The notes below the pieces were generated by a model, which saw only the letters and a program-made list of their open reading frames with translations, ran no database searches and had not been told where the DNA came from. Made by a program: the position numbers and the translations under genes. From Bryum argenteum (Eukaryota; Streptophyta; Bryopsida; Bryales; Bryaceae), in the NCBI GenBank assembly GCA_037043015.1, contig CM073325.1, forward strand, positions 12,193,001-12,257,000: DNA of 64,000 bases, read 5' to 3'. How positions within the stretch are numbered: position 1 is the stretch's first letter; every line of letters begins with the position of its first letter. This document shows, one piece after another, positions 1 through 64,000 of this stretch.

Positions 1-320
1 TCATGTCTCATCATGACACCAACTGGCCGTTACACATCACATATGTTTGCCAGTATAAGGATTGTACTAATACAACGGTACTATTAGAATAACTTAAAGG
101 ATAGTTAGTCGTAATCACATCCACTAACTCACCTCAATTGTTTATTCTTCAGATCAATCGAGTGCTAACCTCACCATGTATATAAACAATTGATTAGCTG
201 AATAGAAATTATTACATAAGTGGTCTTTGACCAATGATTCTCTACATGATATCAAAGCAAGATTTTATAGGATAGATATCTTTTCCCACATACTAGACCA
301 GCTTTTGTCACCTTAGTAAG

Positions 321-470
321 ATACATAGCTATCAAACTTGCAGCACCTCAGTAAAGTACAGAGCTATCGAACAAAGATTGGCAGTAACAATCCTCAATAA
401 AATACATAGCTATCAAACTTGCGGAACCTTAGTAAAATAAAAAGCTATCAAACAAGATTGGCAGTAACAA
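321..470. repeat. two-copy tandem repeat, period about 81 bp
   Basis: A unit beginning ATACATAGCTATCAAACTTG at 321 returns at 402 with a few substitutions. Both copies end in GATTGGCAGTAACAA. No coding potential is evident. Confidence 0.8.
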
Positions 471-2087
471 ACACTGAAGATGACAAATACAACCTCGAGA
501 ACCTTACAACACAGCTTTCAAAGAAAGTCCTTTCGGAGACACTTCCAAACTTAAAGGGAACCTAAACTTCATCGTTCGAAGCTTCAAAATGCGGAACATG
601 ATGGGTAGAGACAATGCTTGGAATTTGATAAAACCACCTCTAGGAATAGTTGTTCTCAGTGAACATGCTAAAATAACAACATTTGAAGTTCAGAAAATGT
701 AAGCCTTGACGATGATAGGAGTATCACTAAAGGAAAATGTCATACCATAGATAATCAATATTACAGAGTCTGATGAGTGTAAGAAGGTTTTCAAGCACTT
801 ACATGTTAACAGAACAAACTTACACAAGTTGATACTGAAGAGAAAACTTGCTAACCTTAAGATGGAAGAGCGTACTTCCGTGACCATTTCTTGCAGTGGC
901 TGAACAAACTTCTGAATGAGTTTGCATATGTAGGAAATACATCGACAGTGAAGTGTTAGTCAAGTATATACCTATAGCGTTGTAGAACCTCAAAAATCAA
1001 TCAGAAAAATCAGAGAGATGATATCGTATGGTTTGGCTAAGGCATATATACAGAAAGGAGGTCTAACTCGAGTACTAGTGCTAAGTAATTGGTTGTAGCT
1101 GAAAGAGCGAAGTGGGCCTTTAATGATCAGTATAGTAAAGTGCTGGTACCTTACAACAGTGATAGTGGCAGACAAGTCGTGTTAGCATAACCAATAGGCG
1201 TAACCAACTTTAAAGGCTTCGCCAACACTGTGATGCATGATCAATGTATTCAACCATTGTTGAACGAAGAGTAATTGTGATACAAGACAACATCTGGCAA
1301 GGGTTGAAAAATATGAGGCACGGTGATGAAAAAGCCTTGCTGACAAAGACTTGAATGAAAAGCAACTTCCTGAATTATAAACTAAGCTCCAACAACAAAG
1401 AAGGACACACAAGGTAAAGAAGGTATAAGAGTACCAACTGAGCCACTCTTTTCTGAATCCGTATCAATAAATAATAGTATCAAAAGAAATAAATTATTAT
1501 ATTTATCATTTTTTTGTATTTCTTCTCGTGTAATAAGCAATATTGGAGCCTACTTGATTAGTAGAATTTTAAGGAAAAGTAAAAGACATGATATTTTATT
1601 TCGATGTCTTTTGAAGCACAATTTAAAGAGTCACTCGTGAGTCATTAGGGATAAGTCATTATGTATTTCATCCGTACAATATTTTTTTTGGCTATTTCTA
1701 CTAGTGTTGAGAGCGAATGCTTTAACTTTATAATGATGTAAGTGATAAATTTCAAAGCTAGATTCACCTTGTTAAGAATTTTTGTGAGGTGGTGAATATT
1801 GGCCTCCTTCACCAGGATAATGCTATTTAAATATTAACTAATGACTCTGCTATTTAAATACTAACTAATGACTCTAGTGGAAAATTGTCCTCAATATAGA
1901 GAGCAAGTACAACCAAGAAAAAAGGAGGTGTATTAGAGTATTTTAAGCCATTAATGCAATTAATTTGGAGCCATTAGTGCAAAAAACAACAAATATCTTG
2001 GTGGATTGGAAATCAAGGGGCCATTATTGTAGAGAAGAGTAATCTAAGAGACAAGTCTCATGAAAGACCACGTTCTAGCTTAAAAGT
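471..2087. other. AT-rich spacer without a recognisable gene
   Basis: Only short open frames without family resemblance occur here. A 26-bp direct duplication (TATTTAAATA...AACTAATGACTCT) lies at about 1825-1875. I see no transposon ends or RNA genes. Confidence 0.6.
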
Positions 2088-2198
2088 GCATTACATCTAA
2101 TCAACAGCTTCAACATCAAAGTGAGCTCTTGCAGAGACGGTTAGCATTACATCTAATCAACAGCTTCAGCATCAAAGTCAGCTCTTGCAGGGACCAAA
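2088..2198. repeat. 56-bp tandem duplication flanking a CACTA element
   Basis: The unit GCATTACATCTAATCAACAG starts at 2088 and again at 2144. Its tail (GTGAGCTCTTGCAGGGACGG) appears a third time at 2997, directly after the transposon. The element therefore sits inside or at the edge of this small array. Confidence 0.8.
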
Positions 2199-2993
2199 CA
2201 CTAGTAGAAAATGGCACTAAAAATGACCGCCGTAATGACTTGACCATAATGACACAAAGTGCCAGTTTTAATTGTCCTTCTAATAACATCAAAATAAATT
2301 ATTATATGTGTCACTTTTTCTTTCTTTTAAAAAAAAGTTGTAATGAGCATACCACACCCTAATAGATTAGTAAATAATCGCGTGTTAAATTAAGAAAATC
2401 AAGAATCACTACATCACAAATGTACGTTATCTGAAGTAGCAGATGTATCATGTTTATAATAAGAAGCCATGGCCTATTTTCCTTGACATTGACGTAACAA
2501 TGTTTAATTACGCTTGACATTATGTACCATAGCCCGAAGAGCAGATTGTAATTCTTTCTTATCACGATCATCTTCACTCCTCCTCGGCCACTAATGCCAT
2601 ACCTGCGATTACTCTCGACCGATATTTTGCGGTTAAATTGCAACTGCACAGAAAAAGAAGCGTCCCAAATGATACTTGCTTACGATCAGCGTATCAATCA
2701 CAATCTGTAGGCATCATGTATTCTGTAGGCATCACGCATTCTGTAGGCATCACGCATTCGAACTGGAAATCCGGTTTATAATGAAAGAAACCCTAAATCA
2801 CCGACAGGATCTTCGAGATCGCACCGGCGTTCCCGACATTGGGAGCGTAGGCGTGGTCTGAAGGTCCCGTAAAAATCTAAGAAAAAGTGACAAATATAAT
2901 AATTTATTGTGATGTCATTAGAAGCACAATTAAAATATGCACTATGTGTTATTACGGTACGGCCGTCACTTTTAGTGCCATTTTCTACTAATA
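2199..2993. mobile_element. non-autonomous CACTA (En/Spm-type) element
   Basis: The left end reads CACTAGTAGAAAATGGCACT, the canonical plant CACTA terminus. The right end is its inverted copy, ending TTTTCTACTAATA where TTTTCTACTAGTG is expected. About 125 bp of subterminal sequence (2205-2345 against 2870-2988) are inverted copies of each other. A 3-bp target duplication AAA flanks it at 2196-2198 and 2994-2996. The roughly 500-bp interior encodes no transposase and carries an 18-bp triplication. The eroded right terminus suggests that it can no longer move. Confidence 0.82.
2704..2757. repeat. 18-bp minisatellite, three copies
   Basis: TCTGTAGGCATCAYGYAT is repeated three times exactly end to end inside the CACTA interior. 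It is short and probably arose by slippage. Confidence 0.85.
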
Positions 2994-3017
2994 AAAGTGA
3001 GCTCTTGCAGGGACGGT

Positions 3018-3615
3018 TAGCAAGCGTGTGCAGATCCTCCTAAGATACTAAGCGACTCTAGCTCGAAACTGATTAATTGCAAGCACCTCATCTTTAACTA
3101 CTCGTCATCCGCAATCTTCATCCTCTTTGCATGTCATTTGCTCTTTCATCTAATGTGCTAGTTTGCTAACCTCATCCGCAATGCTCATCAAGCTAGAGTG
3201 TTTGTGTTCAACGCTGGTCCAAACGCTTTGTGTCGCTGGTCCTTCCCCTTTTTATGCTAACATTGTCGGAAAGAGAGAGTAGTGTTCTATACCACCGTCT
3301 ATACTCAGTACAAGGGGTGTACTCCTTGCATGTACGGGTTGGTGTATTAGTGAAAAGTGGAGTTTTAAATGACTATACTTCGTGATTCTAGTAGTTTGGG
3401 GTAGAATAGTCTTGATATTACATTTCTCTTCAACTCCCTACTTTAAATGCAAATTGAGATTTTCATTTTTGACATAACTAGCTAGGTATTACATCCTCAA
3501 TCCAGTCTTTCAGAATCTCACTGCAATAATGTACCTCGGAAGAACATGTTTCGAAGATTCCACTTGAAAGCATCCAGAATTTGCTTCTAAAGAGTCAACG
3601 GTCACTCGATGTTTG
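3018..3615. other. spacer with nothing recognisable
   Basis: I see no convincing coding exon, repeat boundary or RNA gene in this stretch between the CACTA element and the coiled-coil fragment. Confidence 0.5.
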
Positions 3616-3618
3616 CAG

Positions 3619-4052
3619 CATCAGCGCGAGCAGATCAAGCAGATCAAGATGGAGCTTCAGGGGCACCTTCAACTCAAGAGCGAGAAGCTCAAAGGCTTGC
3701 TCCGAGAGCATGAGAAGGCCATGGCCGTGAAGTACTCGCAGCTGGAGATGCAGAGCCACCATGCAGGTAACCAATTCGCCACACAAGGGCGCTGCCCGGC
3801 CCTCGTAGACTTGGCTGTTTACAGAGTTGAAGACTTGTGTGGCCTTGTGGTGTGATCAGGTGGAGCTGGAGTTGCAGGAAGTGCTGGAGGAGCTGCAGTG
3901 AGGGGATTCAAGAGAAATGAGACTACGAATTCAGCCAAGGGGGTGGCTCCCAATTCGGCACCAGCTTGGAGCGGCATTTCCAGCAAGTGCGCGAGATCAA
4001 GGGAGACTTGGGGCAAGCAAGGGAGAAGCTCAATCTTCTGAAAAGAGGTTAA
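3619..4052 (+). pseudogene. remnant of a coiled-coil protein gene
   Basis: Three blocks in different frames look like exons of one coiled-coil protein. Block 1 (3619-3766) is preceded by TTTGCAG and followed by GTAACC and is rich in K, E, Q and L (for example EQIKQIKMELQGHLQLKSEK). Block 2 (3860-3898) encodes VELELQEVLEELQ and hits TGA at once. Block 3 (about 3918-4052) encodes LERHFQQVREIKGDLGQARE and ends in TAA. The heptad-like composition is visible, but I cannot name the family. Stops and frame changes between blocks, and the absence of any catalytic domain, suggest a dead or captured fragment. A live small gene with unusual splicing is the alternative. Confidence 0.45.
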
Positions 4053-4668
4053 ACTGCAGATGTTCAAGCCAAGCTCTCCAATCCCAATTCGTGGCGCCCA
4101 TCCCAAAAGCAAAGGTGTTCCATTCTGTTGCACATGAAGTCCTGAAGAGCATCATCTTTCAGGAGCGCGACCATCACCGCAATGTACTACTATATACAGT
4201 AGTATGTAAAAATACTATAATCTTATGACACTCTTTACTTCATTGTATTTTTATTTACGAAACCGCTCGCAGACCTCAGTTCATGAACATGGAAAGAGAA
4301 CTGTGAGAATTCTAGGCATCAAGATTCTCAATTGAAAGTTAATCACCTGCATCGATAGCAGCAGATATGCTTGCTGCTTGAAAACGTTTCTCTGAGCAGC
4401 AGGAACACAACATTTCATTGACATGATATGCTTTCAAAATTTTGAGTTTCAATTCCCATAATATGTGATACTGCCGCGAAGCAGGTATTCACTCCTCATA
4501 AAAATACATTGTTGGTCTACCGCCAGCAATAAAAGAATGTCACGGTCTTCTATGACACATTCTGCAGAATAACGGGAAAATCTCTGCAGTATGTACAAAT
4601 GGTCGTCTGGACCGTGTTCTAATATCTATCAAAACTTCTTGGAGAACTATAATTTGATTCCAGTTCGA

Positions 4669-7019
4669 CTACTTGTTTCTAGTGAAGCCTTCGGTCAGTG
4701 CATGTACTCTGCCTTTCAGCGGAGGAGGGATCTTCTCAATTGCCTCAAAAATAGCCTGCCACACAAGTACCAACATTTTAAAGGCACATCCTACAACCTT
4801 CCCAATGACTTTCATATCAAAAATCTGTGCCATCAGATGTCCATTGTAGCTTTTGTGAAGAAACCTAAGAGATTACCTTCTGTGAATACCGTGCAGAAAA
4901 GTGAATCAGAACTATATTCTGATTCTTAAATTTTTCCGCGTGCTCAAGGATCTGCAAGCAAGAAAGATTGAAACCATTTCAGGAGACTATGGAGAGATGG
5001 AATCCGACGAAGAGCATACATGATTTTACACTAGCAACGAATCCACAAAAGCTAAACCTACAGTTTAGTGAAACATAATCTTTTTAATAAAAAGTGATCT
5101 ACGTACCTGGAACAAATGCATATGACCATATTCGGTGGCGTTTGCCAAAGACATGTACTCATCCAAAAATGTTGACTGTGGCAAACAGACGATTCAAGCA
5201 AAAATCGAAAGCCGTCAGGATTCAGTCAAGTACTCTATCACCTCCTCTGCAACGCACGAGATATTCCTCCATGACAACTACTTGCTAGTCATAGATTGAG
5301 ATGACATGCCCATGATAACACTCGTAATTTCAAATGAACTTTATCTGTAGCTTGTAGCTTGTAAGAAACACCTACCTCCACGAACAGCAGCTTCGCATTT
5401 AAGATATCCTCATTCGCTGGATCCAGAAAGAAATTGCATGTAGTATCGCCCGTAAATGCAACCTCAGGAGTTTGAACAGATTCCGTGAGCTGCTCAGGTC
5501 AAGATAATCCTTAGCCCTTAGAACAAGACGTTGATGAAATTGCAATGCCCTACCCAGATTGATAGGCAGATAATAATGAAAAACTGTCTATGGAGCTTTA
5601 ACAGTACTAAATAAGCTATGAATAAAGAATGACATGTCTGTACCTGAACACCCGACATTCTCAAAGCTTTGAGTTCCTTCCCAGGAAGACTGGTGTACTC
5701 AGCTTTCAGCTTGTCCTTAACTGAGTAGATGACATACCCCTGACAAGGCACACGACATTGTTAGATTGGCAATCCATGATTGACAAAAAGCTTAACTCAT
5801 TTCACCATCGTTTTAATTACCTGGCTTGGCACAACATGATAGGTCTTGAAAGACTTCACAATGTATCCTTTGCCCAGATTGAACGTCCCTCCAATCTGGC
5901 ATCAGATGCACCACATGTTAGGGCAGCGCTTAAGACTACAAAAGAAAGTAGCTTCATCTCAAAAGGGAAACAGCAACTTACTTCCATTCCGATCAGATTG
6001 ACTGGCAATGGCGAATCGTCCAGACGTCGCTGCACTGCGAGAAGTTCCTCAACCACGGGCTTGATACAATTCGGCACAATCACCGTCGGCACCTTCCGCT
6101 TCAAGTGAGCTCGAGAGGCGATGTACATGGTAAGTCCACCCTGCCAATGTAGCAGCATCAGAAACAGATTCTCCACAAGGCTAGGAAAAAAACCATGAGG
6201 ATGAGAAAGAAGAGCTCACGATGTGGTCCATGTGCGCGTGAGTGATGAGAAGATACTCCTGTTCCACAGCTCGCTTCGGGCACCGACCGATATCGAAAGC
6301 AACCTTAAAAGCTGGAAGCATGACACACGTCTCTTGCCCTCCTACTGATACTCCTTCGATGGAGAATCCGCCGACCTCCATTGCTCCTGTTGTCGGGAGT
6401 CCAAGATTCCTTTGACCATAGCCGGGCCCTGGTCCTTCTGGACATTTCCCGCCAAGACAAGACTACTGTCAAGCAAAGTCTATAAAACTCAAAGCGCTTT
6501 ATAAGAAATGCTTCACTAGCAACATTTCACAAATTTCGAGAATCATAGCCACAAAAACACATCATCGCTTCTAAAAGCCAGGACAAACTCTAACCTTCCG
6601 ATCCGAGCTACACTGAATTTCGTCGCAAAGAATCTATAGCAAAGCGCTACCGGTGACTACTTTACGAAGTTCTTGTCTTATTAAGCTTTTCCAATTCTGT
6701 AACATTGCCTCTGCATCAATTTTTGCACTAGACGAATATCTACCTAGCTGCATTTTCCCCGGAGAATTGTACGAGCTTTTCCAGTGAAGCATTGAAATCG
6801 CTTACCAGATTTCAGAGCAGCTTCCACCGGAGCATTGAGCGCATTTGCAACCAGCGCGTTCGGTTTCGCGGAAGCTCGAATTGCCAATCCATCAAAGCAT
6901 TTGCGATTCTGCGGCATCTTCACGGGTGCGAAATTCCGCGAGAGAGTGTGCTTTTCAGCGTTTCCGTGGGAATTGCTTGCTAACGCCGCAATACTGCGCA
7001 GCTTCAGGAGAGATTGCAT
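4669..7019 (-). CDS. short-form tRNase Z with organellar presequence, nine exons
   Basis: The product would cut the 3' trailer from precursor tRNAs (tRNA 3' endonuclease of the metallo-beta-lactamase fold). Proposed exons, in gene order, are 6806-7019, 6220-6386, 5982-6140, 5821-5895, 5644-5739, 5376-5489, 5107-5175, 4877-4951 and 4669-4755; they total 1056 nt, 351 residues. Zinc ligands are visible: THAHMDH at about residues 120-126, TYHVVPSQ, AFTGDTT, GHMHLF and IHFSARY. The sequence from residue 74 follows plant TRZ1/TRZ2 closely. The first 72 residues (MQSLLKLRSIAALASNSHGN onwards) are rich in S, A, R, K and N and poor in acids, like a plastid or mitochondrial transit peptide; they join the body in phase through a 419-bp intron. 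ATG 6381 could give a cytosolic form if transcription or splicing skips exon 1. Confidence 0.93.
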
Positions 7020-7132
7020 CGTCGCTCCTCCTGTTGAGAATGATCGGGAGATTGAGCTTTCACCAATTTCCTCAGGGACGGACACCGGCAACTGCAGAAG
7101 AAGAAGACAATGGAGGCTTGATCACGGATCCC

Positions 7133-7141
7133 CTTTTTATA
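7133..7141 (-). promoter_or_regulatory. TATA box of the tRNase Z gene
   Basis: TATAAAAAG on the minus strand lies about 115 bp upstream of the ATG at 7019. That places a transcription start near 7105 and gives a 5' leader of roughly 85 nt. This is inferred from motif and position only. Confidence 0.5.
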
Positions 7142-8420
7142 CCTGCGGTCATAGGGCCTCGGTGGTAGGGATGGTATAATCTGCATTTCTCGAGGGTAGG
7201 AGTCAAAACCAAAACTAACGCCACGTAAAATGCCACGTTTTTGTTTATTAGAAGGTCTTGAAATTAGTCTTGAAAGTAGGGTTTAATAATATATTATATT
7301 GCAAATAATCTAAGAAATTGGGTCAATTATAAAAAATTGGGCTATATTTATTTTAACAATTGATCCGATTTACAAAGGAGCTTTCTTTTGCACAGTGTAT
7401 ATGATGAAAAGGATTGTGAAAGCAAATGTAAGATGTTCTATAATATGACTAGTATATACCCGTTTCCTCCGGACACGCAAAAGAAGAGAGTACTTGATTA
7501 ATTTGTGAGTAAGGTCCCCCTACTCCCAATGGGTGAGCTTTTTATCTGGTGTTCATCAAAAACTACCCCTCTAACCCAGGTTCCCTTGTTAATGGTCTCC
7601 TTCTTTTTTAAGATTTATAGCATGTCCTTTGTACTAAGTTCCCCATCCTCTATTTTGGTTTTCGGTCCTTCTCTATTTTTTTGTTAATAGTTCCCTATCT
7701 CTAAACTCCCGTTTTTGTTTGCCATATTTTGTTCCCGGTATCCATCCTTTCTTATGTTTCAGGTTCCGGTTCCCCAATCCTTTGTCCCTTGACCCCCCTT
7801 CTTGGTTTCATCATTTGTTTACTGTTCTTATTATTTGTTCATAGTTCCCATCATTCATTCTTGGTTCTCATTACTTGTTCCTTGTTCCCATCCTCCGTTC
7901 CTGACTCCCATCCTTTTAATAGTTGGTTCCTAGTTTCCCACCTATGATCCCATAATCTCCCGTCCACTTCTTCTTTGCTCCTATTTTCATGTTCCATATT
8001 CCTTGTCCCTTTTACTCCTTGTTAAGTTATTGGGATCTAATTTACTTCATAAAACAATCAAATACCAATTACGGTAACTCTATAAAATCTTTGAAGCTCT
8101 TCATGTCGTGTACACATGACCAAATGATGATGGCCATGACCATGCATGTATGGATCGCCAATGACAGATAAACAAGTTGTAGTCTTTTATATAGAGAAGA
8201 TGTAAAAAATGTAACCATACAATCTATTACCTAACTTGCAGATGTATTTACTCCAAATTGTAGAATTAAATTCCTAATTGATTGTGATATTGTAATGTTT
8301 AAAGTTAAATAGAAGGGTTTTATCTTTTGATGGAAAGAGAACATAATGTTTAAGAGGCCAAAAATTCATTGAAAAAGTGGATATATCTTGTGCCTCTTCA
8401 AATTCTTGTTTCAAGATGAA
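7142..8420. other. spacer containing a pyrimidine-rich tract
   Basis: About 7500-8000 is dominated by C and T on the plus strand, with degenerate GTTCCCATCC-like units; the open frames there are low-complexity artefacts. The rest is AT-rich with no gene seen. Confidence 0.55.
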
Positions 8421-8580
8421 TTACGGACACTTTACATGGAGAGTTGAGTTGTGCATGGGGTCGAAGTTGAACATGATTGGTCTTTTTTTGGACTACAAGA
8501 AATAGACCAATCACATTGAAAGGATCGTTGCCGTTCTTTGGCCCTATGCATCGCTTGACTTCCGTGTAAAGTGTCCCTTA
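8421..8580. mobile_element. Tourist-like MITE (TTA-flanked foldback)
   Basis: The 154-bp core at 8424-8577 starts CGGACACTTTACATGG and ends in the inverted CCGTGTAAAGTGTCCC. TTA flanks it at 8421-8423 and 8578-8580. The arms pair over most of the element, including GATTGGTCT near the centre. A TTA duplication fits the PIF/Harbinger superfamily. Confidence 0.75.
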
Positions 8581-10150
8581 AATACATGTCACATTGTTTT
8601 CACCTTGAAGGCACATGAAACCTTAAGAAAATGTTGTATTTTCACTTGAAGATATGTTCAAACCTTAAAAGATCCCCTTTGGGTTTTAAGACTTTTTTGC
8701 AACCTACTTATACCACTTAGAATAGTCGGAACCTTCCAACTTTTTTAATGTAAGAAAGCAATGGAGTAACCATTATGTGGTGAACATTTCAAGGCCATCT
8801 CATTTGTATTTGAATCAATAAAGAAGTTTGTGGTTTTGGACCCAAAATTGGGCCCTTCATGCAAGAGTAAGGGCCAATGAAAAGATTTAGGAGAAAAAGA
8901 GGTGCCAAGGACAATTCGTAAGGAGCAAAGGATTTCAATCCATACAAGATAGACCCTTCATAGTTATGTTAAAGATATTTGTAAGAGTTCACACAAACCA
9001 CACAATCAAGCGATGTGGCACGTATGATTGAACAAAAATTTAAATCTTCTAGCAAGGTAACTTGTGATAGCAACTCAACAACTAAATAAAGAGCCAGTTA
9101 ACAACCAATATTCTAGTCAAGTAGTTGGAATTACCACACTTTTGACAAAAGCTCTACATATGAGTGAATCCCGCTTTTGCAAAATGTATCCAACGTGAAT
9201 ACATGCTATTCTATGGGATATGAGAAAGTGAACACCACCTCAAGCACTTTAATAGCCCTACCAGAGCCTTGAGAAATGGGAGCCCAAAATTGAGAACCCA
9301 ATAGAGATGAGCATGCCTTTTTGTAGAAATATTTAACACCAAAAGTTGATTCTAGTCCTGAAAGCTACATTGTAAATGTATGAGTGTATCATAGGAAAGA
9401 TGCAACATGACCACTGTTTTAGACAAAAAAGTACCTGATATTTTTCATAGTTGACATATTGTCCCAAAAACCACAAGCAACTATGGAAGATCATTGCACA
9501 ATAAGGTGTATGAAGAGCACATTATTCCAAGAAACTTGTAAAGACATTTATGATGTCCATTTGTTATCAACAAAAAATCATTCATTGTGAACACTTCAGG
9601 ATGTTTCAACATTCGAGTTTTGCATAGTGAAATGCATGCACATATAGAAACTTATTCAACCATTTATTTCGGTCGAATATTTTTCTGTCTCCTCAATCAA
9701 AGAAACTGGAATGTAATTATCACCCAAAGCTGATCAACATTGTCATGGCCTCATAAAATAACGACACAAAAATCATATCACTCTGTTGCTCAGACTTGAT
9801 CACCTGCAAAATTTCCGTTTTACATCTTCTGTTCGTTCGCACTGAACATGTGTGGCCCCAATGTTGCTTCAAACACACATTTTCTTTGGAACCAAAACTG
9901 GAAACTCACCATTTCAGAACCAACTTCTCTCAGCACAATTGTTGCAGCTGAATAACCTAATGCCATGGGGTTGGCCTAATAATCTTCTCAGCGGACACTG
10001 CATCTCTGTGATGCAGGTTTCTGTTGAAAAACAGGCTCGTGCTTAGCGATAAGTACATGTTTAACAGAAACTCAGCTCCTCCAGAAATACAGTAAAGTGC
10101 TCAAAAAATGGATCATTTTTCAGCACAGGAAATCCATTTGGATGTAACCA
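8581..10150. other. AT-rich spacer, no gene seen
   Basis: Only short frames without family resemblance are present. Some phrases resemble the dispersed repeats found at 22 kb and 30 kb, so this is probably old repeat debris. Confidence 0.5.
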
Positions 10151-10154
10151 GTGA

Positions 10155-10330
10155 AAGGGAAAATTAGTCGAAAGATAGAGCAAGTGGAATCATCAATCTA
10201 TGATGAGTTATAAAGCTTTTGCAGTTGGAAGTATAGATGTTTCTAAAATGGTGCCCTAAAGTAACAATTTATAATGTCTACAGTGAGTATATCTGAGTGA
10301 AGCTATTATTATAGCTCTAAGTGACGATTA
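10155..10330 (+). repeat. dispersed repeat, copy 1
   Basis: The segment from GGGAAAATTAGTCGAAAG is recognisably the same sequence as 17247-17400. Shared phrases include AGAGCAAGTGGAATCATCAA and CCTAAAATGGTG-like runs. The boundaries are unclear and no terminal repeat is visible. Confidence 0.65.
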
Positions 10331-10551
10331 TTAGAGCTTCATTATGGGACCAGTAGGTCTAGAGATTGAAACTGAACCTCGTCTTTCGTCTTTCCACCAT
10401 CTCAAGTATGAGAATGCACTAAGACTCAACTATGACGATACTTACTATATTCTAGATTCCTTCTAAACGAGTGCGAACATGCCTTGTCTATTCGCCACAG
10501 ACATCGAACGGAATATAAGTGTTTTGCTGGGTGTACAGAGAACAGCTACCT

Positions 10552-12064
10552 TCACTTCATTTTGATCTCCACAGGAGTATCGACAACAACTTTGGATTTG
10601 TTCTTCCCTAGCCATGGCTTGGTCTCAGCAGTACTTGACCTGGAAGATTGACCCTGTAAGCAATTCAATAAGTTCAATGAAGTCGAAAGAAATGACAATA
10701 GAGGAGCGTTTTCTACCGAGTAAAAAGCTAATTCTCCTTGAAAGTGCATCATTGAGAGGACAAAAAGCGTTCAATGTTCTGGTCTTACCATGTCTTTCGC
10801 AGCAGGTGGCGGACGAGGTGCTCCTTGTTTATTCACCGATCGTTTCACTTGTTTTCCGGTGATCAGTTGGTAAAGTGGTGGAGGTTGTTCAGCTGTTTCA
10901 CCCCTTTTCAAACTCCATGAGATCGTTCAATGCCTCTAAGCCAGACATGAAGATAGAGTGCTATTATTCCTATACTGCTACTTTCAGACGTCTCGTTTAC
11001 ATTGCTGAGAGGCAACAAACTAGGAAGGAGTGAATGATGCTTGGAAAATATGGAGTCAGCCAATTACCCACTTGCTTTTCCGTGCTTGGATCCAGCAATT
11101 GCACCGGGGACCAGTCTGTTCGTCAAGGACATGGGAGTGAGGCCTGTGCCGGCCGGCTTGGCAGGGTTGGCAGCAGTGCATGATTTCGAGTGATGCTGGA
11201 AGGCCTTGGGAACAAAACGCCTCTTACAATGAGGGCACTGCTCCAAACTGGCTTCAAATGCTGCTCGGGCCCTGCATCAAGTGGCCGATTCCATTTTCAG
11301 AACATAACTTCGAAGGAAAACAGCCAATCGGCAGATCCGTTGGGAGCAAATGAGGTCATGTAATCAATCAATCAACGATGTCACTTACTATGAATTTAGT
11401 ACCAACCTTCAAAATCAGCATAACATTCTTAAGAAACTGCCTACAGCGTCTTGAGCTTTGCCAGTACCAGCACTCTAAAGCATCTGTCAAGATTTTTGAG
11501 TTACAGTATTGATACTACATGTATTATTGGGAGGGTGCAACTAGTATTTAGATGCTATGGAAAGTCTTGAATCCTCCTTATGTGGAACGGCCATATCAAA
11601 GCTTACTCGTCATTGAAGGCATCGACTTCTTGAGCGCTGGGAGCGCCACCACCAGCTTTGATCGGGGGCTCTTTTTCAGGAGGTGGTGGCAAAGGACGGC
11701 GATCCTTTTTAGGTTTCTGCTCTTCTTCCTGCAGCCACTTTTTCTGGCATTGTGGGATGTGGATAGGTAAGCTGCGCTGCACACCATCATTATTAGAGCC
11801 TCTCATCTGCCCCAACTGCCTACTGAAACCGGGATGATGAACTTATGAGAGTTTGAATTGATCTACAGCACCTGAATAATCAGTGAGGAGCGTTGCATAT
11901 CTAGCGTAAAAGACTCCCCACTCGGAAGCACATTAGGTCCAGTTGATGGACTGTATTGGAGTGGGGGATACTGACCTTTTGCTGCCGTATTCCTTGCTGC
12001 AGAGGTAGCAAACAAGCATGCGAGGTCGCTGCCCAGGTGCTCTCCGAGGAGTAGCATCTCCCAT
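10552..12064 (-). CDS. C2HC-type zinc-finger protein, five exons
   Basis: Proposed coding exons, in gene order, are 11976-12064, 11607-11771, 11072-11271, 10789-10892 and 10552-10653; they sum to 660 nt, 219 residues. Two C2HC fingers of the zf-C2HC_2 type are visible. The first is CYLCSKEYGSKSLPIHIPQC (residues 19-38); the second is CPHCKRR followed by AFQHHSKSC. A proline-rich linker (PLPPPPEKEPP) and a basic C-terminus (ending VEIKMK) surround them. The double finger resembles animal ZNF474/ZC2HC1-type and uncharacterised plant proteins; its biochemical role is unknown. The start ATG at 12064 is the first in the frame of the CYLC exon. Longer frames upstream on the same strand look like 5' untranslated or intron sequence. 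The 11072 donor (A|GTGGGT) was chosen because it alone keeps phase. Confidence 0.85.
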
Positions 12065-13260
12065 TTCTTCGCAGCTTCAATTCTTAACAGAGAATCAAGC
12101 ACATCATCATCCTCCCTTTCACCACTCCCAACCGAAAATCCATCATAAAGTGGCTTCTTCTTATCCCTTTCTGCAGAACAAACAATATTACACATTCCGA
12201 CTCCTGCTTCATATCTCATGACGCTCATGTCGAGGGTTAAGCAATCAACTCCAAAAGCAGCCATCAATGACTTGTCAGCACTCTGCCAATGCTCGCAAGA
12301 CACATTCGGAACATAGATTGACTCCAAAAAGTAGCCAATATTTCCAAGAGGGAATAAGAATACTTCAACATATGCAGCATTAAGGTTCAACGCAAAATGC
12401 AAAATTCTAAGAGTCGCTCCCACGGATCAAAATCGATACATCAGCATGTATGACGAATGAACCAGAACCCCACAGACAGCAGTCCAGAAGAGAAATGTTT
12501 CAAGCACCCTGCACGACCCCACCTCAACCAGGCCCTGGAGGTCGTGCACTTTCATAGGGCTGTTGGCTCAACTTAGTTTTGAAGCACAAGTATCGAAGAA
12601 TCCACCATAAAGCTCCATTCTTTCTCTCTAGGGCAACGCCTTGAGAGGATATGATGAGTTTACATGCCTTCACAGACGACGTGAAGAGAAAGCACCGTTT
12701 CAGAACCAACTGACTAACCCTCATCTCACTGAATAAACCACTTCCCAGCCGGGGATGAACGATATAAGCAATATTTCCAACATCTGCTTCTTCACTGTCA
12801 TATGCCGTAAACAGCCCGTTATGATATGAAGGACCTCCACTTGTTCTAATGACATGCTTCCAATTTATCGCCTCTTAATACGATTCTGAGCAGAATGATT
12901 CAGTAACGAAAGCTCCTGCAAGAAGAACATCAAGCAATAGGTTCTGTAGATGAGAACTTCAAGCCTCGCTTTAATCATATACTTGCTCACTGTACATGAA
13001 CCCTTTCCATAAAATGCTCATCAACCTTTCCCAACACCTCAGCTTCCTAGACCTAGAAAAAGAATTGCACTCTGTGCAATGTAGCTGTAACTAAGAGAAT
13101 GGTTCTTCAACCTCCTATAATACAGACAAATTCCATAAGTTCATTATTATCAAGAAATTGAAACTCCAGAACAACTCAATACTAAGAAGTTCCTGAGCCT
13201 CCTCCTAACAACTCACTAACACCGATACGCGCTACCTACCTATACTGAGCACATGATGAT
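12065..13260. other. 5' region of the zinc-finger gene and spacer to the next gene
   Basis: The segment adjoining 12064 probably holds the 5' untranslated region and perhaps an intron of the zinc-finger gene. Near 13260 it becomes the 3' flank of the methyltransferase gene. Open frames here show no family similarity. Confidence 0.5.
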
Positions 13261-16200
13261 CTACATGATATCTTCCGGTTGCCATAGCTGCTTTCGGGCT
13301 ATTAAGATTTTCTCGTCTGCGTCAGAGATCGCATCCTTGGTAGCATCAAAGACGTCCGACCACAGATTCCAGTGCAATGAATTCAATTGCTTCCTGATAT
13401 CGTCGATGATAGGCCCTGTATCCCGTATGATCACTACACCTTTCGGGCGCAAGAGCCTGTCCATTTCCAGCAGCAGATCTGTCGGGCTGCAGTCACGATT
13501 GTAAACATCCGAGAATACACTCCAGGCATGCAACAAGTCGTATGTACGTGGGTAAGTCGAGTATGACTCGCACCTGCGATTCCAGAAGAAGCAGTTGAGA
13601 ATTAGCATGAGAAAGCTCTCAACTTGATTCATATATGCAGCAGTGATAGGTAACAACAAAGAGCGGCTCATACCAATCATGGTACGACCCGATAAACCCA
13701 CGGTCATAGACGATTTTCAAAGTACTTGGTCCTGAGTTCGGAACCACGTTCATGACCCAGACTGGCAGTTGGGCGTCGTGAAGAGCAGCAGCAAATCCGC
13801 CGAAGTTGGCATTCATGTCCATCACATTCCGGAAACTATCATCTTCCATTTGTTTGGCTTCCCTAAGCTTCTGAACGTATACTTCGACTCTCTTCTTCCA
13901 CGCATTCTGTTCCCAATTGCACAGCGTTAGCTTACTCTGATTCGTAGACTTAAAGAACAGATGCAATAACATGGGCATCATGATGATTGCCAATACCGTG
14001 TCTTCATTGAAAGTCTTCTCGCTGAAGTCAAGCTCCTTCAACCTGGCTGGAGGAGTGTTCATACGCGCTGGCCACGGTGCTAATCCATTTCCCCCCAACT
14101 TGCTCGCTGTAATAGGCATAATATCAATCAAGATCAGTCTTTTTAGATGACTAAATACTATAAAGCACGAAGGTAAACATGCCAACAACCAGACTACGTG
14201 CAATTGTCAAAACACGGGTACTTGTAAAGTACCTGTCGAAGGTGAACTTGACAACTTACAGGCTGTGACGGGAGTGATGCAAGGCTTCATGGGTTCCTGC
14301 CAGCCAGAGTCAGCGTCACTACCAGGGCTGCAAAGCGGCGGCCAAGTTCCCGTCGTTCGTTTCTCGTAACATTCATTTGTGACAGGCTTAGCCCAGATGA
14401 CAGTTTGGTCCCGTTTAGACGCAATAGTCCAGCACATTCTTCCCACAAGGTCGGTCATGTCGGCCCACTCCTGCTGCTCGGCAGGATCGTCTCGATAAAC
14501 AGGAGGAGACGACCACGCGAAGTAACCTCCAGGTCGTAAAATTCGATCGATCTCCAGCAACAAAATGCCGTCCCGTTCCCTCCAGTCGATCCGACACCGC
14601 GAGCAGTGAGCTAAGTCGAATGACTTGCTTGCATACGGAAGCCGCATGGTGCCCAACACACCTAATGTTGCAGGAATGCCTCTCTCCAATGCAAACTGGA
14701 TTTGGTTCTGATGAACATCGTTCGGCGCCAACGACATTGCTAAAATGTCCTGAGGCAGTAAGTAAGCTCCGAAACTCGCCACTCCACATCCAACGTCGAA
14801 TACTGTCCTGATCTTGCCGTTGCTGCTCAAGTTCCCATCTTTGTTTTTGAGCATCTACACGAACACAACCATCAGCACTCTCTTCAGAAAAGGATCATGT
14901 TCGCGACTGCCAAGGCTAAAAGTCGATAGACGATTGTAAGTTTCGAATCACATCTGCGGTCAGCTCGAAGCGAGGGATGCTCACCTTTGCAAGATGGGCA
15001 ATGTACTTGTCAGCGCCATTTGGAAAATGAGTGCCACCACCTGGAAAGTTTACTTTATCGCCGTGCACAACCATCCAGTGTTGATCTGACTTCTCGGTTG
15101 CAAGGAATGTGTGTGGCACATTAGCCTGCCAGATTTCATCCCTGCTCGCCGGCCATCTGATAGGTACCTGTTCGTCAATGAGCACACAATGAGCTCTTTC
15201 ACAAGAAAATATTGGGCACATTGACCGAACTACCGATCTCAAAATCGAAACAGGCATAGCACTAATAAAACCGCATTCCCCTCGTATAAATAAGTCACTG
15301 GAAGGAGATTGATCAGTGTACCTTGTAATTCGGTGGTGGTGGAATAAGGCAATTGAGGCGGTGATCAGCGGGCGGGCAGTGTCGCTCATAATGTTCCATC
15401 ACCGACAAATTCAACTTCAGCTTCATTTGCTTGTTCAGATTCCTGTCCAGGCAAGGAACCAGCTCTGTGTACCGAGAATCGCAGACCTGCAAAGAAAACT
15501 CTCACCTCAGCTTCGAAACACAATTCTCTAACACAGCTAACAACACAACCACTAATTTCACATCGAAGCATTTTGCTAACAGTTAAGCGAATTCTACCAA
15601 AAGAGAAAGAAATCCAACTGCAAAATGCCCATCACCTTCGTTTCAGCTTCAAAACAACCCTCTTCTACTGCTCTAATGCAACCATTAATCCCCCCGCAAT
15701 TCATTGACAAGAAGCAGTGATTTTCTCCAAACAAGAAAAATAACCAAACTGCAACCAAAATGCCTTATTCTTTACAGGAGAATGTAACCACAGGAACTTG
15801 TTACAAGCGCTGAGCCTTCTCAGGAGTATGAAGTGGTCCAAACTTTGTTGTCTTAGACGAAATCAAATCAGTAAAGAATTCAAGAGCCCTTTTAGCAGAC
15901 TTACAGGCACAGATTTGAGTGAGAGTTGAAGGAATCCTTCGTCTTCGACGGCATCTTCTTCAGGAGCTTCATCTTCAATGGTAGTAGCTTCATCACCCAA
16001 TCTCAAGCCTTCCAGATTACCTTCCTCAGGCTCATCATCCTGAGGCTCATCAATCACGACCTCTGCTTTCTCCTCTGCAGCAACCTCTTCTTCTTTGACA
16101 ACATCCTTCTCTTCAGTCTCCTTCACCTTCGACTCCTCCTCGATCAAATCCTTAGCCACAGTCACAGACTTGGACACTTCCCAATCCTCAGCAGCAGCTT

Positions 16201-16375
16201 TGCTGGTGGAAGTGGAGGTGTCCGTAAGGGTTTTGCTCCGGAACAGAGAGCTTTGCTGCAACGAGAGGAGGAACAAAATGGCAGCCATCGTGCATGCCAG
16301 AATGACGAGCCGCCGGCTCTGCGCATTTCCATCGATGCGACCTCGCAACCGCAACGAGGTTTGCCGACCATACAT
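13261..16375 (-). CDS. putative Golgi pectin methyltransferase (PMT/QUASIMODO family), seven exons
   Basis: Proposed exons, in gene order, are 15905-16375, 15322-15486, 14985-15167, 14260-14854, 13997-14106, 13674-13906 and 13261-13573; they total 2070 nt, 689 residues. The product has the plan of plant Methyltransf_29 (DUF248) proteins. A short basic cytosolic tail (MYGRQTSLRLRGR) precedes one signal-anchor helix at about residues 22-40, then a Glu/Asp-rich stalk (about 60-150), then the methyltransferase region. Motif I is VFDVGCGVASFGAYL near residue 291, followed by APNDVHQNQIQFALERGIPA. Later family blocks include FAWSSPPVY, RNVMDMNANFGGFAAAL, WVMNVVP and LLHAW. Related proteins methylesterify homogalacturonan in the Golgi; the substrate here is inferred from family. 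The long acidic stalk resembles the PMT24-27 subgroup. The start at 16375 begins the conserved leader. Confidence 0.93.
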
Positions 16376-17246
16376 CGTGCTAAAACGAAAAATCTCCACT
16401 CATAGAAACTGAAAACCAAACTAGACACCTCCTTTACTACACATTCCTCACTGCTAATGCGTCCACCGACAGCGCTCTACAACAATGCGGTGCCATGATC
16501 AAGAATTTTTTGTAGGTCTACACTTGAATCCACGAAAAGTTCGCTCGTGATCAAGCAGGAGATTGAACCCGAAAAGCCCAACCAGAGATTACCGGGGCGC
16601 AAATGTCGCCGAGAATACCTCCCTCCAGAGTCAAATTAAGTAAGGGGACGCCATTACAGCTCTGTCTTCCACAGATTGCGTCATGTGATGGGGTCGATCT
16701 CCATTGAAAGCACGACACGGAGTGCAGGTTAGGGTGGGAAGGGAATGCGATCAGCTGCGAGACTAAAATTAGGTCATAGAAGGAGTGTAGTGTACTGCAA
16801 TGCTCAGGAGAGGAGCTCAGTTATCGTATGCCCAACTTGGGTTCGGTGATCTCCCCAGTTGCATGTCAAAGTTCATTTCGGGCTTGAAATCTGCGAAAAC
16901 TTTGAACTGAGCGGAGAAAAAGAATGTGAAACTGGTGATGAAGGTGATGCGCATTTGTGACGTAAGGTAAGAATTCTCATGTAGAAGCGAAGATGGGTTT
17001 CAAATCGCGACTCTGTTTTCTGCAAGCCGCAACAAAATCGGTCCCTGAAGCTCCGTCCCGATCCTCGTACTGTAGTGCTGTGTGGTAGGTGTGGAGTACC
17101 CAAAACCGTCACTTGGAGAGCAACCAATGACCCAAAACCGTTGCAGATCACATGGACTCTTATCTTTCCCATAAACCATTTGCATTATATTGAGGTGGCC
17201 AATGATGCCGCAATTTTCATGTTACTGGCAAGCAATTTTTGTGCAT
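16376..17246. other. 5' flank of the methyltransferase gene
   Basis: This stretch upstream of the methyltransferase ATG should hold its leader and promoter. No distinct TATA motif stands out and no second gene is recognisable; open frames up to about 17270 are without similarity. Confidence 0.5.
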
Positions 17247-17400
17247 GGGGAAAATTAGTAGAAAGTTAGAGCAAGTGGAATCATCAAATTTGGACTCTTC
17301 TGTAGTGAGCAGGGAAGTTGAAAATATAGGTGTTCCTAAAATGGTGTCTTAAAGTGATACCTTATCATGTTTGTGATGAGCACATAATATTGTTGTATGG
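17247..17400 (+). repeat. dispersed repeat, copy 2
   Basis: Homologous to 10155-10330 in the same orientation, with scattered substitutions and small indels. Confidence 0.65.
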
Positions 17401-17535
17401 GAAAGCTATTATGTACCTGCTCCTGAAGATTACTATAGCTACATTATAGGACCTGCTCCAATTTCAGACCACTCTTCTATATGTACATTCATACCATCTT
17501 GGATTGATCAGTGACTTCCACCATTAAAACCTAGG

Positions 17536-18010
17536 GGTGTCACTTAGAACATTTTACCAAACAACATGCAGCATAATGTAGGGAGGTATTAAACCACGGT
17601 CTTTAAAAATTGGAAAAAAGCTTTGAGATAATATAGGGTGTACAATTTATACTACACGCAATTATAAGTAAGATACTTAGGTAAGTAATAAGTCATATTT
17701 ATACTTTTCTTTTCCAAGATACTCATAAATTTTTTTTTTAGGGTCAATTATTGCACTATGGACCTACTTGGATGGATGAAAATTGCATGTAACGATCTAC
17801 TATTATGGCCTTTCCTACCCCTAAATTTTTTGTATAACAATTTTCTCTCTTTAGAATTGTAAGTAAGTGTATGGGGCAAAAATATCATATATTCCAAATT
17901 TTAATACCATTTAATTCATAAAGACCATACAATTCATCTTGCTCATCAATACACTCTACAATAATACTCCTTTGCCGCACAAGATATACTAAACCTCCTT
18001 TGAAGTCATC
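17536..18010 (+). repeat. dispersed 480-bp unit, solitary copy
   Basis: The segment matches 57735-58215 in inverted orientation over nearly its whole length. Both copies carry the phrases GTAGGGAGGTATTA, GGCCTTTCCTACCCC and TACTCCT. The ends look weakly inverted: GGGGTGTCACTTAGA at the left and TCATCCCCTCTAG at the right. It is probably a small DNA transposon in its own right. Confidence 0.7.
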
Positions 18011-18218
18011 CCCTCTAGCATTAAAAATAAGTTGAATGTGAGATCCAACTTAATTAATATACTCATTCTCATATTTAGGATGAGCGAAACATGGCTCTTT
18101 TAAGTTTGAAAACTTCTTCTAGAATGTTAAATTTTGACACTAGTAGAATCATCTTATGTCTTTTCAATATTTCACCATTCTTGATCACCTACCTCAAAAT
18201 AGTTGGAAATTTTTGTTA

Positions 18219-19197
18219 TTAACCCCTAAACGTCCCAGCCTATTTTTAGCAAAAAAGCACATTTCCACAAAAATCGTCATAGATGAAAATGAAGAGAAGC
18301 TAATAAGATCTCAACCGTACAAACTTGTAATAGACTTATCGAAGATCATGTGGACCAAAATTTGAGTCATGAGGCCTTATAGATCGGGAGATCATAATAT
18401 ATTAATACTAAAAAAAAACTGCAAAATTTCATCATTTTCACTTTGAGGTGGAAATGCTACCAATATACCTATTGCAATGAAAAAGTCACCAACTTGAAAG
18501 ATGTTCATCTTCATCTTAATAAGTCCTTTACCCAACAAAAATTCATCAAAAAAATTCTTGGCTCAAATAAAAGCCATGCAATGGTAAAAACTGCCGAAAA
18601 ATTTACAAAGGAAAAATAGTCCAAAACTAGACCCTTTGCATTCAATTTCATGCCTTATCTTCAAAACGTCTTCGATCTTGTTAAGGTTTCTACCACTTAG
18701 ACTAGACTCTAATTGGAGGCCATTCCAAAAAATTAAGTTGAAATCCAACGGTGGATGAAGGAGATATAGCTCCTCAAATATCATCCATTTTCTCACTTTT
18801 TCTGTTGACAAAACATCATTGCAAATCCAATAGCAAAATCATTTGGATCAAAAAACTTCTCACTACAAAGTTGTTAAGAATCACCTTAACATCATGACCA
18901 TGAAAAAAAAATCATGGAAAACTATTTTTAATTTCACATAATTGGCTTGCAATGGTAATACATGCCCCATGCTTGGAAACCCAAAAACAAGAGCTGTCTT
19001 CACTAAAGTGCATTCCATTAATTCATACTTTATTGTATGGGCTTGCAAATTTTACAACACAAACTAGACTTGATTTGGAACCCAACACAAGTGATTTCAT
19101 CCAAAACGGAGTTCGGATGAAGGTGTTATGGCTCTTCAAAGTTTCTGCCCTCCATCCAAAATGTAGAAAAACGACATTGGGGACGTTTAGGGGTTAA
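18219..19197. mobile_element. 1-kb TTAA-flanked (piggyBac-like) non-autonomous element
   Basis: The 971-bp core at 18223-19193 begins CCCCTAAACGTCCC and ends in the exact inverted copy GGGACGTTTAGGGG. TTAA flanks it at 18219-18222 and 19194-19197. The interior encodes no transposase. Fragments of the same family occur at 29935-30475, 33290-33960, 37579-37960 and 57290-58633. TTAA duplication plus inverted repeats starting CCY is the hallmark of piggyBac-type transposition; assignment rests on these ends only. Confidence 0.78.
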
Positions 19198-20418
19198 AGT
19201 AGAGATTTCTTGAGTATATACTTCTAAACTGAGATTTGTTGCTCTTTTCTTTCGTTGTTATATTGAGCAACTTGGAGCAAGCCTAATGTGGACAAGATTT
19301 TTTTCTCCTAAACAAATTCTTACTAAAACTTTTTGACATAAGATCTTATACAGCAAATACAAGCGTAGTGTTTCCAACCCATAGCATCTTTGGGATTTTT
19401 CTTCCTATCAAGTACTATTTCCTTCTCAACCATGGTACGAAGCCTAAAGACTACAATCTAGGACAATAGGTGGGGCTACTTGCAACATCATAATCCTACA
19501 AAGCTAATAGCCTAACGTGGCCTAAGAGTTGGATATGCTATAAGGTTGTAGTCAAAACTTAGGGCATACCTTTTACTTGCCCCTATAAGAACTAATTGAA
19601 GCCTTATTCGTTGGACACTCAAGATTTACAACAAGTCTAATGGTTTATTGTATTTTGTCCCTCACTTGGACTCTATCAAGACAGTTCTACTCTAGATTTA
19701 TATGAGAGGAGTACATTATAGTTCAATACCAATCCAACATACAAGCAGCCGCTTCTTGGGCCAATTCTTGACTTAATGTATCGCAAATCTCAAGTATAAC
19801 AAACTTACGAGTGTCTCTTTTGCTTTGATTGTTGTTCCAGTGTTTCAACTATTTTGAATACAAAATCTACGTGTATTTCTTGTTCTCTCATCATGATGAC
19901 GATTAGGTAATGATTCTAGATCTAGCAATTCCGGGGCTACTTGCGGAGCCCTAAAAGACACATGTTAAAATAGATGGGATTTTTACTCTATGCTATTTTT
20001 GTCCACTCTAGGGTAAAATATTGATTACTTATAGTAATTAAGTTTGAGATATATTTCTTTTCCGCTCTTTAGATTCTATTGGCTTCTATGTTGCTTGGTT
20101 GTGGCGTTGTCTCATCGCCTTCAAGAAATTTCACAAACCTCGTACTCTATACATGGTTTTTGCTACAAACTTCTATGTCAAGTAATTCTTTTCATCTATA
20201 ACCAAAGAAATTCCATCAACACGAGGCTCAGCCATAGTAAACGCTAAACCGCACTAAGCTCTCTTGATGCTACCAAAAAACAAAAATTTGACGATGTTGC
20301 AAAAGATTGCATAAATAAAGCCCAATGATGCTATCGTGGGCCAATAACCTATTGAAAAATATACAACTTTTTTTTTTGATTAATTACAAAATTTGTCTTA
20401 AACACATGTAGAAGGATT
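19198..20418. other. AT-rich spacer, no gene seen
   Basis: I find no convincing exon, RNA gene or complete element in this stretch. Confidence 0.5.
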
Positions 20419-20713
20419 ACTTGCAAAGTGACATAATATAAAACGAGGAAGAGGAAGTTGGAATGGAGCCAATAGATAAGTCAAAAACCAAGTGCAGAGC
20501 ATGTCAAAAAATGTCATTTGGCTAGAGATGTTGAGTGCAAGAATACTCCTTCACGTGCCAATGGTTGTCATTGCCACTTGGAGGGGTATTCTTGCGCTCA
20601 CCATCTCTAGCCCAATGACATTTTTTGACATGCTCTGCACTTGGTTTTTGACTTATCTATTGGCTCCTTTCCAACTTTCTCTTTCTCATTGTATTTCTTG
20701 TCACTTTGCAAGT
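20419..20713. repeat. long near-perfect hairpin (about 131-bp arms)
   Basis: Left arm 20419-20549 and right arm about 20583-20713 are inverted copies at roughly 90 percent identity. The middle 54 bp, starting GGAGCCAATAGATAAGTCAA, pairs perfectly. The loop is only about 33 bp. The outer ends ACTTGCAAAGTGAC / GTCACTTTGCAAGT are perfect. No clean target duplication is seen. It could be a MITE or a young small-RNA precursor formed by inverted duplication. Confidence 0.85.
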
Positions 20714-21234
20714 GATATATTTAACACCATAATTATTTTGTAATTACCTTACTGAAAGCAAAAGTTGCGTATTTTACAATAGCACAAAATAGCCATTAGT
20801 TGGAATACGCATGAATTGTTGGGTTGTCAACTAACACTTCAATCCCAACTTCCCCGCTATATTCCACTTTAGGTCAGGTTCATGGCTTATTGAGCATGCT
20901 TTTATATCCTCCTCTCTGTTATGTAAGGGGCCATATTTGGTAGGCTTCCAATCAACAAACTCCTCAACAATATCATAACTAACCTAAAAACCACAACAAT
21001 TTGGGAATTGAGGGGGGCTTCACTATGGACCAAAAGCCATAGTCGTGGAATTTCGAAATTTGTGATTGTAGAGTAAAGTGTTTTTTATTTCATTTGGCAT
21101 TACACTACCTTGCAAAAGAAAGAATGATCACTAACTTTGGGGCCTCCAAAATATGCTACACTCTGCAAATGAATAATGTATTCATAGTATTCTTGATTTA
21201 TGGTTGAGTCAAAGCAAGTACTCGGACTCAACTA

Positions 21235-21680
21235 TAAGGTAGGAGTGGTGAAAACCGTCTGAATTTCAGCTTTGCATACTTGGAATAGTGGTGTAAAATT
21301 TTAATTATTTTTCCATGGTGTGCAAAGCTAGTGCAAATCCATCCCCCCAAAAAAAAAAAAAAATTGAGTAATCCTATAATTTCCTATGAATTTTTGAATC
21401 TCGAGTCTTAGGAGTCCCACTACCCGAACATAAAGTGCTGGCTTTTTTGCAAGGTTGTATTCCGAAAACTGTGGATTGAATGTCCCAAAATGAATTAAAA
21501 TAGGTTCAAGAACTGACATAGGAGTTGTCTAAAACCGTTCAGCATGCATGGTGGGAGCTAAAATTAGTGGATGGTTCCCAAAACCTGTCAGTTTTCCATG
21601 AACGGACGGTTTTACAGACCGTACCCATAAACCTACTGTGCGGTTTTTGGGGCTGGACGGTTTTCACGACTCCTACCTTA
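21235..21680. mobile_element. TA-flanked MITE with 22-bp inverted ends
   Basis: The 442-bp core at 21237-21678 begins AGGTAGGAGTGGTGAAAACC and ends in its inverted copy with one mismatch. The dinucleotide TA flanks both sides (21235-21236 and 21679-21680), as expected for Tc1/mariner-mobilised elements. The right half carries several ACCGT/ACGGT-containing motifs. No coding capacity is present. Confidence 0.75.
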
Positions 21681-21989
21681 ATCTAAGAGATCATGGGGCC
21701 CAAAGATCATTGATTGGCTAGATGTCAATTATTGACCAAGAGGCACAACCATAAAATTAATTTAAATTTTCTGACTGCAATTATTACTGCAATTTAGATA
21801 TGATTATTCCTCAGGCCCACTTATTCTCTAGTATTTAAATGACCCATAGTGGACTAAAAAACCCAATTCAATTTAAAGGTCATTTTCCAAGACTCACTCT
21901 TCAAGGGCCCTCTTCAAGAGTGGAGCTTTCCCGTAAGAGACTTCACGGACTAACCTCTAACGTTGTGCAACCTCAAAACAACAAAAAAT

Positions 21990-22870
21990 CCTAAAATTGC
22001 CCTTTTTTATTGCAAGATGCAAAGTTTTGAATTTTGACAAGCTTTGAAGTATGTAACCGTAAGATCTCGTACCTATATTGTACGTGAACATGTACACCAA
22101 ATCTTAGGTTCAAAATTTTCACCATTTGTGAGATCGTAATGTTCAAAATTGAAAAAATAGTTTTTTTCGATGTTGTAGAATGGCAAAGAAAAGTTATGGG
22201 AGCCCAAAAAACCATTATTGAAAAGAAATATGACATGAGGCTCTTCAAATTCTTGTTCCTAGGTGAGTAAGGAATATGTTTATGTAATTTATTCCCTCGT
22301 TGGCCCTATAAAAACTTGAAATAGTGCTTGATCTTTCACATGGAGATATGGTGAAATTCAAACACAAAGGCCCAGTTTCAATAATTACAAAGGCATGTAG
22401 AAGATTATTGGATTGAAAATCCAAACGGTGAGATCATGCCTTACTACCTTTCCTAGGTGTGAAAAAAACAAAACTTGAAAAAAAGTAAAATTTTAAATTT
22501 TGTTGATTTTTTGAAGTTTTTGCGTTTAATCAATTTGGGCGGATTTTGAGAATAAATGAGCATATACCACAGTTTGGGCAATTTTGGGCAGATTTTGAAA
22601 ATAAATGAGCATATACCGTAGTTTGGACAACTTTGGGCAGTTTTAGACACATTTTAAATAGTATTTTGAAACTTTGACCGCAAATATCTCCTAGAGTATG
22701 AGGAATTTTGGAGCATGTGATGACTTTTCAGAAAGCTATGGAAAAGCTCTACCACTTGGAAAGGTTTTAACTCCATGCAAGTTAAAAATGGTAAGTCAGA
22801 GGCTGACCAAATTCCAATCAACCTAATTTGGGCCTCACCCCCATTAGGAGTTAATAATTTGATACAATAA
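21990..22870 (+). repeat. dispersed AT-rich repeat, copy 1
   Basis: Matches 30480-30920 in the same orientation in patches: ACATGGRGATA/TAATT, AAAGGCCCA, GATTTTGGGCAAATTTT-like runs, and CTCAGAGTATGA-like text. Inside it, about 22530-22645 is a two-copy tandem of about 58 bp with AATAAATGAGCATATACC. Its ends are not defined. Confidence 0.55.
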
Positions 22871-23217
22871 GTGTCAAAAAGTTTCAAACTTTAGATTATT
22901 ACAAGTTTAGTTGTGATCCAGTGCAATCTGGCAAGTGGCATGCTCTAGTTTAAAGGCTAATCACCTTTTATCTCAAGTTGAGATACTTATGAACATAATT
23001 GTTCGGATGGCAATGCATTTGTGTGAAGAGACGGATGGCTAGTGATCATCTCTCTCATTTGATCACTTTTGACAATCCATTAAATGCAATTCTCATGAAG
23101 TAAGGTGCATAAATTTGTGAGAGATTTTCTTGTGGCACTCATAGATCTTGAATTCTCTAGTCTCTAATAGTTGTGTACACAAGCTACTGTACATGCCTTC
23201 TTCTTTAGTGTTTCAAG

Positions 23218-24209
23218 ATGCCCAAAGCATTATCTTGACAGACTCAAGATAATGCAGTTTCGATGCTCCAAATAGGATGTTCACACATGGAGATAGCAAA
23301 TACTTTGCATGTGAGTGTGGGACGTATTCATAACCTTTGTGAGGTATACATTCCAGATGTATTCACCTTGCGTAGAGGTAGGCCTCCAAACTTGAAAAGA
23401 GTGCATGAACGAAGGTGCGTGTTAGAAATGGCGAGGGGAGGAGTGGGTATTTGTGCAGATTTAGGAAGGTCTTCGCAACAAGTGTTAGAAGTGAAAGTGA
23501 GCTTTCATACTATTAAACGTGCACTTCATATAGCTTGTTTACGTTTGTAAACAAAGGTCAAAGAAACCACATCTTTCTCTCAAACATGGAAAGGCACGTG
23601 TAGAGTTCGCTAGTCTCTACGAACATTAGACCGAGAAGATTGGAGTCGAATATTCTCTGACCACTTTAAAATCATCCGCTTTAAATAAGATGGAAGAATT
23701 TGGTGTTAAACATGAGAGGCGATGCCGCTTTCAGAACAAACTATCAGTCATGGAGATGTGGGGATTATGGTTAGGGGTGTATGTGCATGCATGGACCTAG
23801 ATTGATATGCAAAGTGGAGGGGCGCATTAATCAGATTCGTAATCGTGACGTTCTAGAGAAAAATGTTCGTAGGGTAATTACCAAGTTCAACTTCGACCAT
23901 TCTCGCGTAATCTTCCAACAAGACAATGCTCCCAGTCACACAACAGAGATGCTTAAAGAGTCGTTCTCACGGCAACCTTTTGCTCTCCTACCTTGGTTTG
24001 CTCAATCGCTTGATTTCAATGCCATTGAACACATTTGGTCAATTCTCAAACGGAGACTTAATCAATATGAGAGATCTCCAAATGGATGATTAGAATTATG
24101 GGATCGTGTGGTAGGAGTTTTCGACTCAATTACACCAATTGATTGTAGGAGGCTTGTAGAAAGTATGCCACATAGAATAGCAGCAATAGGGAGGTGGAAA
24201 AAGTACTGA
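23218..24209 (+). pseudogene. dead Tc1-type transposase (DD34E)
   Basis: Reading along three frames gives a Tc1/mariner transposase of the animal and fungal type. An N-terminal helix-turn-helix lies at about 23263-23400 (IANTLHVSVGRIHNLCEV). The first catalytic block is degraded (FSDH near 23660). A weakened HGGGSVMVWG-like block follows. The second catalytic Asp is in QQDNAPSHT and the Glu in AIEHIW, with 34 residues between them. A conserved tail VESMPHR ends near 24209. A stop six codons after the first ATG, at least three further stops and frame shifts show that it is inactive. I could not find its terminal inverted repeats. It is clearly diverged from the intact copy at 34478-35485. Confidence 0.85.
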
Positions 24210-24556
24210 GAGATCATCTTTCATGGGTTGGCAAAATTGATCAAATACCTGAGTGGACTTTGGGTCTTTCTCATCTCTTTTAACAACTCTACTATCAAAG
24301 GCATTTTTCATGTAGTATGTACTATATACTACATAGTATGTTGATAAAATTTACCAACTCCATTTTCATGTGTTCATTTTTTGTTCACAAAAGATTGAAT
24401 GAAGTGTTTGCAGATGTTTGATCAATTTTGATAGGTAGTCTCTGAGATCCCCCTTTCTAGAAGAGGATTACGGTACTAGAGCATCATAAACTTGAAGTTT
24501 ACGCCATTTGTCATCCACATCCTCTACTAGTGATTGGTTCTATAGACTTCACTGAC

Positions 24557-24963
24557 GGCCTGGCCACACCAGGATATGCAGTCCAGCCAGCATGGGCTGG
24601 TGGGCTTGGACCCCTGCTGGGCCGGTGTGACCTCGCGTCAACAGGCCGGTCCACTAGGGGCTGCGAGGAAAAGGGGGGCAACCAGCCCCTAAAAAAATTT
24701 CAAATTTTGAAATTTAAAATCTAAAATTTCAGAGAAAAGAGAAGAGAAAAAAAATTTAAAAAGTTTTAAAAAAATAATAAAAAAGCTGTCCGAATTGTCG
24801 GTGGGGGCTCCAGCCGGGCAGGGAGGCCCCCTGCTGGATGCAAGGCACTACCTTGCCACCAGCACCTCCAGCAGGGGAATTGGAGCCCCTACTGCTCCGG
24901 CATAAAAGCAGGGCTGGGGTTTTGCCCCTGCTGGGGCTGCTGGAGGCCCGGTGTGGCCAGGCC
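24557..24963. mobile_element. GC-rich foldback element
   Basis: The 407-bp segment begins GGCCTGGCCACACC and ends with the exact inverted GGTGTGGCCAGGCC. Both outer thirds are GC-rich, with many GCTGG/CCAGC runs; the centre is an A-rich stretch. A possible TGAC flank is seen on both sides (one base offset on the right). The GC content is sharply unlike the surroundings. There is no coding capacity I can support. Confidence 0.65.
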
Positions 24964-25436
24964 ATGACCATTCCTCTCACCCGATGCCGCCCCCACATTG
25001 ACTATTTGGCTTCAAGGTCCCTTCCATGGAATTTCCCAATGGGTTTCCTTCGTTGTACATCTGAAAATGCAAAGTATAATACTCATGTGGTCCAAAGGCT
25101 TCTGTAAATGACGTGCTATCTAAGGCTCCACTTCAGAGTGGAGCCTGGATTTTCATTTTTGGTCGCATACCCGAAAGCATCTCAAATTTTTTGTCAGGAA
25201 GGCATCCCACACCAAAATATTGTGAAATTCGAGAGAGACATTACTCACTCAAGGATTACACTCTTTGTGAGTGATTCATTTGATGCATTTATTTCAAACA
25301 GCCTGAGCATTGGCAGCTATCCTAAACTGGAGCTCTAAAGCTCCAAGTAGTGTACACATGCTAGAAGAAACAAAATCAATTGAAAGCGAAAAAAACAACA
25401 AAGGCGGTACGGTAATTGAATGTGTAAATATATATA

Positions 25437-29625
<4,189 letters not shown>

Positions 29626-29934
29626 GGCCAGCCCTTTCGATCGAAATGCGAGTAAGTGAAAAAGAGTGTGAGAGTGGGGGATTGTGAAGAAGTGGGATTT
29701 GGAAGGGACGATGAGATTCTCGGAGAAGCGCAAGAATCTGGGAGTGATTTTTGGCACGTGGTTGTTTGCTTTTCGGCGAAGGTCAATGGGAAACGGCTGC
29801 TGCCGCATGCTCTCCACTCTATCTTGGTGCGGACGGTGAGTAAGATCATCGGTAACCCGGGCCGGTACTTTGGTCAACTGAATAAGTCAACGATGCCTCG
29901 ATTTGACGAAACAAATGCAACACCACCATATCTG

Positions 29935-30475
29935 AGAAAATTAGTCCAAATGTAAACCCTTTGCACTTAAATTTTTGCTTCCATTCAAAAAGATTTGATT
30001 GGGTTAAAGTATTACCACTAAAACTAGACTGTAAATGGAACTCATTCCAAAAAATAAAGTTGAAATCCAAAAATGAATGAAGGAGATATAGCTTCTCTAT
30101 AATCATTGAATTTTTTACTTGATTCATTGTAGAAACATCATTACAAATCCAATACCAAAGGTACTTGGATCTTAAAAAAATAAAACACCTGCACTTGGAT
30201 TTCATTTTAAGATAATGATTGAGTGAAAGGAATGCATGAGAAACTAAATTGATTACGCATATTTAGATGGCAATAGTAAAACATGTCCATGTTTGGAAAC
30301 TTCAAAAAAAGGGTGGCCTTCACTAAAATGAATGCCATTATTTCATACTTCGATGTATAAGTCCTTGAATATTACCACACAAACTAAACTTAATTTGGGA
30401 CCCATAAAAAGTGAATTCGGAATGGACTTTGTATGAGGAAGATATGGCTCTTCAAATTTTCAGAATTGTGCAAGG
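29935..30475 (+). repeat. fragment of the 1-kb TTAA-element family
   Basis: Matches the 18590-19160 interior in the same orientation: AAATTAGTCCAAATGTAAAC, ACATGTCCATGTTTGGAAAC, and GAAGATATGGCTCTTCAAA. Both termini are missing. It lies directly upstream of the ITPK4-like gene's first exon. Confidence 0.65.
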
Positions 30476-30479
30476 CTAG

Positions 30480-30920
30480 GCGAGTTAGTTACATGTTTAT
30501 GTAAAGTTTTACCCTAGCAAGTCATGTAAAACCTAGAGAATAGCTTGAGTTTTTACATGGGGTAATTTTGTTGAATTTCGAATACAAAGGCCCACTTTTG
30601 ATGGTTGAAAAGGAATGTGGATCTACTATAAGATAATAAGAATGTGCCTTGGTACCTTATCCACACATACAAAAACACAATGTGATAAAATGTGAAATCT
30701 CATATTTTGATGAATTTTTAAAGTTACTGCAATCTTTTATGAATTTTGGGCAAATTTTAGTGTGCCTTGATAGTGTTTACAAGCTTTGAGAGTGAAAATT
30801 TCTCAGAGTATGAAGAATCTTGAGCGTGGATGATCTTGTTGAAAAGGTATTTTGTTTGAACTTCTCGTCGATCCAAACGTAGTTAACCAGAGGTTGACTA
30901 GATTTTGGCCTCCTCCAATA
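30480..30920 (+). repeat. dispersed AT-rich repeat, copy 2
   Basis: Patchily homologous to 22250-22790. Its exact fusion to the preceding TTAA-family fragment suggests a composite or nested repeat. Confidence 0.5.
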
Positions 30921-31387
30921 TTGAATTGCATTACTTAATTTCTTCGGTAGAGATGAGACATCAAATGTCCTATCCTATCAACTCACAATTCAAGTCACAA
31001 ACATTCGAGATACAACAGATCATCAGCCATGCAATTGGGGCGACAAGTCACTTCCTGCAATAAAGGTTCATTGCAAGACTTTTCATTTTGTATCTAGAGT
31101 GCTGCAGCATCCAAGTCAACAATTCCTCTCTCTCCAAGATTTGTACCAGTAAACAAAAATCAAACTGGTAACCAAGGTGAGAAATAAGTGCCTCATACCA
31201 TTACTTACAAAAACCTTACAGTGCTGGAAGATTGCAGCGTCCTCATTTCTACGCAGGCCTCAATCAGTCAAAGCCAATGCAAGATTATTATGAATGCCCA
31301 GTAAGGAAGGCCTTGAACTTCTATATACATCTTATCATACAGTTGTGGATTATTAAAGTGCAAGAGATGAACTCTCTCTGATTCTTA

Positions 31388-32585
31388 TCAGACAGCAGGG
31401 ATGTTTGAAAAAGAGAACCCTTTGTAACCCTTGTACGCGTAGTACGCGATCCTCGTGTAGTAAAATCCGGGCAGAAACAGAACTGCTCCAAGGATTGTGA
31501 AAGCAATGCCTGCCACAATAACGCACGGCATCAGCTTCGTGCCGGAAACCATATCCATATAGCAGCTGCTTACATGTTCAGAAAGGTAAGCGTAATGCAC
31601 AATAAAAAAACTATGTCCTGAGAATGACAGGGGTACACAATCACCTAATGAGAAACAACCACTCGCTCAATTCTCTAAAAAAATAAAAAGTAGTACACAG
31701 ATTCCCCAATCAAATGTTAAGATCAGAACATGCATAAAGGCAAAGCCATGTTGTGCAAAGCCCTCTCATGGAAAGCAAATTCTAAGATCCAATGAAAGAC
31801 AGACAATGAAACGAAAGCTACAATGTAACGCTACCTTCAAAAATTACTCTTCGCTAAGAAAAATACACCTAGTTGCGACACTTCATACTCTTGAAAGATG
31901 ATAAGCACTTTCTTCACAACAACAGTATTGTCCAACAAGTATACAAACTGTTCAATTCTCGGTGCATAACAAGGAAATATCTTTTCAAATATCAAAGACA
32001 GGCAATTCTTGAAAGCTATAGGCATTACTCTTCCCCAGGGGATTCACACCTGAATGCGACAGTTCAAATTCTCGTGACATCACAGCACTTCTTCGACATC
32101 AGAACTATTATTTTCAACCGAAGAATCTCTTAAATTACTACATAGGATCAGTATTGAATTAGTGTATATTCTTAGTCCGTTACAATCAAGAATCTTTAAT
32201 TAGGTTGAAAGTCTAGAAACTGTTGCTTATCTTAGGGTCTGCTAGAACCTCGAGGTTTATCACATTGCACGGAATGATCAAGATCCAAGATAGTTCAATT
32301 TCGGCAAGATCCGTCAGGGTTTGACCTCGATCGCAATCTGAATCGGTAAGGCATACGGCATCACAATTCATTTTAAAGATATTGATCGATCGGGTGCTCA
32401 CCGTGGCCAGAATCGCCGCCAACTTTGTACGCGGTCATGACGATTCCAAAGACGATGCCGAGCGTGCCGAGCGCGAGGAGAGTGACGGCGAGCGCAATTT
32501 CCTTCACGGGAGGGCCGTTGTGCACGATGAACGTGCCGCCACTCACATCGTCCCGAATTGAAAACGTATGATCCACGTACGCCAT
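31388..32585 (-). CDS. TMEM230-like small membrane protein, two exons
   Basis: Exon 1 (32402-32585) and exon 2 (31388-31509) join in phase across an 892-bp intron to give 101 residues. The protein begins [13 protein letters not shown], has a first membrane span at about residues 30-51 ([20 protein letters not shown]), a short GGDSGHG turn, a second span ([20 protein letters not shown]) and the conserved tail [18 protein letters not shown]. These blocks are diagnostic of the eukaryotic TMEM230 family. Animal TMEM230 acts on secretory and recycling vesicles; a trafficking role in plants is inferred. The length equals the family norm and no residue appears to be missing. Confidence 0.95.
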
Positions 32586-32911
32586 AGCTCTCGAGTTAAA
32601 ATGCTATCAAATCTCAAATCAATCGAGCTTGGGCTTAAAATGTTGATCTTATCAAGCTCTAATCGAATCTGTGCATTGAAAACCTACGGGATCGGGGAGA
32701 TCGATGAGGAGAAGGGTTGAGGGAAGCTCCCGGCAAGTAGCTATTGCGGAAGTAGTCGGAACAGGAGTTGTGAAGACGACGATGACCCAGGCCGGGCTCC
32801 TAATGCCGTGAGATGGATATACTGTATGTACACTAATTTAGTGTCAATTACACTAATTGATATAATCGCTGAAACTTTTTACTTCTTAGCAAAGACTATA
32901 TCAACCCTCAT

Positions 32912-33005
32912 ACGCCTTAAACGCCCATAGGGTCTGAAAGGGGCAGCCCGATATTGAATCCCAGCATTTTTGGATTCGGGCATCATGAATGAACCAATCA
33001 ATGGA
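32912..33005 (+). repeat. truncated TTAA-MITE (362-bp family)
   Basis: The left part of the family is present (CCTTAAACGCCCATAGGGTC, GGGCAGCCCGATATTG, GGGCATCATGAATGAACCAA). The rest and the TTAA flanks are lost. Confidence 0.65.
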
Positions 33006-33289
33006 CGTATGTAGAAGAGTGCTACAAGGGTTTCTCAGATCCCCCATTAGTCAATGAGATTTTTAAATGGGCGTGGACTACTTCAAGTTGGCGACGCTTT
33101 AACGACCAGCTTAGGCAAGAGTGCATGTGCACACGTTACGATTAGTCTAGAAAATTGCCCCTTGTAAGTAGTATGGACGGTTTTATGCTCAATAAGAGCA
33201 TTTCATGTGGCCATGTCATTTGCCTATGCCATAGGTCGTAAATACAAGGTTTATTGTTCACACTCAAACTCCCGCAACGGACGAGACTC

Positions 33290-33960
33290 CTAGCAAAAAC
33301 ATTCATCAAAAAAGTTTCATGGCTCAAATAATAACATTGCAATGGTAAAACTGCCAAAAAAAATTATAAAGGAAACTAGTCCAAATCTACACCACTTGCA
33401 CTAAAATTCCTTTCTTCACTTCAAGACACCTCCGATCATGACAAAAAAAGTATCATTTAACCTATACTAAAATTGGATGTCATGCTAAGAAACAAAGTTG
33501 AAAACTAACATTGAATGAAGGCCCCAAGGAAGGAGACATAGCTCCTCAAATTTTATGCATTTCACACTTTTTTTCATCAATGAAAGACCATTGCAAATCT
33601 TAAACCAATAGTGTTGGGTTCAAAATTTTTGTTACTTGAAAGTTGTTAGTATTCAACTAAGGATCATATTCAAATTCAAAACATCACAAAACTAAATTTG
33701 TTTTTGCATAATTGGCCTGCAATGATAAAACATGCCTAATGTTTGAGAACTTAATAACTAAAACCTCCTTCACTAAAATGCATGCCATGAAGTTCATACT
33801 TTATTGTATGGGTCTACAATTTCATCTTTGACCCCAACCCAAGTGATTTCATCCAATACATGCTACGAATGAAGAAATTATGGCTCTTCAAAATTTCTAC
33901 CCTTCATCTAAAATGCTAACTTTCCCAACTCTAAGGACATGTAGGGGTAAGGGATAGACT
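33290..33960 (+). repeat. 5'-truncated copy of the 1-kb TTAA-element family
   Basis: Matches 18545-19197 in the same orientation from TTCATCAAAAAAGTTTCATG to a decayed right end GGACATGTAGGGGTAA. The left end is missing. Confidence 0.7.
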
Positions 33961-34249
33961 ATAATTACCAAACCATTTAAGTCTTGGATTAATGAACCTC
34001 CATGTGACTAGGTTACATACAAAACTTTACTCACACCAACCAAGAAAAAAAAGTATTTTCATCTTATTTCATCTCCCACACATGCTTCAACTTCAATAGA
34101 ATTCCAAGTGCTTATTTGGGCCAAGAAGCTGACAAATCCTATCTTTCCACCCAAAAAAAATTTGATTATTGGATTTACACCATGCATGTTCTTCCAACTG
34201 ACAGTCCAGTCTTCAAAAGCCAGTTTCTCAATCTGTCCATAGTGCTGTA

Positions 34250-35933
34250 CAGTACCCGGCAAGTCTCATTCGTCCACCCCTGCTGCAGCTGAAATTCAGC
34301 AGTGAACCTGTAACTTGGAAATGACACCAAAGGCTCAAAAATGTATGGAATTGCAAACCGTAAATTGAGTTTGGAAGATAATGAAGTCTAGTTTCATGAC
34401 ATGCACTATTATTACATTGAAATAGTCAAAGCATACAACAATAGAGCATTTTGTGGTACACTATCTACCATCTAGTACTACCGCCCCCCCGCATTAATTA
34501 CAGCCTTCATCCGGTGAGGCATGCTAGCAAGGAGAATTTCAAGAGTCTCCATGGATATAGCTTCCCATGCCCGCTCAATACTTTTGATCAATTCATCTTT
34601 GTTGTTTGGCCTAGTCTCCTTTTGTACAACGTCTTTTAGAATCATCCACACATTCTCTATGGGATTCAAGTCCGGTGAGTTTGCAGGCCATGTAATCTTC
34701 TTGATCTTATGAGCTTCTCGCCATTGTTGCGGTAACTTACTACGATGCACCGGGGCACCATCTTCCATAAGGAATAGACTTTGAGGATCATCATGCATAT
34801 AAAAAAAGCCACTCAATCGACCCTCGTATACAACGTCAACAAAATCAGCACTTGTCCGTTTATCGGATGGCATGATAACAATGGGGCACTTTTCATAACC
34901 TGTAAAAGCACCCCAAATCATGACGGATGTGCGGCCAGATTTGAAAGTGGGTGCTAAGCAATCCCATGAATAGCGTTCATAAGATCGTCGCCAAACCTTC
35001 ACTTGCCGGGAATTTTTGCCTATCTCAAATGAAGCCTCATCTGTCCATATCACATGCATCCAATCCAATGTGTTCCAAGATTGATGTTTCTTGGCAAATG
35101 CCAATCTATCAGCCTTATGCTTGTGACTAAGAAATGGCTTCTTTGCTGCAACACAACTACGAAATCCAATACGTTTAATCTCCTTCTTTAGTGTACGTAC
35201 ACAAACTTTCTCAGTCATCTTTTCTATAATAGAGACAAGTGGAATGCGTCTATTCTGTATAAGAATGCGTACCAATTCCCTTCTACCTCGATCAGTTAGT
35301 TTGCAACGTCGACGTACGACTTTACGTGTGACCACTGTTCCGTAATCATTGAATTTCTTCAAAACATATTCAATGGTGGAACGTGGCATGCCTAACTCTG
35401 TTGCAATGCTACGCTGTGGCATTCCTGAACGACTCATCCCAACTATGACACCCTTTTCCTCTGTGCTTAAACGACAACCTCCCATTTTTGCAAAATCTTA
35501 AACACAAGAAAATGCACCTAAGGCTAAATCTGCCTTAAGAGAGAAACAAGAGCTAGAAAACTACGCATACACCATTTCCTGAAACAAAATTTGTGTTGAT
35601 TGAGTGTAGACTCAAGCTTCATTTGCACAAAGTTTCAGCTGAAAATGAGCAAATGCATGGCTTCCATGTGCATCGATATTTCTAAAAGCTCTATATACAA
35701 GTTGCCACCACACTGACACTGTTTGTTAATTTTTAATTTTTATCAAGATTTTTCTAATATTTCATTAATTGCTAAATGACACATGTTGTAAGACTACTCA
35801 TCCTACCCAATGTTAATAATTAAAGCTCTAGAGTTGGAGAGGTGAAGAATAGGGAGCATTTTGAAGTAGCATGAGTGCCACTTCAGAGAAGCTGGTTTCA
35901 GTGTGGTGGACGATTGAGACTTGCCGGGTACTG
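34250..35933 (-). mobile_element. full-length Tc1-type element with intact transposase
   Basis: The 1684-bp element is bounded by 29-bp inverted repeats starting CAGTACCCGGCAAGTCTCA that differ at a single position (34250-34278 against 35905-35933). TA flanks each end (34248-34249 and 35934-35935), the standard Tc1/mariner target duplication. One uninterrupted transposase gene occupies 34478-35485. The near-identical ends and open frame suggest recent or current activity. Confidence 0.93.
34478..35485 (-). CDS. Tc1/mariner transposase, DD34E type
   Basis: The single-exon 335-residue protein would bind the element's ends and carry out cut-and-paste transposition in the nucleus. Residues 8-50 form a helix-turn-helix (SIATELGMPRSTIEYVLKKF). 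A second DNA-binding region follows to about residue 115. Catalytic residues are D149 (IWTDEASF), D242 (LMEDGAPVHR) and E277 (SPDLNPIENVW); the last two are 34 residues apart. WGAF at 191-194 matches the usual WG motif, and the tail has SMPHRMKAVI. Length is normal for the family and no stop or frameshift is seen. Most plant mariner-like elements are DD39D, so this type is notable. The ATG at 35485 lies about 450 bp inside the right inverted repeat. Confidence 0.95.
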   Translation of the reverse strand: MGGCRLSTEEKGVIVGMSRSGMPQRSIATELGMPRSTIEYVLKKFNDYGTVVTRKVVRRRCKLTDRGRRELVRILIQNRRIPLVSIIEKMTEKVCVRTLKKEIKRIGFRSCVAAKKPFLSHKHKADRLAFAKKHQSWNTLDWMHVIWTDEASFEIGKNSRQVKVWRRSYERYSWDCLAPTFKSGRTSVMIWGAFTGYEKCPIVIMPSDKRTSADFVDVVYEGRLSGFFYMHDDPQSLFLMEDGAPVHRSKLPQQWREAHKIKKITWPANSPDLNPIENVWMILKDVVQKETRPNNKDELIKSIERAWEAISMETLEILLASMPHRMKAVINAGGR

Positions 35934-36271
35934 TACAACTAACCACAATGGAACACCAATCCCAAAACACGCCAGAAGACAATACAAATAATGCAATGTT
36001 CGGCCATTTACGAGGCTAAATCCTCTATTGTGATTGGTCAAAATCTTGAAATTGGTCCTAAGGGCTTTACATGGGGAGTCAAGTCCAATATTCCGAAGTT
36101 ATATCATAATGGGTGGAAGACAAGTTATGACACGGCCCGTGCTTCAATAACGGGGATATCCAAGGATGGAAGGCCAATTCATGACCGAGAAGACCGTCTC
36201 TTGGTTTCGTAACAAGATTATTATTTCACTAAAATATTTTATTGTGAACAAATCAAAAGCATGAAATGGAG

Positions 36272-36640
36272 TTAACCCTTGAAGGTCCTTCCACTCCTCA
36301 ATGGGCAGCCCGAAATTGGATCTTAGCATCTTTTGGACTTGGGCAACATGAATAGTGCACTTTTTGAACTTGGGCAACATGAATGAACCAATCAATGATG
36401 AGTTTGCAACTTCCTACAAGGTTTTGTGCAATCCCAACCTACCTACCACAATCCTTTCAAAGCACAAATCACTCATACAAATTGCGATTTGAATTGTAGG
36501 ATTTCACTTTGTAGATGCATCACAAAAAGGTGACCAAAATGATATAAAAAAGTAAGTGAAAAATTGAGAATCAAAAGAGCTACAAGCAAGATTCTGTTGG
36601 AAAACAGCCCGAGGGGCTGACAGGCGCCTTCAAGGGTTAA
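36272..36640. mobile_element. TTAA-MITE, 362-bp family, diverged copy
   Basis: The 361-bp core at 36276-36636 begins CCCTTGAAGG and ends CCTTCAAGGG, flanked by TTAA on both sides. The interior matches the copies at 45249 and 59240 closely (CAACCTACCTACCACAATCC). Confidence 0.85.
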
Positions 36641-37081
36641 TAATACAAATTGGCCCCATGGGCTTTTTATTTCTTTTTACAAATTCACCTCAAGGTCTTT
36701 ACACATGGGGGAATTGGCCCTCACTTTATTAATTTTTTAATGTGCTCTCAAAGCCGCCTCTTGAAGTAGTTTGTGACTGAGTTGGCTTGGAGATGTGTTG
36801 GCCTTGACTCCCCATGTTAATCGTCCCTATGACCATCCCCAATCTGAGCACCATTTATTACCAAACTAACTGGCAGTGCCTTGCTATGATAAGATGCCAG
36901 GTTACTGGGACAGGCAGTGTACCGTAACAGGCTGTGCAGGTTTAACTGTCACAGGTAAAAAGCAACCCACACTATTTGTTCAAAAAAATAAAAGCAACCA
37001 CACTGGATGTAATAGATGGAGATGATGATTTCCATATGCTCTGCTCTTGCCATCATGCTCCTTTGACTTTAGCATATTTGG

Positions 37082-37187
37082 TACTCCCTCTGTCCCATTA
37101 TAATTGTCTTGTAGGTTTTCTCAAATTTATCTCAAAAAGTAAATTTGAGAGAACCTACTCGACAATTATAATGGGACAGAGGGAGTA
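37082..37187. mobile_element. Stowaway MITE
   Basis: The 102-bp core at 37084-37185 reads CTCCCTCTGTCCCATTATAA ... TTATAATGGGACAGAGGGAG, nearly a perfect hairpin, flanked by TA on both sides. This is the classic plant Stowaway terminus. Confidence 0.92.
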
Positions 37188-37578
37188 CAATTTATGGATA
37201 GAGATGCATTTCATAAGCTTTTCTTCTATTTCTCCTTTATGAATAATACTTGGATATGGCATAATGCTTGATAGGTACAGTGGGTAGGGACCAATATCAT
37301 GTGTGAAGTGAAAAGTAAATTGGGACTACAGGAATGACCTGTGTTCTGTTTTACTTGGAATGACACTTGTCACACGTGCATTTTGTGCACTTCAAACTTT
37401 AGCCTTTGTGGAAGGTAGGTGCACTCGTCATGAACGTTTGGAACCAACTGCCAACAACTATTTCATATTCTATTTTATTTTTATTTTTTTGTATTCAAAC
37501 AATGTATTAAATGTTTGAGAAATACATCCAGTTTTTATTTTGTTTGACACAAGCATGCTAGTGAAACAAAGTGTATGA

Positions 37579-37960
37579 ATAGGGACATTTAGGGGTTAAG
37601 CTACCCTAAAATTGACATTTGAGATGAAGGCATAAACTTCTGAAGTGTCCTAACTTCTCTATCGAGAGTCCGTATTGGACGAAATCACTTGGCTTGGGTT
37701 CCAACTCAAGCATGTTTTATGTGGTTTAAATTGGAGACTCATAAAATAGCTAATGAATGAATGGCATGCATTTTAGTGAAGGCAATTATTATTTTTTGGT
37801 TTTCAAACATTTGGCATGTTTTATCATTGCAAGCCAATTAAGTGAGATCAAAAATATTTTCTCAACTTTGGTATTTACTTTGCAACAATGTTTCTACAAT
37901 GAAAAAAGTGAAAAAGTAGATGAATTTTGAGAGGCTATATCACCTTTTATCCATCGCACC
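37579..37960 (-). repeat. inverted fragment of the 1-kb TTAA-element family
   Basis: Matches the right half of the 18219-19197 element in reverse orientation (CCAAGTGATTTCGTCCAATA on the minus strand). A GGGACATTTAGGGGTTAA terminus at 37580-37597 has the orientation of a right end, so the fragment is rearranged. Confidence 0.6.
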
Positions 37961-38017
37961 TCTCATGAAGCGCCCAATCATTTCTCCCAATTATTTCTCC
38001 AACATTAGTCACCCAAA

Positions 38018-38178
38018 TAATACATGTGGTATAAGAACTGATAGTCATGTGCTTGGTAGTCACCAAATACATATGGTGTAAGAATCTAGCGCGTTTGATA
38101 ATCATACATATGGTATAAGAATAGAGCGCACTTGATAATCACCCAATACATACGGTGTAAGAACTGATGGCGCTTGAC
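38018..38178. repeat. four-copy degenerate tandem repeat, about 42 bp
   Basis: Units begin AATACATRYGGTRTAAGAA at about 38019, 38065, 38104 and 38147 and end in GCGCTTGATAATC-like text. Confidence 0.75.
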
Positions 38179-39587
38179 ATTACCGGGTCATTTCTTGTCC
38201 ACTTCCTCTCCAATTCAAAGCTCCCGGAACTCTGGAAGTAATTGCCAACCATTTGCCAACCACTTCCATTACTTCTTGAGACCGACCAACGCTGTTCTTT
38301 CACATAAAAATAGAGTCAAGGCCATTGACTACCAATACGGAGGGATCGGAGGATATACTGTCAGATCGACGATCAAGCAAGGGTGGGAATACATACCGTC
38401 CACGATTCCATCATGCTCGACTTTGGCCTTCAGCCAGAACCAGAAGCTAAGCTATCATACACTAGTCGACAGTTTCCGAATCATCTAAACTTGCACTCAT
38501 ACAGTAGCCGGAAGAATCCATCACCCCCGATCACCTACACCTTCACATGATCCGGAGTCCAAAATCCAACTCTTTCCAGGCCCATCGATCCATCTAAAAC
38601 TTCCTCAATACCTCCAATAATATGACACCCACCTCATTCGCATGGAACAGGATCGGCTAGGACAAGATCCACTCCTGATTCTCCCTTGGAATTTTCACTA
38701 TGGAATGTAGTGAGCGGCAAACAGGATACTTTTACATTCGAGCACAACGTGAGCACACATGAATGGAGCAGACAATGGAAGTATGGAACCTACCATTACG
38801 AACGGAAACTTCATTCACGCGGCCCCTTAGAAAGGGACCGGAGTTTCTATCTATCTATCTATGGAACCTACTTCCGTAATCATGGCGATGAGTGCAGATT
38901 TTGACTACGTGACCTCATAGCAACATAATTTTTTACGCGTAACGCACACACTTAGTGGGCACAACACAAACAAATTTGCACCGGATTGATGATGAACATC
39001 CCAATTTCCGCTCGTGGCCGTTTCCAAACAATAGTGGTCATCGAGTCTGCCATCACGGTAAGTTATTGACAAGATATTGTCTTGCTGCTCCCGCAACTGG
39101 ATTACACACTATAATTATTGTAACGGCACATTGTCTAGTTCATAACGCTCAATATACTGGGCCGATGGAAACAGGAATGTGGAATGTTTGGTCATTTCGT
39201 GTCCTTTGGTGTACTGTCCTTCGACCATTGTGGTAGAAATGTGCTCATGAGTTGAATCCCGGTTATCATCCCTACCCTAGAGAAAAGGAGGGAAAAAAAA
39301 AAAGAAAGAAGTACAGTACAGCAACTGCGCAGCATCTCAAGCGGGCAGAGTGTTGATCGGGCAGATATTCTCGGGCTTGAATTTTTCGTCCTCGGACGGC
39401 GTGAGTTCATTGCTGCGAAACCACCTCCCTGTACGTTACTACTACGAAGAAACATTCTTTAAATCGTTTCCTCCTGCCTGCCCAACGAACGAAGGAACTT
39501 CTCGTTCGTTGTTGTGGACGTTCGTTCCCGATTTCGTCAGACTCTGTTCACACTAGGGTTTTTCTTTTGCACAATCTTCTATCTATA
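38179..39587. other. spacer, no gene supported
   Basis: Several open frames of 60-100 codons occur on both strands without family similarity or convincing splice context. A short CTAT run lies near 38850. Confidence 0.45.
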
Positions 39588-39683
39588 TACTTCCTCTGTT
39601 CCGTTATAATTGGACAATAGGTTCTCTCAAATTTATCTCTTAAGGCATATCTAAGAGAACCTTATAATAGGACGAAAGGAGTA
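39588..39683. mobile_element. Stowaway MITE, second copy
   Basis: The core at 39590-39681 (CTTCCTCTGTTCCGTTATAA ... GGACGAAAGGAG) is a diverged relative of the copy at 37084, again flanked by TA. Interior TCTCAAATTTATCTC is shared. Confidence 0.82.
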
Positions 39684-40497
39684 TATAATAGAATAGTGTC
39701 CCTTTACTCATCCCCGGTGATAGACCCCATAAGGGACATGGATATTCATCAATGAATATATACAAAAATATGTAATATTTTATGAATAGTGACTATTCAT
39801 ATTTTCAACAATACAACAATTGTGCTAATTTGGAAGAATTACAATAACATTTCTAGCTTGGTACGGCTAGCACAATAACACGATTGTATCATGAGACTTT
39901 TTATGCAGTCGAAGGGGATGTGCGTTTTAAGGGGATGCGTTCCGAGGAGTGCGAGTGTATATATTATTGAAGGTAGGTAGTTTTTTTTGTTTTGTTTTGT
40001 TTTGTGAGTGAGATTATGATCTAGGGAGCAAACAGTTGGATTAGGGTGCACGATGTGTTGTTGGAAGGGATTTTTTTTAGAGATGTGGGCATTGATTGGA
40101 TTGCAGAAGTATCGAATTTCCGAGTAATTATGGCCCTTCAAATGACCAAAAAAAATACAAAAATGACCTAATTTTAGATCTAGCAGAAAAACAAGAGGGG
40201 TGTGGTCAAAGTATAGAAGTGGCGCCGCGAGGGAACACTATTATACATGATAATACTCTTTTGGAAAAAGTAGCAATCTCCGTGCTTTGCAGTTCTTCAT
40301 TGAATTTCAGAACGTTCATGACTTTGTTGACTGCGGGGGAACTGAAGCACTTCATCAATGCATTCTAGTTGGCTGGGTCTTCTATACTTCTTTCCACACA
40401 CCTCATAAAAAATCTGACAACAAACTGAGAGTTAGGTACGAGTACGAACGACGAACTTTCTGTCCGTCCATCCATGGGCATCTCGTTCCCCTTTCAG

Positions 40498-40650
40498 GCA
40501 GAACGCTTCCGTCCGTCCGTTCCCCTTCTACGCAGCTTCAGCGAAGGCATAACACTTTCCGTCCACCCATTCCCCAATTTGGCAGCTTCAACGAAGGCAG
40601 AACGCTTTCGTCTGTCCATTCCCCTTTGAGGCAGCTTCAGCGAAAGCGGG
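40498..40650. repeat. three-copy tandem repeat, about 50 bp, upstream of the DUF1336 gene
   Basis: GCAGCTTCARCGAARGC recurs at 40532, 40582 and 40631, each preceded by a TCCGTCC...TTCCCC block. It lies in the presumed promoter or leader region of the gene that starts at 40945. Confidence 0.75.
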
Positions 40651-40944
40651 GACCACCAGTCTCAAAGGGGGAGGGACGGAGGAGGGACTGAGCCCGAGTG
40701 CATGGGACACACAGAAGTGCACATGCGGCGGACGGTGGACAACAGTCAAGCCTCTGGCACTCGCACAATTGCCATAGACAATCCAACACGATCAGTCATC
40801 GGAAGGATCGCAGGCAAACGCCCACCAATTCAGAACCCACAGCCCCTTTTCTCTTTCCCTTTAGCTCCTTAGCCCCCGAGGCTTGCTCCATTCCTGTTTG
40901 TTGTAATGAAATTGTGGTTGCATTAGGGTGCGCACAAGCAAACG

Positions 40945-41919
40945 ATGAGAGAGTGTGGAGCCCGTGCGGTGGTGCCCGTGCGGGAAGACACAGCAGGAAC
41001 GATGACCGAGCAAAAGAAGCAACAACGGGCGGATTGGGAGGAGGAGGTTCGGATCGGAGGCTCGCTAGCAAATGTACCGCTCGAAAACGAAGGTGTACAC
41101 GGATGGGCTTCCCCGCCTGCGCCTCTCTTTCTTGCACGAGGACCCAACTACTTTCAGAAGAAAATCAAGGTACCCTGCCAGGAGTCGCTTCTTCGTCCTC
41201 TCGGTGTCGACTGGCTCCGCTCGAACGGCCGTCTCGACCACATCTTAGCCCACCCAGAGAATCGCGTCATGCAAGCCCTTGCGAAAGCGTCCTCCAAGTC
41301 AGAACCCTTCGTGTTTGCCGTCAATTTGCAGGTCCCCGGCAAGGAGCCACGAAGCGCAGTGTTCTACTTCGTTACCGATGAACCGATTCTTGAAGGAAGC
41401 TTGCTTTACCGCTTCATTCACGAGGACGATGCGTTTCGAAACTCCAGGTTCAAGATGATCAATCGGATTGTGAAGGGGCCGTGGATAGTGAAAGCGGCGG
41501 CCGGGAATCATCCGGCTTGTTTGTTGGGGAAAGCCTTGACGTGCCGGTACATAGTCGGACGAAACTACCTGGAGATTGATGTCGATATTGCTTCTTCGAC
41601 TGTGGCGAATGCGATTCTGCATCTGGCGCTTGGGTATGTGACTACCGTGTCGGTGGATATGGCGTTTCTGATTGAGAGCCAGACGGATGACGAGCTTCCC
41701 GAGAAGCTGCTTGGCGCTGTACGAATCGCGCAGATCGAGATGGAGTCTGCTGCTTATATGGAGGCTCAGCCTCAGGAGAAAGAGCTTCACCATGAAAACT
41801 CCGTGCCGTCTCAGCAATCGGGCCAGTATTGGCGGAAGTTTGGGAAGAGCTTCTCCAAGCTTAGTAGTAGCCATAGTATCAAGAATGGCCGAACTACTGC
41901 TGATGAGCAAGACCAGTAA
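40945..41919 (+). CDS. DUF1336 / EDR2 C-terminal domain protein, single exon
   Basis: The 324-residue frame is uninterrupted. The EDR2_C (DUF1336) domain runs from about residue 53 (HGWASPPAPLFLARGPNYFQ) to about 275, with family blocks VPCQESLLRPLGVDWL, FAVNLQVPG, FYFVTDEP, GSLLYRF, RNSRFKMINRIVKGPWIVK, GKALTCRYIVGRNYLEID and AFLIESQTDDELPEKLLGAV. EDR2 itself has PH and START domains before this region and acts in defence signalling; those domains are absent here. Many plants have short DUF1336-only proteins of unknown function, so the protein need not be truncated. The start is either ATG 40945 or, in the same frame, ATG 41002 (MTEQKKQQRADW), which reads more naturally. The high GC contrasts with the neighbourhood. 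Confidence 0.9.
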   Translation: MRECGARAVVPVREDTAGTMTEQKKQQRADWEEEVRIGGSLANVPLENEGVHGWASPPAPLFLARGPNYFQKKIKVPCQESLLRPLGVDWLRSNGRLDHILAHPENRVMQALAKASSKSEPFVFAVNLQVPGKEPRSAVFYFVTDEPILEGSLLYRFIHEDDAFRNSRFKMINRIVKGPWIVKAAAGNHPACLLGKALTCRYIVGRNYLEIDVDIASSTVANAILHLALGYVTTVSVDMAFLIESQTDDELPEKLLGAVRIAQIEMESAAYMEAQPQEKELHHENSVPSQQSGQYWRKFGKSFSKLSSSHSIKNGRTTADEQDQ

Positions 41920-42036
41920 TCAGGTACGGACTCCTAACTACTACCAAATGCGTAAATTCGCATGCAAAAAACATGTCATTGCTGGTAAATGTTGCCATTT
42001 TGTTCTCTGTTCGACACATGCACAAAAATTCGCAAT

Positions 42037-42780
42037 TTGCTTCTGACTTAGCATACAAGTTTCGGAAGGTTCTAGTGTGTAGAGTGATCAGATGTTTACA
42101 TTCTTAGAGTGATCGATTGCTGCGAGAATGACATCGGAAGAATTCTCAAGTGTTTGTGTTTGTGTCACTGAGATGAATTGCCATTGTAAAAATCCATCAC
42201 TTGCTTCTGAAATGGCGCATCAAGTGTTGATATGCAAAACGATCGTAGCTCATATTCTTACAGTTGTCGATTGTTAGTGAATCTAACGTAGCAATGGAAG
42301 TTCGAAGCCATTTGGGTTGGAGAATTGAGGGTAATGCTCTGGAGATTGCCCTCTTCCCTATTCAAGCTGCCAATGTAATAATTCATTATTCGTTTGTGAA
42401 AAGGCACGCCATATCCTGAAGGTTTCGGTAGCTAGTATGATCAGTTGTGCACATTTTCGGCGATCGATTGCTGCGAGAACGGAAATGTTCTCAATGTATT
42501 ACAGATACGCATGTTACTTGTATCTTGAGTGACTGAACTGAAATGCCGTCGAAACAAAGACTTGCTTCTGTATTGGCACACAAATTACTGTAAGCAAGAT
42601 CATATGGTCACATTCATACGGTGGTGAGGATGAAAACGGACTCAGTGTAGTAAAGTAAAGCGATTGCTAATTTCTGTTGAGTTACTGAATTGGACTGCCA
42701 TCGAAAGAATCCATTATTCGCCTTGCAATGGCACATAAATTACTGAAGCTTCTGGTAGGCAGAATGAAAGAGGAATGTAG
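42037..42780 (+). repeat. divergent tandem array of about 170-bp units
   Basis: A block like TTGCTTCTGNNNTGGCRCA followed by a GAAG-TT and GTAGAGTGATCA-like phrase recurs at about 42037, 42201, 42388, 42562 and 42718. Several units also share CGATTGCTGCGAGAA and TGCCATCGAAA-like text. The array starts about 120 bp after the DUF1336 stop codon and may be partly in its 3' untranslated region. Confidence 0.7.
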
Positions 42781-44068
42781 AAGCAAATCTGCAATAGTAA
42801 ATCGTATGTTGGGAGTGATAAACCGTTCGAAGCCATCATCTTGAAGCTTGATGATGCGTTACCTGTTCAGATTGGTCTGCGTGAGCGATGGAGGCTCCAA
42901 CTCCATGTAGGTTAGGTTTCAATTGTCACTTCATTACTGCTTTGAATGGAGTGCTCGATCAATCATTGATGTCATTGTTGGATGATTGAATGGGCACTTA
43001 TTTTTTTATCAAACATCAATGTCATCATGTCAAGTTCCCATTGATAAGACCCCTTCGCTTTTTGGGTTCTGGTTGTCACTTCACCATTTTTCACTCGATA
43101 ATGCGACTGGTTGAACAACATTGTTCTAAAAGTGGGATTTTGATGGAGCAGGAATGGAGTAATGGTAGAAGTGGCGACTCAGAATGTACGAGAGGCGTAC
43201 ATTTGCCAGAGTGTAGTAGGTGGCAGACAGACTGTACAGGAGGGGGTATTGCAAAGGATGCAGGAGGTGTCCTGAGGGCAGCAGAACTAAAGTAAAAAAC
43301 TCACGTAAAAGGAGGAGTTGGGCATTCCACAAGGACATTCCTATTTTTGTAGAATTATGCAACCAACAACTGCTAACTTACTTACCAGTAGTGGATGACT
43401 CTTAAATGAGGAAAGCATTCAATTTTCTCACGCGCCTTCGGCTTGTAAACAGAAACCAAATCAATTTCCAATCACTTTACTATCATACTCACTTGTGGTA
43501 TGTATCATTTTTCTGGATTTTTACTTTTTTAGGTGGTGATGCTTGGTTAGTATAGGATTCTTTATAGTACTGCAGAATGATGGTTTTGTATGGTATTGTC
43601 CTCTCCTCTGCATCTTGGATGACTCTAGGTCAGAGTTGAGTGTGGAGGACAGAGTGGCTCTCCACTTTCTTGTCACCTAAAAAGTATTTGCAGGTGGAGG
43701 TGCAGCTTTTTTGTTGCAGGTTGTTTACATCAATGTCCTTTTCGATCGAGATGTCTCTTCAAGAGGATTTCACTATGGGTATTGGATCTTCTTTAATTTA
43801 TATGTTGTAATTTAGTTTAAGAGCTGGATGCTTGGATGCATGGATGCACCCCCTTTCTCTTCTTCAAAGAAGTTTCTGTCTTCAGGTGAGATCGGATATC
43901 TATGAGTGTATAGCTCTGGATTACTTTAGTCTGCTGGAGATTGAGTTAACTCTTAAAAGATCTTAACTTTTAAAAATTGACCTTCTTCTACTACACGATC
44001 AAACTCGAAGTTGGCTGAATACTTTTTTTACAAAAACCCTCAGAAGTTGTTGTGTTGAAAAGTGGCTA
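42781..44068. other. spacer, no gene supported
   Basis: Short open frames only; no transposon ends recognised. Confidence 0.45.
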
Positions 44069-44175
44069 AGTGATCACTTGCAAATACTCTCTCATAAGCT
44101 GTTTTGGGTGTTAGTGATCACTTCCTTGCAAATACCCTCTCACAAGCTGTTTTGGGTATTAGTGATCACTTCCTT
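44069..44175. repeat. tandem repeat, 44-48 bp, two and a half copies
   Basis: AGTGATCACTT...TGCAAATAC...AAGCTGTTTTGGGT recurs at 44069, 44113 and (partial) 44161. Confidence 0.85.
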
Positions 44176-44231
44176 TGTTATTGTATAATCGTGCTTGAGG
44201 TACTTGTAAGTTCTCTAAGTTTGAGCAATAT

Positions 44232-44400
44232 CTACAACCTGGCTCCAAATATTATTATTTTGCACAATAAACTACAAGTGATTATTCCTCACTCTACAAC
44301 CTGGATCCAAATCTGATTTATTCTGCACAATAAACTTCAAGTGATTATTCCTGGCTTCAAATCTGTTTTATTCTGCAAAATAAACTACAAGTGATTATTG
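44232..44400. repeat. tandem repeat, about 60 bp, three copies
   Basis: CTACAACCTGGMTCCAAAT ... CAAGTGATTATTCC recurs at 44232 and 44293, with a shortened third copy from about 44350. Confidence 0.85.
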
Positions 44401-44467
44401 TACAAGTAACTAGATAGAGAGTATGTTTGTAAGCCACTTTTATTGGGTTGCTTTGAGTTGCAGTCGT

Positions 44468-44543
44468 AAATTGGGTCAAGATGATATGTTATGATTGTGC
44501 TTTGAAAATTGGGTCATGATGCTATGTTATAATTGTGCTTTGA
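44468..44543. repeat. tandem duplication, about 39 bp
   Basis: AAATTGGGTCAWGATG...ATTGTGCTTTGA occurs twice. Together with the two arrays just upstream it shows that this 500-bp zone is prone to duplication. Confidence 0.75.
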
Positions 44544-45244
44544 GTAGATATCAAATGTAATGTTTTTTACAAGGATATTTGCCTTACTTGAAAACATTTG
44601 TCTACTTTGTGTCTCCATTTGAAAAGCTTATTTGAAAAAAATTATTACATTTATTTGAAAAGCTTATTTTGACCACATAGTAGTATTAAAAAAGATGGCA
44701 CTTGCGATAAGAGCTGATAAGAGTTGAATGCGCCCATCTTGTTCACTTGATAGGAGACTACTCTAGTTTATGTTGTAATAGTCCAATGCTTGGAATCTTA
44801 TTTGGTTAAAGAGAATAGAAATAAAAACTTTACGTTCATTCTATCTTAATGCTATTTTTATACATGGACGTCATAAGCAATAAATGTTTTTAGTATTGCT
44901 CATTTGAGGTTCCACACTTGAGGGACAACAACCATTCGGATGAAATGGCATGTCATCTACCACTCTCTCCAAAGACAACATCCAAGTTTAAGTTCAATGA
45001 ACAATTTTCCAAATCACCTCTTAAGGTGATTCCAAATTTGTGAGAGGAGAAAACTCTCTAGGTAAGTGCGTCCCTAATTCTGGTCATTTCACTCTGCATC
45101 AAAGTGGACAAAGTGTTGAACAAAGGGTTCCGTCCACAATAGAGGTGTAAAAGGGGTCTTTATTAATCTCTTTCATTTTGTTCTTTAAAGCACCTTGACC
45201 AAGTCATTGAGACTATTGCTTCTTTAGTGCAGTCAACAATCATA
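44544..45244. other. AT-rich spacer, nothing recognised
   Basis: I see no exon, RNA gene or repeat boundary here. Confidence 0.5.
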
Positions 45245-45614
45245 TTAACCCTTAAACGCCCATGGGGTCTAAAACGGGCAGCCCAAAATTGGATCACAAC
45301 ATCTTTTGGACTTGGGCATCATGAATAGTGCACTTTTTGAACTTGGGCATCATGAATAGACCAATCAATGATGAGCTTGCAACCTCCTACAAGGTTATGT
45401 ACCACCCCAACCTACCTACCACAATCCTTTCAAAGCACAAAATCATTCATACGAATTGTGATTTGAATTGTGAAATTTCACTTTTTGAATGCCTCACAAG
45501 AAGGTGACGAGTTTGACATCAAAATATAAGTGAAAAGTGGAGTACAGTGAGAGCTACAGGGAAGATTCCGTTGGAATCAAGCCCCTCGGGCTTGCTTGGG
45601 CGTTTAAGGGTTAA
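45245..45614. mobile_element. TTAA-MITE, 362-bp family, well-preserved copy
   Basis: The core at 45249-45610 begins CCCTTAAACGCCCA and ends TGGGCGTTTAAGGG, a perfect 14-bp inverted repeat, flanked by TTAA on each side. The interior is nearly identical to 59240-59601 (for example CATCTTTTGGACTTGGGCAT). It is non-coding. Confidence 0.9.
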
Positions 45615-46063
45615 GCAGTCTAAGGAAATGGTGAACAGACCCACTTTCCTACTAGTCCATAGCTTTGCATTCTCAGTCTCCTGTTGAGTTTAGGGTTTAG
45701 GGCATGAGGTTTTTCCAAATGCTTGCCTCCCTTCGCTTTGGTTTTGAGTTTTCTTTCGAAAATATATTGGGTACATAGAGGTCATGTGAATTTATTTGTT
45801 TACTTATTTTTTTCCAGTAAGAAAATCTGAAAGCTAAGATGGGTGTGCTCTAAAGTGGACAGTTGTTCCAAATATCCACCTTCAAGACAGTAAAGGCCCC
45901 TTCCCACCTGGCCTTTGATAAGAGCATACATTAAAACTTAAGACCTCCACAATTTTGGGGAAATTCCTTATTCTTAGGGAAGGCCTCATCAATGAGGCTT
46001 GGAAAAGTGTCTTGAAAAGTAGCCTCAATTACATAATGGCTCCTCAAAGGCCCCATTAACTAA

Positions 46064-47232
46064 GGCCCTTACCACATGGCAGGGAGGGCGGCAGTTGATG
46101 CAGGCGCCCAGGGCAGGAGCAAAATCTTGGCCACGTCATCCCATAGGCGGGCACCCTCACCACACAGGCGGCAGGGAAGTGGATGTGGTTCAGCGCCAAC
46201 AAGACTCCCGCAACGACGACGACGACTTGTCTGAAGTTGGAGAGCGAGAGTGGACGCTTTTGTTGTTCTGGAATACGCACCGGTTTGCGAGAATATTCAT
46301 CACTAGAGTCGAGTGCCGAGGTCAAATGCCGATACTTCATTCTGTCTTTGCAAATAGACTTGGGAGCAGTACATCATGTATTTACCATCAATTGTGCACC
46401 GTTTTTCTGAAATGGTAGCTCGGTACTTTTCAATGGATCTTTCTTAATAGTCATTGTTGGGTTGGGAGAGATTTTGAAATGTGAATCTTAGAATCTTCTT
46501 ACGCTTTCAAAACTACATGTGGCCAGGAAATGGAGAGTTGGAGTATGAGAGTGGATTACCGTCAAAGCTGCACAAACCTGGTTGTGGGTCAGATGTCAAT
46601 GCTGTCAATGCTGCTTGTTCTTTGAGCAGGGAAGATTACCGTGGTGCTACTGCCGAGGTAGATCCGATTGTACAAAAATCGCAGGAAGTTGAGCTAGAAG
46701 TTCTCATAGAGGATATGACAAAGCGACCATTCTGCGGGTAAATTTTGTCCCTTCCGCACTTTTCTGATCCCTGTTTAGCTCAAGGCCTGAGAAACATGTT
46801 TGAGAAATGTTATCCCATGATGGGCTCTTTCTGCAATCATGTCAGAAGTTGTAGCGTGTTACGCTCTAGAATTGTAGTTTCAATCTATCGTTCAGTTGTA
46901 GTGTGTTCGGATGCTTCTGCCAACCATCGTCTGTACTTGGGGGTTTAAAAAGTATTGCTGAAGGCTTGCTGAAAATTGTTGAATGAAGGTTCTGCTGAAG
47001 GCTTGCTGAAGGCGGTTTTGCTGAAGGCTTGATGATAACCTTCATTCATCGGAAACTCCAACTCAAATGCTGGCCGTTACTAAACTCCAACAAAGCCATC
47101 GTCAAGCCATCTTCAAGCCATCCTTGCTGTGAGCATCCCCTCCATGAACCTGTGAACATGGACGACGTTGATGGCCGAAGGCTCATGATTTTATTTGTTT
47201 TATAGTGCTCTCTGTTTGTCATCCTAGAGAGT
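46064..47232 (+). other. 5' non-coding part of the Harbinger element
   Basis: This holds the GC-rich left end and the leader of the transposase gene. A frame at 46481-46741 (ending VQKSQEVELEVLIEDMTKRP) has acidic coiled-coil-like composition and may be another captured fragment. GAAGGCTTGCTGAA repeats three times near 46961-47030. Confidence 0.45.
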
Positions 47233-48570
47233 ATGTCACGGGATCAATGTGCGGTTCTTGTGTGGCAATGGCAGCAACTATCCTTCATGTACCAAGCATT
47301 GCACGGATTCAGGAAACTTGTCGCGGCTCGCCCAAGACGCTTGTGGGCTCATGATAGAGGCTTACACCGGCCTGGATTCTTCGACCAGAACCTGCTGGAG
47401 TCATTCAACGCAAAGGAGTTCAAAGGCCGAATGCGCATGGATGTGTCCACATTTGAATATTTGTGTAGCACTCTAGCACCGTCGATGCTGAGACAGGATA
47501 CGAACATGCGGCTTGCTGTCCCTGTTGAAGTGAAGATTGCTGTAGCCATATCTAGACTGGCGACAGGTAATTCAATGCAAAGCATCGCAGATTTGTACAA
47601 AATTGGTCTTCCCACAAGTCAACTTGCGGTCTCTCAGTTCAGTGGTGCTGTGAAATCTGTTTTGCTGAAGAAATATATTAGATGGCCTTCACCTAGCGTT
47701 ATGGAAAAATTTGCAAAAGAGTTTGAGGACATTCACAACATACCGTATGTGGTGGGGGCCGTGGATGGCTCCCACATTCCCATTGTAGCGCCCCAGCTAC
47801 ACGCCGCCGATTACTACAATCGGAAGGGATTCCACTCCATCCTCTTGCAGGGGGTGGTTTCTAGTAAATGTTTGTTCTGGGATTTTGATATAGGATGGGC
47901 GGGCTCGTTGCATGATGCAAACCTGTGGGCGAGATCCGATATTGGGCAGTTCTGTGAGGAAGGAAAACTCTCACCTTACGCTTTGGTTGGTGATGCCGCA
48001 TATCCTTGTCGCCCCTGGATGTTATCTCCATTCAAGGGCCATAAAGACGGCTTGACAAGAGAAGAATACCATTGGAATTATGTGCAGAGTTCGACACGCA
48101 TGTGCGTGGAAAGAGCCTTTGGGATGCTCAAGGGCAGGTGGCGCATCTTGTTAAAGAGAGTTGACGTGCATTTGAAGAATGTCCCTGATCTTGTGAGCAC
48201 ATGCTTGGTGTTGCATAACATGTGCATCATATTTGGCGACAGTTTCTGGAAAACTGAGTGGATGCAGGAGGCGACGAACGAAGTACACAATGGTCTATCC
48301 GCCGGCAAGCTAGTACTAGGGATTTCCATACACGAGAGATTGGCCGTTGCAAACAACGCACTCCACAGCTTGGCAAGCATCGACATTAACAACAGAGAGA
48401 CCTTGGAATACATGAAACAAGAATGTGCAAAAGAGTTCCAAATTGCAATGGGCACAGGAGGGAAAACATCCAAAGAGCTTTCAGCAAGAAGGAATGGAAT
48501 AGCAAAGAGTCTCTGGATGGCCAAGACTAAGGCATGTATTGCAGAAAGTAGCAACTTACAGCTTCTCTAA
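47233..48570 (+). CDS. Harbinger transposase (DDE_Tnp_4 type)
   Basis: The single-exon 445-residue protein would cut and insert the element with help from its Myb-like partner. An N-terminal helical region with a helix-turn-helix (residues about 98-140, ISRLATGNSMQSIADLYKIG) precedes the DDE core. Catalytic residues are D178 (VVGAVDGSHIPI), D254 (LVGDAAYPC) and E293 (CVERAFGMLKGRWRIL); D228 in GSLHDANLW is the usual extra conserved Asp. LVSTCLVLHNMCI closes the domain. No stop or frameshift is visible, so the enzyme could be active. It closely follows plant and animal HARBI1-like proteins. Its stop codon overlaps the convergent Myb-like gene by 15 bp. Confidence 0.93.
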   Translation: MSRDQCAVLVWQWQQLSFMYQALHGFRKLVAARPRRLWAHDRGLHRPGFFDQNLLESFNAKEFKGRMRMDVSTFEYLCSTLAPSMLRQDTNMRLAVPVEVKIAVAISRLATGNSMQSIADLYKIGLPTSQLAVSQFSGAVKSVLLKKYIRWPSPSVMEKFAKEFEDIHNIPYVVGAVDGSHIPIVAPQLHAADYYNRKGFHSILLQGVVSSKCLFWDFDIGWAGSLHDANLWARSDIGQFCEEGKLSPYALVGDAAYPCRPWMLSPFKGHKDGLTREEYHWNYVQSSTRMCVERAFGMLKGRWRILLKRVDVHLKNVPDLVSTCLVLHNMCIIFGDSFWKTEWMQEATNEVHNGLSAGKLVLGISIHERLAVANNALHSLASIDINNRETLEYMKQECAKEFQIAMGTGGKTSKELSARRNGIAKSLWMAKTKACIAESSNLQLL

Positions 48571-51500
48571 TAACTTCTGCATTGTTTGTTGCATGCTTAC
48601 TAGTAAAGACATTTTCATGTCATCGCTTGCCTTCATTCCTTCCACAAGGCTTTTACTACTTTCTCTTATCTCACCAATGCAACGCTCTAAAAAGATTTCT
48701 TCCTTAATACGCTTTGGCTCTGGAAATTTAGATGTGCTCACCTCACTTCGTTGCAATGTTGTGTTTGTATCGGAGCTGGTTGTGCACTTGGGCCCATCCG
48801 GATTGATAGCGCTTGCATGTGCATGCGAGACGATATTCGCCCTGTCATACATAAATTCATCCACGAGCTGGTACCAACGGCACTTCTCCGATCGTTGTGA
48901 CCCCGACTTGGCATTCATAGCCTTGTCCTCCTTGTAGTCGTTGTAGATGACACTCCATTTCTTCCGACAAGCTTCGTTGTCCTTTGTGAAATCCGGACAT
49001 GGACACGAGCTTCGTGTGCAATCGCGACCAATTGTCCACACCTGCATGTGCACACCAACCCAATGTAAAAATGAACATCATGCCATTCTTAAACCTGCTA
49101 GGAAGTTATGATATCATCTTCCAGTTGAACCCTTTGCACTAATGTTACATTTCCAAACTTCGCAAATGCTTGTTGGAATTACCTCATGAGGAACCTGGTG
49201 AACCCGAATATGTAACAGAGCTGATGAGAATGTAGAAGAGAAACAAAGTATGCCAGAACGATGCTTAACCGAGGTAAAGGCATTGTTAGAGCTTGGCACG
49301 AGAATAGGAATCTCATGGATGGGAAAGAAAGAGGAGTGGGAGAAAACCTCGCACGAGCAAGTAACCAGGATTGTCACTCTCTGTCTTCCTTGCTACTAAC
49401 ATTTTTGATCTCTAACTCATGCGTTAACACTTTACCTCACAGGTGAATACGCTTGAAAGTGAAGTTGATCAATTAAGACAGCAGATTGGGGATCTTGGAA
49501 TGACCTTAGCACAAGCAAGGTAATGTCCTTCACAAGCAACGTAATGCCCTTCAATCACAAGCAAGGTAATGCCCTTCACAAGCAATGTAATGCCCTTCAC
49601 TGAATGTATCGATCTATAATTCACTGATTCATTTCCTGGCACTCTGGATTTTCCATCAGAGTCTATGTCAAAGAGCCTTGTGTCCTAGAGAAATCATAGT
49701 TTTCTTTCAGCTAATCCTGTTACTAATTTCGATTGTGCACAGTATAGCCTGTATATTATTGCATACAAGATACCAGCTCCAACTCTAATCAAGCCATTAT
49801 CAGATGAACCCCTAGCAATTAGTAACTCACCTCCATCTCTAATCAAGTCACTATCAGATGAACCCCTAGCAAATAGTAACTCACTAAATGTCAACCACTG
49901 CCCAAAAGCTTCCAATGGAATGAACCGTAGTTATAAGCCTCAGCAACCTACGAACTAATCAATGTCACTAACCACACACCTAACCCTGATTAAGTAGAGC
50001 CACGGAATTCTCAATTAAATCCACAATCGAAATTACTAATCCAATTGAAGGACATCCTGTTACTAATTTCGATTGTGTCCTTAATTCTCCAACTCTAGAT
50101 TAAAGACATCTAGCATGCTCTGGAGTATGGAGCATTTCAGGGATTCTAGGACATACACAAAATTCATACATGTAACTATGTAGAAAATATGATTGTGTGA
50201 AATTGAAGCATGCACAAATAGCTCTGAGTGAAGAAAGGTACTTCTGAGAATTCCGAGCTACCAGATTCTCCTATGAAAAATTGTTAATCGATTCTATCAA
50301 CAAAACGTCTCGTGCTGATAACAACTAATAACTTCTCCATTGTTGTAAGTGGTCAATTCACGAATCTAAAGCCTTACATGCACAAAAATCACGGATATAA
50401 AACTGTGAGCTATCATGTTCGAGCTCTTAAATAGGTCCTCACATGAAAGTTCTTGATCAATTCTTCCAACAAAATTGTTGATTCTATCTACATCATCAAA
50501 ACTCCTTCATAACGTCCTTGAAAATTACAGAACTGTTGCTGTAAGCATCTCTGTTCGTGAAACTAAAGCATCACATGCACAAAAATCACGAATAAAGGAC
50601 TGCAAGCTATCATATTCGCGCTCTTAACTAGGTCCTCACATGAAAAGTCCGTAATTGATAGTCGACTGTGGCGAGCATGCTGTTGTAAGTAATCTTCATT
50701 CATGCAACAAACAAATCAATTGCACAAAAACCACAAATAAAGAACTGCGAGCTATCATGTTCCATTGCCTAGGTATTCACGTAGGATCGCCTGAATCTTC
50801 AGCGACTGTTGAGTGAAATCACTGTAAAATTCAATACCTACGATATCTGATTCTTCTTTATCCCCCACCCCATCTTCCCAGCTATCTAAATCTCCGGTCA
50901 CAACAGAAGCTGTCTAAGGTGTCGAGGGAAGTTCTTCCGGAGAGCGTTTCTAACATTATATTTCTACTTCGGAATGTGGTATGTCTGTATAGCTGCATGT
51001 AGATGTAGCTACCACTTTTCAGCACTGTCCAGCCATTCTGAGCTTGCCCTCTTACATCATATTGATGTTCATGGTATATAGCGTCAATGCAACGAAAGCC
51101 AAAGTTTAAGAAGGCTTTCACTAAAGCTCCTGGTACTAGTCAAATTTATCTCGATCCTAGGTTGACGGTAAAACTACAGACATTGAAGCTTTGGAGGAAG
51201 AAGTTGAAGAAGGGCTGAGAGGTTGGAGCTACATTGGAATACGAAAAATATAAGAAGAAAACGGAAGGAACACTATACCTTGCTTTGGGGCAACAGTGAA
51301 TGTGTTCTGCATTTCACCTCTAATCGTGATGAGCTGTATGACCCAGTGGTCTTTCCAGTGGCCAACATGCTTCAGGTGCTCAACCTCCTCTTTCGAATCT
51401 TCCAATTCGACCACTTCCGTTTTTCTCTTAGAACCCCTCCGTTTCTTCACCGACTTGGATTGATCGGTTTCTTGAGAGCCACATTTCTGCGAACCCTCTG

Positions 51501-51759
51501 TGAGATCGATGGTCGTGGCAAGACTCACTTGAACAAGAGGCCGGAATCCGATACCATGAAGCTGGGGCATGAAAGAATGCGGAAACATGAATGGCATTTG
51601 ATTTGATGCACCTGCAAATCCTTGGAAAAATGGAGGCCGGGCCATGATCGGAAGTTGTGATCGATATTCAGTAGGCACAGACGGCGGACTAGAAGCTCTC
51701 ACGTCACTTGCATTTGCCTTGGAACCATTGCCGTCTCGCATTATCCCCTGCGAGTCCAT
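48556..51759 (-). CDS. Harbinger Myb/SANT-like DNA-binding partner, two exons, possible frameshift
   Basis: Exon 1 (51279-51759) encodes MDSQGIMRDGNGSKAN onwards, a nuclear-signal-like KKRRGSKRK, and the first Myb helix (GHWKDHWVIQLITIRGEM). Exon 2 (48556-49041) should continue GVDNWSRLHTKL and then read TKDNEACRKKWSVIYNDYKE, KAMNAKSGSQRSEKCRWYQL and a C-terminal helix MQQTMQKLLEKL. The two parts of exon 2 lie in different frames, and the exon lengths sum to 967 nt, not a multiple of three, so a one-base indel near 48990-49025 is likely. A weak donor at 51270 would restore the frame but lose the conserved Trp. Such proteins bind subterminal repeats and bring the transposase to the nucleus. 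Confidence 0.75.
49173..49519 (+). pseudogene. captured host-gene fragment inside the Harbinger intron
   Basis: On the strand opposite to the Myb-like gene, within its 2.2-kb intron, lie two exon-like blocks. Block 1 (49173-49360) reads LELPHEEPGEPEYVTELMRM, meets a stop, and continues in another frame as MPERCLTEVKALLELGTRIG and WMGKKEEWEKTSHEQ before GTAACC. Block 2 (49443-49519) is bounded by CACAG and GTAATG and reads VNTLESEVDQLRQQIGDLGM, a coiled coil. Codon-like sense with splice borders suggests transduplication of a cellular gene. I cannot name the source gene. Confidence 0.5.
49520..51278. other. remainder of the Harbinger intron
   Basis: AT-rich, with short direct repeats: AAGCAAYGTAATGYCCTTCA at 49510-49600, TATCAGATGAACCCCTAGCAA twice at about 49797-49873 and CACATGCACAAAAATCACGAAT-like phrases at about 50370, 50570 and 50720. 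No gene seen. Confidence 0.5.
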
Positions 51760-52130
51760 GGACGCAGACCTAGTGCAAAAGGGAGTGTGACTGAGCTACG
51801 AGGAGCGGAACGCAAAGGAGAATCACGGCGCGGAGACAGAGAGAAGGTCCTGCAGACGAGAGCGACGTCGCAGGTGAGGACCGCAGACTATGGCGGCGGG
51901 CAGTGGAGCAGGAGCGTCGAGGTCGCGAGAGTCGATGAGCTGGAGGCTGAGTTGGCCTACTATCCTCGAACTACCAAGGGGTTTCCCCTGGTAGTTTGTT
52001 TCTGTCGGCACTGACTGCCACGGCGGATTGGCGCTGACCTGGATGACGTTCATGTGGTAGGGGGCAGTGATCCGCAGCCAATCCCAGGCAGCAGGATCCG
52101 CTGCCTGCCCCCCGTATGGCACCGCCCTAA

Positions 52131-54373
52131 GACCACTCTTAAGTCTTCAAAACTTGAGAATATTTCTAATTGTGGTGCTTTCTTAACACTTGCCTACTAA
52201 TGCTCAACTATCTTTTGTCCTCCCAAATACTAGCTAATATTTTTTTTGTCCTCCAAGTTTTAGAGTGTGCCATGTGGGCATCCATGTAGGATTGGTAATT
52301 ACTAAAGAATGTAGGTGTGGACACACACTCTTTTAAGGAGATAAGACCACCTTCTAACACCACCTCTAAGGCCAAGTGGGAACATACATTAAGTTACATT
52401 ACTCTACTGTTAAACAAACAATATCTGCTCATTCTTGATTGGGTTTCTAATTCATGCTCAATGGAGAGGGCATTGAGTAAATACTAAGTATCTAGTTTGA
52501 GTGTTGGAATTTTGTATTTCTTTTTGTATTTCTTTCAACCAATTAACTCTAGTACAAAAGTGTTCACTGATGACCTACAAAAATACCTACGACTAAAGGC
52601 GGAGCGGAGTGTTCTGTAAACCGTGTGTACCAAGTACAGGGCGGGTTGCAAAACACCACTTCGGGTGGTATTTTTGTTTAGTCAAATTCATAAAAAGAAA
52701 CTACGATGATGTGTTGACTAGGGGGCAATAGATCTCCAGTTGATGAGCTCAGAGTATTGATAGATAAGCAGCTGATGAGCTGTGAGAATTAGAAGATAAT
52801 AAGTGGATGAACGTGCAATGGGGAACGGATGTGTATGAGCAAGAATATGTGTCCATCAGCGGGGTTCAAACCTACATGGTCTCTACACGATGTTCTAAAG
52901 ACTTGTAAGAGCCCTCGGCACTTTCAGCACTCGTCATGACCTCATGTACTCCGGCGTTGCACATGAATATCTCATTCCAACATTACCTCGTGTACTCCGG
53001 CGTTGCATATGAATATCTCATTCCAACATTGTAGACAAACCTTCACGGCTTCACTTGCTAATTAGAGGCTATTAAGTTTGATGTGGTTTCCTTGCATGAG
53101 CTAATTCAGCATGACACCTTTTGTCTTTTTCTCTAGTCCATTGCCCTCGTTTTCTTGTCCAACATGACGCCTTTTGTCAATTTCTACCTAAATAGCTTGC
53201 AAAAATTACAAGTACATGAACTTCCCCTCTCGTATACTCGGCACACTTTTCCTCTAGTGTAATCTATCAATCAATTGCGTAATACACACATGAGGTAGAC
53301 CATATACTTGGCATAATGAATTGGACGATTTGATTCTTTGGAGTCTAACTCATCACCAACTTGTATATTTGTCACATACTAAGTCCACACAAGCATGTGT
53401 ATCATCCACCTCATGGTTACAAAGAGCAACAAATTTATTCCTAATTTTATACTATATCAAATGGATGTGCACACATGACGATGAATCATGCTAGGACCAC
53501 ACAAGCCATGAACAGCCCAAGCCATTTTGCTATAACGTGGCAAGAATATCCTCTCTGAAAAATAAGTTTTTAATTCTTATTTTTATTATTAAGTCCAAAT
53601 TTTTCTACAGTTGAACCATATGGGACCCTAAGACCCCAAAGATTCCCAACACCAATTTCAAAATTATTTTGCACCTCTTCTTGAACTCTATGAAAAAAAT
53701 ATAACTATGTTTTTGAATACAACCGAATGAAAAGATCTTGAAAATTTGTATGTTTTTTTAACCTTTCAAATAGTGATCAAGAGATGGCATTTACCGAATC
53801 AAAATATTCCTATGGGAATCCGGCCCCACCCATTTTTAGAGTGAAGAGGACTTTTAAATGTAGTGATCATAGTCGCCCTTTGAGGAGCCAATTCAGCTTT
53901 TTGAAGAAGTGGCAAGCATAAGGTAAAGGGACCCGGGGACCTATAACCGATCAAGCCCAATTCCTAGATTGTGAAAGAACAGATGTACCTCATTTGTATA
54001 TTTGAGCATGTGATCGACTTTAGGTTCCAAGCAACTTTTCACTTTAAACAATTATAACTATTCGAATAATGCAAATAAAATCACGAAACTTTTTGCATTC
54101 AACAAGAACCTTATGTTTGCACACATGAAAAATTCTAAAAAATATATATACCTTAATATCATATGCTAAAATCCTTAAGTGGTCGGTTATAGGTGCCTCT
54201 ACCTTATACCGTACAATGAAGACAAATAGAAGTCTCATACAGTCTCATTTACATTTTTCTTTACTGCATTTTTAACTGAGTTCCACTACATTTACAAGTT
54301 TGTGAAAAGTCTATACTACCGGTATCATATTTTCTTTCACGTTTTGTGTGGAACTTCCGAAAGTATACATGCA
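52131..54373. other. AT-rich spacer, no gene supported
   Basis: A 45-bp direct duplication (CTCGTGTACTCCGGCGTTGC and flanks) lies near 52940-53030. Nothing else is recognisable. Confidence 0.5.
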
Positions 54374-54453
54374 TTAACCCTTAGACGCCCAGCCCCTCTG
54401 AAAATACACTTATAAGCATGCCCGAGGGGCATGCTTGGGCGTTTAAGGGTTAA
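54374..54453. mobile_element. mini TTAA element, 72-bp core
   Basis: TTAA + CCCTTAGACGCCCA ... TGGGCGTTTAAGGG + TTAA encloses only 72 bp, including GCCCCTCTGAAAATACAC. It is a minimal derivative of the same family as 45245-45614. Confidence 0.85.
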
Positions 54454-54812
54454 GTTTTTGAGGCCTAATTAAAAAACGTAGAGCAGAAATATCAATCCAA
54501 AATCAGGTTATGATCCTAAAAACCCTAAAACTAAAATTTTGAATTATTTTTTGGAAAACACATACTAAACTAGAATGGGGAATGATAATGGGTTTAGATT
54601 TTTTATGCAATAATTGATGAGAGTTTGATATTAAGCCTTACATAGAGTTTGTATGAGAGACATAGGAGCCCGTTTGATTTAGGAAAGGTTGGTTGCTATT
54701 CATTATGAGAATGAGACGGAACAATCTTGCCTTCATAGCAATCATCGTTTAATATGTACATGTATGAGTAATTTATCGTAACTATTTTGGTTGTGATATT
54801 GGAAGTTTTCAA

Positions 54813-54840
54813 CCCTAAACCTTAAACCCTAAACTCTAAA
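54813..54840 (+). repeat. interstitial telomere-like repeat
   Basis: Four heptamers in exact register: CCCTAAA, CCTTAAA, CCCTAAA, CTCTAAA. The plant telomere unit is CCCTAAA. Two further TTTAGGG units lie at about 45689-45702. Confidence 0.8.
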
Positions 54841-54980
54841 ACCAACTTCAGACATTCATAACTCATTGTAGAAGAGTCCATAATGACGGTTTTACTTGCT
54901 TGACTAAATTTCCCCATGCACAAGATTCTTTCCACTGGTTACATCCAAATAGACTTTTTGCAAGGCACCACTAGCCTTCG

Positions 54981-55110
54981 CTTGGTGGTTAGGACTCATG
55001 ACCCACAATGAGAAGGTTGTGAGTTCTATTCCCCATTCCAGCGTCCACCTAACTATGGTGAGGGGTTGATATGCCTCGTTGTATTGGATACCTGAAAGGT
55101 CGTACACGGG
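54981..55110 (+). mobile_element. SINE-like element, copy 1
   Basis: TGGTGGTTAGGACTCATG resembles a tRNA-derived box A region and, about 35 bp on, GTGAGTTCTATTCCCC resembles box B. The body that follows (ATGGTGAGGGGTTGATATGC, TACCTGAAAGG) is shared with 58936-59060. The 3' end is not defined. Confidence 0.5.
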
Positions 55111-55881
55111 GATACCATATCAAGTATCTTAAAGAGCATGCCCAACCTTGTGCGTCACGCCGGGCTGCTCGACTGCACGAAAACTGTGCAGGCGCCGCTC
55201 GACCGACCACGTGCAACAACCTCTGCTCAGGCAACAGGGAAAGGCCTCTAGCCAATCACATTTGTTGACAAGGAGATTATAATAGACACTCTTTGCTAGG
55301 TGGCACTCGTGCATTGGTAAATGGGGACGCTAAAATACGAATGAAGGCACGGGATAACTTGGAGTTATGGTGTTCTAAAATTCAGGAGACCTCAACCCTC
55401 TTGACAACATTACAGGGATACGGTAGTGTGTGGGCTGGGGAGTCCTCACACTCCAAATTTGGCTCCACTCGCCTGCCCACAATGCGGGCCGGGCATGCTC
55501 TAAGGCAAGTTGCACTAGCCATTGTTTCTCCAAGCACTATGGTACGGATGTATTTCTCAATTGATAAATCCATCGACTATTAAAATAACACCTCACTATA
55601 AGTCTAAAAAGAGACACGGCATTACTTACACCACCATCACAAAGAAAGGCTGGGAAAAAAGAAAAAACCCAAATTCCGAGAGAGGGTCCCACTAAATCAT
55701 TAGCCACTCACTACTTTTTCCACCCGCTTTAAAATATTCCTTCCCATCCCACCTTGGCAATTCTGTTCATGCGCTCCAAGACATCATGTCGCACCACAGG
55801 GACCCTGTCTGCAGCACTCTCACTACTATCCAAAGAATCATTCCATGGCTACCATACAACTCTTCCCCTTCCCCTCTTCTG

Positions 55882-55882
<1 letters not shown>

Positions 55883-55936
<54 letters not shown>
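55883..55936. repeat. (TA)27 microsatellite
   Basis: Uninterrupted TA dinucleotides of 54 bp. Confidence 0.97.
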
Positions 55937-55941
<5 letters not shown>

Positions 55942-57144
55942 GAATATTCCCTTTTCAGGGTAAATATTATCACACTTCCTTCTTCACGTGCATCCCCTTG
56001 GCTTTGCATGGCTAGCTAGCTATTAGATTAGATTCCCTATGATCATAGTTCACACAATATCTTCTTGTGCGATCTTCTATGCATCTTAAAGCCTTAACAT
56101 TGTGACTACCGTACTTGCCCTTGTCTCCCTTGTCACTCAATCTATACCTCTTAGTTGTTGGTTTGGTTGCCCTAAGATTAGTAGTCTTGCATGATTCTCA
56201 TCATCGTGAACTTCGGTTAGTTGGTGTGTTTTGGGAGCTTGAAATCTCAAAACTGCAATTTACTACCTTCATGCACTTTTGGGAGTGTGGATATTTTTAC
56301 TTTTTTAGACTTCCAACGGTAAGATCTTGCTATTCTAATTGTTGATCCAAAAAATTGACGGTTGGATGTTTATCATTTGCAAGATCATAACATTTAAAAT
56401 GTGTCTCTCAAGTTTTTTTTGGGCATCATGAAGATTGATTTTGAGTGTTTTTGAAGGCTGCCCTCGTAGATTTAGTTTAAACTTTTTGACTTGGGTCACT
56501 TTGGAACTTCAGTATTAATCTTGTGATGAGCACATTTTTGTTTAAAAAAACACTAAAAAGAAAAAGAAAACTTCTAAAAGCTGCCCCATTTCACCTTGCA
56601 ACCTAAGGACTATTCTAGAAGACTCAAAAGTTGAAACATGACTTTACTAATTTTACCGCATATACTTTGCAATATAAGGAGTAGCCAATAAAAATCTTAG
56701 GTCAAAATATTACTTTCAACCCCTTCATCTGAGCTACCCAAAATTACAAATCCACGTTGAGTCTCAAGGAGCTTCAAGGGTTAAAAGATCATGAGGTAAG
56801 ATCTTGGACTTTTCAAAAGGCAAATGTAATTTTGCCTATCATGACAAAGTTTTGGCATTTGAGAATATTTTAAGAATGTACACATTTAAACCTATAATTT
56901 GATCCAAGTTAAACTTTCAATTTGATCCCAAGATGAACGCTTAGAAGTCCTTGCATTTTTTAAAGTTGTAAATTTAGAAAATGAATATTATTTTATTATT
57001 AACTAGTATGATTCTCGTCGTACCGACGGGAAAGGTCTTTACATGGTACTTTTAAAAAAGTTTCAAGTGTCTACCATTTCCTCAAACGGTTGTTTTTCTC
57101 CCTTTTTCTCTCTCTTTATTCATATTTTTTTAATACATAACAAA

Positions 57145-57230
57145 AGGTAGGTAGGTTGGTAAGTTTGTAGGTTGGTAGGTTGGTAAGTTCGTAGGTTGGT
57201 AGGTTGGTAGGTTGGTACATTGGTGGGTAG
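57145..57230. repeat. GGTTGGTA minisatellite
   Basis: Degenerate 4-12 bp units of GGTTGGTA / GGTAGGTTGGTAAGTT type; purine-rich on this strand with G/T bias. Confidence 0.9.
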
Positions 57231-57565
57231 GAAGGATTGCCGAGCAGTATTTTATTATAGAAGTAGATATTATTGTTTAAGAAAAAATGGTATGGATGAG
57301 TCATTTAAACTTTTTGAGTACTTTTTTTGAGCTACAATTGTGAAGGGTCATATCTTCTTTCTCTAGAGTCTATTTTGGATGAATTCACTTGGGTTGGGTC
57401 TCAAATCAAGTGTAGTTTGTGCGGTAAAAAGTGCACATACATACAATACAATTGAATTAATGGCATACATTTTAGTGAAAAAAGCTCTTGGTTTCGGGTT
57501 CTCAAACATGGGCCATGTTTTACCAATGCAAGCCAATTATGTAAAATTAAAAATAGACTTTCATG

Positions 57566-57598
57566 TTTTTTTTTTTTTTTTTTTTTGTTTTTGTTTTT

Positions 57599-57649
<51 letters not shown>
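57566..57649. repeat. poly(T) / (TTTTTG) tract
   Basis: About 84 bp of T with three interspersed G residues. Confidence 0.95.
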
Positions 57650-57734
57650 CATAATTATGGTCTTACGATAATTAAAGATTTTATTTGGAAGATTTGTAAT
57701 CCAAATACTTTTTAGTATATCTACGGGGGTGTCC

Positions 57735-58215
57735 CCTTAGGAGGTATAGTACATCATGTGCAGCAGAGGAGTATTATTGTAGGGGGTATTCTGATGACCA
57801 CGATGAATTAAATGGTCCCTATCTTTACCTTATTTTCCAATTTATGGTATTTTATGCCCCATACAATTACTTACATTCCGAGAGGGAGGGCAATATTGTA
57901 GACCCTTACTTTGCTATAAGAAAATATATGGGGGTAGGAAAGGCCATAATGGTTGATTGTTACATGCATTTTTTCATCCAGCCAAGCAAGTCCACATTGC
58001 AATAATTGCACCTCAAATATTTTCTAGTCATATATTGTTTTTTAGGGTATCTTGAAAAAAAAAGTATAAATTTGAGGAACTATTTACCTATGTATCTTAT
58101 TGATGATTGAATGTCCAATGATTTGTACACCCTATATTATCTCAAATTTTTTCCTAAATTTTCAGACACCCTAATATAATACCTCCCTACATTATGCCAC
58201 ACGTTGTTTGGAAAA
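57735..58215 (-). repeat. dispersed 480-bp unit, nested copy
   Basis: Inverted homologue of 17536-18010. Its edges read CTACGGGGGTGTCCCCTTAG (left) and AAGTGTCCCCCCAAG (right), a weak terminal inverted repeat, supporting a small transposon inserted in the TTAA-family element. Confidence 0.7.
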
Positions 58216-58935
58216 AGTATCTAAGTGTCCCCCCAAGTAAAGAATAAAATTTTGGCAAATTTCATTGTTGCAAGGTTAGTATTTGAGCCAAAATTTTTTT
58301 TTTGATGTAGTTTTTTGGTACGTGGGTGTTATTGAGATGAAGGTGAACAACATTCTAGTTGGTGAAATTTTCTTTGCAATTGGTCTATGTGGAGCATTTG
58401 AACTTTAAAATGAAAATGATGAAACTTTGTAGTCTGGTTTGAGGACTAATACATTACGATCTTGCAATCTTTGAGGCTTCATGACGTAGATTTTTGGTTC
58501 ACATGACTTAAAACAAGTTTATTACAAGTTTGTACGATTAAGATCTGAATAAATTATCTTTATTTTTGCATATGAAGCTTTTAAGAAAAATAGGTTTTTG
58601 GGCTACAAATACCCCGGGACGTTTAGGGGTTAAGGGCTAACCTCTTGTGTAGATGCTTGTGGATTGCTCTATTAAAGATTTTGCATGAAATATTATAATT
58701 TTTAGGGCTACCAACACAGGGTGTCTGAGGGAGCCAAACCCACATGGGAGGGGTTTGACTTCCATTTGACAATGTAAAGTTTCATTTATGGTAAGTAATC
58801 TAAAAATTGACTATATTTCAAGTTCTCATAGTTAGGGCGGTAACGAAATTGGGGAGATAATTTTTGGGGGTTGACCAAGTTTTTAAAAAGTTCGGTGATT
58901 AAAATAATAATATAATAAATACATATACAAATTTT

Positions 58936-59060
58936 TGGTGGTTGAGGGTCATGGCCCTTAATGAGGAGGTTGTGGTTTTTATTTCCTCTTAGTCATGAAA
59001 CTAGGGTGGGGTTCTTGTATCTTGTTGTTTGGGTACCTCAAAGCCCTTGGGAGGATAAGA
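58936..59060 (+). mobile_element. SINE-like element, copy 2
   Basis: TTGGTGGTTGAGGGTCATGG ... ATGAGGAGGTTGTGG aligns with 54983-55020, and the following GAAACTAGGGTGGGGTTC and GGGTACCT parts align with the body of copy 1. It is more decayed in the box B region. Confidence 0.5.
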
Positions 59061-59235
59061 TGTTGGTTACCTCTAGTGGCTATGTAGAAACTAACATAAT
59101 GTTTGCCTCAAGAGGGGTTAGAAGTCTCACCATTGGTGTCATGACCTCCGGGCACATGTAATGCTTGGTCAAACGAACACTATTCATGCCAACCTCTAAA
59201 TAGGCTTGAAGTTCTTCTTTGAACTTGGTTAACCC

Positions 59236-59605
59236 TTAACCCTTAAACGCCCATGGGGTCTAAACCGGGCAGCCCAAAATTGGATCACAACATCTTTTGG
59301 ACTTGGGCATCATGAATAGTGCACTTTTTGAACTTGGGCATCATGAATGGACCAATCAATGATGAGCTTGCAACCTCCTACAAGGTTATGTACCACCCCA
59401 ACCTACCTACCACAATCCTTTCAAAGCACAAAATCATTCATACAAATTGTGATTTGAATTGTAAAATTTCACTTTTTGAATGCATCACAAGAAGGTGACG
59501 AGTTTGACATCAAAATATAAGTGAAAAGTGGAGTACAGTGAGAGCTACAGGGAAGATTCCGTTGGAATCAAGCCCCTCGGGCTTGCTTGGGCGTTTAAGG
59601 GTTAA
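59236..59605. mobile_element. TTAA-MITE, 362-bp family, well-preserved copy
   Basis: Core 59240-59601 is nearly identical to 45249-45610, with the same 14-bp perfect ends. A second TTAACCC sits immediately upstream (59229). Confidence 0.9.
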
Positions 59606-59674
59606 ACGTCCAAGCATGCCCCTCGGGCTTGGTTTCCAGTGTATTTTCAGAGGGGCTTGACATTTAAGGGTTAA
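59602..59674. mobile_element. mini TTAA element abutting the preceding MITE
   Basis: Shares TTAA 59602-59605 with its neighbour and ends at TTAA 59671-59674. Its reverse complement aligns with 54374-54453, including CCCCTCTGAAAATACACT. One end has lost part of the CCC motif (TTAAACGTCCAAGC). Confidence 0.75.
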
Positions 59675-60684
59675 GGAAAAATCGCATACATCAAATTATT
59701 GTTGAACGAAGAGTCGAAGACCAATTGCAAAACACAAGACAAATGGCCTCGCATCTCTTTTGTTTATGGTTAACAAACTTCTTGGATGTCAATATCAAGT
59801 TCCGAGGTTGAAATGGCATCTTGTTCTAAAAGTCTTCAACTACAATAATGTCATCTAAAAAACATCCATGGTTATCGATGAATGCAACATACATAGATGA
59901 TAATTGAAGATTATGAAATTGGAATTGATCGAGCCTCACAACAGAGGCTAAAAATTTGGTCTCTGGAATTGGTCGACAAACAACTTGGACTCTTGGAGCT
60001 GATGGTACTTCACCATAAATAAATAAATGTAGTTCAACGTACAATTACTTGACTTGGAACAAGAAATTGTTTGGAAGTAAAATTAGTTGGTTGAAAACAA
60101 AAGCCTATCCTCTTGACTCTGTTGGTTATGACGTTGCTACCTACTAAAACAAAGTATTAGTACCTCCCTCACGCTTAGTTGTTGTAGTACCAAGCTCGTC
60201 TTGTTAAAATTGAGTTTACCATGGAAAGTGTTGAGCAACTTCATGATGTATATGTGCATAACAAATTTTCTACACAAAATCTGTATACCACTGAATGATG
60301 TGAAGAGATTGCATACAAAGTCAAGAAATTTTGTCATAGATGTGTTACTAATTTAAGATTTTTATTAAGTCTCGAATGACATATTACACAACCGTTACTT
60401 GCTCGGGAATGGAGAATTGTTTGATGTTCGAGCTTGTGGTGTAATATATCCAAGATCTATTAAAGTGTTCCTCCTAAAGAAATTGATACTCCGAGTGATG
60501 TGGTGCTGAAATTAAATATACATGAAGAATAAGAATGTCTTCATTGTACTCCTTGTGAATATTGCATTCAATGTGTTCTAAACCTCTAAAAAGCTCTTAT
60601 ACTCTATCATATACGCTTCGAGTTTCCCTAAATTAATAATATTCATATACAAAGGGCAATTTATCATGCTTGCCATAAAATTGC

Positions 60685-60917
60685 TTAACCCTTAAAGGTC
60701 TGAGAGTGCCCTGGCAACCAGTAGAATACGGTGTATTTTGGTTGTATTTGGAGTGAATGCACACCTTTAATGAGTTTGAGTTCAAAGAAGAAGTTGACAT
60801 TTGAATTAATGCGGTTCTAGTGAGCTATTACGATTCCAGTTTAGAGTTTCTTGTTGGTAGCAAATCCTAATTATACGATAGCGTACATACTATCCCCAAG
60901 GGACTTTTAAGGGTTAA
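60685..60917. mobile_element. TTAA-MITE, third size class (225-bp core)
   Basis: Core 60689-60913 begins CCCTTAAAGGTC and ends GACTTTTAAGGG, flanked by TTAA on both sides. The interior is unrelated to the 362-bp family. Confidence 0.8.
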
Positions 60918-61394
60918 GCAACAAAAATGTGTTGTGAAAGGCATTGAATTTTTCAACATTTAAAGTCATCGTGCAGCAATAAGTCTTTTTTGTTTCATAG
61001 AGTTAGCGAAGAGTTCACAATACAATTGCACATCAACCAAGCAGAACTAAAGTGGTGAGATGTGTTGTAAAGGACACTCCACATCGGATGGTGACGAACT
61101 CGAGGTTGAAGAAGTAGGAGGCCTTGCTCATTGGTGAGATGTTAGCAAAGGTGGTGGTTATCATTGTCCCACCACTAATCCCCCATTCTAGACTCCTGAC
61201 TATTCAAGTGGGCAGCAGTACCTGTGGCGGTTACGAATCTATAACCCAAATCGGATGGATGACAAATTCCCACATCCACGAAATCCAGGAGCCTGCCACT
61301 TGAGTGCGCTTCCACCACTGGTCAACTGGCTATCTAGTAAGTTACGAGTCACCGCATTTGGATGAAATTCAATTGGATGGATGAATGAATGTGA

Positions 61395-61711
61395 CGTCTC
61401 CGACGGCGGGAACTGGCCTTCTGCGAAAGGCTGGGTGCTTTGTCTGAAATGGGGGGAAATTCGTTAGGAGATATTGGAGCCGACGATGGAAGAGACGACT
61501 CCGCCAGGCTGGTGGCCCTTTTAGATCGTGCGGGAGGTGTGCCTCGAGAGCTGCATGCGGAGCGTGGGGGCGAAGAGGTTGAAATTTCACTTACTGGCCG
61601 GCAGTATGGTGTAGACAATGTAGTAATTGACTCATCGCGCAAGATGAAAGGACAAACGGCAGTTGCGTGCGAAGCTTTACGATCAACGTACGTGAACAGG
61701 AGACGAGTGTG
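61395..61711 (+). other. possible coding exon of an unrecognised gene
   Basis: An open stretch with higher GC than its surroundings reads ERLGALSEMGGNSLGDIGAD, then ARLVALLDRAGGVPRELHAE and continues to 61711. An ATG lies at 61449. The acid-rich composition is protein-like, but I recognise no family; the opposite strand is also open and S/P/R-rich. It could be a first exon of a gene extending beyond the window, or chance. Confidence 0.3.
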
Positions 61712-64000
61712 ACAACATCACACATCATGGTCGTGGCTGGGACGGTAATTTGAAACGATCGGTGACGGTGATCGCCACCGACCGACCGGCGCAATTGGTA
61801 CAGTTTTTGGTGACGCTTTGCACCAAGTCAGATTAATAGAATCCGGCTTGGAACATAGTAGGAAACAAAGCACGAACGAACAATCAACAATCCCTGGCTA
61901 ATTTCGCTACTCGCCGAGTGAATGGTATTTGAGGAGAAAGCGTGAGCATCGTCGTTACAAGGCGGACGACGAGGTGGCGCTTACCTGGCTTCGTGTAAGC
62001 AAGGCGATCCACCGTTTTGGCGTACTTGCTCCAGTGATTCCTGGAAGACGCTAAGATTCGTCAAGGATTTGACCAATCGTCATAGGATTTGAATCTTAAC
62101 TATTCAGAGAACATTCTGCTTTGGTATTTTTAGTCCTTCACCATCGTTCTTTTTTATCACCTAGCGGTGCGATTGGATGTACGTGTATATTTTATTTGCA
62201 GCGTTATAACTGTCTTGCTGCTCAGTTTCTTTCTTGAAGCTCTCGCCTCATCTCAAGCGTGCGGAGAGAATCTGATTGCTTTCGATAGAGGAGCCTGTTG
62301 TATTCCACACGAGTTGAAGCGTTCTGTAGCGATAAATAGTCTGAAAGTGCTGTCCTTCGAGGTTACAGGGGATTGCAACTTTTATTGGAATTGATACTCC
62401 TACACGGTATCAGTTTTGATGGTACTTGCCGGTGCTCGTGTTGCCCAGCAATACTTTCAATCTTTAAATAGAAATTCGTTAGATTTTATACGTTCTAGCG
62501 TCTGTCTTTAGCTCCTTGAATATTCTTTTTCTTATTCTACCGACCTCTGCAGGTTTATGATTCAAACTGCCTTCGGACGACTTCGTATACAGACTCATGG
62601 GCGATGATCTTCAAGGTATTCAGTCAATGTCTTTCTGTCAACTAAGGCTAAATCTCTGCTTCGTCGTGAACCACTTAGTACCGTTCAATCTGGTGTGTAG
62701 CCTGGTTTGTAGGTGAGTGGTGAGTGCAGTACTTCTAAGCTGGCTGTCTGAGTACAAGTTCGAACTTTAGAAAGGACCATGTCAAGGTTGAATACTGTTC
62801 TATCGAACCAGCAAACGAAACTGAATTTCACTTGTACATTCTCAATCAATGGACTTAGGCGGTGCGTATTATCAACGGCAAGGAACTTTCCAGTTGGAAT
62901 GTGCTCGATTCATGTGTCTTGCGTACAAAGTCCGCTGTAAAGCGCTTGGGAAGACAGTGACGATCGTTTGTGTTTTCAAGTTTAGCCAAAGCTATCTCTG
63001 GCTTGTTATTGACGTTTGCCGGGGGATTAGGTCTGCAAATTACTCGTTGTCTACTGCTCGTGGGATGGACGGTAGTCTACTGATTTACGAGTCGTCTGTA
63101 TGAACTTTCGTCAAGACTCTGAAGCCTGTGACTGAGTAGGCATCGCTGTGTTAGGCGTTTCATAGAGAGCGTCACTTGTCCGCACTGCCTCATGCCTTAC
63201 AACAGGAGTTTCCCTTCAACGCAGCCATCTAAATACTAGGTGTTCCGCATCGTGCATGCTTTTCCAGTCCCTCGTCTGCGAAAGTAAGCAATGAACCTTC
63301 TACGATCGTTGACACACTGCTCTAAGATTTCTCGTGTCACTAGATAGAGAGAAATTATCCGTTCTTTTAGCATGCCACGTATACGCAGTACTTAGTGCAG
63401 CAAGACAAATCAGTTCGTGAATCGTGATGGATCCCGACTTCGTTGGTTGAAGTGATAACTATTAGCGATTGAAAAAGTGACTGACTAAAATCTGCATGCG
63501 GCCGTGCCTTCGATCTTCGGAGAATAAGTAGAATCCACGCAGAACGTGTATAATATGTATGTTGTGAACAGTCGTTCTTTGTAGATAGAGTGCTATCCGA
63601 AACTTCCCCCTCGGCGTCTTCTGTATCACTTTTCATGGCTAGATTCAAGGCTTTCGTACATAATATTTCTGACAATGTGCTACAGACAGGAAATAGTATC
63701 GCGGTTGTGCGTTAAGGAGCAATACATAGATAGTTTCAGGTCATAATTTAGCAGTTCCAATCGCGTACACCGTTGTCGTATGAGTCTGAAGTTCTTCATT
63801 TACTCGCTGGAAGTACAAAAAAAATGATATGAGCAGCACTGAATCGCACAGTTTTTTACTAATAACAGTGTTCTTGTTCAGCAGACTTCGTCGGTGACGA
63901 GTGAGTATCACTTCCTGTTACACGAAGTTCAGGAAGTTCCTGTTACTCGACAGGCTTTCATCGTTGCAAATAAGTCTCGGCACTTTTGGGTAACTGTCCT
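61712..64000. other. gene-like composition, no gene resolved
   Basis: This stretch is less AT-rich and free of the window's repeat families, as gene-proximal DNA is. Open frames at 62167-62394 and 62849-63103 have no recognisable domains. A box-B-like GTTCGAACTT near 62757 lacks a tRNA fold. Confidence 0.4.

Follow-up and report, generated by a model that had tools for sequence, protein, structure and literature searches.

Short elements bounded by TTAA

The 64,000-nucleotide stretch of Bryum argenteum DNA analyzed here (the window) carries seven short elements flanked by TTAA, which measure 971, 361, 362, 362, 225, 72, and 72 bp without the duplicated TTAA (Table 1). Six of them begin where the initial annotation had placed them; the seventh, assigned to position 59602, is the right part of an element that starts at 59229. 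The 362-bp size given for three sites was confirmed at 45245 and 59236, but the copy at 36272 measures 361 bp. The perfect inverted repeat of the 971-bp element is 18 nt long with the TTAA counted in. Terminal inverted repeats (TIRs) beginning with CCC (CCY), a criterion of the piggyBac superfamily, are present. The annotated CCC-type ends next to TTAA stand, but the consensus offered for them, CCC(C/T)TAAACG(T/C)CC, has to be loosened for the elements at 36272 (CCCTTGAAGG) and 60685 (CCCTTAAAGG/CCCTTAAAAG). Elsewhere in the window lie a 362-type remnant and several 971-type copies in decay, which align at 70 to 86% identity, and the end motif TTAACCCCTAAACGTCCC lies at 58633 in one of the decayed stretches.

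Table 1. Elements in the window (whole-stretch positions) and full-length elements elsewhere in the genome
Feature	Position	Strand	Ends and alignment
971-bp non-autonomous element	18219..19197, with TTAA copies	.	Body 18223-19193; TIR CCCCTAAACGTCCC
Decayed 971-type copy	29936..30461	+	72% over 543 columns
362-type remnant	32915..33003	+	86% over 77 and over 37 columns
Decayed 971-type copy	33297..33915	+	70% over 643 columns
361-bp element, a subfamily within the 362-bp family	36272..36640	+	TIR CCCTTGAAGG; TTAA on both sides; 81% identity to 45245-45614 across whole length
Decayed 971-type copy	37615..37956	-	76% over 247 and 74% over 90 columns
362-bp non-autonomous element	45245..45614	+	Body 45249-45610; TIR CCCTTAAACGCCC
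72-bp element	54374..54453	+	Right-hand 36 bp match the full-length element's right end
Decayed 971-type copy or copies	57341..58633	-	83% over 204 and 74% over 392 columns
72-bp element split by 362-bp element	59229..59674	-	Own parts 59229-59239 and 59606-59674
362-bp element	59236..59605	+	Nested in CCC[TTAA]ACG of the 72-bp element's TIR; 98.6-99% identity to 45245-45614
225-bp element	60685..60917	.	Imperfect TIR CCCTTAAAGGTCT/CCCTTAAAAGTCC
Full-length element	C1:23339974-23345172		TTAACCCTTAAACGCCC at both ends; DDE_Tnp_1_7
Full-length element	C4:18396030-18400979		TTAACCCTTAAACGCCC at both ends; DDE_Tnp_1_7
Full-length element	C2:27235192-27240240		TTAACCCTTAAACGCCC at both ends; DDE_Tnp_1_7

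The motif TTAACCC[CT]TNAANG occurs 14 times in the window, counting both strands, against a mean of 0.06 and a maximum of 1 in 100 first-order Markov simulations. The genome-wide search for the ends that the initial annotation had called for returned 6,400 exact matches to TTAACCCNTAAACGNCC and a single match to the reversed pattern. All four size classes recur in the genome, and the counts that follow include the window's own copies. For the 971-bp family, searched as the best 40 scored of 6692 candidates, 40 of 45 genome matches were full-length or nearly so at 96 to 100% identity, and one variant, L002 (93.5% over 981 bp), has the TIRs CCCTTAAACGCCC/CCCCTAAACGCCC. At least 363 of 370 bases were spanned, at 93 to 100% identity, by 42 of the 45 matches listed for the 362-bp family. 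The 225-bp family gave 40 of 40 matches spanning at least 231 of 233 bases at 97 to 100% (best 40 scored of 961 candidates), and the 72-bp family has at least 40 copies, 40 of 41 matches spanning at least 73 of 80 bases at 93 to 100%. For the 362-, 225-, and 72-bp families, the best 40 matches may stop partway through a run of equal scores ordered by contig, so they say little about any chromosome bias (C1).

Transposases and their partner families

We looked in the window for a DDE_Tnp_1_7 transposase and found none. Outside it, we found three full-length elements in which such a transposase lies between the same ends as had been proposed, and all three have identical 13-bp ends with flanking TTAA on both sides. 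The genome contains at least 116 DDE_Tnp_1_7 matches (116 scored of 776 candidates); all 116 exceed the Pfam cut-off, and the 14 control genomes gave 0. No relatives were found in viral contigs (27 pattern matches, 0 confirmed). Many full-length relatives are present in the genome, and some look intact and recently mobile.

Matches of the transposase in the PDB were confined to piggyBac (6x67/6x68) and piggyBat (9c0f). Residues D268, D346, D447, and D450 of piggyBac, which we take to be catalytic, all align to aspartate in the moss transposase, and the first three of these columns (D268, D346, D447) are invariant in nine divergent members, giving the DDD triad. The piggyBat alignment passes through a Cys-rich C-terminal region in which a Cys/His pattern is visible, and a zinc-binding domain is predicted here. 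The transposases are under purifying selection, with dN/dS values of 0.07 to 0.13 in three diverged DDE-domain pairs and higher values (0.26 and 0.42) between very similar copies.

Full-length and 362-bp elements have in common a polar subterminal sequence of 34 to 45 bp. Compared with the full-length element L039, the element at 45245 is 82.5% identical over 40 bp at the left end and 91% identical over 34 bp at the right end, and the 72-bp element at 54374 is 91.7% identical to the L039 right end over 36 bp. The full-length elements with TTAACCCTTAAACGCCC ends (the first lineage) are identified as the partner lineage of the 361/362- and 72-bp families.

What suggests a piggyBac link for the 971- and 225-bp families is TTAA and the similarity of the ends. 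We found no full-length partner element that ends like the 971-type copies (CCCCTAAACGTCCC) or like the 225-bp element, and only internal fragments of the 971-bp sequence matched the fetched transposase loci (86% over 92 bp in L021; 79% over 84 bp and 76% over 55 bp in L040). The chances are evenly balanced that these two families were moved by a piggyBac lineage other than the one serving the 362- and 72-bp families. Their subterminal sequences are unlike those of the first lineage, and the genome has several transposase lineages with other ends: CCCCTAAAGGCCC, seen at both ends; CCCCTCAAGGCCC, seen at one end at each of two loci; and CCCCTAAACGTTT, seen at one end at one locus. Extending the L035 locus by 2.8 kb did not reveal the right end of that lineage. 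Against a separate lineage, one end of the 971-type variant L002 is identical to that of the first lineage, and TIR plus TTAA agrees at 15 of 17 positions.

Target duplication and empty sites

Among 30 fetched copies of the 362-bp element, 27 are flanked by TTAA left and right, and in the other 3 a single base is changed at one of the two flanks; the query carried TTAA at both ends, which favors the recovery of copies with intact TTAA. The initial annotation had asked for precise TTAA empty sites, and empty sites were found at the nested copy and among paralogues. The joined flanks of the element at 59236-59605 form an empty site, 87.5% identical over 80 bp to 54374-54453 and contiguous across TTAA. 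For one 362-bp copy, ten paralogous empty sites were likewise contiguous over the four bases. These ten read TCAA, not TTAA; either the copy of the repeat that took up the element had already mutated to TTAA, or the target was noncanonical. For the 971-bp copy in the window, a search for an empty site gave none, as the sequences flanking this copy are unique. Candidates of low identity (66 to 72%) were dropped (L054 versus the window, L049 versus L034, and 36272 versus L040 or L004); in L040, the joint reads as a run of A.

A second lineage, distinct from that whose ends match the 362-bp elements, has two 5.7-kb copies that are 99.84% identical and are flanked by TTAA/TTAA and TTAT/TTAT, respectively. 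All four bases are therefore duplicated in this second lineage. The 4-bp TTAA target duplication, a criterion of the piggyBac superfamily, was found.

Two other superfamilies were considered because transposases of both types occur in the window, and they were rejected because the duplication is 4 bp. If the elements were Tourist-like MITEs of the PIF/Harbinger type, with a TTA or TAA duplication, the transposase with DDE_Tnp_4 at 47233-48570 would be a source at hand; this reading is very improbable, as the second lineage has a fourth base that varies in step at the two flanks (TTAA versus TTAT) and shows no 3-bp TWA duplication, and full-length elements with these ends encode DDE_Tnp_1_7. 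Equally hard to credit are Tc1/mariner-type (Stowaway-like) MITEs with a 2-bp TA duplication, their outer T and A merely resembling a TTAA target: a Tc1/mariner-type reading frame with DDE_3 lies at 34478-35485 and TA and TTAA duplications predict an identical empty site, but TTAT/TTAT in the near-identical copies requires a 4-bp duplication and refutes TA for the second lineage, the ends flank DDE_Tnp_1_7 transposases, and neither TTAACCC nor GGGTTAA occurs between 30007 and 36272, around the Tc1-type frame.

The short elements are almost certainly nonautonomous, MITE-like members of the piggyBac superfamily, mobilized in trans by full-length piggyBac elements of the same genome, and the same-end DDE_Tnp_1_7 elements found elsewhere bear out the earlier proposal of a piggyBac lineage with its transposase outside the window. 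This reading is grounded in the observed ends, the 4-bp duplication, the empty sites, the full-length elements with the same ends, the conserved triad, the purifying selection, and the young, near-identical copies. The transposase of the full-length elements would recognize short CCC(C/T)TNAANG-type ends together with subterminal motifs, excise the element, and insert it at TTAA, which would be duplicated. Judging from sequence, transposition may continue today and excision may be seamless, restoring TTAA; the 971- and 225-bp families would presumably be served by a piggyBac transposase of one lineage or another.

piggyBac in a plant host

The piggyBac group, with its TTAA duplication and CCC...GGG ends, is familiar chiefly from mammals and insects, and it is a workhorse of animal genome engineering. 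The pipelines in general use for annotating plant transposons are not known to include a piggyBac class, so such elements in other moss genomes could have been assigned to the wrong groups.

Natural land-plant piggyBac is barely described in the parts of the literature consulted, and titles and abstract openings yielded no description of autonomous plant piggyBac elements; the lineage that the initial annotation called undescribed is a candidate for that term. In the parts seen, repeat tables give 1,230 PiggyBac copies (122 kb) for C-fern (PMC6890710) and 1 copy of 75 bp for feather grass (PMC8319324), and PiggyBac is listed among angiosperm MITE superfamilies (PMC10004981) and plant superfamilies (PMC10794571). 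These entries have the superfamily name in common with the moss elements but give only counts or the name, with no full-length element, ends, or empty site in the portions consulted. Genome papers on cork oak, switchgrass, grass pea, and bamboo contain one piggyBac mention each in the text available, and that on Pleurozium schreberi (PMC6723128) has none there; in PMC10619864, the word is an unrelated "piggybacking."

The moss genome, with many transposases in open frame, full-length copies that are nearly identical, and a derivative of 72 bp, is a natural plant system suited to questions of piggyBac survival, minimal ends, and the possible use of plant-adapted enzymes as tools. The moss elements are a rich, recently active group that belongs to an established superfamily and is no new type. 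More tentatively, and with slightly less than an even chance, they represent a long-lived, many-branched, and still-active radiation whose transposases gained an extra N-terminal domain from an upstream exon and which needs so little in cis that a 72-bp element, with hardly anything besides its two short ends and a palindrome at the right one, reached dozens of copies.

Structures 6x67/6x68 presumably derive from Trichoplusia ni and 9c0f from Myotis. The moss transposase resembles T. ni piggyBac in its DDE_Tnp_1_7-type domain and aligned catalytic aspartates, and the moss elements share the TTAA duplication and CCC...GGG ends of piggyBac. Its match to Myotis piggyBat, over query residues 425-895, takes in the Cys-rich part at the C terminus; this likeness is one of the protein, and the hosts differ. 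Unlike T. ni piggyBac, with its 594-residue chain, the moss transposase has an open frame of 897 codons from stop to stop, in plant-borne elements of about 5 to 5.7 kb that carry a separate conserved reading frame upstream. That upstream frame, in which we found no Pfam match above the cut-off, was unexpected, as was the copy number of the 72-bp family.

Small TTAA-bounded elements in the window and the genome

The initial annotation had described at least seven elements in the window with TTAA boundaries and CCC-type ends. All seven are real, each having a TTAA boundary and an inverted repeat that starts with CCC; six lie at the starts originally given and one was moved. Including the TTAA, the inverted repeats are perfect over 18 nt in both 362-bp copies and in the 971-bp copy. 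Counting both strands, the window holds 14 occurrences of the pattern TTAACCC[CT]TNAANG; 100 simulations averaged 0.06. Old copies of the 971- and 362-type elements (70 to 86% identity) are also present in the window, and these two families therefore hold both old and young members. Two orphan end motifs, CATTTAGGGGTTAA at 37586-37599 and TTAACCCTTGAAGCTCCT running inward from 56784, have no partner and lie outside every described element.

We searched the whole genome (258.8 Mb, 25 contigs) for the ends, as the initial annotation had proposed, and found 6,400 exact matches to TTAACCCNTAAACGNCC versus 1 to the reversed pattern. Among the first 100 places listed, all on contig C1, 23 convergent end pairs were read by eye, spanning 978 to 982 bases (13 pairs), 370 bases (4 pairs), 5,199 bases (1 pair) or other lengths (5 pairs). 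Family copy numbers, which include the window's own copy, are lower bounds because only the best candidates were scored. The best 40 candidates were scored in each case. For the 971-bp family (6,692 candidates), full-length or almost full-length copies at 96 to 100% identity made up at least 40 of 45 rows. The 362-bp family (2,882 candidates) gave at least 42 of 45 rows spanning 363 or more of the 370 bases at 93 to 100%, the 225-bp family (961 candidates) at least 40 of 40 rows at 97 to 100%, and the 72-bp family (555 candidates) at least 40 of 41 rows spanning 73 or more of the 80 bases at 93 to 100%.

C1, the largest contig (44.1 Mb, 17% of the genome), was seemingly poor in piggyBac sequences: it held 5 of 116 matches to the transposase domain DDE_Tnp_1_7 (19.8 expected), none of 40 full-length copies of the 971-bp element (6.8 expected) and, in its first 28.35 Mb, 100 end motifs (about 701 expected), figures that rest partly on best-candidate lists, which carry selection bias. 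C1 could be a sex chromosome or differ in some other way.

Transposases and full-length elements

At least 116 DDE_Tnp_1_7 matches were scored among 776 candidates in the genome, all 116 above the cut-off, and 14 control genomes gave no match. None of the 116 falls within the window, in agreement with the earlier proposal that the transposase lies outside it. The longest open frames of 30 fetched loci likewise had no match in the window; the longest frame of a locus is not always the transposase (in L015 it is another frame). One match, C1:23341202-23342323, sits between the two ends that span 5,199 bases, and the proposed search for a transposase between such ends yielded three full-length elements bearing TTAACCCTTAAACGCCC, here called lineage A (Table). 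The C4 element of this lineage looks broken, its transposase region being split between two overlapping frames. When the frame of the C1 element, L039, was compared with the PDB, piggyBac (E 2e-29) and piggyBat (E 7.7e-24) were the only matches at E ≤0.001, and the piggyBac residues D268, D346, D447 and D450 (numbered from the printed alignment), which we take to be the catalytic aspartates, were aligned in it. Near its left end (about 566-911), L039 has a tandem array whose unit measures about 21 bases; several reading frames across it show a recurring 7-residue peptide.

Coordinates of features in the window and in loci of the same genome
Feature	Coordinates	Strand	Description
361-bp element	window, from 36272		81% identity to the 362-bp element over full length
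Tc1/mariner-type transposase ORF	window 34478-35485	-	335 aa; DDE_3 and HTH_Tnp_Tc3_2; no internal stop
PIF/Harbinger-type transposase ORF	window 47233-48570	+	445 aa; DDE_Tnp_4
165-aa ORF	window 48556-49053	-	no Pfam match; opposite strand to the DDE_Tnp_4 ORF
Full-length lineage A element	L039:201-5399		TTAACCCTTAAACGCCC at both ends; minus-strand open frame of 897 codons, stop to stop
Full-length lineage A element	C4:18396030-18400979		same ends as L039
Full-length lineage A element	C2:27235192-27240240		same ends as L039
Lineage B copy, ~5.7 kb	C4:13756797-13762497		ends CCCCTAAAGGCCC
Lineage B copy, ~5.7 kb	C8:13521752-13527452		ends CCCCTAAAGGCCC
Upstream ORF, lineage A	L039:4642-5043	-	
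Upstream ORF, lineage B	L073:4838-5284	-	

Both ends of the 362-bp element and the right end of the 72-bp element resemble those of lineage A beyond the inverted repeats. Over its leftmost 40 bp, the 362-bp element shares 82.5% identity with the left end of L039, and the motif CGGGCAGCCC is equally spaced in both; over its rightmost 34 bp, it shares 91% with the other end of L039. The C4 and C2 elements gave 81 to 82% over 43 to 45 bp on the left and 91% over 34 to 35 bp on the right. A 36-bp stretch of the 72-bp element is 91.7% identical to the L039 right end. This left-to-left and right-to-right identity is not expected from short inverted repeats alone. The piggyBac reading of the 361/362- and 72-bp families is correct. 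For the other two families the same reading is likely: TTAA and end similarity uphold it, and a full-length partner was not found. The terminal repeat of the 971-bp family, with TTAA, matches lineage A at 15 of 17 positions, and one end of L002, a 981-bp relative (93.5%), is identical to lineage A; together these are suggestive of a tie to that lineage. The 225-bp family is likely to belong with piggyBac, judging from TTAA and end type.

Two pairs of lineage A DDE domains (83 and 85% identity) gave dN/dS values of 0.07 to 0.08 with dS above 1, and one lineage B pair (78% identity) gave 0.13; low values in such diverged pairs argue that both lineages were long kept functional. The two closest pairs gave 0.26 and 0.42, the pattern expected when copies are free to decay. 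Six DDE_Tnp_1_7 matches tie at 258.4 bits, and the two of these that were fetched are near identical. We infer that piggyBac elements are mobile in this genome today.

In full-length elements of both lineages, a further ORF lies 5′ of the transposase and on its strand; an alignment of six sequences shows a conserved core with 11 invariant columns. The match between its A and B versions reached E 2e-7 when three sequences were compared and 5e-5 against the fetched loci. With dN/dS of 0.14 to 0.21 in four computable pairs (a fifth was saturated), the ORF is under purifying selection; some copies (L040, L012, L028 and others) have stops within or just past it. It had no Pfam match above the cut-off (one at E 0.03), and the lineage B version, from L073, had no PDB match at E ≤1. 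We think that it is a putative 5′ exon of the transposase gene.

Target duplication and empty sites

TTAA flanked 27 of 30 fetched 362-bp copies on both sides, in a sample that favours such copies since the query carried TTAA at both ends; L044, L048 and L056 each differ from TTAA by one base on one side. Outside the four bases the flanks showed no conserved column, and some copies (e.g., L042, L051 and L065) adjoin ends of other elements. TTAA by itself does not separate a 4-bp from a 2-bp duplication. Lineage B, a second transposase lineage, does so. Its two copies align with 99.84% identity across 5,509 columns, and another 294 columns at the right end, overlapping the first stretch in part, show 100%. 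The copies are flanked by TTAA/TTAA at one site and TTAT/TTAT at the other, which requires a duplication of 4 bp, not 2 bp. The TTAT-flanked copy is that on C8 (L074/L076), a natural use of a noncanonical target.

The TTAA empty-site check suggested in the initial annotation yielded empty sites in two cases. The 362-bp copy at 59236 lies within the TTAA of a 72-bp element's terminal repeat (CCC-TTAA-ACG), and its rejoined flanks form an element 87.5% identical to 54374-54453. The 362-bp copy in L058 (C10:14643932) lies within a dispersed repeat: of 44 rows matching its joined flanks, 41 cross the joint at 74 to 85%, 1 does not and 2 are its own halves. Ten paralogues, fetched and aligned, run through the joint uninterrupted; each has exactly four bases there, always TCAA in place of the TTAA of L058, which we read as insertion into a repeat copy already mutated to TTAA. 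The flanks of the window's 971-bp copy are unique in the genome, and no empty site was found for it. Among the terminal repeats CCCCTAAACG and CCCTTAAACG, the C-type includes CCCTAAA, the repeat unit of plant telomeres, and the T-type an internal TTAA that served as the nested-insertion target at window 59229-59674.

Known plant elements and neighboring genes

In the excerpts available, piggyBac is one row of a repeat table in C-fern (PMC6890710), a single 75-bp hit in feather grass (PMC8319324), one of the listed angiosperm MITE superfamilies (PMC10004981) and, in a plant review (PMC10794571), both a listed superfamily and an engineering tool; its occurrence in plants is also stated in general terms (PMC8086355; PMC10813416). 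Titles and abstract openings, in a literature of incomplete coverage, yielded no paper on bryophyte piggyBac elements. The elements described here add to a known superfamily a new member that is well populated, was recently active and occupies an unusual host. Three features were surprising: how many transposases have open frames, the existence of a 72-bp derivative, and the conservation of the upstream ORF.

The genes in the window include EDR2_C and Methyltransf_29 members, which we take to be families mainly or wholly of plants. The host is likely a moss. The 165-aa ORF may be the usual partner protein of the PIF/Harbinger-type transposase. Contig C12 (114,600 bp) carries two neighboring psaA/psaB-type genes, and the best PDB matches of its PsaA are 6l35/7ksq/7kux/7xqp and 8htu (1703.6 and 1703.5 bits; next chain, 1669.7), presumably all from Physcomitrium patens.
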